Part shown: positions 1 to 40,649 of the stretch, in pieces
How positions within the stretch are numbered: the first letter of the stretch is position 1
Layout of the letters: each line of letters opens with the position of its first letter
Virus record (IMG/VR): IMGVR_UViG_3300042453_002432
Coordinates: 1 to 40,649 of that record
Length of the DNA: 40,649 nucleotides
Strand: one strand, 5' to 3'
Source: a virus
The notes under the pieces: generated by a model
Databases searched by the model: none
Seen by the model: the letters and a program-made list of their open reading frames with translations, nothing else
What the model was told of the DNA's origin: nothing
Made by a program: the position numbers and the translations under genes

Positions 1-2016
1 CTTCGCATGGACGAGGATGCCGAAATCGGTTTGGGTGTCGGCCCGAACCTTGGTTTGTTCACGACGCTACCATCGGCGGATGGCAGCTTCACCGAAGCTG
101 ATCTGACGCCACTCGGCAAGATCATGTATCGGGCGTTGGCTGGCATAGCGACCGATCAGCGTATGCGTGGAAGCGTGTCGTCGACGTCAAATACTGAATT
201 GACGGCTACTGACAAGCAACGTCTGAACGCAGTAGTCGCCGCTGGGCGTGTGCTGCTAGACGATCTACGGCGAGTTGAGGCAGACGGAAGCACCATTGGA
301 GACGCCCCGGATGAGGCGTCGGCGCAAGCCGCCTACGATAAGGCGCGTGACGCTGCGGTTCAGGCACGGTCAGACTTTGAGCGTGATGTGCTGCCGAAGG
401 TGGTGAAGTCCGTCCTAAAGAGTGCTCGGTTCTGGACCAGTGAGACAAGACAAGTGTTCGCCGAAATCACCGCTAGTGACGATTACACCGTAGAGCTTGA
501 TGACCTCGGTCTTGGCTTCCGTCTGACTTATCCAGACGGTGCGTTCGTTACTATCAAGAGTGTGTCCGGTCAGCGTGGAGCAAGCGAAGGAAAGTTCGTT
601 GGCTATGTAGTTGATGACGTGACTCCCGCCAACGGCGAGTCGTTCGCGCCAAGTTGGACAGAGAGCCGATGGAGGGCACCGAAGGCCGTCAGCGAGTCCG
701 GGCGCGAAGTGATGAGGCTTGGCGAGGTGCGTGGCAAGGCGTTCAACGAATTGGGGTACGCGCAAGCTGCGGCTAAGTACGGTTCGCTAGAGGAAGCCAA
801 GCGAGTGGAGGGCGGAGCGATTCGCGATTCGTTTGTGCCGGAGATGCTGCGAATGTTGTCGCGCGCTAAGGTTGGCGGCGGTCAGTACGGCACGTTTGAT
901 ACCGCTGACGGTGAGACGTTCCGGGTGACTCCACATGGTCGCAATGACGTCGGTGGTTTCGCGGAACTGTTGGAAGTGCAGGGGCTGGACATTGACGATG
1001 TAATCGCTCAATTGTCGGAAGCCTCGTTGACGACCGACCAATACGCTAATGATTTCAGCTACAGCGTTCGCTTGCGTCGGCCGGACGGCACGGAGACGCC
1101 GATGACGTTGACCGCACAAATCAATACGTCATCATGGAAGGAGCCGTTTGTTCTCACCGTTCAGCGTGAGTCGGGTTCTCCGCTTGGCGATCTGGGCAAC
1201 ATCGCCTTTGTCGTGAGCGCAGACCAATCGACTCGCGAGGTGACAGATTCGGAAAGGGACAAGGCGACGCGTGACTCTGCGTTGTATGAGCGAGCGGCCC
1301 TCTTGCAGATGTACCTCAAGAGGATTGCCGGTCGCCAGAGCAACGCAAAGGAGCGTTTGCCCAAGGTTCGACAGGCGTGGGCGGCTGAGGCGCTTGACGC
1401 AGGTGAACCGACGCCGTTGAGGTACACCGCTCGCGGTCCTCGCAAGCAGTTGGTAGCTGACGCTGGACGGTTTATCCCGAAACGACTGATCGAACGAGTC
1501 GGTCAAGTGAGCGTGAAGTCTGGCAGTCGGGGACGCAGTTACTATGCGCCGTGGGACAAGGAAATCACCATGAAGGATGATTCGCCGTCTACTGCGTTGC
1601 ATGAGTTGGGTCATCATCTTGAGAAAGACCCGGCGCTCAATAGAGCCTTGTGGGCGTTCTATGTGAAGCGCACGGGGGGCGCGTCGACGCAACCTGTGAA
1701 GATGCAGAAGTTGTTGAAGGGCTACGGTTATCGGAAGGATGAGGTTTCGCGTCCCGACGAGTTCTTTGTGCCGTATGCCGGAAAGGCGTATGACGGCAAC
1801 GAATCCCGTGAAGGCGTGAGCAGCTATGAGATGTTCACGATGGGCCTTCAAGGGGTGTTCTACGGCCATCGTGGAGAGAAAGGCGCTGTCATTGACGATG
1901 AGTACGCGTCGTTCATCCTTGGGGCTTTGTTGTTGTCGTCGCGTGGCGATGATGAGCGGTCGGTGTCGGATGGGGCTGACGTTGATGCCGTCGTTCCGAC
2001 AGGCGGTGAGGCGTGA
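1..2016 (+). CDS. Large head-region protein with C-terminal zinc metallopeptidase (zincin) domain, 5' end possibly cut
   Basis: The frame is open to the left edge; the first ATG is at base 7, so the true start may lie upstream (at least 669 residues are visible). Near the C-terminus, around residue 532, is ALHELGHHLE, a classic HExxH zinc site with catalytic Glu. About 75 residues later SYEMFTMG offers Glu at about residue 608 as the third zinc ligand, an arrangement seen in metallopeptidase domains of phage polyvalent and MuF-type proteins. The remaining 500 residues are not recognised. The stop overlaps the next start (GTGA), so it heads a translationally coupled run. By position upstream of the capsid gene and by domain type, I infer a virion-associated protein delivered with the DNA. 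A role purely in head maturation cannot be excluded. Zincin call is firm; delivery is inference. Confidence 0.75.
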   Translation, partial: LRMDEDAEIGLGVGPNLGLFTTLPSADGSFTEADLTPLGKIMYRALAGIATDQRMRGSVSSTSNTELTATDKQRLNAVVAAGRVLLDDLRRVEADGSTIGDAPDEASAQAAYDKARDAAVQARSDFERDVLPKVVKSVLKSARFWTSETRQVFAEITASDDYTVELDDLGLGFRLTYPDGAFVTIKSVSGQRGASEGKFVGYVVDDVTPANGESFAPSWTESRWRAPKAVSESGREVMRLGEVRGKAFNELGYAQAAAKYGSLEEAKRVEGGAIRDSFVPEMLRMLSRAKVGGGQYGTFDTADGETFRVTPHGRNDVGGFAELLEVQGLDIDDVIAQLSEASLTTDQYANDFSYSVRLRRPDGTETPMTLTAQINTSSWKEPFVLTVQRESGSPLGDLGNIAFVVSADQSTREVTDSERDKATRDSALYERAALLQMYLKRIAGRQSNAKERLPKVRQAWAAEALDAGEPTPLRYTARGPRKQLVADAGRFIPKRLIERVGQVSVKSGSRGRSYYAPWDKEITMKDDSPSTALHELGHHLEKDPALNRALWAFYVKRTGGASTQPVKMQKLLKGYGYRKDEVSRPDEFFVPYAGKAYDGNESREGVSSYEMFTMGLQGVFYGHRGEKGAVIDDEYASFILGALLLSSRGDDERSVSDGADVDAVVPTGGEA

Positions 2017-2312
2017 GCAACCTGACGTGGACTGCGACGTTCGACGGTGGCGTGACTGTGGTCGTGTGGTCTGACGAGTGGGCAGTAGTTTCCGGCGATC
2101 CCGAGTCGGCAGAGATGGTCCGTCAGCGGATACAAGATTGCGTCGATACGGGTTGGCCGGAACTTGCTGGGTTGGCGGTGGATACGTCTCCGGGTTGGGA
2201 CCATGACTGGACGTATCTGCGATTGAAGGCGTTGGGGGCCGAGGTTGTTGGGTCGTGGCCGCAGGAAGCTGAGGTCGACATGGAGTATCCGCCCGACACA
2301 ATCATCGGCTAA
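2013..2312 (+). CDS. Small protein of unknown function, 99 residues
   Basis: It starts at GTG overlapping the previous stop (GTGA), which implies coupled translation with the metallopeptidase gene. The product is acidic and rich in Trp (WTATF, VVVWSDEWAVV, GWDHDW), suggesting a compact beta-containing domain; no known family is recognised. It sits between two very large genes, the same placement as the ~100-residue genes at 10503 and 12318, though I see no clear sequence similarity to those two. It may be a chaperone, immunity or regulatory partner of the upstream protein, but nothing in the sequence proves that. Its reading frame runs past the promoter-like site of the next gene only by a short gap. 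Confidence 0.65.
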   Translation: MSNLTWTATFDGGVTVVVWSDEWAVVSGDPESAEMVRQRIQDCVDTGWPELAGLAVDTSPGWDHDWTYLRLKALGAEVVGSWPQEAEVDMEYPPDTIIG

Positions 2313-2352
2313 TAGCGCGCTGATCGGCCTGCTGAGCGGCACGGCCGTCGCC

Positions 2353-2358
2353 GATAAT
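2353..2358 (+). promoter_or_regulatory. Candidate -10 (GATAAT), 6 bases before ATG
   Basis: GATAAT differs from TATAAT at one base and ends 6 bases before the ATG at 2365, so a transcript would start at or next to the start codon (leaderless). The same spacing recurs elsewhere in the window. An AAAGG just before the ATG could instead act as a short-spaced ribosome site. Confidence 0.4.
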
Positions 2359-2364
2359 CAAAGG

Positions 2365-4929
2365 ATGCCGTTCGATCCTGACGCTCCGATTCCCGTTCCG
2401 TATGCGCCGCCACGCGAATGGTTTGAGTCTGCTCCCGAGTGGTTTGATCCAACCGGTCCTCTGATTCAGATTGATAACGCTACTGGTCGGGTTGCGGCGA
2501 TCGTTGCCCCATACGGCGAGTGCATTCTGGACGGCACAGCAAACTGCTGGACTCCGCCGGAGAGCAAGACGGCATACGAGTACGCCCATGTCGGGTCGAT
2601 CGTCACCGAGGAGGGCGACGCCGTCAGGATCGCCAACATCGGTGGCGGCGTCCCTCACGCGAACCTGACTGCGTCTTCGTCTGTGGCGGCTGACCACTAT
2701 GCCAACACGGCATCGCGTCGCATGATCGGCCGGTACGTCGACGCTCCAGAGCAGGGCGGGGTTCTGTTTCTCGGTTCCATGTGGCCCGGTAGCACGAATC
2801 GGGACATGGTGGAGGTGCTGGCGTCGGCGTTGTCAGGGGACTGGCGTTGGATTCAGTCGCTCAACGACTATGAGATGGTTGGCGCTCAGCTGGTCAATAA
2901 TCCGGGGTTTCGGCCGGTACCTGCGGGTGCGCGACGTGCTTCAGCGGCGTTCGTCGCCTACAGGCCCGCTGTAACGGCCTCTGCAAGTACGCCACCTCCG
3001 GTGATCGGTGAGTGGCGCGCCACTTCGGCCCCACCCGTAGAAGCCGTTGTGGCGCGTCTAGCGGCGTTGTCGGAGGCAGCCGGTCGAATCGCCGAGCTTG
3101 CGGTGGTTGATGCGCCGCTTCCGCCTGCCCGTACGGCTGCGCCCCGACGTCGTGGTGGACGGGTGCCACGCGTGCCGGGGACAGGCAAGGTCGTCGACGG
3201 TGACGGCGACGGGAAGGTCAATGACGGGACTCCGGCGGAGCGTCCGGCGACTCCTGCTGAAATCAAGGCTGGCAAGTTGTTGAGGCAGCAGCAACGGTCC
3301 GGCAAGGGTGCTCCGAAGATGAGCACACGTTCGACGCGTGAGCGGCAGTTGAAGCGCAACGAAATGACGGCTCGGCGTCGTCAGAGTCGTGAAGCGGCGA
3401 AGGCGCCGAAGCCCGCAAAGCCGACCTCCCCTCCGAAGGCGAATCGCAGTCTGGGTGATGGGAACGTGATGACGTCCCGGGGTGTTCGTCGTCGAACGTA
3501 CAACCGTGAGAAGGGCGGCTTTGACTACGTCAAGCCGGATACCGGCGAGCGGCCCAAGGCGCCTGCACCGTCCGGTGGGAAGACCGTGGAGGAATCTGCT
3601 CGAATCCAAACCCCTATCCCGATGGACGTTCCCCGCACTGGGATCATGCGTGATACGTCCGCTAAGGCTGGCGATAGGCGTGAGGGGGCGTCAGGGCGGA
3701 TGTTTGAACTGTCGTCGGATAAGTCTCAGTGGGTTGACTCCGATGGAGCGCCTCTCACCGACGCCCAAGTGAAGGAGGAGCAATTGATGCCTCCAGAGCT
3801 TGCTGGAGACATTGACGCCGAGTGGGAACACGCAAGCGGGATTGCTGACCGCGAGGGGTTCAAGGGGGCTGAACGCGAGGCATTCCTTGCTGACATGATT
3901 TCCGACAATGGAGATTGGGGCGGTGAGGTTGCGTCCAACGCGCAGGTTGACGCATGGATCAAGGCACGACGTGACGCCGAGGCAGCCCAACCGGCTACGA
4001 ACCGTCAGCTGAAGCCACCGCCGTATCGGCCTCGTCCTGACAGCGCATCTGGATCGGACTCGGATACCGCTGGTAGTGCCGAGTTCAAGGCGGAGGACGC
4101 AGTGCTGTCCGCCGAGGATAAGGAAGCGATCACTCCGGGGGTCTCTCAGCCCGTTGCAGACAAGCTGCGAGCGGACTTCGGTGAGGAACTTCCCGGAATC
4201 ACGGGGGGCACTGGAACGAAGGATGATCCGTTGACCGTCTCAGACGTCGACTCTGCGGTTCGGCTGATTCAGAACGGCAAGTATCACATCAAGATGGATC
4301 GCCCTGACGAGGTGTCGACGTTGCTGGATCGCTTGCAAGCGATCGGCGACGACGCGTACAAGAAGGGGGAGAAGGCTCCCCTCTATGACCTGTGTCGCGT
4401 GACGGTTGAGGGAACCAACTTGTTCTGTCCGTCACCGAAGGTTGAGGATCGGATCAACATGCCGCAGTTCGCTACGGCCGATCCTGTGCCCGGTTCTATG
4501 GCTGACAATCTGCCGCGCAACGCAAAGGGCGAGGTTGATTTGGCTCCGGCGTTCTTCGATCACCTGCGACGTGATCGTGGCGTTGTTGTGACTGAGGATG
4601 TGACGGTGCCAGCTTCGCATCTGCGCGCATCACAGAATCAGCTGAACGGGGCGAAGGTCGCCGGAATGATGGGGGCGATGGAGCGTGGTCAGATGCCGCC
4701 CGGGTCGATCATTGTGACGTCAGACGGCTATGTGGTCGACGGGCATCACCGTTGGGCGGCAACCGTTGGACGTGGACTAGAGGGCGGCGGCGAGGACATT
4801 ACGGTTACTCGTATCGACGCAGACATTGTCACGGTGCTGGAGTGGGCTAACAAGTTCACTCGGGATAACGGATCGCTGCCGAAGGCTGCGGCGTTGCGTC
4901 CACGTCCGTGCCGTAACTGTCGGGGGTAG
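2365..4929 (+). CDS. Capsid-maturation-protease-like domain fused to a C-terminal ParB-like domain
   Basis: 854 residues from ATG at 2365. The frame is open from 2245, but that stretch lies inside the previous gene, and the ATG at 2365 has an AAAGG and a -10-like GATAAT just upstream. Residues ~25-190 (GRVAAIVAPYGECIL, VGSIVTEEGDAVRI, HANLTASSSVAADHY, ALSGDWRWI) match a pattern I know from actinophage proteins annotated as capsid maturation protease. A linker has a DGDGDGKVND calcium-loop-like motif near residue 277, then a long basic, proline- and alanine-rich low-complexity stretch. Near residue 790, GYVVDGHHRWAA is the signature of the ParB/sulfiredoxin-like fold, found as effector domains in phage polyvalent proteins. 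No portal or separate protease is visible nearby. I infer a processed head protein whose C-terminal half is carried in the virion. Cleavage and nuclease activity are unproven. Confidence 0.7.
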   Translation: MPFDPDAPIPVPYAPPREWFESAPEWFDPTGPLIQIDNATGRVAAIVAPYGECILDGTANCWTPPESKTAYEYAHVGSIVTEEGDAVRIANIGGGVPHANLTASSSVAADHYANTASRRMIGRYVDAPEQGGVLFLGSMWPGSTNRDMVEVLASALSGDWRWIQSLNDYEMVGAQLVNNPGFRPVPAGARRASAAFVAYRPAVTASASTPPPVIGEWRATSAPPVEAVVARLAALSEAAGRIAELAVVDAPLPPARTAAPRRRGGRVPRVPGTGKVVDGDGDGKVNDGTPAERPATPAEIKAGKLLRQQQRSGKGAPKMSTRSTRERQLKRNEMTARRRQSREAAKAPKPAKPTSPPKANRSLGDGNVMTSRGVRRRTYNREKGGFDYVKPDTGERPKAPAPSGGKTVEESARIQTPIPMDVPRTGIMRDTSAKAGDRREGASGRMFELSSDKSQWVDSDGAPLTDAQVKEEQLMPPELAGDIDAEWEHASGIADREGFKGAEREAFLADMISDNGDWGGEVASNAQVDAWIKARRDAEAAQPATNRQLKPPPYRPRPDSASGSDSDTAGSAEFKAEDAVLSAEDKEAITPGVSQPVADKLRADFGEELPGITGGTGTKDDPLTVSDVDSAVRLIQNGKYHIKMDRPDEVSTLLDRLQAIGDDAYKKGEKAPLYDLCRVTVEGTNLFCPSPKVEDRINMPQFATADPVPGSMADNLPRNAKGEVDLAPAFFDHLRRDRGVVVTEDVTVPASHLRASQNQLNGAKVAGMMGAMERGQMPPGSIIVTSDGYVVDGHHRWAATVGRGLEGGGEDITVTRIDADIVTVLEWANKFTRDNGSLPKAAALRPRPCRNCRG

Positions 4930-4932
4930 TTC

Positions 4933-7900
4933 GTGCCCTATGACAGTCTCGGTATCTGGCATGATCCGGGCAACGGCCGGTTCGCTCCTCGGGGTTTCTC
5001 CACGCTGAAGGCGTTGGCGTTCAAGCTCATCAAGGGCGGACGCACACGGGACAGGGTGAAGAAGTCGGGTAAGGGACGTGCGCGTGTCGCCGACAACATG
5101 CTGTCTCGCGCCGGGATCGCAAAGGGTGACGTGATCGACGTCGTCTACAAGAACGACGACTACGGCAAGGTGCAGATCACCAGCAAGAGCGGCAAGCCCC
5201 GCTGGTATGACGTCCAGTGGGCGCGATTCGACGACGAGTACGTCCCTGACGATGTGGTCGATCAGCCGGATGTGACGCCGGAGCCGGAGCCGGTCAAGCC
5301 GAAGCGTGCTGGCTTCGCGTCGCGTGGCGCTCATCCGATCGTTGCGGAGAAGCCGTCTTATGAGACGGCAGCTGCGGCGAGCGTCGACGAGGTAAGTGCC
5401 GAGGACCGACAAGAGTTGAGGAGCTTGTTGGACGCTCACAGCAAAGGCGACAGCGCCGCCTTTGCGGATGACGTTGTGCCTCGCTGGAACGCGTTGATGA
5501 AGAAGCTCAACCTTGATCCGGCTGTGTTCCCGATTGACAGCAAGCAGTTCGACAATGTGACAACGGGGTTGACTCCCTTTGTCGCCGAGAAGCGCGGTCG
5601 ACCGTCAGCCCTCCACATTGTGCGTGATGCCGATGGGCGCGGTGTGGCAATCGTTGAAACCATGTCAGACCCTCCGTTGCAGGTTGAGCTTGAGGCTCTC
5701 GGATTTGTGGCAGACATTGGGGCGACGGTGCGTGTCGGCAGCGTTGTCCGTCAGGCGTGGGACGAACCGCTATTGAATATGTATGGACTCTCATCGAGGT
5801 TGATGCCAGCGGAAGATAGCGACGCTGCGTTCGACATCTTCAAGCGTTCGTACAACGCTCAACGTCTTATGACGCAGCTGAATCCGTCGGGCGGCATTCC
5901 GGTGGTTTCAACGGATGATGTGTTCATGCTTCCACCGACCGCCGTAGGGAGCATTGGTCCGGGCAACGCCTACTCCTATGACATTCAACCGGCGCTAGTT
6001 CGGCTGGACGGTTCGATCTACTTGGTCGGCACAGATCGACACTCTCCCAGAAACGCGATGTTTGATCTTATGACGCAACGGCAAGGCGACGCCAAGCTCA
6101 TTGCGTTGCCCGATACTCCCGAGAACTGGGCGAAAGCTCAGCTGCTTGTTTCAAACGACGCTGGGCGAAGCGACAAGATGTCTCCCAAGATGCTGTGGGC
6201 AGCGACGACCGTGAATCCGGATGGGACGTACACGGTCGATACCGGAGCTAACAGATCGGTGACGTTCGGGTTGGATGACGCGTATCGCCGATTGTTCGAT
6301 CAGGTCACGCTGTTCACGGCGAAACAGGACCCGCCTAACCAGTCAAGTCCAAAGCCGCCGATCAGCAAGATTGGATCGTCGTATCCGTGGACACATCAAG
6401 GTTCTGCCCCTGACAAGCTGCCGTGGCGACCGCCACTTTCTAGTAGCCGTTCGTGGTGGACGTTGGTTACAGGTCAGCAGGCGGAGACGTCTATTGACAC
6501 CGGAGTCGCCGGGTTGACGCAGACGGTGTTGTCGCCGGACTTTCAGTATCCACCGATGGACTTGAATGACGCGTTGACCACTAACCAAGACACGGTGCGT
6601 GACACGATTCGCATGTCGTCCGGGTTCAAGCCGCAGTCTGTAATCAGTCGCCTTGACAAGACGTTCGGACGAGTCAAACAGCAGATCATCTTCGGCAATG
6701 ATGAGGGGATCACGTTCGCCGTGCCCGCTAGGCCGGCAAATGTCAACCTTGCCGACCTCGCATCCCTTGAGAAAGCAATGCCGGTGTTGGATCAGCAACT
6801 GTTGAAGGACATGACCGAAGCGTGGGACCGGTTGGGCGGTGAGCGTCTAGCGATCAGGACGATAAGCACAGACGCCAAGGTTGACGGTGAGTGGACAAGC
6901 GTGCCGTACGACGCGTATCAGATGGCACCTGTACGACCGGACCTCCCAGCCGAAAGCGAAGTCACTTCTACCCTTCCGGGGCCGATGCAAGTCGCATACA
7001 ACGAACAGCTGTATCAGACGGCCGATCAGTGGTTCGGGATGTTCCAACGTGGTGTGGCTAAGGATGCTGTATCGGAACTATCGCTCTTTGACGTGCCAAC
7101 CTTTGCGCCGTTTGTCAATCGCGGCGCGTCCCAGCCCATACGCAGAGATGGGAAGATCACGCTTTCAGGTCAGGCTCCCCCTCTCGCTGACAACCTTGAT
7201 GACTGGGTGAGCATGTATGAGGTGGCGTACGACCCTAACCAACAGAAGCTCTACACCTACAAGGCAGATGGAGACCTGTCGTCTAGGGCGACCATGTCGA
7301 AGGTGACTCCGGATGATGTGCGCTTGTTGGCGCGCCTGCTTGTCAATGGCACAAGACCAAGTGAGACCGGCAAACTAGAACGACGTAGTCCGCTGTTTGT
7401 GAAGGATGCGCTTGCGCTACTGAAGGCCGGACGCGTCAAGGTCGACGACGACTTCCGCTTGTACGTTGACACTCCGAAGGGTCGACAGACGTTTGACAGC
7501 GTTGACGATTTCCGTGATTGGGATTCCGCTACGCAGATTACCGAGCAGGCCGACGCAGAATTGAGTGCGTTGGGCGGTGTAACTGCCGAGAGTTTCAGCG
7601 AGGACGCGTTCAGGGAGGTGTCGCGTCGGGCGTTGCGTATCGGTGTCGATAATCCGAAGTCAAAGCTCAAGGCGTTGAAGATTGAGCGGAACGGCAAATG
7701 GGCCTCGCAAGGCGAAGATTTGGAACGAGCGAAGCGATGGTTGTTGAAGTTCCCGGTTGGAGATGTGGCTCTTGCATCGTTGATGACGGACCTTGCAGCG
7801 TTGCCCGATGACCCAATGGCGAAGGTCGTTGTAAAGGGAGCCGGTGCGGAGAAAGACATTCCGCGCGGCGACGGCGTAGTCGTGACGCCTGTCGCGGATG

Positions 7901-10506
7901 GCTACGAAGTTCCAGCGTATGTAGCAGCGAACTTCTATTACAACCGGTGGCGACAAATCGTCATGGCAAGTCGCAACGCACAGAATGATCCCGGCTTCCA
8001 GCAGCTGATAGACCACGTCGACGAAACGCTCAAGTACCTGCGCGCGTTTCGGATCAGCGATACCGAACCCGGCATTTCGTTCAATGACACGATGAAGGTG
8101 GCCTTCGACGACAAGGGTTCGTTGTCAAAGGCGCGGGCGATTGATGAACTGACCCGTGAACGATTCAACGCTGGTGATGACTGGCGACAAGTCTTGTTCG
8201 GCCGGATTGCCGATTTCGCAGCCGATTCTCCGGACGTGTGGTCGGCGCAAATGGCGACTGCTTTGCTGGACACACAGAATGGAAGCTGGGCGCAGTCTTC
8301 TCAATCACATTTCAGTACGATGTTGCAGTATGCCGTCATGGAAATGACAGGGTTCACCGGAGACGACTTCCCTGAGTGGTCGGACTTCCAGAATCGTCGA
8401 CAGAAAGTCAACGGCTACGCTGGTGCATACACCGAAGGCGAGATGATGCTCGCGCGACTTATGGCGTTGTCGACCTACACCCTGACGCAAAGTCAGCTTC
8501 AGGAAATGAACATTGGCGAGGATGACGTTGTGTTCCTTGCGCGTGGTTCAAGCGAACCAGCATGGAATCGTGCGGCTGCCGCGGGAGAGACGGTCAAAGT
8601 GTCGTCAAATCCTTTGTCGGCAAACGCGACGCGAACGGGTGTCGCTAATAGCTTCGGTGGCAGCATCACGGTCGGCTATCGGGTGCCGCGTAGCCGCATC
8701 TTCAGTACCGCACACACGGGACCGGGAACGTACAAAGAGGCTGAGGCGCTAGTGATGGGCGATCCCGCCGGTTACATCGGTCAAGCTAAGTATTCGCCGA
8801 GCGCGCCAGACATGACGGCACTAAAGAAGACGTTGAGCAGTCAGGTCGCTGAAACAGAGGCGGCGGGTGCGTTGAACATCGCTGAGACTGTCGGCATGAC
8901 GGCCGGTGACATGAGTCTGCTGCGTCTGCTGCGGAACAAATACACGTCTTATCCGTCACGGCAGTTGGCAGGAGAACGGGATACAGACCCCATTCGGCTG
9001 CTTCCGGTGCGGACGTGGTCTGCGGATGGCGGGCGATCGGACCTGTCGGACTTTCTAGCCGAGGATGATGAGCGGGTTGAGCGTGGGTTGACTGATCTTG
9101 GGATTGACTTGACGCAAGTTGAGGACGTCCCGTGGTCGGCGATGGACATAACGCATGAAGCGCGTGCCCGATGGGTGGGTCAGAGTCTCGCAGCGTATGT
9201 GCTCAACGCCCCTCTGGAGGAACGACCGGAAGCAATGACGCGTGCGTTGGCGGAGCTAAATGGCACCGATTTCACTGCGCCGTTCTACGTCAAACAAGAT
9301 GTTGTTCCAGCGGACGCTGATTGGTCGGCGAGTCAGCCAACGGCACCGGTTCAAGCGTTCAATAGCGATTATCTGCTTCGCAACATGAGCAACGAACTGA
9401 GTCTCGCTGGCAATAGCCAGTCGGACGTGATCTCACTGGCGGTCGATCCGACTGAGGTTGTCGGGCCGATGTTTCAAGGTTCCGGAAATGTTCTGACGCG
9501 ACAAGTGTCAGACCGGTTTCCGGCTTTCACGTCAGACTACGCCCGGTTGCGGCGATGGGGAGTGGCCGGAGACGCGACCGTGAAACGGATCGTTACGAAC
9601 GTGCCTACGACACGACCTGAAGCGGTTGACTACATTCAGAGGAGGAGCACGGAGCTAGCCACTCAAGCGTTTGAGCAACGCCTCGGTGCGGCGACCGGAC
9701 GCCCTGCACGGGGACGTGATTTCTCGCTGATGAGTGACGCGTCAGATGGCACGATCTTCGGTCCGGTCGATGACCGGCTGTATGTCATGGAAGCACAAGA
9801 TGGGCGACCGAACCGTCTTACCACCGTTGACGTCACCGACCCTGAACTCGCTGAATCGCTTCGTCAGCTGCGACGCCGAGTTGCTGTACCGCCGCAAGTC
9901 AGTATGTACGGTCCCACGTCGGCGGCAACGTCAGATACCTCTGTGGCGACTCTCTCAGAGGATTTGGGTATCAACATTACTTTGCTTGACAGTGAGCGGA
10001 CTTATTCCGAGAATGCGGACGCACGCCCTGACCAAGTTTGGGGACAAGCGGTCGTCTACGCGTTGTTCGACAGCAGTCTTCTGCCGGGAATGCCTAAGTC
10101 GGGATTGGACAAGGGGTTGGCGGATGAACCACAACGTGTGAGTTTCGGTGAGGCCGTTGACGCAGACGGAGCAGTAGCAATGCCGTCGTTCGACGAGTGG
10201 CTTCGGCTCTTGGACGCCAGAACGAAGCGGCTGATTTCGGATCGCATCGCTTCCGACGAAAGTAAGGGGGTCACCGTTGATGACCGCATCAAGGAGGCCG
10301 CCGCGGAAAGGTCTGTGACTGACAACGATTCGTTCGTCGCGCGTCTCCGGATCATCTACGATCAGCGGATGGCGTCGATCGACAACGCAAACGAACGGCG
10401 GGCGTTGTTGCAGCAGCTTGTCGATCTAGCGGCCTCGCAAGGTAAGGTGCTGGACGTGGACACGTTGGAACGAATGGTCCAGTCAAAGGCGTCGGTCAAG
10501 TCGTGA
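4933..10506 (+). CDS. Giant 1857-residue polyvalent protein with ADP-ribosyltransferase-like domain
   Basis: Starts at GTG three bases after the previous stop. Residues 1-110 form a module (IWHDPGNGRFAPRGF, then DNMLSRAGIAKGDVIDVVY and a basic beta-rich stretch) shared with the protein at 10783. Around residues 1170-1290 there is an R-S-E type ADP-ribosyltransferase pattern: helix LMALSTYTLTQSQLQEM, then VVFLARG (Arg near 1204), SSNPLS (near 1223) and a KEAEALV motif (ExE near 1268). This order matches ART domains at the C-termini of phage MuF-type proteins. The remaining ~1600 residues are not recognised and probably hold several further domains. Length and neighbourhood suggest a virion-packaged effector injected with the genome that could modify host proteins. 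The target is unknown. The ART call rests on motif order only; a structural prediction would settle it. Confidence 0.7.
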   Translation: MPYDSLGIWHDPGNGRFAPRGFSTLKALAFKLIKGGRTRDRVKKSGKGRARVADNMLSRAGIAKGDVIDVVYKNDDYGKVQITSKSGKPRWYDVQWARFDDEYVPDDVVDQPDVTPEPEPVKPKRAGFASRGAHPIVAEKPSYETAAAASVDEVSAEDRQELRSLLDAHSKGDSAAFADDVVPRWNALMKKLNLDPAVFPIDSKQFDNVTTGLTPFVAEKRGRPSALHIVRDADGRGVAIVETMSDPPLQVELEALGFVADIGATVRVGSVVRQAWDEPLLNMYGLSSRLMPAEDSDAAFDIFKRSYNAQRLMTQLNPSGGIPVVSTDDVFMLPPTAVGSIGPGNAYSYDIQPALVRLDGSIYLVGTDRHSPRNAMFDLMTQRQGDAKLIALPDTPENWAKAQLLVSNDAGRSDKMSPKMLWAATTVNPDGTYTVDTGANRSVTFGLDDAYRRLFDQVTLFTAKQDPPNQSSPKPPISKIGSSYPWTHQGSAPDKLPWRPPLSSSRSWWTLVTGQQAETSIDTGVAGLTQTVLSPDFQYPPMDLNDALTTNQDTVRDTIRMSSGFKPQSVISRLDKTFGRVKQQIIFGNDEGITFAVPARPANVNLADLASLEKAMPVLDQQLLKDMTEAWDRLGGERLAIRTISTDAKVDGEWTSVPYDAYQMAPVRPDLPAESEVTSTLPGPMQVAYNEQLYQTADQWFGMFQRGVAKDAVSELSLFDVPTFAPFVNRGASQPIRRDGKITLSGQAPPLADNLDDWVSMYEVAYDPNQQKLYTYKADGDLSSRATMSKVTPDDVRLLARLLVNGTRPSETGKLERRSPLFVKDALALLKAGRVKVDDDFRLYVDTPKGRQTFDSVDDFRDWDSATQITEQADAELSALGGVTAESFSEDAFREVSRRALRIGVDNPKSKLKALKIERNGKWASQGEDLERAKRWLLKFPVGDVALASLMTDLAALPDDPMAKVVVKGAGAEKDIPRGDGVVVTPVADGYEVPAYVAANFYYNRWRQIVMASRNAQNDPGFQQLIDHVDETLKYLRAFRISDTEPGISFNDTMKVAFDDKGSLSKARAIDELTRERFNAGDDWRQVLFGRIADFAADSPDVWSAQMATALLDTQNGSWAQSSQSHFSTMLQYAVMEMTGFTGDDFPEWSDFQNRRQKVNGYAGAYTEGEMMLARLMALSTYTLTQSQLQEMNIGEDDVVFLARGSSEPAWNRAAAAGETVKVSSNPLSANATRTGVANSFGGSITVGYRVPRSRIFSTAHTGPGTYKEAEALVMGDPAGYIGQAKYSPSAPDMTALKKTLSSQVAETEAAGALNIAETVGMTAGDMSLLRLLRNKYTSYPSRQLAGERDTDPIRLLPVRTWSADGGRSDLSDFLAEDDERVERGLTDLGIDLTQVEDVPWSAMDITHEARARWVGQSLAAYVLNAPLEERPEAMTRALAELNGTDFTAPFYVKQDVVPADADWSASQPTAPVQAFNSDYLLRNMSNELSLAGNSQSDVISLAVDPTEVVGPMFQGSGNVLTRQVSDRFPAFTSDYARLRRWGVAGDATVKRIVTNVPTTRPEAVDYIQRRSTELATQAFEQRLGAATGRPARGRDFSLMSDASDGTIFGPVDDRLYVMEAQDGRPNRLTTVDVTDPELAESLRQLRRRVAVPPQVSMYGPTSAATSDTSVATLSEDLGINITLLDSERTYSENADARPDQVWGQAVVYALFDSSLLPGMPKSGLDKGLADEPQRVSFGEAVDADGAVAMPSFDEWLRLLDARTKRLISDRIASDESKGVTVDDRIKEAAAERSVTDNDSFVARLRIIYDQRMASIDNANERRALLQQLVDLAASQGKVLDVDTLERMVQSKASVKS

Positions 10507-10799
10507 TGGAGACTATCTACCTGCCGGACAGTCCGGACCCTGATCCTGATTGGACTGCGGTTGGCGAGTGGTCTGTCGGCGACACGGTCGCTGTCGTGTG
10601 GGTACAAGAATCGCAGCCGTCAGACGAAATCCCTTTGGGGACGGTCCTGCCGTTCGGGATGTTTCCGTGGAACGAACCGGCTGATCCGGAATTGCGGTAT
10701 CCGTTGTGGACGTTGATGAACGCTGAAGCGTTCGCTCCGCTGGGTACGGCACTTAGCATGGACCCCGTGCCGCATCCGGACGGTGAGTCGGATGCGTGA
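10503..10799 (+). CDS. Small acidic protein, possible partner of the giant protein
   Basis: 98 residues; GTG start overlaps the giant gene's stop (GTGA), with an alternative ATG at 10506. It is acidic and rich in Pro, Trp and Asp. A stretch near residues 40-80 (VLPFGMFPWNEPADPE, then LWTLMNAEAFAPL) aligns by eye with the small protein at 12318 (VLWVWPYQDPNLL, WTLSQLEALFPQ) and more weakly with the N-terminus of the protein at 12671 (TVVFLATDPEAE, MTLTEAESKL). I infer a shared small domain repeated next to large head-region proteins, possibly a loading chaperone or immunity partner. No database family is recognised. Its 3' end overlaps the next start. Confidence 0.65.
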   Translation: MMETIYLPDSPDPDPDWTAVGEWSVGDTVAVVWVQESQPSDEIPLGTVLPFGMFPWNEPADPELRYPLWTLMNAEAFAPLGTALSMDPVPHPDGESDA

Positions 10800-12321
10800 T
10801 GTGGTTCCCGGAGATTATCTGCGGCTGAAGGGCTTGTGGAACGATCCGGGTAGTGGCCGCTTTATCAAGCGTGGTTGGTCGACAGGTAAGGCCCAAGCAA
10901 TCGCCCGTGCCGCGAAGGGGTCGGTGACACGCGGACGTCTCTTGGAGTCGGGACCGGGTCCGGTTCGCATTGCTGACAATCGGTTGCTGCGGTCGGGGCT
11001 AAGGAAGGGTGACGTCGTCCAAGCAGGTTATTTCGACGACAAGTACGCAACGATTCGAGTGGTGACAGAACGCGGCGAACGACGTTTCTTCAATGTTCGG
11101 TGGGAACGGCTTGATGATAGCTATGCGCCGTCGTCAGTAGATGACCCCGATGTGGATTTGCCGAACCCGGCACGGTATGAGCGTGTGCGGGATGCTGCGG
11201 CTCGCGCGTCTGATCCGGACATGATGATGCAGGCTGTCGCTGAACAGGCTCGGATTGAGTATGGGGTCTGGCCTGCAACGGCGTTGGACGATCCAGAGCA
11301 AGCACAAGCGTTCGTTGCGGCGGTCGCGAGAGCGGCGCGTGACACGGATGCGTTTCGTCGATCTTATGAGGCGTATTACGAACCGACAGGGGCGGAGTCG
11401 GTTGAGAATCCCTTGATCCCTCCGGAGACGCTGCTTACTGATATTGGGCTGCTTCCCGACTGGGCTAGCACCGATACGCACGCCGACGCGCTAGGGGCAT
11501 ACCGACTAGCGGACATGATTTCGCAGTTTCATCAAACGCCACGGATGGGTGAGCGTTGGTCTCCAATGGAGAACTCTCCGGTTGCCCGTCGGCTGACAGA
11601 GTTGAATCCCGGCTTCTACGACTTTGATGCTAGTCAGACCGATAGATGGGATGGGGAACGTGTTGCTGCGGCCACTCAGTTGTCTCCTCTTATGCAGCAG
11701 ATGATCGGCTGGTTTGGTCAACCTGCCTTGTCGACTGGCCGGTTCAGCGAACCATCGGTGCTGGCAGAAACACAAACGGATGTGGCGCAGATGACGCCCG
11801 AGAACACGCGAATGATGCTCGCTGACTCGGTGTGGACATGGTCGGATCGAAGTGATCCAGACGACCTCCCTCGGTTTGACGACGATCCGCCCGCTTACCG
11901 TCAAGGCGTGGACACGACGTTGAGCGGGACGCTCCGCCATGAGTACGGGCACTACATGGATAATCTGTACCAATCGGCGTATCAGATGTTCGACCCGACA
12001 CAGTCATCAAGCAAGGGCGATCAGCGCGATGCTGTGATCGCTGCGGCTGAGGCGGTTGCGACGCCAGATGGTAACGGTGACCTTTACATGCCGTATTGGT
12101 TTACCGGGATGCTGTCTGAGTATTCGTCGTCGTCACCACCGGAGATGCTGGCGGAGTTGTGGGCGATGATTTCGCATCCGGATTATCCAAAGTGGAAGCA
12201 AGCGTTTGTGGCGTCGCTGCGTGCTGACAACTCCAAAGCGAAGTTCCTTGCGGTGCTGAACGCTGCCGAAATCTACTTCAATCCGGAATCAGACCTATTG
12301 GTCAAGGTGGGTGATCTGTGA
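10783..12321 (+). CDS. Head-region protein with N-terminal shared module and HEYGH zinc metallopeptidase domain
   Basis: 512 residues from GTG at 10783; ATG at 10792 is an equally good start, and both overlap the previous gene. Residues ~12-115 repeat the module of the giant protein: LWNDPGSGRFIKRGW, then DNRLLRSGLRKGDVVQAGY and a beta-rich segment ending near RWERLDDSY. In the C-terminal half TLRHEYGHYMDNLY (His near residue 386) is an HExxH zinc site, and SPPEMLAELWAM near residue 455 supplies a likely third ligand Glu, as in phage-encoded zincins. The middle (150-380) is unrecognised. With the zincin at the window start this makes two metallopeptidases in one array. I infer a packaged effector or host-surface/cytoplasmic protease; a capsid-processing role is possible. 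Confidence 0.75.
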   Translation: MSRMRDVVPGDYLRLKGLWNDPGSGRFIKRGWSTGKAQAIARAAKGSVTRGRLLESGPGPVRIADNRLLRSGLRKGDVVQAGYFDDKYATIRVVTERGERRFFNVRWERLDDSYAPSSVDDPDVDLPNPARYERVRDAAARASDPDMMMQAVAEQARIEYGVWPATALDDPEQAQAFVAAVARAARDTDAFRRSYEAYYEPTGAESVENPLIPPETLLTDIGLLPDWASTDTHADALGAYRLADMISQFHQTPRMGERWSPMENSPVARRLTELNPGFYDFDASQTDRWDGERVAAATQLSPLMQQMIGWFGQPALSTGRFSEPSVLAETQTDVAQMTPENTRMMLADSVWTWSDRSDPDDLPRFDDDPPAYRQGVDTTLSGTLRHEYGHYMDNLYQSAYQMFDPTQSSSKGDQRDAVIAAAEAVATPDGNGDLYMPYWFTGMLSEYSSSSPPEMLAELWAMISHPDYPKWKQAFVASLRADNSKAKFLAVLNAAEIYFNPESDLLVKVGDL

Positions 12322-12644
12322 TGACCGTGACAAGCAACGGCAAGCTGTCGGCGACCGGAGCGATTCGGGAGGCGGTACCGGTCATTCTGGCGGCCGCCTT
12401 TGAGGAACAGCTGGCAAAGTACGGGACGAAACCGAATATGGATTGGTCGACACCTGTTCCGGATGGTTTCGACGTGGTCGGCGCGTTCATGTTTCTACCC
12501 GTTATCAAGCGGGCAGATCAGCCCTTGATGCCGTCGACCGTCTTGTGGGTATGGCCGTATCAAGACCCGAACTTGTTGGACGGCTGGACGTTGTCGCAGC
12601 TAGAGGCGCTGTTTCCCCAGTGGGAGCCGTCCGTGGCGCTCTGA
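12318..12644 (+). CDS. Small protein related to the 98-residue neighbour
   Basis: 108 residues, GTG start overlapping the previous stop (GTGA); ATG at 12321 is an alternative. The C-terminal half (VLWVWPYQDPNLLDGWTLSQ and LEALFPQ) resembles the C-terminal half of the protein at 10503 and the first ~60 residues of the next large protein, suggesting a duplicated small domain that has also been fused into a bigger gene. No known family recognised. Coupled translation with the metallopeptidase gene suggests they act together; a chaperone, stoichiometric partner or immunity function are all possible and none is shown. Confidence 0.65.
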   Translation: MMTVTSNGKLSATGAIREAVPVILAAAFEEQLAKYGTKPNMDWSTPVPDGFDVVGAFMFLPVIKRADQPLMPSTVLWVWPYQDPNLLDGWTLSQLEALFPQWEPSVAL

Positions 12645-12657
12645 CCCGTCCGGGTGT

Positions 12658-12663
12658 CAGAAT
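12658..12663 (+). promoter_or_regulatory. Candidate extended -10 (TGT-CAGAAT), 7 bases before ATG
   Basis: CAGAAT preceded by TGT (an extended -10 element) ends 7 bases before ATG 12671, matching the spacing of other leaderless-type sites here. The first base departs from TAnnnT, so support is modest. Confidence 0.3.
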
Positions 12664-12670
12664 GGTTGGC

Positions 12671-15600
12671 ATGGCAGAGCCTGACATGCTGGATACCGTT
12701 ATTAGCGCGTTCGACTTGTTCGTTGTCGGCTCGGTTGAGGATTCGGGGGCGCTGATCTTGTCGCGTGATGGCCGGACACCAGTTGATGAGACGGTGGTCT
12801 TTCTAGCGACTGATCCAGAGGCCGAAATGACTCTGACGGAAGCAGAGTCGAAGCTGGGTGGGGTGACGTGGCTGATTGAGCCTGAGCCGTATGACGGCAA
12901 TCCGGCTGGGCCGTGGGCCGAGGGGGATCAAGCTGACGGGATGGTGGACGTCGCCGCAATGGCAGATGAGTGGACGCCAATGATGGCAGCCGTTGCTGAT
13001 CCGTCTGCGGAAGCGTTGGCGGCAGAACAACAGGCTGCGGTGCAGGACGTGGAGAAGCGAGTCGGCCAGTTGGAGGGGATGGTCGCTGAAATCATGTTGG
13101 CGAGCGTTGCCGATGAAGCGTTCGGCGCCTCGGCGACGGATGTGGTTGTGGTGGAGCGACCGATGCCACGGTTTGCTGCGTTGGGCGTGGAGCTTGCCGG
13201 GTTGGGGCGGACCGTGGCGCGTCTCGCTGCGGCAGACGAGACGATGGGCGAGGACTTGGACAAGCGGCTGTCAAAGGTGCTGGAGCGCCTAGACAAGCTG
13301 GAGTCGACGATCGCCGAGTTGATGGACGACAAGGTCGCGGATGACGAAATGGGCGATGAGGGGGACGAATCGGATGAGAGCGGGACGCTGGTAGACGAGA
13401 CGTTGCCTCCGGCAAAGACCGCAGCTTTCTTCACGAATACCCGAGGTGTTCGTGTGTGGCACGATCCGAATAGCGGCAAGTTTGCGCCTGCGGGGTTTGT
13501 GTCTCTGGACGTACTTCGACGTCTGTTCAATGGTTCCCCAGAGGCACGCACCGAGATTACAGAGGCGCTGCGTAAGGCCCGTAAGATTGATCCGAAGCTC
13601 ACGCTGGCGGATGCGCCGATTCGGGTGTTGGGGCCACGTCCGTCAGATCGCGAAAGCGGTTTGCATTGGGATGCGGCGAAGCGGTCATTGTTCTCGTCGT
13701 GGCGGCGTTCGACGCCGGATGCTGATAAGTACGTCCGCAAGACGTTCGGTATTGGGCCGGATGAGTCAAGTCGTCAAAGCGTTCGCGCTGATCGCATGTC
13801 GGTTCGGTCAATGCCGGATGGCGCACGACCGGAAATTGATCCGACAACAGGCGAACCGAGCGACACCGATTTCTCGGTTGCGGAGTTCCGGAACGGTGAC
13901 GTGAACTTCTACTTGTCCTACGCCGCCGACGCTGACGAGTATCAGTTGGTTCGATCGCCGAACGATCCGATCGGCATTGACGAGGTCGCGGTTGAGAGCG
14001 GCAAGTTCCCGATGGGTACGAGTGCTCAGGAGGTTGCGGCGACGTTGGCGTCTCGCGCCGGTTTCAATGATTTCGCTGACGCGTTGGACGCCGAGTTGAC
14101 TGACCGGATTAGTGGCCCACCAGTAGACACGTTGGCGGCTGATCGGGTGCAAGCTAGTCCTGTTCCCCGAGGGGCTAAGCCACAAGTTGACCCGCTTACT
14201 GGTGAGCCAAGCAGAGTGGACTTCGACGTTGCGGAGTTCCGGAACGGCGACGTGCGGTTCTATCTGAGCTACGCCGCCGACGCTGACGAGTATCAGCTGA
14301 CGCGCAGCCCTAACGATCCGCTCGGCATTGACGAGGTTGGCGTTGCGAGCGGCAAGTTTCCGGCTGGTACAAGCCCGGAAGAAATTGCGGCGACGTTGGC
14401 TGACCGGGCGGCATTTCGGGATTTCGCTGACGCGTTGGACGCCGAGTTGACTGACCGGATTAGTGGCCCACCAGTGGACACGTTGGCGGCTGATCGGATG
14501 CGTGTCGCACCGGCTGTACGTCCAATGGATAGTGCGATGGCACGCGTGGCGTTGCAGCAGATCGGCACGATGAACGTCATGGCAATCTCCGGTGGACGAT
14601 CCAGTATCGACGCTGAGGGACGACTAGTGCTTCCCGTTGCCGCTGGTTATCGGGTGCGCGTGTCGCTTGCTCCGAACGACACCTACACCGTGGAGCGGGT
14701 GTTTAGTCGTGGCGGCGTTGATTCGGTCAAGGGTCGTGTCGACACGGTGTATGACAGCGAGCTTGGCGAGGTGGCCTATCGGGCGTCGAATTTCCGGGAT
14801 GGACCGTTCGGCCCTAGCGATTCAACATTGATGGCGAATCGCATGACGCTAGTAGATGCGTCCGGCGTAGAGCCGTTCGACGTCGACGCGTTCATTCGCA
14901 ACAACCCTCAGCGTGAAGGTGAGGAGTTGTTTGCGTGGCAGGGTCGGATCGTGGAATCGCTGCCGATTGACGTGCAGTCTGAGGTCTTGTTCCAGTTGCG
15001 GGAGACGTACGACGCATCTCCTCGGGTCGCAGCTGGCATGGAACGCTGGCAGCAGGATCACGGTTTGCCTGCTATCCCGCCGGGTTTGTCTGACGAACGC
15101 GCTGATCTAGACGAGGCGAATCGTGCGGCCACCTTCTACGAGGGAGCGCCTGACGCTTCAGCCGATCCGGAAGTGCAGGCTGCATACGCTGACTTTGTGC
15201 AGCAGAGCGAGGAGATGTGGAGCTTCCTGACCCGCCCTGAAAGTGAGGGCGGTATGGGAATCAGAGTTGAATTCACCGATCAGCCGGACCCTTATGCGAC
15301 CGCTGAAGCTCAGCGTGACGACATTGAGAATAACGGCCACTTGTGGATTGAACGGGGATTGGGCGGCGAGCATTCAGCGACCGTGAGCGACGAGGAATAC
15401 GACCGCTTTCGTGCTGTCCATGACGTGTTCGGGCACGCAGGTATTGGCAGCGGCTTTGACCGACATGGCGAGTATCAGGCGTGGCTTGCTCATGCGGCGA
15501 TGTATTCCGGCTTGGGGCGTCGGGCCATGTCGACCGAATATCACGGGGTCAATAGTGCGGCGTGGTCGGGCGCACCCGGCACACCGGGAACGGGCAAGAG

Positions 15601-15880
15601 CGTCTTGTTGCCGGATGAACTTGGGGAGCCACCGTGGCTGCGAACGCAGCAGTTGGGCGGCTTGTCAGACGACTATTTGCTCAAGTTGTTTGCTGCCGAT
15701 CCTGCGCCTCCGGTTCGGGCGGAGCTTGTGCGGCGGGGACTGCTGCCCATGACAGCGGCGATGGGTGAGCCACCGGTTGATCCTGTGACTCGCCTGTTGG
15801 AGTGGCTTGGGCTGACAGCTGGTTCGCCGGAGGCGTCGGCAGTTGCCCGTCAAGCGTCTCACTTGGGATGGCACAAGTAG
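12671..15880 (+). CDS. Large polyvalent protein: coiled coils, shared tag, 117-residue tandem repeat, HDxFGHA domain
   Basis: 1069 residues. ATG 12671 is chosen (ATG 12662 also possible); the frame is open further upstream, but that stretch overlaps the previous gene in another frame. Residues 1-90 resemble the small proteins upstream. Residues ~117-145 and 194-222 are heptad coiled coils, the second followed by an acidic run. Near 263 is VWHDPNSGKFAPAGF, the tag shared with the two other large proteins. Residues 381-497 and 498-614 are a near-identical tandem duplication. Residues ~740-990 hold a domain known from phage polyvalent proteins: acidic helices, PYATAEAQRDDIENNGHLWI, then FRAVHDVFGHAGIG (His 917) and HGEYQAWLAHAAMYSGL. 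Its His/Glu pattern suggests metal binding, but the activity is not established. I infer a virion-carried, multi-domain protein. Confidence 0.75.
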   Translation: MAEPDMLDTVISAFDLFVVGSVEDSGALILSRDGRTPVDETVVFLATDPEAEMTLTEAESKLGGVTWLIEPEPYDGNPAGPWAEGDQADGMVDVAAMADEWTPMMAAVADPSAEALAAEQQAAVQDVEKRVGQLEGMVAEIMLASVADEAFGASATDVVVVERPMPRFAALGVELAGLGRTVARLAAADETMGEDLDKRLSKVLERLDKLESTIAELMDDKVADDEMGDEGDESDESGTLVDETLPPAKTAAFFTNTRGVRVWHDPNSGKFAPAGFVSLDVLRRLFNGSPEARTEITEALRKARKIDPKLTLADAPIRVLGPRPSDRESGLHWDAAKRSLFSSWRRSTPDADKYVRKTFGIGPDESSRQSVRADRMSVRSMPDGARPEIDPTTGEPSDTDFSVAEFRNGDVNFYLSYAADADEYQLVRSPNDPIGIDEVAVESGKFPMGTSAQEVAATLASRAGFNDFADALDAELTDRISGPPVDTLAADRVQASPVPRGAKPQVDPLTGEPSRVDFDVAEFRNGDVRFYLSYAADADEYQLTRSPNDPLGIDEVGVASGKFPAGTSPEEIAATLADRAAFRDFADALDAELTDRISGPPVDTLAADRMRVAPAVRPMDSAMARVALQQIGTMNVMAISGGRSSIDAEGRLVLPVAAGYRVRVSLAPNDTYTVERVFSRGGVDSVKGRVDTVYDSELGEVAYRASNFRDGPFGPSDSTLMANRMTLVDASGVEPFDVDAFIRNNPQREGEELFAWQGRIVESLPIDVQSEVLFQLRETYDASPRVAAGMERWQQDHGLPAIPPGLSDERADLDEANRAATFYEGAPDASADPEVQAAYADFVQQSEEMWSFLTRPESEGGMGIRVEFTDQPDPYATAEAQRDDIENNGHLWIERGLGGEHSATVSDEEYDRFRAVHDVFGHAGIGSGFDRHGEYQAWLAHAAMYSGLGRRAMSTEYHGVNSAAWSGAPGTPGTGKSVLLPDELGEPPWLRTQQLGGLSDDYLLKLFAADPAPPVRAELVRRGLLPMTAAMGEPPVDPVTRLLEWLGLTAGSPEASAVARQASHLGWHK
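13811..14512 (+). repeat. In-frame tandem duplication, 2 x 351 bp
   Basis: Copy 1 spans 13811-14161 and copy 2 14162-14512, each 117 codons. The block from 14069 matches that from 14420 for about 78 bases with one mismatch, and both encode FADALDAELTDRISGPPVDT. Earlier parts share FRNGDV, FYLSYAADADEYQL and SPNDP but differ at third and some first positions. The identical 3' part against a diverged 5' part suggests an older duplication partly homogenised by recombination. Confidence 0.9.
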
Positions 15881-15914
15881 ACGGTTCGGGTTTCGGAATG
15901 GTCTAGCCGTAGTA

Positions 15915-15920
15915 GATACT
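15915..15920 (+). promoter_or_regulatory. Candidate -10 (GATACT), 7 bases before ATG
   Basis: GATACT ends 7 bases before ATG 15928 with no clear Shine-Dalgarno in between, so a leaderless transcript is likely. The gap after the preceding stop (47 bases) also fits a new transcription start. Confidence 0.4.
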
Positions 15921-15927
15921 GACGGCC

Positions 15928-16620
15928 ATGAACGTGTTCCCACAGGTGGACGGGCGGTTGATGGCGCGCGTCGCAGCGGTCGGCAAGGGTAAGCGCCGAC
16001 GTAAGCGTGCTGATCGCGGTCCGAATCCGAAGTCCACCCCGAAGGAAATCGCAGGTAAGCACGGACATAAACCGCACGGCAAGAGCATCTTGTGGCCCGC
16101 CTTGTATGAGCATCTGCGGGCTAAGGGAATGACTAAGAGCAAGGCCGCGCAGATTTCTAATGGCATGTGGCGAAAGAAGCGCGGGTTGCCGCCGAAGTCG
16201 GTGCCGGGAAGCAAGGGCAAGGTTCCTATCGGGAAGGCTGGCGCCGTGGAAAGCGTCGGTGATGTAAAGGAGGCCGTCGTGGCCGAAATGTCTTCTGGCG
16301 GAAGGTCTCTCTCTGTTGCTGCCCGTGAGAACGCAGCCGAGGCGGGGTTTGCGCTTCCGGATGGGAAGCTGCCGATCCGGAATCGGGACGAGCTTGCTGC
16401 GGCAATCAGCCTGCGCGGCAAGGTTGAAGGGCACTCCATGCGAGAGATTCGTGACCACATCGTGCGTCGCGCCCGAGCGTTGGACGCTGTAGCTGATCTA
16501 CCGGAGGCGTGGCGTATGCCGAAGCAGGGGGCGATGCAGGCGTACCGATGCGCGAAGACTGGTGGCGTGATGATGATGCCGTGTGCGGGTTGCCCGAATC
16601 CTGCTGCTTGTGCGATGTGA
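15928..16620 (+). CDS. Basic actinophage head-region protein
   Basis: 230 residues. The N-terminal third is very basic (KGKRRRKRADRG). Residues ~50-90 hold KSILWPALYEHLRAKGMTKS and AAQISNGMWRKKRG, a helical segment common in phage head-region proteins (pattern YEALRxxGxSKxxAAxISN). Residues ~130-195 hold AARENAAEAGFALPDGKLPI then RNRDELAAAISLRG and HIVRRARALDAV, a conserved helical domain often attached to prohead protease or scaffold genes. The C-terminus has a small CAGCPNPAAC cysteine cluster. The stop is followed after two bases by the next ATG. Probable structural or assembly role; no enzymatic function seen. Confidence 0.7.
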   Translation: MNVFPQVDGRLMARVAAVGKGKRRRKRADRGPNPKSTPKEIAGKHGHKPHGKSILWPALYEHLRAKGMTKSKAAQISNGMWRKKRGLPPKSVPGSKGKVPIGKAGAVESVGDVKEAVVAEMSSGGRSLSVAARENAAEAGFALPDGKLPIRNRDELAAAISLRGKVEGHSMREIRDHIVRRARALDAVADLPEAWRMPKQGAMQAYRCAKTGGVMMMPCAGCPNPAACAM

Positions 16621-16622
16621 CG

Positions 16623-17666
16623 ATGAACCTTGATGACCTTGACTTGAAGCCAACGGCAGGGATGGTCGCTGAGGCGAAGCGCGCTTTGGCGTGGAGGTCT
16701 GAACATGGCCGTGGCGGTACGGCGGTAGGCATTGCCCGTGCACGGGACATTGCGAATGGGTCACGGTTGTCTCCGGACACGGTGATGCGGATGGCGTCGT
16801 TCTTTGCCCGCCATGAGGTTGATAAGGGTGGTAAGGGGTTCAAGCCGGGTGAGGACGGATTTCCGTCGAATGGCCGCATAGCGTGGGCGCTATGGGGCGG
16901 CGACGCTGGAGCTAGCTGGAGCAGAAAGATGGCTGAACAAGTGAAGCGTGCTCGGACTGCGTCTGTGGCATCGCAACGTGCAGTGGTTTCTCACTTGCCG
17001 TTGGCGGAAGCTCAGGTGTCTGCGCTGCGGTTTCGTAGGGCGCTGACTCCCGCAGAGTTGCAGCAGAGGAAAGACGCAGCTAAGTCCGCCGCTGAGAAGC
17101 GTCGCCGTGGCGATACGACGACTGCCAACCCTCTGGAAGTTCGTCGGCGTGACCTTCGCGCGAAGCAGCTGAAGGAGACGGAGCAGCGGAAGGCGGCGGC
17201 GCGCCGTCTTCGCAAACAACGACGCGAGGGGCGTTATCTGCGGTCGGCGTTGAAGTCGGCAAAGCACGCGATCGGCCATGAGTTCGAGACGGCAGGAAAG
17301 CTCGTCAGCGGCGAGCATCAAGTCGTCCCGTTTGACTATCGGGTTCGCGTTGGGGCTGCCGCCTTTGAGGAGGGCAAGCACAAGCGTGATGCCACAGGGA
17401 AGTTTGCTGTGAAGTCGTCTTCGGAGCGTGCCCGAAAGGTCAGTGAACGACCGCCGGGTTGGAACGGCCGTTGTATGAATCGTGGCTATGCAGCGGACAA
17501 TCCAGATATTTGTGGTGGCGGACCGGCGATGAACGCTGACAAGCGCGACGGGGCAGCCGCACGATCGGATAAGCGACAGGCTGAAATCAAGGCGGCGCGA
17601 TCGAAGGGGTCGCAGTCGGCTAAGGGTCTTGCAGCTGCCGGTCGTCGTTCAGCAAAGGTCAAGTAG
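16623..17666 (+). CDS. Head-region protein with 'ARDISN/SPDTV' domain and basic coiled middle
   Basis: 347 residues from ATG 16623; an upstream in-frame start at 16509 lies within the previous gene and is rejected. Residues ~8-105 carry a domain common in phage head modules: KPTAGMVAEAKRALAWRSE, GIARARDIANGSRLSPDTVM, FFARHEVDKGGKGFKPGE, and GRIAWALWGGDAG. The function of that domain is unknown, although it is often fused to or next to capsid proteases. Residues 130-220 are a highly charged helix rich in Arg, Lys and Glu. Near residue 255 KHKRDATGKFAVK is a variant of the DxxGKF tag seen in the three large proteins upstream. The C-terminal 80 residues are basic and cysteine-containing. Likely packaged or capsid-internal. 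Confidence 0.7.
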   Translation: MNLDDLDLKPTAGMVAEAKRALAWRSEHGRGGTAVGIARARDIANGSRLSPDTVMRMASFFARHEVDKGGKGFKPGEDGFPSNGRIAWALWGGDAGASWSRKMAEQVKRARTASVASQRAVVSHLPLAEAQVSALRFRRALTPAELQQRKDAAKSAAEKRRRGDTTTANPLEVRRRDLRAKQLKETEQRKAAARRLRKQRREGRYLRSALKSAKHAIGHEFETAGKLVSGEHQVVPFDYRVRVGAAAFEEGKHKRDATGKFAVKSSSERARKVSERPPGWNGRCMNRGYAADNPDICGGGPAMNADKRDGAAARSDKRQAEIKAARSKGSQSAKGLAAAGRRSAKVK

Positions 17667-17667
17667 C

Positions 17668-17868
17668 GTGGGATGTGGGTGTGGTTCCAAGCCTGCGTTT
17701 GTTGTCAATCCGCGACGCGGTTCGGTCAACCAATGGAGCGTCATTTATCCGCATGGCGCAGTGCGGCCATTCGCCGATGAAGACGCTGCGCGTTTGTTCA
17801 TCACGAACCGAGCCAACCCTCAGAGTTACACGTTGGTCGATCCAACCGGATCGCATGTCGCTATGTGA
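17668..17868 (+). CDS. Small GCGCG cysteine protein, 66 residues
   Basis: Start chosen at GTG 17668, directly after the previous stop; it gives MGCGCGSKP, a start typical of small actinophage head-region proteins placed just before the capsid gene. The rest (WSVIYPHGAVRPFADEDAA, then LFITNRANPQSYTLV) reads as a small beta-alpha domain. Two N-terminal cysteines may bind metal or be modified. An upstream start at 17629 in the same frame would overlap the preceding gene and spoil this N-terminus. Function unknown. Confidence 0.65.
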   Translation: MGCGCGSKPAFVVNPRRGSVNQWSVIYPHGAVRPFADEDAARLFITNRANPQSYTLVDPTGSHVAM

Positions 17869-17993
17869 AACACGCGACCGCCATGATGGAGGAAGTCGGA
17901 CCCCCGGTGGTCTCCGGCTCAAAGTTCGCCCGGTGCGGACGACCGACAACAGGATGATCCCAACCGGGACTGATTCACAGGGAGCACACCCCG

Positions 17994-19742
17994 ATGAGCG
18001 AGAACACTGGGCACGACGGCGAGAACATCGTCGACGAGGTTGAGGACGACGTCGTCGACTACGGCTTGATGACTGAGGCCGAGCTTCGCGAGCGGCACGC
18101 TGCGCTGAGCGACCTGATCGACGAACTGCGCGAGCAGCCTCGGTCGATTGAGGTTGTGCAGGTCATCAACGATCTGAGGGCCGAGCGCAATCTGATCGTG
18201 GAGACCGTTCGGGAGCTTCAGGTCGCTGACGAGGCGATCGAAGCCGATCTTGATTTCGACGCCGCTCCGGTGTCGACCGACGAGGCAGATGCCGCGTCGA
18301 CCACGACCGACGAGGTTGCTGAGGCTTCGGCCGCAACGACCGCTGAGGACGCCACCATTGAGACTCAGGAGGCTGAGGTGTCCGACGATTCCACCATCGC
18401 AGAGGCAGAGGGGGTGATCGCCGAGGCGCTCGTCGCTGGAGTCGGTGAGCGCCCTGTCGCTCCGACTGCTCCCAGCAAGCCCGTTGTCGCCTATCACGCT
18501 GGAGCCGGTCAGTCGGCTTTCTCGCAGGGTTCGGCTCTTGACCTTGCGGGTCTCGGTCGGGCGTTCGAGTCCATGAAGGGCATTCAGCCGGGTGCCGACG
18601 GTCGGGTGACGCAGGCTGTCGTTGCTGCGCTTCCCGCTTTCGAGGACACGCATGAGCTTGCCGTTCCTGTCCTGAGCGAGCGGAATACTGCCGCTCAGAA
18701 CGACAGCATCATCGGCGAGGCCGTTGAGGCTTGGCGAGCGAATCGGGCGGGTGAGCCGCTGGCTCACACTGCGGCGATCTGTGATCCGCTGGATATCATC
18801 CGCGAGATTCCCGAGGTCGGCGTTACCGACACGCCGTTCGCCAACCTGTTCCCGCAGCGTCCAATCGGCCGTCTCGGTTTCACCTACACTCCGGCTGCTG
18901 CGATCGCTGACACGAACGACGGCATCGCCGTGTGGACCGAGGACGATCAGTCTGCGGTTGATCCGGACGACTCGTCGACGTGGAAGCCCTGCGTTGACAT
19001 TGCGTGTTCGTCTCCGGTGGAGGTCAAGGCGAAGGAACTGACGACCTGCGCCACGGTCGACACGATGGTCGAAATGTCCAGCCCTGAGCGTGTGCGGGAG
19101 TTCCTGCACCTCATGGGTGTTCAGCGGGCACGTCGCCGGGAGCAGCACATTCTGGACCTGTTCGACGACACGGCTTCCGGCTACACCTTCGCTGGCACCT
19201 ACGGCACCCTGCCGTCGCTGATTCAGGCGGTTCACACCGTCCTGCCTCAGCTGCTGTATGCGGAGCGTGAGGATGCTGCGAGCTACGACCTTGTGCTTGA
19301 GCCGGGCTTCGTCAACAAGCTCATTTACGACGAGCACAACAAGGCGTACACCGATCCGTCGGATGCGCTGGCGACCCTTCGGTCGGCGACCGGCCTGAAC
19401 GTCACGGTCCTCCGGGACTTCGTTGGGGCCAGCCCCTTCCAGACGCCGCCGACTGCCGGTGGTGGTTCGGCGACGCTCGCTGAGGTTCCCGACACGAACC
19501 GGGTTCGGATCGTGCCTGCCGGATCGTACATCTACGCTGCTACTGGCGAGGAGTCGACGGGTTGGCAGACCGACCCGCAGCTTGCCCGTCAGAACAAGCG
19601 GCAGGTGTTCTCCGCCGAGTACGTCCTGCTGGCGAAGCACAGTGGTGCCAAGGCTGCGTTCATTGATATCACCTCTGCGGGTGATGGCAGTCGGGCTTGC
19701 TGCGCCGAGCCGTTCGGGACCGAAGGTTACAGCGGTTCCTGA
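17994..19742 (+). CDS. Major capsid protein with fused N-terminal scaffold-like region
   Basis: 582 residues, ATG preceded by AGGGAG with 9-base spacing. Residues 1-170 are very acidic (Glu, Asp, Ala, Thr) with a coiled coil (ELRERHAALSDLIDELREQ) and look like a scaffold or delta domain that is normally cleaved after assembly. From ~200 on, the sequence has HK97-type major capsid features of actinophages: DIIREIPEVGVTDTPFANLF, FTYTPAAAI, VDTMVEMSSPERVREFL, a helix RARRREQHILDLFDD, then LVLEPGFVNKLIYDE, ATLRSATGLNVTVL, and a C-terminal beta region. Codons are strongly C/G-ending and less mixed than the neighbours, as expected for an abundant product. A 125-base leader precedes it and a strong hairpin terminator follows. 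Confidence 0.9.
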   Translation: MSENTGHDGENIVDEVEDDVVDYGLMTEAELRERHAALSDLIDELREQPRSIEVVQVINDLRAERNLIVETVRELQVADEAIEADLDFDAAPVSTDEADAASTTTDEVAEASAATTAEDATIETQEAEVSDDSTIAEAEGVIAEALVAGVGERPVAPTAPSKPVVAYHAGAGQSAFSQGSALDLAGLGRAFESMKGIQPGADGRVTQAVVAALPAFEDTHELAVPVLSERNTAAQNDSIIGEAVEAWRANRAGEPLAHTAAICDPLDIIREIPEVGVTDTPFANLFPQRPIGRLGFTYTPAAAIADTNDGIAVWTEDDQSAVDPDDSSTWKPCVDIACSSPVEVKAKELTTCATVDTMVEMSSPERVREFLHLMGVQRARRREQHILDLFDDTASGYTFAGTYGTLPSLIQAVHTVLPQLLYAEREDAASYDLVLEPGFVNKLIYDEHNKAYTDPSDALATLRSATGLNVTVLRDFVGASPFQTPPTAGGGSATLAEVPDTNRVRIVPAGSYIYAATGEESTGWQTDPQLARQNKRQVFSAEYVLLAKHSGAKAAFIDITSAGDGSRACCAEPFGTEGYSGS

Positions 19743-19770
19743 TCTAACAGCTGATCTGTTGTGAGACGGT

Positions 19771-19790
19771 CCGCCCCCTTCGGGGGGCGG
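19771..19790 (+). terminator. Intrinsic terminator after the capsid gene
   Basis: An 8-bp perfect GC stem (CCGCCCCC/GGGGGCGG) closes a TTCG tetraloop, the most stable RNA tetraloop, followed by GCTGTTTCGCGTT with only a weak T-run. It lies 29 bases after the capsid stop and before a new promoter-like site, so it separates capsid from the glycan cassette. Confidence 0.8.
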
Positions 19791-19802
19791 GCTGTTTCGC
19801 GT

Positions 19803-19808
19803 TACGAT
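19803..19808 (+). promoter_or_regulatory. Candidate -10 (TACGAT) for the glycan cassette
   Basis: TACGAT lies just after the terminator and 7 bases before an ATG (19816) that opens a seven-residue frame ending on the start of the first glycosyltransferase gene. No good -35 is visible, as is common for actinobacterial promoters. Confidence 0.4.
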
Positions 19809-19815
19809 GCGGGTG

Positions 19816-19839
19816 ATGAGAGCGAAGGCGCTGCCGTGA
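19816..19839 (+). other. Possible leader peptide ORF (MRAKALP)
   Basis: ATG 19816 begins a frame of seven codons ending in TGA at 19837-19839, which overlaps the GTG start of the glycosyltransferase (GTGA). The ATG sits 7 bases after a TACGAT hexamer. It may feed ribosomes to a gene that has only a weak ribosome site. It could be chance; there is no conservation evidence. Confidence 0.3.
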
Positions 19840-20534
19840 AGGTTGTAGTGCTCTGCCCAAGACGGGCTGATAACGGATGGCGTGACGAGCTATGGGGCTT
19901 TGTGCGCGCGTGGTGGACGACGCACCATCCGGAATGGCCGATCGTGGAGGGTTTCCACACCGACGGTTTGTTCAACCGCTCAGCGGCGATCAATCAAGCG
20001 GCTAGCAATGCTGGCGACTGGGACGTAGCGATCATCATTGACGCCGATACGCTGTCTGATCCGACGGCTATTCGTCTTGGCGCAGATATGGCCGAGTGGT
20101 CGGGATGCATGGTTGTGTGCCATGACCGGCGCGTGATGCTGAGTAAGCACGGTACGAAACGCATTCTGCGCGGGTACCGGCATTCGTGGCATACGCGCAA
20201 TTTCGTTGAGCGCACATGGTTTGAGTCGTGTTCGTCAGCTGTGGCTGTGAGTCGCTCAGTGTTTCAGCGTGCCGGTGGGTTTGACGAGCGGTTCGTTGGG
20301 TGGGGTCGCGAAGATTCGGCGTTCCGGATTGCATGTGAGACAGTCACAGGTAAGCCGATGTTGCGTGTGTCGTCAGAGGCGTGGCACTTGTGGCATCCAG
20401 TAGCTGAGGGCACGCAGCACGGTCACCCTGATCGGGCGTTGAACGATCAGCGTTTCGAGCAGTATCAGAAAGCCGCCGGGGATGTTGCACGGGTGGACTC
20501 GTTGACGGGAGGCGCATGGCTATTCCACGGGTAA
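19836..20534 (+). CDS. Glycosyltransferase, GT-A fold (galactosyltransferase-like)
   Basis: 233 residues from GTG 19836; longer starts would cross the terminator. The N-terminus (VKVVVLCPRRADNGW) is a Rossmann-like nucleotide-sugar strand, IIIDADTLSD gives the DxD metal site (Asp69, Asp71), and GGFDERFVGWGREDSAF near residue 150 is the acceptor/catalytic motif of the galactosyltransferase C-terminal family, followed by EAWHLWHP. It would transfer a sugar from a nucleotide sugar in the host cytoplasm. It is paralogous to the last gene of the cassette at 22427 (shared PxWPI, DAD, GWGxED, HLWHP). Its 3' end overlaps the next gene by 19 bases. Probable role: decorating virion proteins. Confidence 0.8.
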   Translation: MKVVVLCPRRADNGWRDELWGFVRAWWTTHHPEWPIVEGFHTDGLFNRSAAINQAASNAGDWDVAIIIDADTLSDPTAIRLGADMAEWSGCMVVCHDRRVMLSKHGTKRILRGYRHSWHTRNFVERTWFESCSSAVAVSRSVFQRAGGFDERFVGWGREDSAFRIACETVTGKPMLRVSSEAWHLWHPVAEGTQHGHPDRALNDQRFEQYQKAAGDVARVDSLTGGAWLFHG

Positions 20535-21151
20535 TTCATCGCACTGTGCCAGCTGTCGTTGACGGAACGGTTGAGCGTCTGTGGCGATCGGTGACGCGCT
20601 TGCATCCGAATTGGGATTGCTTGACGTGGAGAGAGCCGCTGGACCCGACGGCGTTTCCGTTGACAAGCGACTTGTGGGATCGGTGCGAGAGCGGCGCGCA
20701 GAAAGCCGACATTGTTCGCCTTGAACTACTCGTCACTCATGGCGGCATCTACGTTGATGCGGACGTGGAAGGGTTGCGGCCGTTTACGTCGCTCCTAAGC
20801 TGCGGCGCGTTTGCCGGATACGAGGATGAGCGAATCATCCCGAATGCGGTGATGGGGGCAGAAGCGGGACACCCGGCGTTTGTGCGAATGTTGGAGATGG
20901 CAAGTGAACGACTCGCTGCCGGTGTGTCGACGTGGCACATTGGACCCGGAACGACGACGCCTGTTCTGCAAGAGCGTGATGACGTCCTACTGCTGCCACC
21001 CGGCAGCTTGTATCCGTACCACTATCTAGAGCGCCGTCGGCGTCGCGAGAACTTTCGTGAAACCCAGCCGTGGGCGTTCTGCGTGCATCACTGGCATGGG
21101 TCGTGGTTGAGCGACGATCAGCGTCGCAGTCTGGAGCAACGGCAGCGATGA
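20516..21151 (+). CDS. Glycosyltransferase with DXD motif (GT32/OCH1-like)
   Basis: 211 residues, ATG with GGGAGG close upstream. The start MAIPRVIHRTVP is typical of the sugar-transferase DXD family (IPKxIHxxW), and KADIVRLELLVTHGGIYVDA followed by DVEGL places the DxD at residues 81-83. The C-terminal HHWHGSW is also a family hallmark. Family members transfer mannose, glucose or GlcNAc. The substrate here is not predictable. It is embedded in a five-gene coupled cassette with two further transferases and two methyltransferases. Its stop overlaps the next start (ATGA). Confidence 0.8.
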   Translation: MAIPRVIHRTVPAVVDGTVERLWRSVTRLHPNWDCLTWREPLDPTAFPLTSDLWDRCESGAQKADIVRLELLVTHGGIYVDADVEGLRPFTSLLSCGAFAGYEDERIIPNAVMGAEAGHPAFVRMLEMASERLAAGVSTWHIGPGTTTPVLQERDDVLLLPPGSLYPYHYLERRRRRENFRETQPWAFCVHHWHGSWLSDDQRRSLEQRQR

Positions 21152-21816
21152 CAGACGCTTTGTTCAATGCGTTGATGGAATTGAGTCCAATCCCACCCGG
21201 AACGACAGATGGCGTTGACGGTTGGCTGACCTCCAACGAGGAGGCCGCTTTGCTGGCGTTGGGCCGGTACGCAAGCGGTCCGGTGCTTGAGGTTGGACCG
21301 TGGCTCGGCCGATCTACGGCATGTATCGCCGCAGGTATTAGCCAACGCGAACAAGTCGTGGCGTTCACGACCGTGGAACTAAACCCGACCGTTGAGCAGT
21401 GGACTGAGATTGATGGCCTGTGGCATTTCATTCCGGACCCGAACATGCCGTCTTTAGGCGGGTCATCACGGGATGAGTGGCTTGCCATCGAAGCGGTTGT
21501 GTCACACCCGCTCGGCGTTGTCGGGCAGTTGCGCCAGAATCTAGACCGGTTGGGTGTCGCTGCGCTGGTTGATGTTGTCATCGGCGACTTTCGGCAGGTG
21601 CCGCTAACCCCTCCGTATCAGACCGTGTTTAGCGACACTCTGCATAACCCGGATGAAATTGACCGGTATGCGCTCAAGTTTCGGGCGTTGCTGGAAGACG
21701 GCGGCGTGTTCGCGTGCCATGACATGACGCCGCAGAATCGCGAATCACTAGGGCGTGTGATGACTTTCGATCAAGAAACGCAGATCGACGGCTTGTTCGT
21801 AGGGCGTGTGTCGTGA
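21148..21816 (+). CDS. SAM-dependent methyltransferase, class I
   Basis: 222 residues from ATG 21148 (ATGA overlap). VLEVGPWLGRST at residues 46-57 is motif I for SAM binding. Further on, VVIGDFRQVPLT, VFSDTLHNPDEI and ALLEDGGVFACHDMT correspond to motifs with acidic residues and the post-motif strand of the Methyltransf_24-like group, which often act on sugars or small molecules. The setting between glycosyltransferases points to O-methylation of a sugar, as on methylated glycans of actinobacterial surfaces. Coupled by GTGA overlap to the next gene. Confidence 0.75.
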   Translation: MTDALFNALMELSPIPPGTTDGVDGWLTSNEEAALLALGRYASGPVLEVGPWLGRSTACIAAGISQREQVVAFTTVELNPTVEQWTEIDGLWHFIPDPNMPSLGGSSRDEWLAIEAVVSHPLGVVGQLRQNLDRLGVAALVDVVIGDFRQVPLTPPYQTVFSDTLHNPDEIDRYALKFRALLEDGGVFACHDMTPQNRESLGRVMTFDQETQIDGLFVGRVS

Positions 21817-22430
21817 ACGCTGGTGAGGTCTTCGGCAAGATTTATCAGACTGATTTCTGGAACGGCGGCTCGGGAGTCGGATCAGCGGCAGAAACGACGG
21901 TCGTGTATCGGGCCTTTCTAGATCGCTTTCTGACGAGAGCGAACATCACGTCAGTAGTCGACGTTGGTTGCGGTGATTGGCAGCTAGGTCGACTCGTTGA
22001 CTGGAGCGGCGTGAACTACGTCGGCATTGACGTGGTCGATTCCGTCATTGAAGCCAATGCGGATGCCTATGGTTCTGACGCCGTCCGGTTCGCTGAATTT
22101 GATGTGCTTGATGATCTAGACGCATTGCCGGTCGCCGATGCATTGCTAATCAAAGACGTGTTGCAGCACTGGCCGATTGCTGATTGCAAGCGGTTCTTGT
22201 CATGGGCGACTAGTCGGTATGACTATGTCGTCGCAACGAACGACGTCTCTCATGTCCGGTCGTCTCGTCGCATGACCAACACAGATGTTCCTCTGGGCGG
22301 TTGGCGATGCCTAGACGTTGAAGCGAAGCCTTTCGGTTATCGGGCCGTCTACACCGAGGACTATCCAGTGCTGGAGACGTGGGTCAAGCGCATCGCCGTT
22401 CTACACAACTTCAAGTGGCTCGCTCCTTGA
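21813..22430 (+). CDS. SAM-dependent methyltransferase, class I, second copy type
   Basis: 205 residues, GTG start overlapping the preceding stop. VVDVGCGDWQLGRL (Asp50, Gly52, Gly54) is a strong SAM-binding motif I; GVNYVGIDVVDSVIEAN is motif II, and ALLIKDVLQHWP is motif IV-like. This arrangement is common in sugar O-methyltransferases and in phage proteins of unknown substrate. It does not look like a close copy of the preceding methyltransferase, so the two probably methylate different positions. The stop overlaps a TTG start of the next gene. Confidence 0.75.
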   Translation: MNAGEVFGKIYQTDFWNGGSGVGSAAETTVVYRAFLDRFLTRANITSVVDVGCGDWQLGRLVDWSGVNYVGIDVVDSVIEANADAYGSDAVRFAEFDVLDDLDALPVADALLIKDVLQHWPIADCKRFLSWATSRYDYVVATNDVSHVRSSRRMTNTDVPLGGWRCLDVEAKPFGYRAVYTEDYPVLETWVKRIAVLHNFKWLAP

Positions 22431-23113
22431 AGACGGCGGTCGTGGTGCCGTGGCGGAATGCACCCGACCGGCTCCCATTGTGGTCGTTCGTCAAACGGCG
22501 CCTAGAGGAGCAGTATCCCCAGTGGCCGGTGATTGAAACGGATTGCTCTCCCGGGCCGTTCAGTCGCGCCGAGTGCATCGTTAGGGGCGCACAAGCAGCG
22601 GACGCCGACGTCGTAGTTGTGACCGATGCTGACGTTATCCTGCACGGTGATCTAAGCGATTCCGTTGCGGCGGTCATGGCCGGACCCGCTGCGTGGGCTG
22701 TCCCCCATTGGCATTTACGCAGGCTCACCGCAGAGGCTAGCCACGCCGTCATGGCAGGTGCGCCGTTGAGCGAACGGTTGCCGCTAGCCGAGAAAGCCTA
22801 CAAGGGCAACGCTACAGGGACGCTAGTGGTGCTTAGGACTGACCTATTGTTTGCCGTACCGCCCGACGTGAGGTTCCGAGGCTGGGGGCAAGAGGATGAG
22901 GCGTGGGCAGCTGCACTGCGATTGCTGGCCGGTGAGCCGTGGCGTGGAGCGGCTGACCTGTTCCACTTGTGGCATCCTCCGGCAGAACGGATGAGTCGTG
23001 TGGAGGGCAACCCGGAAGGGGTGCGGCTTCGGCATCGTTATGATCGTGTGGCTCGTAGCCGCCCGATGATGCAAGCCTTGGTTGACGAGTCCAAATCAGC
23101 GTGGGTTTGGTAG
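22427..23113 (+). CDS. Glycosyltransferase, paralogue of the first cassette gene
   Basis: 228 residues if translation starts at TTG 22427, which overlaps the previous stop as TTGA and gives MKTAVVVPWRN, the correct N-terminal strand for the fold; the upstream GTG lies deep in the previous gene. VVVTDADVILHGD gives the DxD (67-69), RFRGWGQEDEAWAAALR is the GWGxED motif, then LFHLWHPPAERM. Clear similarity to the gene at 19836 in motif order and spacing shows duplication, with the pair bracketing the cassette. The last 18 bases overlap the 3' end of the convergent zinc-finger gene. Cytoplasmic, nucleotide-sugar dependent. Confidence 0.8.
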   Translation: MKTAVVVPWRNAPDRLPLWSFVKRRLEEQYPQWPVIETDCSPGPFSRAECIVRGAQAADADVVVVTDADVILHGDLSDSVAAVMAGPAAWAVPHWHLRRLTAEASHAVMAGAPLSERLPLAEKAYKGNATGTLVVLRTDLLFAVPPDVRFRGWGQEDEAWAAALRLLAGEPWRGAADLFHLWHPPAERMSRVEGNPEGVRLRHRYDRVARSRPMMQALVDESKSAWVW

Positions 23114-23518
23114 GTCGTGTCGCCGGTTTCTGGCCCATGCTTTGATGGAGGTGAGTTGTCGTTCACGCCAGACCATGATGATTTCGTCTACGGGGACGTT
23201 GGCGTCGGTGGTAACGACGTGCCCAGCAAGATGAACAAGCATGGCGTCCCCGAATCGGATGCCGCATCCGGCGCTGAAGACTGCCTTGGTTGGGCGACCA
23301 CATCCGGCAAGGCATTGACCCGGAGACGGGTTGAAGCCGATGCATGTAGGCGGCTTAGTGAGCGAATCGACGTACACCTGTAGGAGTGAGGGTGGAACGA
23401 CGCCGGTTGCAAGGTGGCCGAGCAGGACGCCCTGCACGCGCCGGTTGTGTCCGGGAGCGAAGGTCCGGTCGGTCTCGGTTCCGCATCCGCAGACGCAGAT
23501 GCCATACCGGTGAGCCAT
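23096..23518 (-). CDS. CGCG zinc-finger protein, opposite strand
   Basis: 140 residues from ATG at 23518 (reading left); an in-frame ATG at 23527 is the alternative. ICVCGCGTETDRTFAPGHNR is an actinobacterial CxCGCG...F.PGHd zinc-binding motif, and QCLAGCGRPTKAVFSAGC looks like a second degenerate copy. That motif pair argues for a real gene against the codon strand of its neighbours. Convergent with the glycosyltransferase (18-base overlap). A TAGCAT hexamer lies 7 bases before ATG 23518, fitting a leaderless transcript and favouring that start. Role unknown; a DNA- or RNA-binding or regulatory protein is plausible. Confidence 0.65.
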   Translation of the reverse strand: MAHRYGICVCGCGTETDRTFAPGHNRRVQGVLLGHLATGVVPPSLLQVYVDSLTKPPTCIGFNPSPGQCLAGCGRPTKAVFSAGCGIRFGDAMLVHLAGHVVTTDANVPVDEIIMVWRERQLTSIKAWARNRRHDLPNPR

Positions 23519-23525
23519 GCCGCTC

Positions 23526-23531
23526 ATGCTA
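23526..23531 (-). promoter_or_regulatory. Candidate -10 (TAGCAT) for the zinc-finger gene
   Basis: Read on the - strand, TAGCAT precedes ATG 23518 by 7 bases. It is one of two - strand genes in the window, and both show the same hexamer spacing as the + strand genes. Confidence 0.4.
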
Positions 23532-23569
23532 ATGCAACCCGAGTGTCCGGTTAGACTGCTATCATCATC

Positions 23570-23575
23570 TTGCTG
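23570..23575 (+). promoter_or_regulatory. Candidate -10 (TATCAT) for the replication-like operon
   Basis: TATCAT lies in the divergent gap; a start about 7 bases downstream leaves a short leader carrying GAGGAG before GTG 23596. The -35 (TGTCCG near 23544) is weak and badly spaced. Confidence 0.4.
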
Positions 23576-23595
23576 TCGAACTGAGGAGCAATTGC

Positions 23596-24129
23596 GTGTC
23601 TGATCTAATCCCCGCTCACGACGAAGTTGACGTCCAGCTGCCACCCGGTCTGCAAGCCATCCGAGCCGCCATCGGGGCATCGCTGGACGACGTCAAGGCA
23701 CTAGACGAGTCAGGTGACCTGACCGGCTTGCTGGTCGGCATTGCAGCGATCGACACGATTCGTCGTGACCTTGGCGACCTGCGGTCAGTCGCTGGCGCCG
23801 CCGCCGCAGGACACATGGAGAGCAAGCAAGTGGCGATCGACAACGTCGGCTTGTTCGAGCGCAAGTCTGACGTCAAGCGCACGACCGACTGGGATGCCAT
23901 CATCGGCGAAATCCGCCGTCGGGCACTAGTAGATTCGGATACCGGCGAGGTGGTCGACGATCCAGCACTAGCTGTGGAACGATGCTTGGCGCTGATTCGG
24001 GATATCGTGCCGCTCTACCGTTCGACCTCGGCTAAGCAGGGCGGTCTAAGCGGAGCCGGAATCGACAAGGAACAGGTACAAGACTCTGAGTGGAAGGCGC
24101 CCAATGTCGTGTTCAAGGGAAACCGATGA
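23596..24129 (+). CDS. Conserved actinophage protein near replication genes
   Basis: 177 residues, GTG start with GAGGAG 7 bases upstream. The N-terminal half is helical (LDDVKALDESGDL, DTIRRDLGDLRSV). Then comes VGLFERKSDVKRTTDWDAI and LVDSDTGEVVDDP, which match a pattern (GxFERxxxxxRTxWD ... LVDxxTGE) that I know from short actinophage/prophage proteins encoded beside replication and recombination genes. Function is unknown. The stop overlaps the next start (ATGA), making a three-gene coupled unit with the two following genes. Confidence 0.65.
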   Translation: MSDLIPAHDEVDVQLPPGLQAIRAAIGASLDDVKALDESGDLTGLLVGIAAIDTIRRDLGDLRSVAGAAAAGHMESKQVAIDNVGLFERKSDVKRTTDWDAIIGEIRRRALVDSDTGEVVDDPALAVERCLALIRDIVPLYRSTSAKQGGLSGAGIDKEQVQDSEWKAPNVVFKGNR

Positions 24130-24638
24130 CTGACGACACCTTGACGCCAGAGTTGCTCCACCTCGCGACCGAGCACGGCGACCCGCACGTTCGGGACGTG
24201 TGCCGTCGGGCGTTGACCTTGATCGACCCGACTGCGGTCCCCATGCCGGAAGCTGACGTCGCTCTCGTCGCAGACGCGATGAGCGGGCATCTGTGTTCGC
24301 TCCTCGCTAATCGTGTAGCGGAGCAGCGTGGGCGTCGACCAAGGATCACCGCGCGATGGATTCAGGACATGGGGTTGCTCCTCCGACGTGGGCCGAAACA
24401 CGTCGATTCGGGACCGATGGACGCCGAAACGATCGCCGAAATGATCGACCTGATCTTCACGCGTCTCGGCGAAGTCAACGGTCGTGGGTTCTGTTGGGCA
24501 GATCAGGTGCGGTCGCCGTCGGCCCTGCGGGACCATTGGGAACAATTGGAAGTCGCATTGCGACGTCAGCCTGCGCCGGGTCCGTCTACTGGCGAGGTTG
24601 TTGAAGCGGTTCGTCGCTTGAAGGCGCTCGGCTTGTGA
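24126..24638 (+). CDS. Probable phage replication accessory protein
   Basis: 170 residues from ATG 24126; the longer frame from 24090 overlaps the previous gene. The C-terminal part (ITARWIQDMGLLLRRGP, MDAETIAEMIDLIFTRLGEV, GFCWADQVRSPSALRDHWEQ) follows a layout seen at the end of phage replisome-organiser and primosome proteins: a Trp-anchored helix, an 'eei..li' helix and a 'fW..nvrSp.kLRe.w' tail that binds helicase loaders. The N-terminal DNA-binding domain expected for a full initiator is not obvious. Coupled on both sides. Function is inferred from this similarity and its neighbour. Confidence 0.5.
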   Translation: MTDDTLTPELLHLATEHGDPHVRDVCRRALTLIDPTAVPMPEADVALVADAMSGHLCSLLANRVAEQRGRRPRITARWIQDMGLLLRRGPKHVDSGPMDAETIAEMIDLIFTRLGEVNGRGFCWADQVRSPSALRDHWEQLEVALRRQPAPGPSTGEVVEAVRRLKALGL

Positions 24639-25117
24639 GTCCCGAGGAGGCGGTTCGGGTGGCTGAGCTTGTCGGCCAGTTGTGGCCGAGTCCATCGCTG
24701 AATGGCGAGCGTCTTGCCTTCTATGCGTCGGCATTGACCGTCATCCCCGAGTCGGGTGCGGCGATCCGAACAGTCAACGACCTCTTTGTTACTGAACGCT
24801 GGCAGCCGACACCGGGCGACGTGATTGATCGGGCAATGAGGCTTGATGCTGAGGCGCTGCGCGAATGGCACAAGATCGCAATTGGAGCATCGGATGCCCA
24901 GCATCGCCGTCCAGTTCAAGTCGCGTTGGACCCGCTAGCCGCTGCGGCGTTGCGTCAGGTGTGTGGGAGTTTGATCGACGTGCCGTTGGAACGGGGACCA
25001 CGTTTGGACAAGGTGCGGGAACGGTTCATTGCAGAGTACGTTGCGCGACGGCGGCAAGCGATCAGCCGCACGTCGCTGAGCGGGAGGCTGGAAATTGGAT
25101 CAGGTCACGACGAGTAA
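24635..25117 (+). CDS. Helicase loader/inhibitor-like protein (G39P-type)
   Basis: 160 residues, GTG start overlapping the previous stop. Residues 5-70 (VAELVGQLWPSPSLNGERLA, YASALTVIPESGAAIRTVND, WQPTPGDVIDRAMR) match the layout of G39P-like phage helicase loaders/inhibitors: start helix, Tyr-x-x-x-Leu, 'A...' helix and a Pro-Thr-containing turn. The C-terminal half is a basic helix. It would bind the host or phage replicative helicase. Finding it between capsid and head-tail genes is unusual for actinophages. An internal GGAGG near its end serves the next gene. Confidence 0.55.
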   Translation: MSPEEAVRVAELVGQLWPSPSLNGERLAFYASALTVIPESGAAIRTVNDLFVTERWQPTPGDVIDRAMRLDAEALREWHKIAIGASDAQHRRPVQVALDPLAAAALRQVCGSLIDVPLERGPRLDKVRERFIAEYVARRRQAISRTSLSGRLEIGSGHDE

Positions 25118-25388
25118 CGCAATGCCGCGCCGCAAGAGTGGCATCGTGGAGACGTTCCGTTGTCCGGAATGCTGGGACAAGCGGTGGGTTGACGTAGGGG
25201 TTGAGGGTGAGGCTCCGTGCTTCCAGCCGTGTCGGCATTGTGCCATCGTTCAGCACCATCGGTGGCGAGACGGTCATCACGCTCTGGATCACACTTGTGA
25301 CGAGTGTGCAGCCGTGAGGTCCGGTCGTGCGACCGTGTATGACTACGCATCGGACGGTGAGTATCTTGGCGCGACGCCGCACGGCTAA
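25095..25388 (+). CDS. Small cysteine-rich zinc-ribbon-like protein
   Basis: 97 residues if started at TTG 25095, which has a perfect GGAGG with a 7-base spacer inside the previous gene; ATG 25122 just after that gene's stop is the alternative. FRCPECWDKRWVDV, CFQPCRHC and HTCDECAAV supply three CxxC-type pairs with nearby His residues, enough for one or two zinc sites. Such proteins in phages are often DNA-binding or anti-host factors. No specific family is recognised. Confidence 0.6.
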   Translation: MDQVTTSNAMPRRKSGIVETFRCPECWDKRWVDVGVEGEAPCFQPCRHCAIVQHHRWRDGHHALDHTCDECAAVRSGRATVYDYASDGEYLGATPHG

Positions 25389-25596
25389 GCGACCGCTGCA
25401 TTGTTGCGAGGTGCACGGCGACCATAGTGACACGGCCGCTTGTGGTTACTTCATCTGTGATACGGCGTATGGCGAACGCGTCTTCTTGTGGGCGTGTGGC
25501 CCTTGTCGACAATGGTGGCTGAACCGTCATCCAGAAAGCGCGTGGGTTGGCTGGGGAGTCGATACGTCGACCTCACCCGCAATCGGCACGCCCTAG
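25339..25596 (+). CDS. Small Cys/Trp-rich protein
   Basis: About 85 residues from ATG 25339; GTG 25357 is an equally good start, and both overlap the zinc-ribbon gene. HCCEVHGDHSDTAACGYFIC and WACGPCRQWW give several Cys/His pairs, so metal binding is likely. Its tail is ordinary coding sequence up to the promoter region of the head protein gene. No family recognised. Small size, uncertain start and overlap keep confidence modest. Confidence 0.45.
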   Translation: MTTHRTVSILARRRTAKRPLHCCEVHGDHSDTAACGYFICDTAYGERVFLWACGPCRQWWLNRHPESAWVGWGVDTSTSPAIGTP

Positions 25597-25599
25597 CCC

Positions 25600-25605
25600 T
25601 ACACT
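25600..25605 (+). promoter_or_regulatory. Candidate -10 (TACACT) for the head protein gene
   Basis: TACACT is followed by about 25 bases of leader that contain CGGAGG 8 bases before GTG 25637. The hexamer-to-start layout resembles those at 26854 and 33878. Confidence 0.45.
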
Positions 25606-25636
25606 ATGGATCGACCGATCCCCGGAGGTTCACGCT

Positions 25637-26500
25637 GTGTTTCTGCCAGCACCGGCCCCGTCCATTCAGCCGGACCCTACTGAAATCAATCTCCTCACCT
25701 CCGCCGATCCGCTCCCTGCGGGAGTGGCGAGCTACGACCGGTGGCGCACCGGGCTTGCTCAGCGGCACACCTACACGGTGGCTACTGGAACGTGGCCCGT
25801 CGACTGCGTTAGCGAAGATGAGAAAGACGCGATCGGAGAAACCGCAAACGCCGTTTCTGAGTTCTTCCCGGTTAGCCTGTATTCGCATCACGGGTGCGCT
25901 GGACGTGTGGACGTTGAAGCGTATCGGGCTGAGGCGATTGCCCGTGTTGAGCAGGCAACTCCGTACCTGCTGGCACAAGAGCTTTGGACTGGAACGGTCA
26001 GCGGAAACCCGTCGCTTCAGTCGACTGGGTTCGACCTGACACCGTTCGTGGGTTCTGACTTGACCCCCGCAGAGGGCGTTGCTGCCTTGCTCGGTGCCTT
26101 CGAGACAGTAACGGCTGGGGCTAAGACGTTTGTGCATGTCCCGCAGCCGATCGTGTTCGACCTGATCGACAAGGTGCTAGTGACCCGACAAGGCAATCGG
26201 CTTGTGACGGCGAACGGACACGTCATCATTCCGGGACCGGGTTATCCGGTGGCTCCGGGTAGTCACGGTCCGGCAGGTTCCGATCCAGCTGATGCAGGGG
26301 AGTTCTGGATTTACGCCACGGGTTGCGTAGAGGTCGGAGTGCATACGACCTTCACGACCGGAGCCGAGGACAACGCCGTCGGCGGATACGCTCGCCAGAA
26401 CCTTGTCGAATACTATGCCGAGCGCCTTGCAATCTACCGCTTCCCGCCGACAGTTATGGCGATCAAGGTTCGTGCTAGCTGGTACGCTGCGGGTTCGTGA
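25637..26500 (+). CDS. Actinophage virion structural protein (head, post-capsid family)
   Basis: 287 residues; GTG 25637 has an excellent CGGAGG, and the frame upstream overlaps another gene. Features of a family usually placed after the major capsid gene in actinophages are visible: VDVEAYRAEAIARVEQATPY helix, LAQELWTGTV, an alanine-rich helix (GVAALLGAFETVT), a FVHVPQPIVFDLIDKV segment, NGHVIIPGPGYP, and the C-terminal EFWIYATGCVEVGV strand. It is probably a head or decoration component. Here about 6 kb of accessory genes separate it from the capsid gene. Its stop overlaps the next start (GTGA). Confidence 0.7.
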   Translation: MFLPAPAPSIQPDPTEINLLTSADPLPAGVASYDRWRTGLAQRHTYTVATGTWPVDCVSEDEKDAIGETANAVSEFFPVSLYSHHGCAGRVDVEAYRAEAIARVEQATPYLLAQELWTGTVSGNPSLQSTGFDLTPFVGSDLTPAEGVAALLGAFETVTAGAKTFVHVPQPIVFDLIDKVLVTRQGNRLVTANGHVIIPGPGYPVAPGSHGPAGSDPADAGEFWIYATGCVEVGVHTTFTTGAEDNAVGGYARQNLVEYYAERLAIYRFPPTVMAIKVRASWYAAGS

Positions 26501-26832
26501 CGTTCCTATCGGTAGCACTTCTGAGTCTTGCAGCCTACCGACTGGTTCGCTTGTGGCTGTACGACACGATCATGGACAAGCCGCGTGATTTAGCTTGGCA
26601 TGTCCTAAGCAAGCCGGGTCGGTTCCGAGGGTGGCTACTAGCCTTGTTGACGTGTCAATGGTGCCTTGGGGTTCATGTGGCATTGTGGCTGACCTTTGGC
26701 TGGGTAGTAGTAGTCGTCGGGTGGGATGGGTGGTCGTCGTTTGCGACGTTGATTGTGACGTGGTGGGCAGTAGCGGCGTTGCAGTCGTGGTGCCACTTCA
26801 TTGAGGATCGGTTGGCTGGCCCCGAGGTTTGA
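26497..26832 (+). CDS. DUF1360-like small membrane protein
   Basis: 111 residues, GTG start overlapping the previous stop. The N-terminal helix (FLSVALLSLAAYRLVRLW) and LLTCQWCLGVHVALWLTFGW are hallmarks of DUF1360, a family of phage and bacterial inner-membrane proteins with a conserved CxWClG motif. A third hydrophobic segment follows. Members sit among actinophage structural genes; their function is unknown, and proposals include holin-like or exclusion roles. The last bases overlap the reading region of the following small gene. Confidence 0.75.
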   Translation: MTFLSVALLSLAAYRLVRLWLYDTIMDKPRDLAWHVLSKPGRFRGWLLALLTCQWCLGVHVALWLTFGWVVVVVGWDGWSSFATLIVTWWAVAALQSWCHFIEDRLAGPEV

Positions 26833-26853
26833 TGGCGGTGTCTAGCTGCGTGG

Positions 26854-26859
26854 TACAGT
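26854..26859 (+). promoter_or_regulatory. Candidate -10 (TACAGT)
   Basis: TACAGT lies inside the earliest possible coding start of the next gene and leaves a leader of about 26 bases with GGAG before GTG 26892. This supports the shorter start for that gene. Confidence 0.4.
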
Positions 26860-26891
26860 CAGTCGACTCAACCGCACCCAACCGGAGCATC

Positions 26892-27089
26892 GTGGATTCT
26901 GCAACCTTCCTGACCGTCGTCAGCTATCTACCTGTCATCGCGTTGATGCTGGTATTGGTTCGTACAACGTCGCTACGCAAGCGGAAATACGCCGGACCTG
27001 TCGATCTTGACAGAGTTGATTTCTGGGCGTTGGTCTCGGCAGTCGCTCTCATGTTGGCTGTCGTGGTAGTGGTGGTCCAGTCCGCATGA
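26892..27089 (+). CDS. Small two-helix membrane protein
   Basis: 65 residues from GTG 26892; a longer form from 26829 or 26832 is possible but would carry a promoter-like TACAGT within it. FLTVVSYLPVIALMLVLV and ALVSAVALMLAVVVVVV are two clear transmembrane segments flanking a short basic loop (SLRKRKYAG). Two-helix proteins of this kind in phages are candidate holins or membrane accessory factors. Coupled to the WhiB gene by ATGA overlap. No family recognised. Confidence 0.55.
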   Translation: MDSATFLTVVSYLPVIALMLVLVRTTSLRKRKYAGPVDLDRVDFWALVSAVALMLAVVVVVVQSA

Positions 27090-27511
27090 TTGACGTCACC
27101 TCAATGGACTACTCGGCGGCGCTTTGTCGTGGACGCGACCCGGAACCTTTCTTTGAGCAGAGTCGAACGCCGGAGATGTTGGCGTTGTGCGACACCTGTC
27201 CGGTGCAACCGGCTTGCATCCGTGAGCACGTCAATGAGCGAATGGGCGTGTGGGGGTGCTCTGAACGTGCCCGACGGCGACTTCGACCACTATTGCGGGC
27301 GCGCCCTGACATGCCCGATGTGGAGCTTATGCAGATTGCCCGTCGTGATTCGCAGGGGCGACCAGTAGCGCGCGTGATTGCGATGACGGCGATGGCCGAA
27401 TCTGACGCTGAGCGGGCGGTGCGTCTGCTCAGGAGTGAGGGGTTCGACGACCGACAGATCGCTGACATGCTTGGCGGATCGCCCTTGCGGATGCGCGAAG
27501 GTCGCGCCTGA
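27086..27511 (+). CDS. whiB: WhiB-family Fe-S transcription factor
   Basis: 141 residues. Cysteines at 14, 35, 38 and 44 (C-x20-C-x2-C-x5-C within ALCRGRDPEPFF and LCDTCPVQPACIREHV) give the four ligands of the [4Fe-4S] cluster, and GVWGCSERARRRLR is the G[VI]WG turn with its basic tail that contacts the sigma factor and DNA. WhiB proteins are restricted to Actinobacteria and their phages, which fixes the host phylum. The C-terminal ~45 residues (AERAVRLLRSEGFDDRQIAD, MLGGS) look like an added helix-turn-helix, not usual in short phage WhiB proteins. It may redirect host transcription or block superinfection, as reported for a mycobacteriophage WhiB. Confidence 0.9.
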   Translation: MIDVTSMDYSAALCRGRDPEPFFEQSRTPEMLALCDTCPVQPACIREHVNERMGVWGCSERARRRLRPLLRARPDMPDVELMQIARRDSQGRPVARVIAMTAMAESDAERAVRLLRSEGFDDRQIADMLGGSPLRMREGRA

Positions 27512-27517
27512 TACGTT
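27512..27517 (+). promoter_or_regulatory. Candidate -10 (TACGTT), 6 bases before ATG
   Basis: TACGTT begins right after the WhiB stop and ends 6 bases before ATG 27524, with no Shine-Dalgarno, so a leaderless transcript is likely. Confidence 0.45.
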
Positions 27518-27523
27518 CAGTTC

Positions 27524-27709
27524 ATGCCGGATTGGGTGGTGCTGAGCGATATTGATTGCCCTTCATGTCTGGAGCGTGTGTTGGATCATCCGGCCTTGTT
27601 GGCGGGTATGACGACAGAACGTGCGGCTCGGTGGGCTATTTCTGTTCATGGGGCCGTGTGCGATGGCGCACCGCTGTCAGGCAGAGCGGCTAAGGTAGCG
27701 CAGCGGTAA
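27524..27709 (+). CDS. Small protein with N-terminal CPxC motif
   Basis: 61 residues, ATG placed for leaderless translation behind TACGTT. IDCPSCLERVLDHP provides a CPxC pair that could bind metal or be redox-active; a third Cys lies near residue 46. The rest is helical (TTERAARWAISVHGAVC). No family recognised. Its stop lies within an inverted repeat that precedes the lipoprotein gene. Confidence 0.5.
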   Translation: MPDWVVLSDIDCPSCLERVLDHPALLAGMTTERAARWAISVHGAVCDGAPLSGRAAKVAQR

Positions 27710-27724
27710 ACAAGGGCTGTTTAC
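27706..27724. promoter_or_regulatory. Inverted repeat upstream of the lipoprotein gene
   Basis: GTAAACA - 5 bases - TGTTTAC: perfect 7-bp arms, AT-rich in a GC-rich region. It lies about 10 bases after a TAAGGT hexamer (27691-27696) and 23 bases before ATG 27747. It could be an operator or a hairpin in the leader mRNA. Confidence 0.55.
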
Positions 27725-27746
27725 TGCGTCGACCCGGAGGTCAAAG

Positions 27747-28148
27747 ATGCGCCGCATTCTCACCGTTGCCGTCACCGTGCTGATTGGGGCAATCGCTGCT
27801 AGCTGCACGCCAGAGGAGATCGCGCTGTTCCAGTCGCTTCCCGCCGATCAACAGACCGCTGTGCTGGAAACGCTGTGGCCGTCAGAGGACTGCAACGCCG
27901 CCATTGACCGGTGGTGGCCCGGAGACAGAGCATGGGCGAAGCGGATCGCTTGGCGTGAGTCCCGGAACACGCCGACAGCGCGTAACGCCAGCGGGGCGTC
28001 AGGCTGCCTTCAGATGATGCTGCCCCTGCACAACCGCAGGTTCACGGCGGTGGGGTGCTCCCCGTCTCAGTGGTCGAACGCCGCCTGCAACATCAAGGCA
28101 GCATGGCACCTCTACCAAGAGGTCGGCCCGTCGCCGTGGAACCTGTGA
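27747..28148 (+). CDS. Lipoprotein with lysozyme/transglycosylase-like domain
   Basis: 133 residues, strong GGAGGT before ATG. Residues 1-19 are a signal peptide (MRRILTVAVTVLIGAIAAS) ending at Cys20, a lipoprotein-type cleavage site, so the protein is exported and lipid-anchored. RIAWRESRNTPTARNASGAS and GCLQMM match the SLT/resuscitation-factor-like fold, with Glu71 as catalytic acid. It would cut or bind peptidoglycan at the cell surface. A lipid-anchored form fits either lysis aid or superinfection exclusion better than a free endolysin. No other lysin gene is seen in the window. It ends next to a convergent methyltransferase. Confidence 0.75.
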   Translation: MRRILTVAVTVLIGAIAASCTPEEIALFQSLPADQQTAVLETLWPSEDCNAAIDRWWPGDRAWAKRIAWRESRNTPTARNASGASGCLQMMLPLHNRRFTAVGCSPSQWSNAACNIKAAWHLYQEVGPSPWNL

Positions 28149-28799
28149 TTACGGCTTGCTCAGGGCGAGAACTTTCTCGGTAGAGACTCTGCGTTCGCCG
28201 TTCTGGCCGTAGCGCATTCTCATCGTTCGGACCGGTCGGGCTTCCTCCAAGCGAAACCCGAGGTCGATCAGCGTTGATAGATGCCACTCCACCACGGGTT
28301 GCTCTATGCCTTTGCGAATGTGATTGGAGACGTTGACGATCAACATGCCACCCGGCTTGAGCACGGTATGGCACTCGGCCCAGACGGTCTCATGCAGGTT
28401 TCGGTATTCAGTCCCCCACTGGAGTCCCGCCCCGTTCCACGGCGACAAGGCGCGACCGAGGGCGATCCTGTAGGTGAAACGTCTGCTGCCGTTCGCGTCA
28501 CCCGCGTAGTTGTCGGCCATGCGGTTGCCGTAGGCAGGCGACGTGACGATGGCGTCGACGGACTCAGGGTCAAACATGCAGCTGAGGTCGGTTGAGTCGC
28601 CACAGATCGTGTCTGGGTGGGCTGCCGCCCATTCCGGCTCTAGTTCTACCCCGACGGTCCGGTAGTCGCTCAGAGCGTGAATCCCGCCTACTCCGGCGAA
28701 CGGGTCTAGGACTGTGCTGCCCGGATTGACGTAGACCACAAGCAGAGCGGCGATTGTATCCAGAATGGGCGTGCTGAATTGTGCTGGGTGGCGTGCCAT
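28149..28799 (-). CDS. DNA methyltransferase (N4/N6-type)
   Basis: 216 residues on the - strand, stop adjacent to the lipoprotein stop. STVLDPFAGVGGI (residues 29-40) is SAM-binding motif I, GVELEPEW is motif II, and DAIVTSPAYGNRMADNY (TSPAY at 86-90) is a variant of the catalytic (D/S)PPY motif IV. The order I then IV, with a short middle, suggests a compact enzyme without a large target-recognition domain. It may methylate adenine or cytosine in phage DNA to avoid host restriction, or be an orphan enzyme. No restriction partner is seen; the HNH nucleases lie about 0.7 kb away on the other strand. TACAAT lies 7 bases before its ATG. Confidence 0.8.
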   Translation of the reverse strand: MARHPAQFSTPILDTIAALLVVYVNPGSTVLDPFAGVGGIHALSDYRTVGVELEPEWAAAHPDTICGDSTDLSCMFDPESVDAIVTSPAYGNRMADNYAGDANGSRRFTYRIALGRALSPWNGAGLQWGTEYRNLHETVWAECHTVLKPGGMLIVNVSNHIRKGIEQPVVEWHLSTLIDLGFRLEEARPVRTMRMRYGQNGERRVSTEKVLALSKP

Positions 28800-28806
28800 C
28801 GGCGCG

Positions 28807-28812
28807 ATTGTA
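28807..28812 (-). promoter_or_regulatory. Candidate -10 (TACAAT) for the methyltransferase
   Basis: Read on the - strand, TACAAT ends 7 bases before the ATG at 28799. It is one of the best consensus matches in the window and implies a leaderless mRNA. Confidence 0.5.
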
Positions 28813-28872
28813 GGCGTAAAGCGGCTAGTAGCGCGTAGCTGTGTGATCGCTCAGGGTCTAATACCACGGTGC

Positions 28873-28901
28873 TTGACGCTGTCACGGGGGAGGACTAGCT
28901 T
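28873..28901 (+). promoter_or_regulatory. Strong promoter TTGACG-N17-TAGCTT
   Basis: Both boxes are close to consensus with exact 17-base spacing, the best two-box promoter in the window. A start near 28908 leaves a leader of about 33 bases with AAAGGAACGG before ATG 28941. The ~140-base gap between the divergent genes holds only this and the - strand promoter. Confidence 0.7.
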
Positions 28902-28940
28902 CATGTCTGTCCTAGAAACCCAACGAAAGGAACGGACAAC

Positions 28941-29255
28941 ATGACCATCGAATTCACCACCGAGCAGCTTCGGGGAATCGTGGTACGACTGGCCGCCGAC
29001 TACGGCCTCGTCGTCGACACCTTCACCGAGCAGACGCTCCCCACCACCACTCCCGACGTGCTCGTCTACAACACGAACCCGCAGGCGTACAACGGCGTCG
29101 TCGTGGAGGTCGCAGCGTTGAACCGCAAGGTCTTCGTCACCAGCGCCACCAGCCTCGCCGATCTGGGCAGCTTGTTCCACTCGGTCAACCAGCACAAGCG
29201 GTCGCTGGCGAAGCTGGAGTGGGCGGCAGATCGGATCGACGACCCGGAGACCTGA
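28941..29255 (+). CDS. Unknown 104-residue protein in its own transcription unit
   Basis: Driven by the TTGACG/TAGCTT promoter, with AAAGGA before ATG, and closed by a 16-bp hairpin. Codons are strongly C-ending, unlike the neighbours and like the capsid gene, so high expression is likely. The product is acidic with a helix (TEQLRGIVVRLAADYGLVVD), a beta segment (PDVLVYNTNPQAY, GVVVEVAALNRKVFV) and a charged C-terminal helix. No family recognised. It behaves like a moron: an autonomous gene inserted in the structural block. Possible early, lysogenic or anti-host role; nothing proves it. Confidence 0.75.
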   Translation: MTIEFTTEQLRGIVVRLAADYGLVVDTFTEQTLPTTTPDVLVYNTNPQAYNGVVVEVAALNRKVFVTSATSLADLGSLFHSVNQHKRSLAKLEWAADRIDDPET

Positions 29256-29277
29256 CTGCAACTCATCCCCTCTCCCT

Positions 29278-29313
29278 GACTATGGGGCGGACCTTCGGGT
29301 CCGCCCCATAGTC
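29278..29313. terminator. Long hairpin terminator with TTCG loop
   Basis: A perfect 16-bp stem (GACTATGGGGCGGACC and its complement) with a TTCG tetraloop begins 22 bases after the stop. No T-tract follows on either side, so it is likely a strong pause or factor-assisted, possibly bidirectional, terminator. Confidence 0.8.
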
Positions 29314-29328
29314 GCGTCAGGACGGCGG

Positions 29329-29334
29329 TATCAT
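29329..29334 (+). promoter_or_regulatory. Candidate -10 (TATCAT), 6 bases before GTG
   Basis: TATCAT ends 6 bases before GTG 29341 with no ribosome site between, immediately after a terminator; leaderless transcription is likely. Confidence 0.45.
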
Positions 29335-29340
29335 TCGGGC

Positions 29341-29598
29341 GTGGTCATCCTGTCTGCCCCCGCTTACATCATCGGCACCGCAATCGCATGGTGCATCAAA
29401 GCGATCGTCTGGCTCGCCTACGCCGTCGTACTGATCCCCGTGCGTGGCGTGCGCTACGTTGCTCAACGTGAAGCGCAGCGGCCCACCGCAACGGCGTACG
29501 CCACTCCGGCGTACTACTGGCATCCCCAGTACGGGTGGCAACCTACGGCGTACTCCGCTTCGACAACGATCAAAGCGGGCCGCCGCTATCGCCGCTGA
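29341..29598 (+). CDS. Small membrane protein, overlapping an HNH gene
   Basis: 85 residues from GTG 29341. VVILSAPAYIIGTAIAWCIK and the following AIVWLAYAVVLIPV form hydrophobic segments that could span the membrane; the C-terminal half is Tyr/Pro/Ala-rich (AYYWHPQYGWQPTAYSA). The last ~130 bases also code, in another frame, for the N-terminus of the HNH protein. The promoter position and the typical membrane N-terminus support it, but the overlap leaves some doubt about where the real C-terminus lies. No family recognised. Confidence 0.5.
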   Translation: MVILSAPAYIIGTAIAWCIKAIVWLAYAVVLIPVRGVRYVAQREAQRPTATAYATPAYYWHPQYGWQPTAYSASTTIKAGRRYRR

Positions 29599-29830
29599 AC
29601 GCAGCAGGCTCCGAGAGGAGCTAACCGTTGAACGTGGTCGCCTCTGCCAGTATCCCGAGTGCCGGGAGCCGTGGGTTGACATGCATGAAGTGAAGAAACG
29701 CTCGCGTGGCGGATCGCCCGTGGACCCAACCAACATTCTCTGTCTGTGTCGTGCTCACCATGAGTGGACTGAGGCAGAGCCTGACGAGGCGACCCGAATG
29801 GGATTCCTCAAACCCTCTTGGGAGGATTGA
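29468..29830 (+). CDS. HNH endonuclease
   Basis: 120 residues from GTG 29468; GTG 29444 and TTG 29459 are alternatives. The basic repeats (RRTPLRR, RRTPLRQRSKRAAAI) are typical of the N-terminal DNA-binding arm of actinophage HNH proteins, which supports a start inside the membrane gene. CQYPECREPW then HEVKKRSRGGSPVDPTNILC and RAHHEW form the Zn-binding HNH core. Possible roles are DNA packaging (HNH proteins near terminase), homing or recombination; no terminase is close by. Directly upstream of a second HNH gene, four bases apart. Confidence 0.75.
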   Translation: MKRSGPPQRRTPLRRTTGIPSTGGNLRRTPLRQRSKRAAAIAAERSRLREELTVERGRLCQYPECREPWVDMHEVKKRSRGGSPVDPTNILCLCRAHHEWTEAEPDEATRMGFLKPSWED

Positions 29831-29833
29831 AAG

Positions 29834-30343
29834 ATGCCAAAGGTGCGAAGTCGCTCACCACGCATGTCGCCGGTTAGGGCCGCTAGTGGGACGTCTTATG
29901 TGGATCGGGCGAAACTACACGCCGAAGTCGTCGAAGGCGGGGCTTTCGACGGTTGTTGGACATGGCTTGGGCATATCTCAGGCGGGGTGCCGCGACTGAG
30001 TCGCCGACCGGGTGATGGACGTGGGCCGATCAATGCGCGCGTGGCCGTGCTCGCCGAGACGTCCGGACGCCCAGAATGGGCACATACGGCGACTGCGACT
30101 TGTGGCAACGACGAGTGCGTGAACCCAGCCCACTTGGCGTGGGAGTCTCGGGCGGATTTCCATTCTCGGATTGCTAAGCCTCGGGTGAAGGTCAGCGACG
30201 AACGGGTCCGCCAAGCGTGGCAAGACCGTCGTGCAGGCATTCCAGTAAAGGAAATCGCCGCACGACTGAACGTCAGCCGATCGGCGTTGTATGAGCGATG
30301 GCACGCGCTGAGGTTGCCCGAGGACGATCACGCCGCCTTGTAG
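29834..30343 (+). CDS. HNH-type nuclease with C-terminal helix-turn-helix
   Basis: 169 residues, ATG preceded by GGAGG. The N-terminal half (DGCWTWLGHISGG) and HTATATCGNDECVNPAHLAW match the HNH-3 fold of phage homing-type endonucleases, with the zinc Cys pair and the H-N-H order. VKEIAARLNVSRSALYERWH is a clear C-terminal helix-turn-helix for DNA recognition. This nuclease-plus-HTH plan is typical of free-standing homing endonucleases. No intron or disrupted gene is recognised beside it. Its stop (TAG) forms part of the -10-like TAGGAT of the next gene. Confidence 0.75.
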   Translation: MPKVRSRSPRMSPVRAASGTSYVDRAKLHAEVVEGGAFDGCWTWLGHISGGVPRLSRRPGDGRGPINARVAVLAETSGRPEWAHTATATCGNDECVNPAHLAWESRADFHSRIAKPRVKVSDERVRQAWQDRRAGIPVKEIAARLNVSRSALYERWHALRLPEDDHAAL

Positions 30344-30346
30344 GAT
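30341..30346 (+). promoter_or_regulatory. Candidate -10 (TAGGAT), overlapping a stop codon
   Basis: TAGGAT contains the preceding stop codon and ends 6 bases before GTG 30353; no ribosome site lies between. The stop supplies part of the match, which weakens the statistical case. Confidence 0.4.
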
Positions 30347-30352
30347 TGACCT

Positions 30353-31066
30353 GTGGCCTTTGATCGAATGTGCTCAGAGTGGATCACGGCAGACGACCTG
30401 CCGTGCGATCTGTCCTCTGCATCGGAAGCCGTCATTGATCGGGCGATCGAACAAGCCGTGGTCTGGGTGTTCGACGCGACTTGCCAGCAGTATCCGGGTG
30501 AGTGCTATTCGGTCATCCGACCGCAACCCAACCCGCGATCGTGTGTCCCGTACCGCAGCCAATACTCGCCAGACGCGATTGATCTTACGGAGTGGGTGAC
30601 TGGCCCCATCACCGCCATCACCTCGGTTGAGGTGACTGGAACGACGATCGGCGCTCAGCATTACGAGCTAATGAACCGCCGCTGGTTCGTTCCTCAACGA
30701 CCCCCTAGTGTCGATCCGGCGTTGATCCCGTGGCCCCTTCAGGACTACGAGTACGCTGAGGGCGGCGAGCGTTCGTGGACGATCACGGTTCAGCACGGCG
30801 CAGAGCCTCCAGCCCCGCTACGGATGGCGGCAGCGGAGCTTGCTTGTCAGCTGGTTCGGCGAGCGATGGGCGAAGACTGCGACCTTCCGGACAACGCAAC
30901 GTCGGTTTCTCGGGGCGGGGTGACGGTATCGCTGCAATCGCGAGCGGAGGGCAAGATTGGTATGCCATTGATCGACGCTCAGATTGAGCGGTATGGGTGC
31001 GAAGGCGTGAGAACGCGTCGTTTGTATGACCCTGCTCGTCCGTGGCTTGCAATTCGCCCCGACTGA
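30353..31066 (+). CDS. Head-to-tail adaptor protein
   Basis: 237 residues from GTG 30353. The opening (CDLSSASEAVIDRAIEQAVV then WVFDATCQQYPGECYSVIRP) matches the actinophage head-tail adaptor pattern, an N-terminal helix followed by a strand with conserved Cys and Arg-Pro. A beta-rich middle (GPITAITSVEVTGTTI) and a helical AAAELACQLVRRAMG segment follow, then a C-terminal RLYDPARPWLAIRPD. It would form part of the neck between portal and tail. It lies 12 kb downstream of the capsid gene, an unusually long separation. Confidence 0.75.
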   Translation: MAFDRMCSEWITADDLPCDLSSASEAVIDRAIEQAVVWVFDATCQQYPGECYSVIRPQPNPRSCVPYRSQYSPDAIDLTEWVTGPITAITSVEVTGTTIGAQHYELMNRRWFVPQRPPSVDPALIPWPLQDYEYAEGGERSWTITVQHGAEPPAPLRMAAAELACQLVRRAMGEDCDLPDNATSVSRGGVTVSLQSRAEGKIGMPLIDAQIERYGCEGVRTRRLYDPARPWLAIRPD

Positions 31067-31100
31067 TCCGAATGTTGTCGGGAGTGAACTAGCCGTGGCG

Positions 31101-31106
31101 GATACT
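31101..31106 (+). promoter_or_regulatory. Candidate -10 (GATACT) for the tail protein gene
   Basis: GATACT, identical to the site at 15915, lies in the 91-base gap. A leader of about 45 bases would carry a small GGGCG/CGCCC hairpin and CGGGAG before ATG 31158. Confidence 0.35.
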
Positions 31107-31157
31107 AAGTGTCGACCGGGCGCCGCCGACGCCCACTGACATTTCGGGAGCGATCCG

Positions 31158-31850
31158 ATGGCTTGTATCAATGTTCGTGAGGGCGAAGGCGTCGTCATCA
31201 TCTACGATCTTGACGAGTGTGGTGCGCCTGACACGGGCGCTGGCAAGAAGCTGATCCTGTCGACCATCTCCGAAATCAGCTTCGAGGATCAGATTGAGGA
31301 AGGCGATCAGGTTACTGAGCGCAACTTCGGCGGTCGTAAGTGCTACACCGATGTTGGTCAGGACGAAATCAGCCGCGTGAACGTCAACCTGACTAGCTGC
31401 GGTATCAGCCCGGCGCTGGATTCGTTCCTCATGGGATCGAACCTTTACGGGGACTCCCGTGGCTACGGCCGTGTCGACCTGTCGGATGGCACCACGAACG
31501 TCGCCGTTGAGGTGCTGATTCGGCTGGACGCTTCGGCTTGTGAGGGTGCTGGTTCGGCTCCGGTTGCCGGTTGGTTCTTCCCGCTGGTCAAGAACTGGGC
31601 GCCGACGGGTGGCGCGACGCTGAACGGCAGCGACCTTGTGAAGCCCGCCTACGCTGGCAAGGGCTTCAAGAATCAGAACATCTTCGACGGCTCTCCGTAC
31701 GACCTTCAGCGATGGGAGGTCACCGCAGGCTTTGATCCGGGCACGACGCCTACCAACGGCGAGTGGTACGGCTTCTACCTGTTTGACGGCTTCACTCTGC
31801 CGTCTGCTGACGCCGATTGCGAGCCGGTGGCTTTCGCTGCCACGTCCTGA
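31158..31850 (+). CDS. Probable major tail (tube) protein
   Basis: 230 residues, ATG with CGGGAG upstream, C-ending codons that point to high expression, and a terminator directly after. The protein is beta-rich: STISEISFEDQIEEGDQVTE, NVNLTSCGISPALDSFLMG, VAVEVLIRLDASACEG, then GWFFPLVKNWAPTGG, KPAYAGKGFKNQNIFD and WYGFYLF. This pattern (N-terminal strand set, 'pal..lltG' turn, 'wPl.kn..pt' strand) is that of actinophage major tail proteins. The many Cys are unusual. Alternative: another neck or tail-tip structural protein. Confidence 0.65.
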   Translation: MACINVREGEGVVIIYDLDECGAPDTGAGKKLILSTISEISFEDQIEEGDQVTERNFGGRKCYTDVGQDEISRVNVNLTSCGISPALDSFLMGSNLYGDSRGYGRVDLSDGTTNVAVEVLIRLDASACEGAGSAPVAGWFFPLVKNWAPTGGATLNGSDLVKPAYAGKGFKNQNIFDGSPYDLQRWEVTAGFDPGTTPTNGEWYGFYLFDGFTLPSADADCEPVAFAATS

Positions 31851-31870
31851 TCGTCGGGCTTCAACTTGAG

Positions 31871-31901
31871 TCGGGGGGTCCACCGGAGAGTGGCCCCCCG
31901 A
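31871..31901 (+). terminator. Hairpin terminator after the tail protein gene
   Basis: TCGGGGGG-(T)-CCAC pairs with GTGGCCCCCCGA (one bulged T), with a short CGGAGA loop, followed by TTCGCGTTT. It sits 20 bases after the stop and before the holin-like gene. Confidence 0.75.
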
Positions 31902-31923
31902 TTCGCGTTTCTGGAGGCAGGTC

Positions 31924-32379
31924 ATGTCTAGTAAGCCGGTATGGGCGAACATCGTTGAGCGGACGGCGTGGACGTTTGTGCAGGCGTTCCTTGTCAGCTT
32001 GTTGGCGACGAGTGAATCGACGTTGGATTGGTCTACGGCACAAGCGGCGACGGCGGCTGGCGTTGCGGCGATTGTGACGTTGGCATTGTCGGCGGTTCAG
32101 GGGGCAAGTCTCCCGGAAGCGGTCGGTTTCTACACGGACCTTGGACTGCGGATCGCGCGATCGGGCGCAGCTGCGTTTCTGGCGTTTCTGCTGGTTGAGC
32201 CGTCGGCGATTCTGAACGGTGACGTGTGGCAGGGCGCTCTAGGTGCGGCTGGCATGGCCGCGTTGGTTACGGTCAAGGGCTTTGCGGCTGGGCGCGTGGG
32301 TCAAGACTTCAGTCCGGCGACGTTGCCGTCGTCATTAGATATGACTCCACCCCCATTGCCCGACGATTTCTACCCCTGA
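31924..32379 (+). CDS. Holin, r1t-like
   Basis: 151 residues, ATG with GGAGG. The opening (VWANIVERTAWTFVQAFLVS) matches the r1t/actinophage holin pattern (fW..l.ERa.rTf.Qal). A second hydrophobic segment (AATAAGVAAIVTLALSAV) and a third (GAAAFLAFLLVEPSAIL) and fourth (GALGAAGMAALVTVKGF) suggest up to four membrane passes. Holins time lysis by permeabilising the inner membrane. The acidic, proline-rich tail (SSLDMTPPPLPDDFYP) is typically cytoplasmic. The only lysozyme-like gene seen is the lipoprotein 4 kb upstream. Confidence 0.75.
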   Translation: MSSKPVWANIVERTAWTFVQAFLVSLLATSESTLDWSTAQAATAAGVAAIVTLALSAVQGASLPEAVGFYTDLGLRIARSGAAAFLAFLLVEPSAILNGDVWQGALGAAGMAALVTVKGFAAGRVGQDFSPATLPSSLDMTPPPLPDDFYP

Positions 32380-32401
32380 GCGTCAGGGACGACTGAAACG
32401 G

Positions 32402-32407
32402 TAGGCT
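32402..32407 (+). promoter_or_regulatory. Candidate -10 (TAGGCT), 7 bases before ATG
   Basis: TAGGCT ends 7 bases before ATG 32415 without a ribosome site, supporting a leaderless start. The gap after the holin stop is 35 bases. Confidence 0.4.
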
Positions 32408-32414
32408 GTCGCTC

Positions 32415-32708
32415 ATGTCTGAGCGTCCCATTCTGATCGCAGGTAACAGCTGCTACGTCAATGCCGACCTTGTCTCGAAGATTGAGGTGGGGCAACGCGG
32501 GTTGGACTGGTACGTCTTGTGCTATCTGGACACGCCGAATGACACGCTGCAAGCGAACATGGCGATGCTCGCTGGCCCTTTCGACGAGGAGCGTCAGGCG
32601 ACGGAGGCGTGTGAACGGATTGTGGTCGACGTCTTTGACGTGCGGTCTATGCATCGTGGTGGACAAGCCCATTGGGCATGGCACGACGAAACGGTGGTGA
32701 GGACGTGA
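32415..32708 (+). CDS. Unknown 97-residue protein before the connector genes
   Basis: ATG follows TAGGCT by 7 bases. The product looks like a small beta/alpha domain: ILIAGNSCYVNADLVSKIEV, LDWYVLCYLDTP, then a helix (DEERQATEACERIVVDVFDV) and a Trp/His-rich end (GQAHWAWHDET). No family recognised. The stop overlaps the next GTG start (GTGA), so it is expressed with the head-tail connector protein and may be structural. Confidence 0.6.
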   Translation: MSERPILIAGNSCYVNADLVSKIEVGQRGLDWYVLCYLDTPNDTLQANMAMLAGPFDEERQATEACERIVVDVFDVRSMHRGGQAHWAWHDETVVRT

Positions 32709-33235
32709 CAACGGTACAAGGGTGGGCGGAAGTCATTCTGGACGAGGCGTTGCGCGCCGATTGGATTCAGCATCCGGGTCGTGTTGTGCTCGGCAATCCG
32801 ACTATCGACTGGTCGGGTTGTTGTGATGGTCTGCTCGGGTTGGAGCTTCAGAGTCTGGATTTCTCTGGCGACCAGTGGCCGCGTAGCGGGACGTACACCC
32901 AGACGCCGTTCGGGCAGGATTGCGCGTCTGACATTTGGGTGGCGAATTGGAACTTGTCGATTGTCCGGTGTGTGCCGACGTTCGACGAGGGTGGCGCTGG
33001 AGAGCGCGGCTCTGCTCCGACGCCGGAGGCGTTGCACGCTTCGGCCGACGGCATGTTCCACGATGTTCGTGCGGTTTGGAAGCAGTTGCGATGTGCGATC
33101 AGCGATTGGCGGATGAACTACGGAAACGCTTACATCGGCGGCTGGACCCCTCTTGCACGGGAGGGCGGCTGCGGCGGGTTTGAGATTGACCTTGCGACAA
33201 AGGTGATTGATTGTGAACCCTGCGTCGACTGTTGA
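32705..33235 (+). CDS. Head-tail connector protein (actinophage type)
   Basis: 176 residues from GTG 32705; longer starts from 32672 lie in the previous gene. Cys-containing strands (GCCDGLLGLELQSL, CASDIWVANWNLSI, VRCVPTFDEGG), the PTPEALHASADGMFHDV helix and the final GGWTPLAREGGCGGFEIDL are the signature of an actinophage neck protein family (W..V.V.RC.P.pd...PTpe.l...a....D...). It would cap the portal or join the tail. The following 50-residue gene overlaps its end by 23 bases. Confidence 0.7.
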   Translation: MTTVQGWAEVILDEALRADWIQHPGRVVLGNPTIDWSGCCDGLLGLELQSLDFSGDQWPRSGTYTQTPFGQDCASDIWVANWNLSIVRCVPTFDEGGAGERGSAPTPEALHASADGMFHDVRAVWKQLRCAISDWRMNYGNAYIGGWTPLAREGGCGGFEIDLATKVIDCEPCVDC

Positions 33236-33365
33236 GGTTGTAGTGCTTATGCGCCGGTCTGCGTTGAAGCATCGTGAGGGCCGACTAGCCGTCTTTCCGT
33301 GGCATGTTGCTGTGAAGCTGTTGGACAAGGGACTAGCTGAGGTGCCGACTGCGATCGGGGATTGA
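33213..33365 (+). CDS. Very small conserved-type protein, 50 residues
   Basis: GTG 33213 to TGA 33363-33365, filling the gap between two structural genes in a different frame from both. The product starts MNPASTVEVVVLMRRSALKH and ends HVAVKLLDKGLAEV, which fits the short 'Ala...Leu...G.Ala' helical proteins that actinophages encode in their neck clusters. The overlap with the upstream gene (23 bases) and the 1-base gap before the next ATG suggest translational coupling. Confidence 0.55.
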   Translation: MNPASTVEVVVLMRRSALKHREGRLAVFPWHVAVKLLDKGLAEVPTAIGD

Positions 33366-33366
33366 C

Positions 33367-33864
33367 ATGGGCAAAGTCGTGATGCGTCGTCGTGGTTTCA
33401 AGCGGGAAATTGTGCGGTCGCCAGCGTGCCGGGATTGGCAGCGTGAAGCTGCGCGTCTAGGTCAGGCGGCGATTCGCGAGGCCGCTCCAAAGGATACGGG
33501 CTTGTTGATTGCCCGGATCGACGCAGAGGCACGCCCTGATGGCTCTGTGAGGTTTCGTGCTGGCGTCGGCTCGCCACCGTACGGGCTGTTTCAGGAGGTC
33601 GGCACGGGCTTGTACGGGCCGTTGCGGCGGTGGATCACCCCGAAGCGGGCGAAGGCGTTGTCGTGGATTGAGTCTCCGCAGGGCACTCGTTTCTTCGGGC
33701 AGAGCAACCAGCAGATCATGGGGCAAGGTCGTCGCGTATTCGCCGCCCGTGTTCGGGGTAGCAAGCCGAAGCGGTATTTCCGTCAAGGGTTGTGGAACGT
33801 CTTTGGACGCAGTCGGGTCAAGTATTACGGGACGACTGGCGGCATTGGGCGTCGGCTGGGCTGA
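33367..33864 (+). CDS. HK97 gp10-like tail completion protein
   Basis: 165 residues. The core (AAIREAAPKDTGLLIARIDA followed by VRFRAGVGSPPYGLFQEVGT) matches the HK97 gp10-like family: a helix, 'P.dTG.L..si', a beta hairpin, then 'ya...E.GT'. The C-terminal half is basic and longer than usual (RRVFAARVRGSKPKRYFRQG). It would help join head and tail. A two-base gap follows the 50-residue gene. Confidence 0.75.
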   Translation: MGKVVMRRRGFKREIVRSPACRDWQREAARLGQAAIREAAPKDTGLLIARIDAEARPDGSVRFRAGVGSPPYGLFQEVGTGLYGPLRRWITPKRAKALSWIESPQGTRFFGQSNQQIMGQGRRVFAARVRGSKPKRYFRQGLWNVFGRSRVKYYGTTGGIGRRLG

Positions 33865-33877
33865 CACGGCAGACCAG

Positions 33878-33883
33878 TAACCT
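33878..33883 (+). promoter_or_regulatory. Candidate -10 (TAACCT)
   Basis: TAACCT lies in the 51-base gap, leaving a leader of about 26 bases with GCGAGG before GTG 33916. The layout is like those at 25600 and 26854. Confidence 0.35.
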
Positions 33884-33915
33884 CGGGTTGTCTGTTCCGG
33901 CGGCGAGGTGATTCG

Positions 33916-34269
33916 GTGACCACGATCCACGACAATCTTGCTCCGGGGCGTTGGGACGTCACGCGTACGGTCGGTGATACGGATGTGCCGGTCTTGTTCA
34001 CGTTGGAGTGGGACGGTGTGCCGGTCACCATCACGTCTGCGGTGGCGCAGGTTCGCGTCAAGCGTGATCGCACGTCGACTGAGGTGTATGAGCGGACGTG
34101 CGACGTGGTGGCTGTCGGCGAGGTTCGGGTCGGCGACGGCGACGTGATTCCGGATGAGCCGGGATCGTGGTGGTGGGACTTGCAGGTCAGCGGTTCGGTT
34201 GGCGCGACGGCTGTCGATCTGACGTTCCTTGCGGGCACGTTCGTGATCCTGCGCGATGCGACGAATTGA
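33916..34269 (+). CDS. Small beta-sandwich structural protein (BppU N-terminal-like)
   Basis: 117 residues. RTVGDTDVPVLFTLEWDGVP, ITSAVAQVRVKRDRT, GDVIPDEPGSWWWDLQVSG and LTFLAGTFVILRDATN follow the pattern of a receptor-binding or baseplate N-terminal domain common in Gram-positive phages (strand, 'v.f.vk', 'pG.wyyDlq', 'F..G.f.v..D.T'). It lies directly before the tail-fibre genes, as expected. Probably a tail-tip or fibre attachment component. Confidence 0.65.
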   Translation: MTTIHDNLAPGRWDVTRTVGDTDVPVLFTLEWDGVPVTITSAVAQVRVKRDRTSTEVYERTCDVVAVGEVRVGDGDVIPDEPGSWWWDLQVSGSVGATAVDLTFLAGTFVILRDATN

Positions 34270-34277
34270 GGCGTTGA

Positions 34278-34811
34278 GTGACTGTCCACGTTGAGGGCGA
34301 GGGTCCGCGAATCAAGGTGTGTGGTGAGCCACCGGCTGTGACCGTGTCGGTGACAACCGGTGCCGGAGGCGGTGGTGGCGCGTTGGTCTACTACTACCCG
34401 CAAACACCGATCGGTGAGCAGCCGTGGGCGCAAGGGGATATCAGCCTCGGCGCTCCGCAGGGCGACACCGACGCAGTTGTCGTTTCCACCGACGATCCGT
34501 ACTTCGTTCAGGCGACAGTAAACTTCACCGCAACGGCCGACGTTCAGAGCGCAGCCACGGTCGGCGACCCGCTGTTTCTGATCGACGCGATCTTCAGGTC
34601 GGTTGATGCTGCGTTCAGCGGCTGGATTTGGGGTCTAAGCGGTCAACAGGTGACGACACCAGTAGCGGGTACCTTCGGTGGACTACCGTTCGTTGGTTCA
34701 GTAAATCGCAGCGGGCAGATACTGGATGCTGACGGCAATCAGGTGTTTCGCACGATCACGAATGGCGACACTCTCAGCGGGACTATCACGGGGCTATTCA
34801 ATGCAGACTGA
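34278..34811 (+). CDS. Tail-tip/fibre-associated structural protein
   Basis: 177 residues from GTG 34278. The N-terminus is charged, with a Gly-rich linker (TTGAGGGGGALVYYYP), followed by a beta-rich portion rich in Thr, Ala and Gly (VQATVNFTATADVQSAATVG). Such short fibre-like proteins often form trimers or anchor fibres to the tail. No family is firmly recognised. It overlaps the start of the tail-fibre gene by 11 bases. Confidence 0.5.
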   Translation: MTVHVEGEGPRIKVCGEPPAVTVSVTTGAGGGGGALVYYYPQTPIGEQPWAQGDISLGAPQGDTDAVVVSTDDPYFVQATVNFTATADVQSAATVGDPLFLIDAIFRSVDAAFSGWIWGLSGQQVTTPVAGTFGGLPFVGSVNRSGQILDADGNQVFRTITNGDTLSGTITGLFNAD

Positions 34812-37800
34812 TCCCATCGTCGTTCGCCTACCGTGGTTCACGCTGGTCGGCACCCCAGATCGCCCCGGTCGGTGGGCGCGCGTCCGATGCGCGTTCGCGA
34901 TGCTTGTCCATGAGGTCGTGGAGTTGGTTGCCGGTAGCGACCGTGCTCACTCCATGCGCGCCGCCCACCGTTACGCGATTGGCGCCGTCACAATCACCGT
35001 CCCGGCGAGCCGTCGTAACAACTTGTACCTGACGACCGTCGGTGATTTCCCGGCGATCAACGGCGATCTTGTCTACGGTCGGGTCGTTGAACTCCGAGTG
35101 TACGAATCAGGGACGGTCGACGGCACCTACGAACAAATCGTCAACCCGGGGCCGCTCGCTGAGGTGCGGCTCTCCAACCCAGTCACCGGCGAGTGGGAAC
35201 TTGTCGGTGATACCGAGGCGAGTGCGTCTGCCCTGTTGTGGACGCCATCTCTGACGCCGCAGGTTGGCGACGACATTCATGTTCTCCGGTGGAACCCCGG
35301 AAGCGGGACACCGCACGGAGCGAACACCAACTACGAAATCGTCCAGACGCACACATGGTCTGGGACGTGGCCGGGCGACGCCGATGATCGGGTGCTGCTG
35401 CTGGTCGACAGCGACTACTACCCGACTGTGTATGCGCGTGCTGAAGCAGCAGGGTTCGTGCCGATTCCGCTGAACGGCGGTACGGCAATTACCGTTTCGT
35501 GCGAGAGCCTGTACGGTTTGCACGCTTCGATTTACGTCGGTTGGAACGGGGACAACTCTCTAACTACCGGACCGTCGGTTCTGCAACCGGCAGACTTCTA
35601 TCTGCCGCTTGGTACGGCGTCGGACTTTGTGTCGATTCGCGACGACTATGCGCGTGGCTTGGCGAACGCGTCCAATGCCCGTGAGGCGTTTGACGTGCTT
35701 GATGCTGTCGGCGGTATCCCCGCTGAGACAAGTGAGCCGCATGGGTTTCCGAACCGCACCGACTCCACCATCGCATTTGATAACGGTGATCGCGAGTTCA
35801 GCATTGCTCCGACCGGTAGCGAGTTCCATGTGTGGTGTTCGGGTGTCCGCTACACAATCGACACGACACAGACCGTCACGATCCCTAACACGTCCGGCCT
35901 CTACTACATCCACTACACGGCAGGGTCGCTCGGCTACTCCACCACCTACTTCGACTGGCCGACCGAAGCGCCGGTCGCTTACATCTATTGGAACGCAACC
36001 GCCGGAGCCGCGCAGTTCTTTGCCGACGAACGGCATGGCATCACGCTGGACTGGGCGACGCACGAATACCTGCACCGCACCCGAGGCGCGGCGCTTGCTA
36101 ACGGATTCAACCTCGGGTCATACACCACAGTCGGTGATGGCACCTCAAACGGTGACGCACAGGTGGCGCTGACTGACGGCACGTTCTTCGACGAGGACTT
36201 GCAGGTTGACATCATCAACGACCCGACTCCGACGGCGGGCACTTGGGAACAGCGGCTGTCAACCATCTTGTATGCCCCGGTGTTCTACCGATCGGGAACC
36301 GTGTGGACTCGGGATACAGCGACCGCGTACCCGCTGAAGTTCTCTACCCGTGCGACCTACAACCTGAGCACGTCGGGCACATGGTCGACCCCTGCCGTCG
36401 GCAACAACAAGTACGGGATCACATGGCTTGTAGCCACAAACAACCTGAACGAACCAGTCGTTGCGCTGCTTGGGCAGAGTGAACACTCCAACCCGACCGA
36501 CGCTCTGAACGTGACGTTCGACTCGCTTGACCTGACTGGCCTGCCGATCTTTGAGATGCGGCCCCTGTGGAAGCTGGTGTTCCAGACGGCTAATAGTTAC
36601 ACGAACGCCGTCAAGTCACGGTTGCAGGCGGTGCAGGATATTCGTGGTCAGCTCCCGGTGAGCGCCGGTGTGTCAGCGGGCGACCACGGCAGCCTGTCCG
36701 GTCTACTGGACGACGACCATCCTGTCTACGAGCCGAACGCTGTCGCAGTTGACTTTGTGGGCAGCACCGTCACGGTCACAACACAGACCCGTGTGGCAAT
36801 GCTTGGCGGCGGTGTAGTGAACCTGCCTGACGCAGCGACGCACGCTGGCGGCAGACACGTCACCGTGACCGCTAATGCGGCGACGACAATCAACGCTGTC
36901 GGTACTGACGTGATCGCGTCCCCCGGGATCACGTCGCTAGACCTGACGGTCGCAAACGGCGAGACAACTACGCTGCGGCTCGCACCGCTGGACGCTACGG
37001 CGTTCATCGGGACGTGGATTTGGCTGCCGTTGGATCGGTCCGGGTCGCAGTACGACCTGCCGCCTTGGTGGGATGCTACAACCGGGACGGTCGTTCCTGC
37101 CGACGGCGACCTTGTGACGATGGCGTCAGGTGTGCCGACGTGGGCTGCGCCAGCGATCGACGGTTCACAGATCGTGTCAGGTACCGTCGACACGGCCCGC
37201 CTCGCGTCAGGCACGGCCTCGGCGTCCACATACCTGCGGGGCGATCAGACGTGGCAGACCGTTGGGGGGGTCACCCCTGACGAACGGCCGTGGCTGGGCG
37301 ATGCACTCGCCGAGGACATGAGCCGGTCGGACGCGTTGTGGTTGCGCTGTCACCCGACGGCAGCGAGCATGGACGGTTCCTACGACGGGACGTGGGAGAT
37401 TACCAACGCGTCGACTGGCACCGGCACGCTTCCCGCCACCCCCGACGGTATCGACATTCGCGCACAGTTCTTCCTGCATCCGCCTTACGCCGATGCTGAC
37501 CTTGCTGTCGGTCAAGCATGGCCGTACCAGCGGTTCCGGGAACTGCTGTCGCAGACCAAGGCGGCTGCCACCGGCGGCGACCTGACCGAGTGGGCGGTGC
37601 TGAACTCTGACTCGTCGTACACCGAGCAGATCACCGACGGCGCAGGCATGTGGTTCTACGAGTCGACCTTGACTGGCGATCCGGGTGAGGGTCCGGCATA
37701 CAACTATGACGACGGTGGACGGCTGATTGGCGTTCCGGTGATCGCCCGCCTGACGCACGACACCGCCACCGAAACCGTCACGTTCTGGCGGTGGCTGCCG

Positions 37801-38760
37801 TATGACACGGGCGCATCGGGCGTTGTGCAGACCGCAAGCGACGGCTACTGGTGGCAGCCCGTCGACTCTCGCACCGATCCGCAGTACGCCAGCATGGACC
37901 CGAACGGCAGCGAAACGTGGAAGATCGGGATTCAGAACCGGGCCGACTTCGCATGGGTCACGATGCATGAGTACGGCGGGTCGCTCATTCTGGACATTCA
38001 GCCATCCGACCTTGCGGCCGCCGGGGCTGGAGCCACGTCGTTTACCGACGGCGTCGGTAACACCATCTCCACGACAAGCGGCACCATCGGGTACGGCGGC
38101 GGCGACGACGAACGCGACGTGGACGCCGCCCGACTTACCGGCACGGTTGACCCAGCCCGACTCGGCACGGGCACCCCAACGAGCAGCACATACCTGCGGG
38201 GCGATCAGACGTGGCAGCCGGTTGCCGGAGCTACCGAGCGTCCGCCGTCGCTGATCGTGGCCGGACAGTACGTCACGACGTCAATGGTGTCGGCAGGCAA
38301 CGCCGGTCTTACGGCGAACCGCCTGTTCTTCGTGCCCATCTACGTCACCAGAACCACGTCGTTCGACCGCATTGGGATCACTCACGCAGCGACGACTGCG
38401 GGCGCAGGCTCGGTCGTCCGACTCGGTATCTACAACTCTACGAACGACTTGCCGTCGACGCTGGTGCTGGACGCAGGCACCGTCGACCTGACTACCGCAG
38501 CCGCGTACAAAGAGGTGACGATCAGCCCGTCGCAGTCGCTGAGCGTCGGCGTGTATTGGTTGGCGGCGGTCGCTCAGGTCACGTCAGGGTCGCCGACGTT
38601 CGGTACGGGTAACCCGATCATGCCGGTGCCGTCGTCGACCAACACGTTCGCCGGATCGAAGTTCGAGGCTGGGGTGTCGGGTACGCTGCCTGCCACCGCA
38701 ACCCCGGGTGCAGCCACGACGACGCAGCCGCCGGTCATCTTCCTAAGGGCGGTCCCGTGA
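34801..38760 (+). CDS. Tail fibre / receptor-binding protein, 1319 residues
   Basis: ATG 34801 is chosen; the frame open from 34726 lies in the previous gene. After a distinct N-terminal domain (LPWFTLVGTPDRPGRW), the middle is a long series of beta domains (GSEFHVWCSGVRYTI, TVTIPNTSGLYYIHYT) with a GDHGSLSGLLDDDHPVYEPN hinge. The sequence LASGTASASTYLRGDQTWQT recurs later as LGTGTPTSSTYLRGDQTWQP, a typical fibre linker motif. The last ~190 residues (NRLFFVPIYVTRTTSFDRIG, VVRLGIYNSTNDLPSTLVLD, VGVYWLAAVAQV) are the jelly-roll head found at C-termini of many actinophage fibres, a probable sugar-binding receptor site. Coupled to the next small gene (GTGA). Confidence 0.85.
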   Translation: MQTDPIVVRLPWFTLVGTPDRPGRWARVRCAFAMLVHEVVELVAGSDRAHSMRAAHRYAIGAVTITVPASRRNNLYLTTVGDFPAINGDLVYGRVVELRVYESGTVDGTYEQIVNPGPLAEVRLSNPVTGEWELVGDTEASASALLWTPSLTPQVGDDIHVLRWNPGSGTPHGANTNYEIVQTHTWSGTWPGDADDRVLLLVDSDYYPTVYARAEAAGFVPIPLNGGTAITVSCESLYGLHASIYVGWNGDNSLTTGPSVLQPADFYLPLGTASDFVSIRDDYARGLANASNAREAFDVLDAVGGIPAETSEPHGFPNRTDSTIAFDNGDREFSIAPTGSEFHVWCSGVRYTIDTTQTVTIPNTSGLYYIHYTAGSLGYSTTYFDWPTEAPVAYIYWNATAGAAQFFADERHGITLDWATHEYLHRTRGAALANGFNLGSYTTVGDGTSNGDAQVALTDGTFFDEDLQVDIINDPTPTAGTWEQRLSTILYAPVFYRSGTVWTRDTATAYPLKFSTRATYNLSTSGTWSTPAVGNNKYGITWLVATNNLNEPVVALLGQSEHSNPTDALNVTFDSLDLTGLPIFEMRPLWKLVFQTANSYTNAVKSRLQAVQDIRGQLPVSAGVSAGDHGSLSGLLDDDHPVYEPNAVAVDFVGSTVTVTTQTRVAMLGGGVVNLPDAATHAGGRHVTVTANAATTINAVGTDVIASPGITSLDLTVANGETTTLRLAPLDATAFIGTWIWLPLDRSGSQYDLPPWWDATTGTVVPADGDLVTMASGVPTWAAPAIDGSQIVSGTVDTARLASGTASASTYLRGDQTWQTVGGVTPDERPWLGDALAEDMSRSDALWLRCHPTAASMDGSYDGTWEITNASTGTGTLPATPDGIDIRAQFFLHPPYADADLAVGQAWPYQRFRELLSQTKAAATGGDLTEWAVLNSDSSYTEQITDGAGMWFYESTLTGDPGEGPAYNYDDGGRLIGVPVIARLTHDTATETVTFWRWLPYDTGASGVVQTASDGYWWQPVDSRTDPQYASMDPNGSETWKIGIQNRADFAWVTMHEYGGSLILDIQPSDLAAAGAGATSFTDGVGNTISTTSGTIGYGGGDDERDVDAARLTGTVDPARLGTGTPTSSTYLRGDQTWQPVAGATERPPSLIVAGQYVTTSMVSAGNAGLTANRLFFVPIYVTRTTSFDRIGITHAATTAGAGSVVRLGIYNSTNDLPSTLVLDAGTVDLTTAAAYKEVTISPSQSLSVGVYWLAAVAQVTSGSPTFGTGNPIMPVPSSTNTFAGSKFEAGVSGTLPATATPGAATTTQPPVIFLRAVP
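37227..37257 (+). repeat. 31-bp direct repeat within the tail-fibre gene (copy 1)
   Basis: Identical to 38187-38217, 960 bases downstream; it encodes TYLRGDQTWQ in both places, in frame. It marks duplicated fibre linkers and is a site where recombination could swap or delete fibre domains. Confidence 0.9.
38187..38217 (+). repeat. 31-bp direct repeat within the tail-fibre gene (copy 2)
   Basis: Second copy of the 37227-37257 repeat, just before the C-terminal receptor-binding domain. Exact identity over 31 bases in a coding region suggests recent duplication or gene conversion. Confidence 0.9.
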
Positions 38761-39050
38761 TGATGCGACAGACGTTCGATAGCGACGGTCGGCTGGTTGA
38801 GGCGTTCACCGACAACGGCGACGGCACCGGGCTGACCACGCTGTACGACCCGCAGACCGGCGAGGTGACCGACACGATCGGTGTCACCGGTCTGCCGGTT
38901 ATCCCCCCCTTTGAGCCGTTGGACGCTTCTGGACGAATCGCCACGTTGATGGTGATTGAGGGTGGCGATCCACAAGATTGGGCTAACGCTGCGGGTACTG
39001 TGGTCGCCCATCTAGAACATGAAGCTCTAGCGTGGTCGCTTAGTCCGTAA
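38757..39050 (+). CDS. Small protein coupled to the tail fibre
   Basis: 97 residues; GTG 38757 overlaps the fibre stop, with ATG 38760 and 38763 as alternatives. The first half (TFDSDGRLVEAFTDNGDGTG, LTTLYDPQTGEV) reads as a short beta hairpin; the second as a helix (DWANAAGTVVAHLEHEALAW). Position suggests a fibre-assembly chaperone or fibre-tip protein. No family recognised. Confidence 0.6.
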   Translation: MMMRQTFDSDGRLVEAFTDNGDGTGLTTLYDPQTGEVTDTIGVTGLPVIPPFEPLDASGRIATLMVIEGGDPQDWANAAGTVVAHLEHEALAWSLSP

Positions 39051-39121
39051 CACTCAGGAAAGGCATGGGCCGCCCGTATTCTGTGACACGGGAGACCTTG
39101 CCTATCAAGTGCGGAGCCTGC

Positions 39122-39460
39122 ATGTTTGGTATCACGATCACCGGTTGGGTTGAGTGGGTGATTCTGTTGGGGTCACTCGTCGGCGCTGTCGTCGCAATCG
39201 TAGGAATCGTTCAGCGGTGGGTGATTCAGCCGTTCGGGCGTGGGTTGCGTGAGACGATCCGTGAGGAATTGAAGCCGATCAGCGAACAGGTAGATGGCAT
39301 TGCCCGTGAGGTGAGGTACAACGGAGGCTCCAGCCTCAAGGATGTTGTCAGGCGTATTGAGCATCGTCAGGATCGGCTTGATGCTTCAATGGAGACAGTC
39401 ATCCGGCTGGCGCAGGGACGCGTGGTGGCAGACTCCGAGGCTGACGTTCAGTCTGCGTGA
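39122..39460 (+). CDS. Holin-like membrane protein with basic C-terminal helix
   Basis: 112 residues from ATG 39122 (GGAG 5 bases upstream); an upstream ATG at 39065 with AGGA is possible and would add 19 residues. One strong transmembrane helix (WVEWVILLGSLVGAVVAIVG) is followed by a charged helix with VRYNGGSSLKDVVRRIEHRQ, a motif (NGGSSLxDxVxRI) common in actinophage membrane proteins near lysis genes. A TATTCT hexamer at 39077 supports the shorter start. With the r1t-like holin and the two-helix protein this makes three candidate lysis-related membrane proteins. Confidence 0.65.
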   Translation: MFGITITGWVEWVILLGSLVGAVVAIVGIVQRWVIQPFGRGLRETIREELKPISEQVDGIAREVRYNGGSSLKDVVRRIEHRQDRLDASMETVIRLAQGRVVADSEADVQSA

Positions 39461-39486
39461 TACGTCAACCCGGCACGTCCGGCTGA

Positions 39487-39492
39487 TACGGT
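39487..39492 (+). promoter_or_regulatory. Candidate -10 (TACGGT), 5 bases before ATG
   Basis: TACGGT ends 5 bases before ATG 39498, which opens an 18-codon frame (39498-39554) that overlaps the region just before the next gene. The frame is rich in Ser and Cys. A leader peptide is possible; chance is as likely. Confidence 0.3.
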
Positions 39493-39571
39493 TGCCGATG
39501 TTCATTCCGAGTCACACGGTGACGTCTTCTTGTTCGTCTAGTAGGTGTCCCTGACTGTCGGGAGGTGTGCG

Positions 39572-39832
39572 ATGCCAAAGCCAACCGTGGACGTCATGGG
39601 CGCCCTTGCGGAAACAGACGTTCATCGGGAACGCGACACGCTGAAGATTGCTTTCGCTCAGATGCACGCAGATGAGCCATCCGAGTGGAAAGCCGTTATT
39701 GAGTGCCGTGTCCTGAACCCGAAGACAAACAGGCCGTACGCGATCGACCACATTGTGAAGGCTATGGCAGTAGCCGGTTGGGAAGTGTCTCCGGCAGCGG
39801 TGATGAAGTGGCGACGCGACAATCGGGCGTGA
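39572..39832 (+). CDS. Small helical, possibly DNA-binding protein
   Basis: 86 residues from ATG 39572, which has GGGAGG; an earlier GTG at 39545 is less likely. The product is helical (TDVHRERDTLKIAFAQ) and ends with YAIDHIVKAMAVAGWEVSPA and AVMKWRRDN, a helix-turn-helix-like end. It could be a small terminase-like or regulatory protein; no family is certain. Its stop overlaps the start of the metallophosphoesterase gene (GTGA). Confidence 0.55.
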   Translation: MPKPTVDVMGALAETDVHRERDTLKIAFAQMHADEPSEWKAVIECRVLNPKTNRPYAIDHIVKAMAVAGWEVSPAAVMKWRRDNRA

Positions 39833-40649
39833 GCGACGCTCTGGACGTCACTCAGCCGCCTGCTCCGGCGTCACGCAACTCGGGTAAGCCGACGGACCCG
39901 TGGACACCCGGATATGAGCTAGATGGCGACACGGGGACGGTCACGACGGACAAGCTGCCAGACGGCACCGATCCCGACTGGGCGGTTGTGTTCGCCCATT
40001 GGGGGTTGGACCCTGAGCAGTGGGCGGTTGTCGACTCAGGCAACTTGAAGGTCAACGCTTGGCAGATGCCCGGACCGGACGGCGATCTGCGTATCCACCG
40101 TCAATACAAGGCGACGTTGCGGCGACGGCGGGCGACGACAGACGGTTGGTCAACGGACACCGAGCTTCACGCGTTGGCGAAGTGGCGGCCACCGAAGCGG
40201 AAGCCGGTTACGGGCGAAGGCGCAGCGTGGATCGTGAACCCAGCCGACTGGCAGATTGGCGACAGGGGCGGCTATCAGGCGTTCCAGCGACGGTTTGAGA
40301 CGGCGATGACCGACCTTGTGGCCGAAGCGAAAGCGAAGCGCCGTGCGGGTGTCACCGACCTTGTGATCGGTTTCCTTGGGGACATGGGCGAGGGGACGTT
40401 CGGCAACTATCCGTCCCAGCAATCGGAGACTGACCTAGATCGCGACGACCAAACACGACTAGTAGCGGCCCACGAACTGATCGTCCTGCGCGAGCTAGCA
40501 CCGTACTTTGCGCGCACGACCGCCGTCGCAGTCCCCGGCAACCACACTCGAAACAACGCCAACTACGAGACCGGCGAGCATGACGTCACGGACGTAACCA
40601 GCTTCAAGTGGGCGGCATCCCTGTTGGACTACAGCGGCGAGGCCGAACG
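39829..40649 (+). CDS. Metallophosphoesterase-like actinophage protein, 3' end cut
   Basis: Open from GTG 39829 to the right edge (273 residues visible). Key motifs of the calcineurin-like phosphoesterase fold are present in order: NPADWQIGD (Asp140, Gln142), GFLGDMGEGTFGNYPSQ (Gly184-Asp185) and AVPGNHTRNNANYETG (Gly-Asn-His at 237-239). The order and context match a family of actinophage proteins sometimes called metallophosphoesterases or exonuclease-like, with 'NysD.Q.gk', 'GDlvEg..g.Y', 'vPGNHgEn'. Target (nucleic acid or small molecule) unknown. The N-terminal ~130 residues are not recognised. Confidence 0.75.
   Translation, partial: MSDALDVTQPPAPASRNSGKPTDPWTPGYELDGDTGTVTTDKLPDGTDPDWAVVFAHWGLDPEQWAVVDSGNLKVNAWQMPGPDGDLRIHRQYKATLRRRRATTDGWSTDTELHALAKWRPPKRKPVTGEGAAWIVNPADWQIGDRGGYQAFQRRFETAMTDLVAEAKAKRRAGVTDLVIGFLGDMGEGTFGNYPSQQSETDLDRDDQTRLVAAHELIVLRELAPYFARTTAVAVPGNHTRNNANYETGEHDVTDVTSFKWAASLLDYSGEAE

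Follow-up and report, generated by a model that had tools for sequence, protein, structure and literature searches.

A short tag on large head-region proteins of an uncultured bacterial virus, a possible shared address label for bringing protein cargo into phage heads

Why would a bacterial virus place several very large proteins among its head genes? The window analysed here is the whole IMG/VR entry IMGVR_UViG_3300042453_002432 (40,649 bases, classed as linear), from an uncultured virus of bacteria. A block of long frames runs from the cut 5' end of the record to the major capsid gene, which starts 327 bases past the block end, and adjacent genes in the block overlap or lie at most about 50 bases apart. 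From P0001 to P0005 the order is a zincin, a capsid-protease/ParB-like fusion, an orphan of 1857 aa, an HEYGH zincin candidate and a protein that ends in an HDxFGHA domain. P0001 is 5'-truncated because the record begins at position 1 of a linear entry. The window frames examined contained neither a portal nor a terminase. The genes discussed are:

1 to 2016, plus strand: P0001, 671 aa, 5' end cut, with a predicted zincin near the C-terminus (HELGH at residue 534)
2245 to 4929, plus strand: P0002, open frame, likely start 2365
4933 to 10506, plus strand: P0003, orphan giant of 1857 aa, with relatives for its N-terminal module only
10783 to 12321, plus strand: P0004, 512 aa, N-terminal module and HEYGH zincin candidate (motif at residue 386, position 11938)
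12443 to 15880, plus strand: P0005, open frame of 1145 aa, start uncertain (12443, 12551 or 12671)
15928 to 16620, plus strand: P0006, 230 aa, DUF7218 (Pfam) and a domain that phage DSL-LC01 has fused to its protease (DSL-LC01 comparison)
16509 to 17666, plus strand: P0007, 385 aa, basic protein (PHROGs; DSL-LC01 comparison)
17994 to 19742, plus strand: P0010, major capsid protein (NF033847, 8.6e-50; phrog_777)

A sequence-only reading of this DNA had described an array of giant head-region proteins upstream of the major capsid gene and proposed that they are effectors injected together. The long frames are where it placed them, and their position 5' of the capsid gene gives the late, virion-gene setting expected of polyvalent proteins. 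Of the co-injection proposal, the block of large proteins in a head operon and the homology of a protease part to real head proteins stood, whereas its ADP-ribosyltransferase and MuF elements gained no support.

The domains proposed for the first two genes were recovered. The HELGH zincin of P0001 matches phrog_33618 (5e-14) and phrog_19443, 'minor head protein' (1.3e-3), and tblastn connects P0001 (3e-9) to a gene in the head region of Bacillus phage vB_BboS-125. The HExxH motif and this homology to phage zincin-bearing proteins support P0001 as a predicted zincin metallopeptidase. Both halves of the P0002 fusion were matched in PHROGs:

2404 to 3120, plus strand: P0002 N-terminal half, capsid maturation protease-like domain (phrog_21470, 5e-22; phrog_859, 7e-22)
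4543 to 4866, plus strand: P0002 C-terminal ParB-like domain (phrog_2859, 2.5e-14; phrog_1033, 0.014)

Among the 20 matches listed of 1109, the protease part shows 35-37% identity over 18-19% of the query, and most of these 20 are named capsid maturation protease. The N-terminal half is also homologous to the 851-aa protease of DSL-LC01, a metagenome-assembled actinophage (OQ999401; PMC10611076), and to the gp73 protease of GodonK, a cultured Gordonia phage (NC_048176). Judged by homology to phage head proteases and by its place in the head operon, this half is capsid maturation protease-like. A calcium-loop-like stretch at P0002 residue 318 was not found in the other frames compared.

Such matches could mean that the proteins of the block are ordinary components of head assembly or structure (protease, minor head, scaffold-like), which remain in the particle instead of being injected as effectors. 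The protease-like half of P0002 fits this reading, as do the weak resemblance of P0001 to a 'minor head protein' and the domains of P0006 and P0007, which in DSL-LC01 are fused to or lie beside the protease. However, zincins, a ParB-like part and an 1857-aa orphan are, to our knowledge, beyond the known needs of head assembly, and domains on related proteins described below also argue against it; we regard it as unlikely.

The orphan P0003 and its neighbour P0004 have in common an N-terminal module, 44% identical over 140 columns (E 7e-26), that begins with [WH][HN]DPxxGRF, and a related stretch recurs inside P0005:

4933 to 5337, plus strand: N-terminal module of P0003, common to P0004 (alignment A1)
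4957 to 4995, plus strand: tag WHDPGNGRFAPRG in P0003 (module alignment and regex)
10837 to 10875, plus strand: tag WNDPGSGRFIKRG in P0004 (module alignment and regex)
13457 to 13495, plus strand: tag WHDPNSGKFAPAG internal to P0005 (21-aa match to P0003, 57% identity, E 4e-4)

The [HN]DPxxG[RK]F tag is common to all three proteins. With a regex made after the tag was known and 43 hand-picked frames, four matches were counted in the window, where 1000 shuffles gave an average of 0.022 and at most 1. Neither the module nor the tag had been noticed in the earlier reading.

Beyond the module, no relatives of P0003 were found with Pfam, PHROGs, NCBIfam, tblastn or IMG/VR peptide patterns. A tblastn search of 50,697 phage records with P0003, P0004 and the P0004 module gave no match, and when IMG/VR was searched with peptide patterns for P0003, P0005, the A1 module and the capsid protein, no relative was confirmed. 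An ADP-ribosyltransferase had been suggested within P0003:

8530 to 8757, plus strand: candidate R-S-E ADP-ribosyltransferase site in P0003 (motif picked out by eye alone)

None of Pfam, PHROGs and NCBIfam gave a match in favour of this suggestion, and P0003 matched neither the ADP-ribosyltransferase profiles PF03496 and PF18760 nor our own, poor, four-sequence profile. A tight regex fitted to the site matched 27 of 2000 shuffles and a loose one 1120 of 2000. The AlphaFold model of the piece was unusable (pLDDT 35.4), the piece matched no solved-structure sequence, and no enzyme domain was detectable in P0003. The zincin proposed for P0004 fared better in part: the motif is present and PF15887 (3e-4) and NF045830 (0.004) align on HEYGH, but both matches fall below cut-off. 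AlphaFold of P0004, with a two-row alignment, gave a pLDDT of 37.7, and P0004 matched no solved-structure sequence.

P0005, whose 1069 aa in the earlier reading correspond to the ATG at 12671, consists of an N-terminal region, the internal tag, a tandem 131-aa repeat and the HDxFGHA domain, with HDVFGHA at residue 993 (15419). Its C-terminus matches phrog_3170 (5e-17), a family of unknown function, with matches in 202 phage records. The motif and domain had been called a polyvalent domain; they are present in P0005, but the name found no support as an established one: HDxFGH has 0 occurrences in the main text of the polyvalent-protein paper (Iyer et al. 2017, PMC5512222). Streptomyces phage Dagobah encodes the HDxFGHA domain as a separate 188-aa gene near its genome end, which speaks against an ordinary structural role. 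The same gene, standing among small genes, would suit another explanation, in which the large proteins stay out of the head and work inside the producing cell, in takeover, in excluding other phages or as lysogen toxins. Both the window and DSL-LC01 show them tightly coupled to genes for protease and capsid, and their tag is common to portal and protease proteins, which makes this explanation improbable. The basic protein P0007 contains two further features:

16647 to 16949, plus strand: P0007 domain matching phrog_2859, 164-266 (PHROGs)
17382 to 17408, plus strand: degenerate tag in P0007 (regex)

How far does the tag extend beyond the window? A scan of IMG/VR for HDPxTGRF[AT] returned 46 stretches, many of them near-identical copies, and a single permuted control pattern of equal degeneracy returned two matches, in frames of 45 and 13 aa. 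Nine of the 46 stretches are one unrelated 63-aa frame (HDPNTGRFT; L020, L021, L029, L032, L036, L037, L039, L040, L047), which lacks the N and was judged different. Leaving out these loci together with L001-L006, L009, L015-L017, L061 and L067-L076, 41 non-redundant contexts were counted. The common form in IMG/VR is N-P-x-H-D-P-x-T-G-R-F-[TA]. The window form WHDPxxGRF differs from the common NPxHDPxTGRF, and treating the two as equivalent depends on a short motif, with NPWHDPxxGKFA as the bridging form.

The Pfam scan covered 29 of the 39 tagged frames (all but L019, two of L025, L027, L033, L041, L042, L054, L055, L058). Head-assembly families occur in ten (portal in six, one of them below cut-off; Peptidase_S78 in two; XkdF protease and MuF in one each), enzyme or toxin families in five (topoisomerase IB in two, ART-PolyVal in one and zeta toxin in two records of one protein), and 12 match none of the Pfam families. 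Domains of the topoisomerase IB, ART and zeta-toxin kinds again count against purely structural proteins. In one virus operon (L010, with Pfam domains read from the near-identical copy L008), tagged ART-PolyVal and XkdF proteins and a tagged HEYGH protein, the last recognized by eye, adjoin a scaffold-family protein and a major head protein. Further, NPWHDPKSGKFA lies on a 1481-aa zeta-toxin-domain protein beside a portal-MuF fusion, in contigs with a P0006-like frame.

The tag follows the head domain in eight of nine portal, S78 or MuF proteins and precedes the enzyme domain in the topoisomerase IB and zeta-toxin proteins. Being often placed between domains, with glycine-rich sequence often next, it might be a passive linker or fusion joint that recombination has spread, without a part in loading or cleavage, even if the cargo reading is right. 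However, N at -3, a residue absent from all search patterns, is kept in 39 of the 41 contexts of unrelated proteins, which is unexpected for a linker. The tag also ends the prohead protease of L007, five residues ahead of the stop, and in 11 of 41 contexts it starts within residues 13-26 of the open frame, which leaves no room for a domain in front. We regard a passive joint as rather unlikely.

The tag is not universal among phages. In 14 annotated phage stretches (13 located via window genes, one via a tagged ART protein) a loose regex had four matches, one convincing (DSL-LC01) and three judged chance. A 26-aa tag query matched no phage record, a result of little weight because the query is so short. 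HDPxTGRFAP, the A form, had only three matches in 84,980 bacterial and archaeal genomes (L015-L017), all judged chance. Tags within one record lie up to about 23 kb apart, so some may fall outside the head operon. Firmicutes are our guess as hosts of many tagged IMG/VR contigs. The literature searched held no description of the tag, and searches there, not made protein by protein, found no virion proteomics for a tagged protein.

Comparable blocks were found in two actinophages. DSL-LC01 has three tagged proteins (466, 3289 and 603 aa; tag form RDRxG[RK]FA) between its portal and capsid genes. As in the window, tagged giants, protease and capsid gene form one block, and the P0002, P0006 and P0007 domains are homologous; in contrast, its protease gene comes after the giant, while in the window P0002 lies ahead of P0003. 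The set had been called unusually large; large it is, but not unique, because DSL-LC01 encodes the 3289-aa protein at this position. GodonK similarly has a giant in its head-gene stretch, the 1479-aa gp67, after the portal and before the protease gene, and over 237 aa gp67 shares 31% identity with a portion of the giant from DSL-LC01. No similarity to P0003 was detected for either giant. The strict tag regex had no match in 99 of the 122.6 kb of GodonK; a divergent HPRGADGRW was seen by eye only.

Taken together, we lean towards the block being a head-cargo locus of an actinobacteriophage-like virus, in which the common tag serves as a loading and/or processing signal. P0002 would be the source of the capsid maturation protease, and P0001, P0003, P0004, P0005 and the ParB-like half of P0002 would be effector or cargo parts of the polyvalent kind. 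The tag and the short segment preceding it may steer cargo into the head during assembly through contact with scaffold, portal or capsid protein; also, or instead, the tag may be the site where the prohead protease splits cargo from carrier. The cargo would then leave with the DNA and act in the new host, where proteins would be the targets of the zincins and DNA a possible target of the ParB-like part. What is observed is the order of genes, the matches to domains, the common module and the tag with its place in proteins of different phages; packaging, docking or cleavage, injection and enzyme activity we infer. More tentatively, and short of an even chance in our judgement, NPxHDPxTGRF[TA], with the WHDPxxGRF and RDxxGKFA forms, could be a portable cargo-loading-and-release signal of many unrelated tailed phages. 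Enzymes fused behind it would become injected effectors, and therefore portal, protease, MuF and effector proteins would all be tagged; the tag would then be a general search key for head-delivered effectors. Being short, conserved and present on cargo and head proteins alike, the tag offers a testable address label and a means of detecting injected effectors that have escaped recognition, such as P0003, and could possibly be used for loading chosen proteins into harmless phage particles.

Polyvalent proteins are large phage proteins encoded near late genes, with zincin, ParB-like and other domains, for which Iyer et al. 2017 (PMC5512222) proposed packaging and injection; the words 'linker' and 'targeting sequence' each have 0 occurrences in that paper's main text. 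The block shares zincin and ParB-like domains and the late-gene setting, but its domains are spread over several coupled genes, three of them with one tag; among P0002-P0004, at least two disparate activities in one polypeptide were detected only for P0002 (protease-like and ParB-like). MuF polymorphic toxins, head-module proteins with toxin-like C-termini, are hypothesised to be loaded into heads (Jamet et al. 2017, PMC5576092). A MuF domain was not found in the block, PF04233 having no match in the window, where the record lacks the N-terminus of P0001; some tagged relatives elsewhere have or adjoin MuF. In T4, the first ten residues of IPIII are required for head targeting, the capsid targeting sequence is N-terminal and cleaved by gp21, and the protease may itself use an IPIII-like propeptide (PMC9026906). 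There, a short peptide sends otherwise unrelated proteins, possibly including the protease, into the head and is itself processed. The tag, compared by position and conservation, also occurs between domains and near a C-terminus, and no homology is claimed. On the best reading, the cargo tag would work like the T4 capsid targeting sequences.

The genes of block 1-17666, P0001 to P0007 among them, all run in the same direction, with gaps of about 50 bases at most or with overlaps, and the major capsid protein gene starts 327 bases past the block end, which bears out the array of giant genes before the capsid gene proposed in the sequence-only reading. Two further proposals also stood: the zincin of P0001, which lies at the end of a protein truncated by the record edge and matches zincin-bearing phage proteins, and the fusion of a capsid maturation protease-like domain with a ParB-like domain, assigned to P0002 by domain matches. 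The HEYGH motif of the zincin proposed for P0004 is present, but family matches to zincins stay below threshold. No convincing family match was found for P0003 (1857 residues) in Pfam, PHROGs or NCBIfam. The C-terminal end of P0005 is a phrog_3170 domain bearing HDVFGHA; matches to it come from 202 phage records, of which 188 are Mycobacterium, and in Streptomyces phage Dagobah the domain is a stand-alone 188-aa gene close to the genome end. P0006 (pI 10.6) and P0007 (pI 10.3) are both basic proteins.

Three small acidic frames sit at junctions between large genes, each overlapping the preceding gene's stop, and are possibly cognate chaperones or protective partners.

Small acidic frames in the block
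2013-2312: 99 aa, pI 4.05
10503-10799: 98 aa, pI 4.05
12318-12644: 108 aa, pI 4.34

A calcium-loop-like stretch, DGDGDGKVNDGT, lies at P0002 residue 318 (about 3196), between the protease and the remainder of the protein, and P0005 contains a 131-aa tandem duplication (13778-14521, 73% identity).

Comparison of 43 window frames all against all showed that P0003 residues 1-135 are homologous to P0004 8-145 (44% identity, E 7e-26), and that P0003 residues 8-28 match P0005 338-358 (57%, E 4e-4). The core common to the three proteins is a short tag, W[HN]DPxxG[RK]F; P0007 carries RDATGKFA. A regex for the window tag forms, built after the tag was known, gave four matches in the 43 frames, every one in the block; 1000 shuffles averaged 0.022 matches.

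Searches of IMG/VR found HDPxxGRFAP in 8 stretches and HDPxTGRF[AT] in 46 (53 matches). Nine of these 46 share a short unrelated frame, and near-identical copies make up many of the rest. A single control, a permuted peptide of equal codon degeneracy, hit two stretches, where the frames are 45 and 13 aa long. HDPxTGRFAP had three chance-looking matches in bacterial and archaeal genomes; with these, the IMG/VR matches amount to 56 in 37 distinct contexts. An identical 63-aa frame with THDPNTGRFTAVMSRWDSCD at its end recurs in nine IMG/VR contigs (L020, L021, L029, L032, L036, L037, L039, L040 and L047, L-numbers denoting stretches from the tag scans) and was judged, as far as seen, unrelated to the tag.

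Dereplication of 62 rows left 41 tag contexts with the consensus [VIL]-x-[KHR]-[YFA]-N-P-[NY]-H-D-P-K-T-G-R-F-[TA], often followed by glycines, in which H, D, P, G and F are imposed by the search pattern. The N at -3, absent from every search pattern, is conserved in 39 of the 41. WHDPxxG[RK]FA occurs in six IMG/VR stretches; five (L062-L066), four of them copies of a single protein, read NPWHDPxxGKFA, a form that bridges the common and window forms. Across 20 virus records selected for having the tag, 40 matches fall on a single strand per record, with at least two in 11 records and distances of up to about 23 kb within one record; the reversed pattern gave none in these records.

A Pfam scan covered 29 tagged frames (27 of the 37 IMG/VR frames plus L064 and L066), and no Pfam stretch (E <= 0.01) covered the tag in any of them.

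Pfam families in the 29 tagged frames
Head: portal 6 (one below cut-off), Peptidase_S78 2, XkdF protease 1, MuF 1
Enzyme or toxin: topoisomerase IB 2, ART-PolyVal 1, zeta toxin 2 (one protein in two records)
Remaining: DUF3626 1, weak acetyltransferase 1, none or negligible 12

The tag is C-terminal of the domain in eight of nine portal, S78 and MuF proteins, the exception being a Mu-type portal (L022) with the tag at residue 5, and N-terminal of it in the topoisomerase IB and zeta-toxin proteins. The ART protein of L008 has its tags at 266 and 557, after the ART-PolyVal stretch (62-213) and ahead of a sub-threshold ART stretch (717-772); upstream of the ART-PolyVal stretch just a variant, NPYHGSDGRF, is visible. 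In PHROGs, 35 tagged proteins matched 53 families, portal families most often (three members), in agreement with Pfam; families of head maturation proteases and of minor head proteins are among the 25 listed.

The topoisomerase IB domains of the tagged L030 and L049 phage proteins (3.5e-26 and 4.8e-19) could represent an injected DNA topoisomerase, and DUF3626, found in tagged proteins of two different phages (L026 and L076:10169-11569; 5.9e-13 and 7e-10), is a candidate head-delivered effector family. L010 has a run of tagged genes, with ART-PolyVal and XkdF protease (Pfam on near-identical L008 copies) and, by eye, a tagged HEYGH protein, adjoined by a scaffold-family protein and the major head protein. 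In L064, the gene for a tagged protein of 1481 aa adjoins a portal-MuF fusion and a P0006-like frame; the protein has a zeta-toxin domain (9e-24), and HESHH and further enzyme-like parts were spotted in it by eye.

The ADP-ribosyltransferase suggested for P0003 remains a candidate. Its R...S...ExE pattern is visible by eye from residue 1200, but profile searches (Pfam, PHROGs, NCBIfam, PF03496, PF18760 and our own four-sequence profile) did not support it; of 2000 P0003 shuffles, 27 matched a tight regex modelled on the site and 1120 matched a loose version.

A similar block occurs in DSL-LC01 (OQ999401), a phage described as assembled from Dishui Lake water, with Actinomycetia as predicted host (PMC10611076).

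DSL-LC01 proteins between the portal and capsid genes
466 aa: tag RDRKGRFA, DUF3626
3289 aa: tag RDRYGKFA
603 aa: tag RDKTGKFA; P0007 domain, 57% identity over 89 aa
851-aa protease: homologous to P0002 and P0006

In DSL-LC01 the P0006 and P0007 domains lie inside the protease and in the gene preceding it. Gene order differs: in the window the protease precedes the giants. The cultured Gordonia phage GodonK (NC_048176) has a protease homologous to P0002 and, after the portal, gp67 (1479 aa), which aligns with a section of the DSL-LC01 giant over 237 aa at 31% identity. A strict tag regex had no match within 99 of its 122.6 kb; HPRGADGRW, seen by eye at the gp67 N-terminus, is possibly a divergent tag. 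A loose regex was run over 14 annotated phage stretches (a Porphyromonas phage found via the tagged ART protein, the other 13 via window genes) and gave four matches, convincing just in DSL-LC01. Judged from these sequences, the tag is common in places without being universal.

The window (40,649 bases) spans an entire IMG/VR virus record, which is classed linear and is probably a fragment. An actinobacterial host is indicated by a WhiB-like gene at 27086-27511 (phrog_12112, 5e-11) and by eight records of capsid relatives, from Arthrobacter, Streptomyces and Actinomycetia phages; megablast of the first 25 kb against phage records gave no DNA-level match. The capsid-to-tail interval (19761-23113) holds glycosyltransferase-like and methyltransferase-like genes (phrog_1721 and phrog_3382 matches, others by eye), with frames 19761-20534 and 22379-23113 mutually homologous; glycosyltransferases are also encoded near the same place in TurkishDelight and GodonK. 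At 30353-38760, a head-tail adaptor and major tail protein were found, but a tape measure gene was not evident; by eye, the 1344-aa frame at 34726 is more fibre-like than tape-measure-like.

Portal, protease and MuF proteins are located in the head, and effectors would need loading into it. A tag common to head proteins and effectors, behind head domains and before effector domains, is compatible with a role in docking, in cleavage or, as in T4, in both combined. A role in loading or processing is, on balance, the reading we favour; that the tag is a passive joint seems rather doubtful.

Tag peptides were not found in the literature searched, nor a 'GRF motif' among the papers listed; subscription papers and preprints could still have them. 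For T4 IPIII, head targeting is described as needing the first ten residues, some of which are used in processing, and the T4 protease may itself use a propeptide (PMC9026906); in phage P1, an N-terminal piece of DarA is reported to be removed by the prohead protease (PMC12810830). The tag may likewise unite docking and cleavage; it also stands between domains and near a C-terminus, whereas the T4 targeting peptide is N-terminal. Polyvalent proteins and their likely packaging were described by Iyer 2017 (PMC5512222), whose available text names no tag of this sort. We class the array as a new variant on this polyvalent head-cargo theme, and the tag is possibly its new element.

What the first reader, a model, noticed from the sequence alone, without database searches (positions are those of the whole stretch)
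19836..23113. Five-gene sugar transfer and methylation cassette after the capsid gene
Two paralogous GT-A enzymes bracket a GT32-like enzyme and two methyltransferases, all with stop-start overlaps, right after the capsid terminator. Virion glycosylation has been reported in mycobacteriophages; here methyltransferases are added, suggesting a methylated glycan on capsid or tail proteins, possibly mimicking host surface sugars or hiding the virion.
Basis: partly seen in the sequence, partly recalled or inferred. Interest (0 to 1): 0.6.

Follow-up and report, generated by a model that had tools for sequence, protein, structure and literature searches.

The report
Phage capsid sugar-coating gene cassette
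This virus of an actinobacterium carries five genes that most likely build a methylated sugar and attach it to the tail ends of its own shell proteins; such sugar-coating is already known from a few mycobacterial viruses, but comparison with relatives points to a simple new rule for where the sugar goes: proteins that end in glycine-serine.

Summary
Five overlapping genes at 19836-23113 follow the major capsid gene: two distant GT-A paralogues (phrog_1721) flank a GT32 enzyme and two SAM methyltransferases. "Methyltransferases are added" is not new: Che8 and the Corndog group, whose virions are reported glycosylated, carry a TylF-type O-methyltransferase beside a homologue of GT1. M. abscessus prophage prophiGD91-2 has nearly the same gene set. 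About 25 uncultured-virus loci fuse the GT-A and GT32 domains in one frame, mostly in head operons.
Going further, a candidate acceptor emerged. Virion proteins of cassette phages often end in Gly-Ser: here the capsid protein (..GYSGS) and a second head protein (..YAAGS); in Che8 capsid and tail tube (..KTGS, ..SDGS). Within one capsid-protein family, 16 of 17 phages with a nearby glycosyltransferase end in GS against 3 of 27 without (P = 4e-8; 11 of 12 without the seed loci, P = 2e-6). Independent tree pairs agree 6 to 0.3 (p = 0.03). The tail-tube family repeats it (13/18 against 2/17). I read this as a C-terminal O-glycosylation signal. A new member of a known kind, with a testable acceptor rule. 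The glycan itself was not seen.

The parts
17994..19742 (+). Major capsid (hexamer-type) protein, 582 aa, C-terminus ..GTEGYSGS: predicted glycan acceptor
   Evidence: phrog_777 major head protein E 1.4e-16; homologous to annotated 'major capsid hexamer protein' of Xkcd426, TurkishDelight, Atuin, Mimi; GS tail absent from relatives without a cassette
19759..19801 (+). Very stable GC-rich hairpin between capsid gene and cassette; possible weak intrinsic terminator
   Evidence: fold of 19745-19815: -45.6 kcal/mol, z -6.3; U-tract too poor for the terminator scan
19836..20534 (+). GT1: GT-A fold glycosyltransferase, phrog_1721 ('galactosyl transferase')
   Evidence: AF2 model pLDDT 95.6, closest solved folds b4GalT1/7, chondroitin polymerase, ppGalNAcT; homologue of Che8 gp109 and Firecracker gp35
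20516..21151 (+). GT32-family glycosyltransferase (Gly_transf_sug) with intact DxD
   Evidence: PF04488 E 1.4e-08; 50% identical to Phrappuccino gp142, 47% to prophiGD91-2 gp73; fused to the GT-A domain in about 25 IMG/VR loci
21148..21816 (+). MT1: class I SAM methyltransferase, Methyltransf_24, predicted sugar O-methyltransferase
   Evidence: PF13578 E 8e-10; Pfam domain shared with the TylF-type enzymes of Che8 and Firecracker; no close relative found
21813..22430 (+). MT2: class I SAM methyltransferase, phrog_3382
   Evidence: homologue of prophiGD91-2 gp76 (E 1.7e-14) and of enzymes beside GT-A/GT32 genes in about ten further loci
22427..23113 (+). GT2: second GT-A glycosyltransferase, phrog_1721
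   Evidence: 28% identical to GT1; 42% over 107 aa to Streptomyces phage glycosyltransferases
25547..26500 (+). Second head protein (possible capsid pentamer), 317 aa, C-terminus ..SWYAAGS: predicted glycan acceptor
   Evidence: phrog_779; profile match E 1.9e-21 to the gene directly after the capsid hexamer gene in five phages; relative in cassette locus L116 ends ..GTGGGS
31158..31850 (+). Major tail protein, C-terminus ..FAATS: possible acceptor (Ser end, not GS)
   Evidence: phrog_792; homologous to tail proteins of DSL-LC01, Mimi, TurkishDelight

Best explanation
The cassette is a virion glycosylation module. One GT-A enzyme (GT1 or GT2), fold-related to b4-galactosyl- and polypeptide GalNAc-transferases, probably attaches the first sugar from a nucleotide sugar to the C-terminal serine of the capsid protein (..GYSGS) and of a second head protein (..YAAGS), perhaps also the tail tube (..AATS). 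GT32 and the other GT-A enzyme extend the chain, and MT1 and MT2 methylate sugar hydroxyls. Co-translation from overlapping genes just behind the capsid gene would match enzyme supply to capsid supply. Shown here: gene identity, motifs, GT1 fold, homology to cassettes of phages reported as glycosylated, and the association of GS termini with glycosyltransferase genes. Inferred: the order of steps, sugar identities, methylation of the glycan, and serine as attachment point. Benefit to the phage is unknown; shielding of the particle surface is the likeliest.
For: GT1 homologous to Che8 gp109 (E 1e-12) and Firecracker gp35; Che8, Corndog and Myrna virions reported as glycosylated, with glycans at the C-termini of capsid and tail tube. 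Both known cassettes pair a GT-A enzyme with a TylF-type methyltransferase. Similar sets in prophiGD91-2, Wanda and Phrappuccino and many IMG/VR loci. Che8 capsid ends NKTGS and tail tube YSDGS, Firecracker capsid PLVGS, tail tube KGDS, and hardly any other head/tail gene in those stretches ends in Ser. One MCP family: GT present 16/17 GS ends, absent 3/27, P 3.6e-8; without seed loci 11/12, P 2e-6; independent pairs 6 against 0.3, p 0.03. Tail-tube family: 13/18 against 2/17, P 4e-4. GS ends in cassette loci 57/831, 12-fold over internal GS; no-GT loci 5/391, all in two loci. GS-ended proteins are major head proteins of three PHROG families, major tail proteins and phrog_779.
Against: No mass spectrometry and no culture. 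L154 and L174 have GS ends without a detected glycosyltransferase (both contigs start just upstream of the head genes). Cluster J Wanda has a post-capsid cassette but its capsid ends ..TAPSF. Some lineage relatives with a cassette do not end their capsid protein in Ser (L013 ..DESA). The GS idea was formed after seeing cassette loci. MT1 has no close relative, and its single-sequence model was poor.
Confidence: 0.75

Rival explanations
1. The enzymes modify host surface glycans during infection or lysogeny (receptor masking, superinfection exclusion, serotype conversion), not the virion.
For: Phage glycosyltransferases of this sort exist (mentioned in PMC12619734). In prophiGD91-2 and Phrappuccino the cassette is not directly behind the capsid gene.
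Against: No membrane anchor, flippase or undecaprenyl-linked enzyme family among the five genes. Placement inside the head operon here and in Wanda, L003 and the Corndog group. [quoted passage not shown]
Confidence: 0.12
2. The cassette glycosylates phage DNA through hypermodified bases, as T4-type glucosyltransferases do.
For: Phage glycosyltransferases are known to act on DNA; a DNA N6/N4-methylase domain lies on the opposite strand at 28149-28799.
Against: No hydroxymethyl-pyrimidine synthesis gene seen in the scanned genes. Homologues in Che8 and the Corndog group belong to virion glycosylation cassettes. The GS association concerns proteins.
Confidence: 0.05
3. The GS terminus is an assembly or stability signal that merely co-occurs with glycosylation cassettes, while glycans sit elsewhere on the virion.
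For: Two GS loci without a detected glycosyltransferase (L154, L174). Wanda has a cassette without GS ends.
Against: GS appears on unrelated folds (three major head protein families, tail tube, phrog_779) and is gained or lost with glycosyltransferases several times on one tree. Reported glycans sit at capsid and tail-tube C-termini, and Che8, where glycosylation is reported, has GS at both.
Confidence: 0.15
4. The cassette is mobile metabolic cargo with no set function in this phage.
For: Gene order and composition are fluid between phages; MT1 seems restricted to this genome.
Against: Intact motifs, four tight overlaps, recurrent placement in head operons, and covariation with acceptor-like tails.
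Confidence: 0.05

Closest known systems
Virion glycosylation cassettes of mycobacteriophage Che8 (gp108-110) and the Corndog group (Firecracker gp33-36)
   Same: GT-A enzyme homologous to GT1/GT2; a methyltransferase with the same Methyltransf_24 domain; several glycosyltransferases in a row; capsid (and in Che8 tail-tube) proteins ending in Gly-Ser
   Different: They use a GT25-type enzyme (Che8 gp110, Corndog gp38, called essential) that the window lacks; the window has GT32, a second GT-A enzyme and a second methyltransferase; position in the genome differs
prophiGD91-2 (Mycobacterium abscessus prophage) genes 73-80
   Same: GT32 (47% identical), two GT-A enzymes, two methyltransferases and a further annotated glycosyltransferase, upstream of the terminase; capsid ends ..LESSGS
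   Different: Different order, second methyltransferase of another family, extra glycosyltransferase (gp80)
Cluster J mycobacteriophage Wanda genes 15-20
   Same: Cassette directly after the major capsid gene with a methyltransferase and a GT-A enzyme (27-28% identical to GT1)
   Different: Includes a kinase-like gene, no GT32, and capsid end without GS
IMG/VR loci with GT-A-GT32 fusion (L003, L013-L038, L047 and others)
   Same: The two adjacent enzymes of the window in one reading frame, in head operons; in L020, L032 and L034 followed by an MT2 homologue
   Different: Fused rather than overlapping; many lack methyltransferases or add a Glyphos_transf-like enzyme

Membership tests
Actinophage virion glycosylation cassette (Che8/Corndog type) | Phage-encoded glycosyltransferases homologous to the known ones | tested here: met
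   GT1 and GT2 match Che8 gp109, Firecracker gp35 and Wanda gp20
Actinophage virion glycosylation cassette (Che8/Corndog type) | Essential GT25-type enzyme (Che8 gp110 / Corndog gp38) | tested here: not met
   No GT25 homologue in the window by profile search; GT32 is present instead, and the contig may be incomplete. For this reason I claim the broader class (virion glycosylation cassette), not the GT25 subtype
Actinophage virion glycosylation cassette (Che8/Corndog type) | O-methyltransferase in the cassette | tested here: met
   MT1 has the Methyltransf_24 domain also found in Che8 gp108 and Firecracker gp33
Actinophage virion glycosylation cassette (Che8/Corndog type) | Capsid C-terminus like that of phages reported as glycosylated | tested here: met
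   Window capsid ..YSGS against Che8 ..KTGS and Firecracker ..LVGS
Actinophage virion glycosylation cassette (Che8/Corndog type) | Covalent O-glycan on virion proteins | not testable with these tools
   Needs mass spectrometry of particles
GT32 (PF04488) | Gly_transf_sug domain above the curated cut-off, with DxD | tested here: met
   35.8 bits against a cut-off of 23; DxD invariant
GT-A, phrog_1721 | GT-A fold with DxD and WGxED-type motif | tested here: met
DNA-glucosylating phage enzymes | Accompanying hydroxymethyl-pyrimidine synthesis genes | tested here: inconclusive
   None seen in the scanned window genes, but the contig may be partial

The most novel reading that the evidence does not exclude
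A C-terminal Gly-Ser is a general, transferable glycosylation signal in tailed phages: cassettes built around phrog_1721 GT-A enzymes, with GT32, GT25 or other partners and methyltransferases, recognise the free C-terminal GS of otherwise unrelated head and tail proteins, and capsid families gain or lose this tail together with the enzymes. I could not read Freeman et al. 2023 to see whether they already note the motif.
Probability: 0.55. Interest if true: 0.7.

Novelty: new member of a known kind. Interest (0 to 1): 0.5.

Why it matters
Glycosylated phage particles were reported only recently and in few isolates. A sequence rule for the acceptor would let one predict from genomes which phages, and which of their proteins, are sugar-coated, and would make the acceptor question testable with a single residue change. 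It also suggests a short C-terminal tag for enzymatic protein glycosylation. The window adds a cassette outside mycobacteriophages, in a phage whose capsid resembles those with a separate hexamer protein, and points to a common GT-A/GT32 fusion enzyme for which I found no description in the papers searched.

Tried and rejected
Nucleotide search of the region against phage records: no match. Capsid and MT1 relatives in viral contigs, and MT1 relatives in genome contigs, by peptide patterns: none. MT1 structure from a single sequence: pLDDT 42, not used. PDB sequence searches gave only weak matches. The alignment of 14 GT-A sequences was too divergent for a collection scan. Freeman et al. 2023 is not held, nor are Corndog, Myrna, TM4 and Bxb1 records under the accessions tried, so Firecracker stood in for Corndog and Giles served as an isolate without a listed glycosyltransferase in the stretch read (capsid ends ..IVTP). 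One script counted genes with unmirrored minus-strand coordinates; its counts were replaced. Host-surface and DNA modification were considered and ranked lower. A GT25 search found nothing, including in its controls, so it does not exclude that family in L154 and L174.
Full report
WHAT IS THERE. The window is a 40,649-base IMG/VR virus record, 60.6% G+C, with a WhiB-like gene at 27086-27511, which points to an actinobacterial host. It has no near-identical relative among 50,697 phage records. The five genes are present as described: GT1 19836-20534, GT32 20516-21151, MT1 21148-21816, MT2 21813-22430, GT2 22427-23113, with overlaps of 19, 4, 4 and 4 nt. Family searches confirm two phrog_1721 GT-A enzymes, a GT32 enzyme, a Methyltransf_24 enzyme and a phrog_3382 methyltransferase. 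GT1 and GT2 are old paralogues at about 28% identity. Catalytic motifs are intact. GT1 gives a confident model (pLDDT 95.6) whose best solved matches are b4-galactosyltransferases 1 and 7, chondroitin polymerase and polypeptide GalNAc-transferases, all UDP-sugar enzymes. The upstream gene is the major capsid protein. Between them lies a very stable hairpin with a weak U-tract.

WHERE ELSE IT OCCURS. prophiGD91-2 of Mycobacterium abscessus has GT32, two GT-A enzymes, two methyltransferases and another glycosyltransferase upstream of its terminase. Phrappuccino has GT32, two GT-A enzymes and a methyltransferase with no head genes in the stretch read. Cluster J phage Wanda has, directly behind its capsid gene, a cassette of glycosyltransferases with a methyltransferase and a kinase-like gene. 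Firecracker, of the Corndog group, has a TylF-type O-methyltransferase and three further enzymes between portal and protease. Che8 has a GT2-TylF fusion, a GT-A enzyme and a GT25 enzyme. GT1 is homologous to the GT-A members of Wanda, Firecracker and Che8. In IMG/VR, about 25 loci, some of them near-duplicates, have the GT-A and GT32 domains in one reading frame, typically in the head operon, and L020, L032 and L034 add an MT2 homologue right behind. Such fusions argue that the window's first two enzymes work together.

WHAT IS KNOWN. Che8, Corndog and Myrna virions are reported glycosylated (PMC12363180), with glycans at the C-termini of capsid and tail-tube subunits (PMC12619734; both citing Freeman et al. 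2023, which is not held). For Corndog, complex methyl and glycan modification of the capsid was proposed in 2015 from the neighbouring O-methyltransferase and glycosyltransferase genes (PMC4351075).

A CANDIDATE ACCEPTOR. Reading the neighbours of the cassette, I noticed that many ORFs end in Gly-Ser. Che8's capsid ends ..NKTGS and its tail tube ..YSDGS; Firecracker's capsid ends ..PLVGS and its tail tube ..KGDS. Of the other head/tail genes read in those stretches only the small Firecracker gp40 ends in Ser. In the window the capsid ends ..GYSGS and a 317-aa protein at 25547-26500 ends ..YAAGS. This second protein is orthologous to the gene directly after the capsid hexamer gene in Atuin, Mimi, DSL-LC01, Xkcd426 and TurkishDelight (profile E 1.9e-21), so it is a head protein, possibly the pentamer; that name is inference. 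Those relatives do not end in GS on either protein (Atuin and Mimi ..VVAG and ..YA; Xkcd426 ..IPAP and ..ACC). TurkishDelight, which has glycosyltransferases close by, ends its capsid ..GSTS and its tail tube ..CVAS. Cassette locus L116, of the same capsid lineage, ends both head proteins in GS.

TESTS OF THE RULE. (a) One major head protein family (phrog_1328), collected by its conserved core: after removal of near-copies, 16 of 17 with a glycosyltransferase within 10 kb end in GS, against 3 of 27 without one and with at least 4 kb on each side (Fisher 3.6e-8). Five seed loci had been picked partly for their GS ends; without them it is 11 of 12 against 3 of 27 (2e-6). Whole-record searches then found a GT2 gene in L183 (GS end) and in L140 (..PAS end) outside my flanks or beyond my own profiles, and no GT-A, GT32 above cut-off, GT2, GT4 or Glyphos hit in the other 23 records; the GT-A profile rang in 11 of 11 known positives. 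The table becomes 17 of 19 against 2 of 23 (1e-7). (b) On a tree built without the C-terminal tail, eight independent pairs differ in glycosyltransferase presence; GS goes the same way in 6, the other way in 0.3 on average (p 0.03, near the limit for so few pairs). (c) The tail-tube family repeats it: GS in 13 of 18 with a glycosyltransferase against 2 of 17 without; ending in Ser, 17 of 18 against 3 of 17. The two exceptions are again L154 and L174, so the property is shared within a genome. (d) Over whole loci, 57 of 831 ORFs in cassette loci end in GS, twelve times the internal rate of GS; in no-GT loci 5 of 391, all in L154 and L174. (e) GS-ended proteins belong to three major head protein PHROGs, the major tail protein and phrog_779.

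MECHANISM. Best reading: a GT-A enzyme primes the free C-terminal serine of capsid (and other virion) subunits, GT32 and the second GT-A enzyme extend, and MT1 and MT2 cap the glycan by O-methylation. The attachment atom, the order, the sugars and the methylation are inferred. In Che8 and Corndog a GT25 enzyme is reported as essential. The window lacks it, so the priming enzyme may differ between subtypes.

CAVEATS. The rule was found in the data and then tested on partly overlapping data, although excluding seed loci and using a second protein family left it standing. L154 and L174 remain unexplained; both contigs begin just upstream of the head genes. Wanda does not follow the rule, and not every cassette phage in the window's own lineage has GS on its capsid protein (L013 ..DESA, though its phrog_779 protein ends ..TGGS and its tail protein ..VGSS). 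MT1 has no close relative in any collection searched. In the window alone, two GS ends among 41 called plus-strand ORFs is only mildly unusual (p 0.03); the weight comes from which proteins they are and from the comparison.

VERDICT. A real, intact virion glycosylation and methylation cassette, a new member of a known kind with a GT32-containing composition. The comparison yields a simple acceptor hypothesis, a C-terminal Gly-Ser, that is cheap to test.

Noticed in passing
window 23096-23680, minus strand: A 194-aa frame with paired-cysteine motifs (CVCGCGTETDRTFAPGHNRR) runs convergently into the end of GT2 and overlaps its last 18 nt; no Pfam or PHROG match.
   Followed up: partly
window 28149-28799, minus strand: DNA N6/N4-methylase domain (PF01555) encoded against the direction of the surrounding genes.
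   Followed up: no
L005 2404-5005: Cassette GT-A, MT2-like methyltransferase, GT-A, then a frame that looks like a TagD-type nucleotidyltransferase and another glycosyltransferase; with Glyphos_transf-like enzymes beside cassettes in L003, L006 and L030 this hints at glycerol-phosphate decoration of phage glycans.
   Followed up: partly
L013, L015, L018, L019 (about 8200-10480): Three glycosyltransferase domains (GT-A, GT-A, GT32) fused in one frame of about 730-750 aa, in loci whose capsid and phrog_779 or tail proteins resemble those of the window.
   Followed up: partly
L154 and L174: Capsid and tail-tube proteins both end in Gly-Ser but no glycosyltransferase was found in the record; both contigs start just upstream of the head genes. 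Predicted to carry one on missing sequence.
   Followed up: partly
L009 3467-3976 (Wanda gp16): A small kinase-like gene sits inside the post-capsid glycosyltransferase/methyltransferase cassette of cluster J phages.
   Followed up: no
window 19759-19801: A hairpin with a long near-perfect stem follows the capsid stop codon (z -6.3) without a good U-tract; it may trim capsid transcripts or limit read-through into the cassette.
   Followed up: partly
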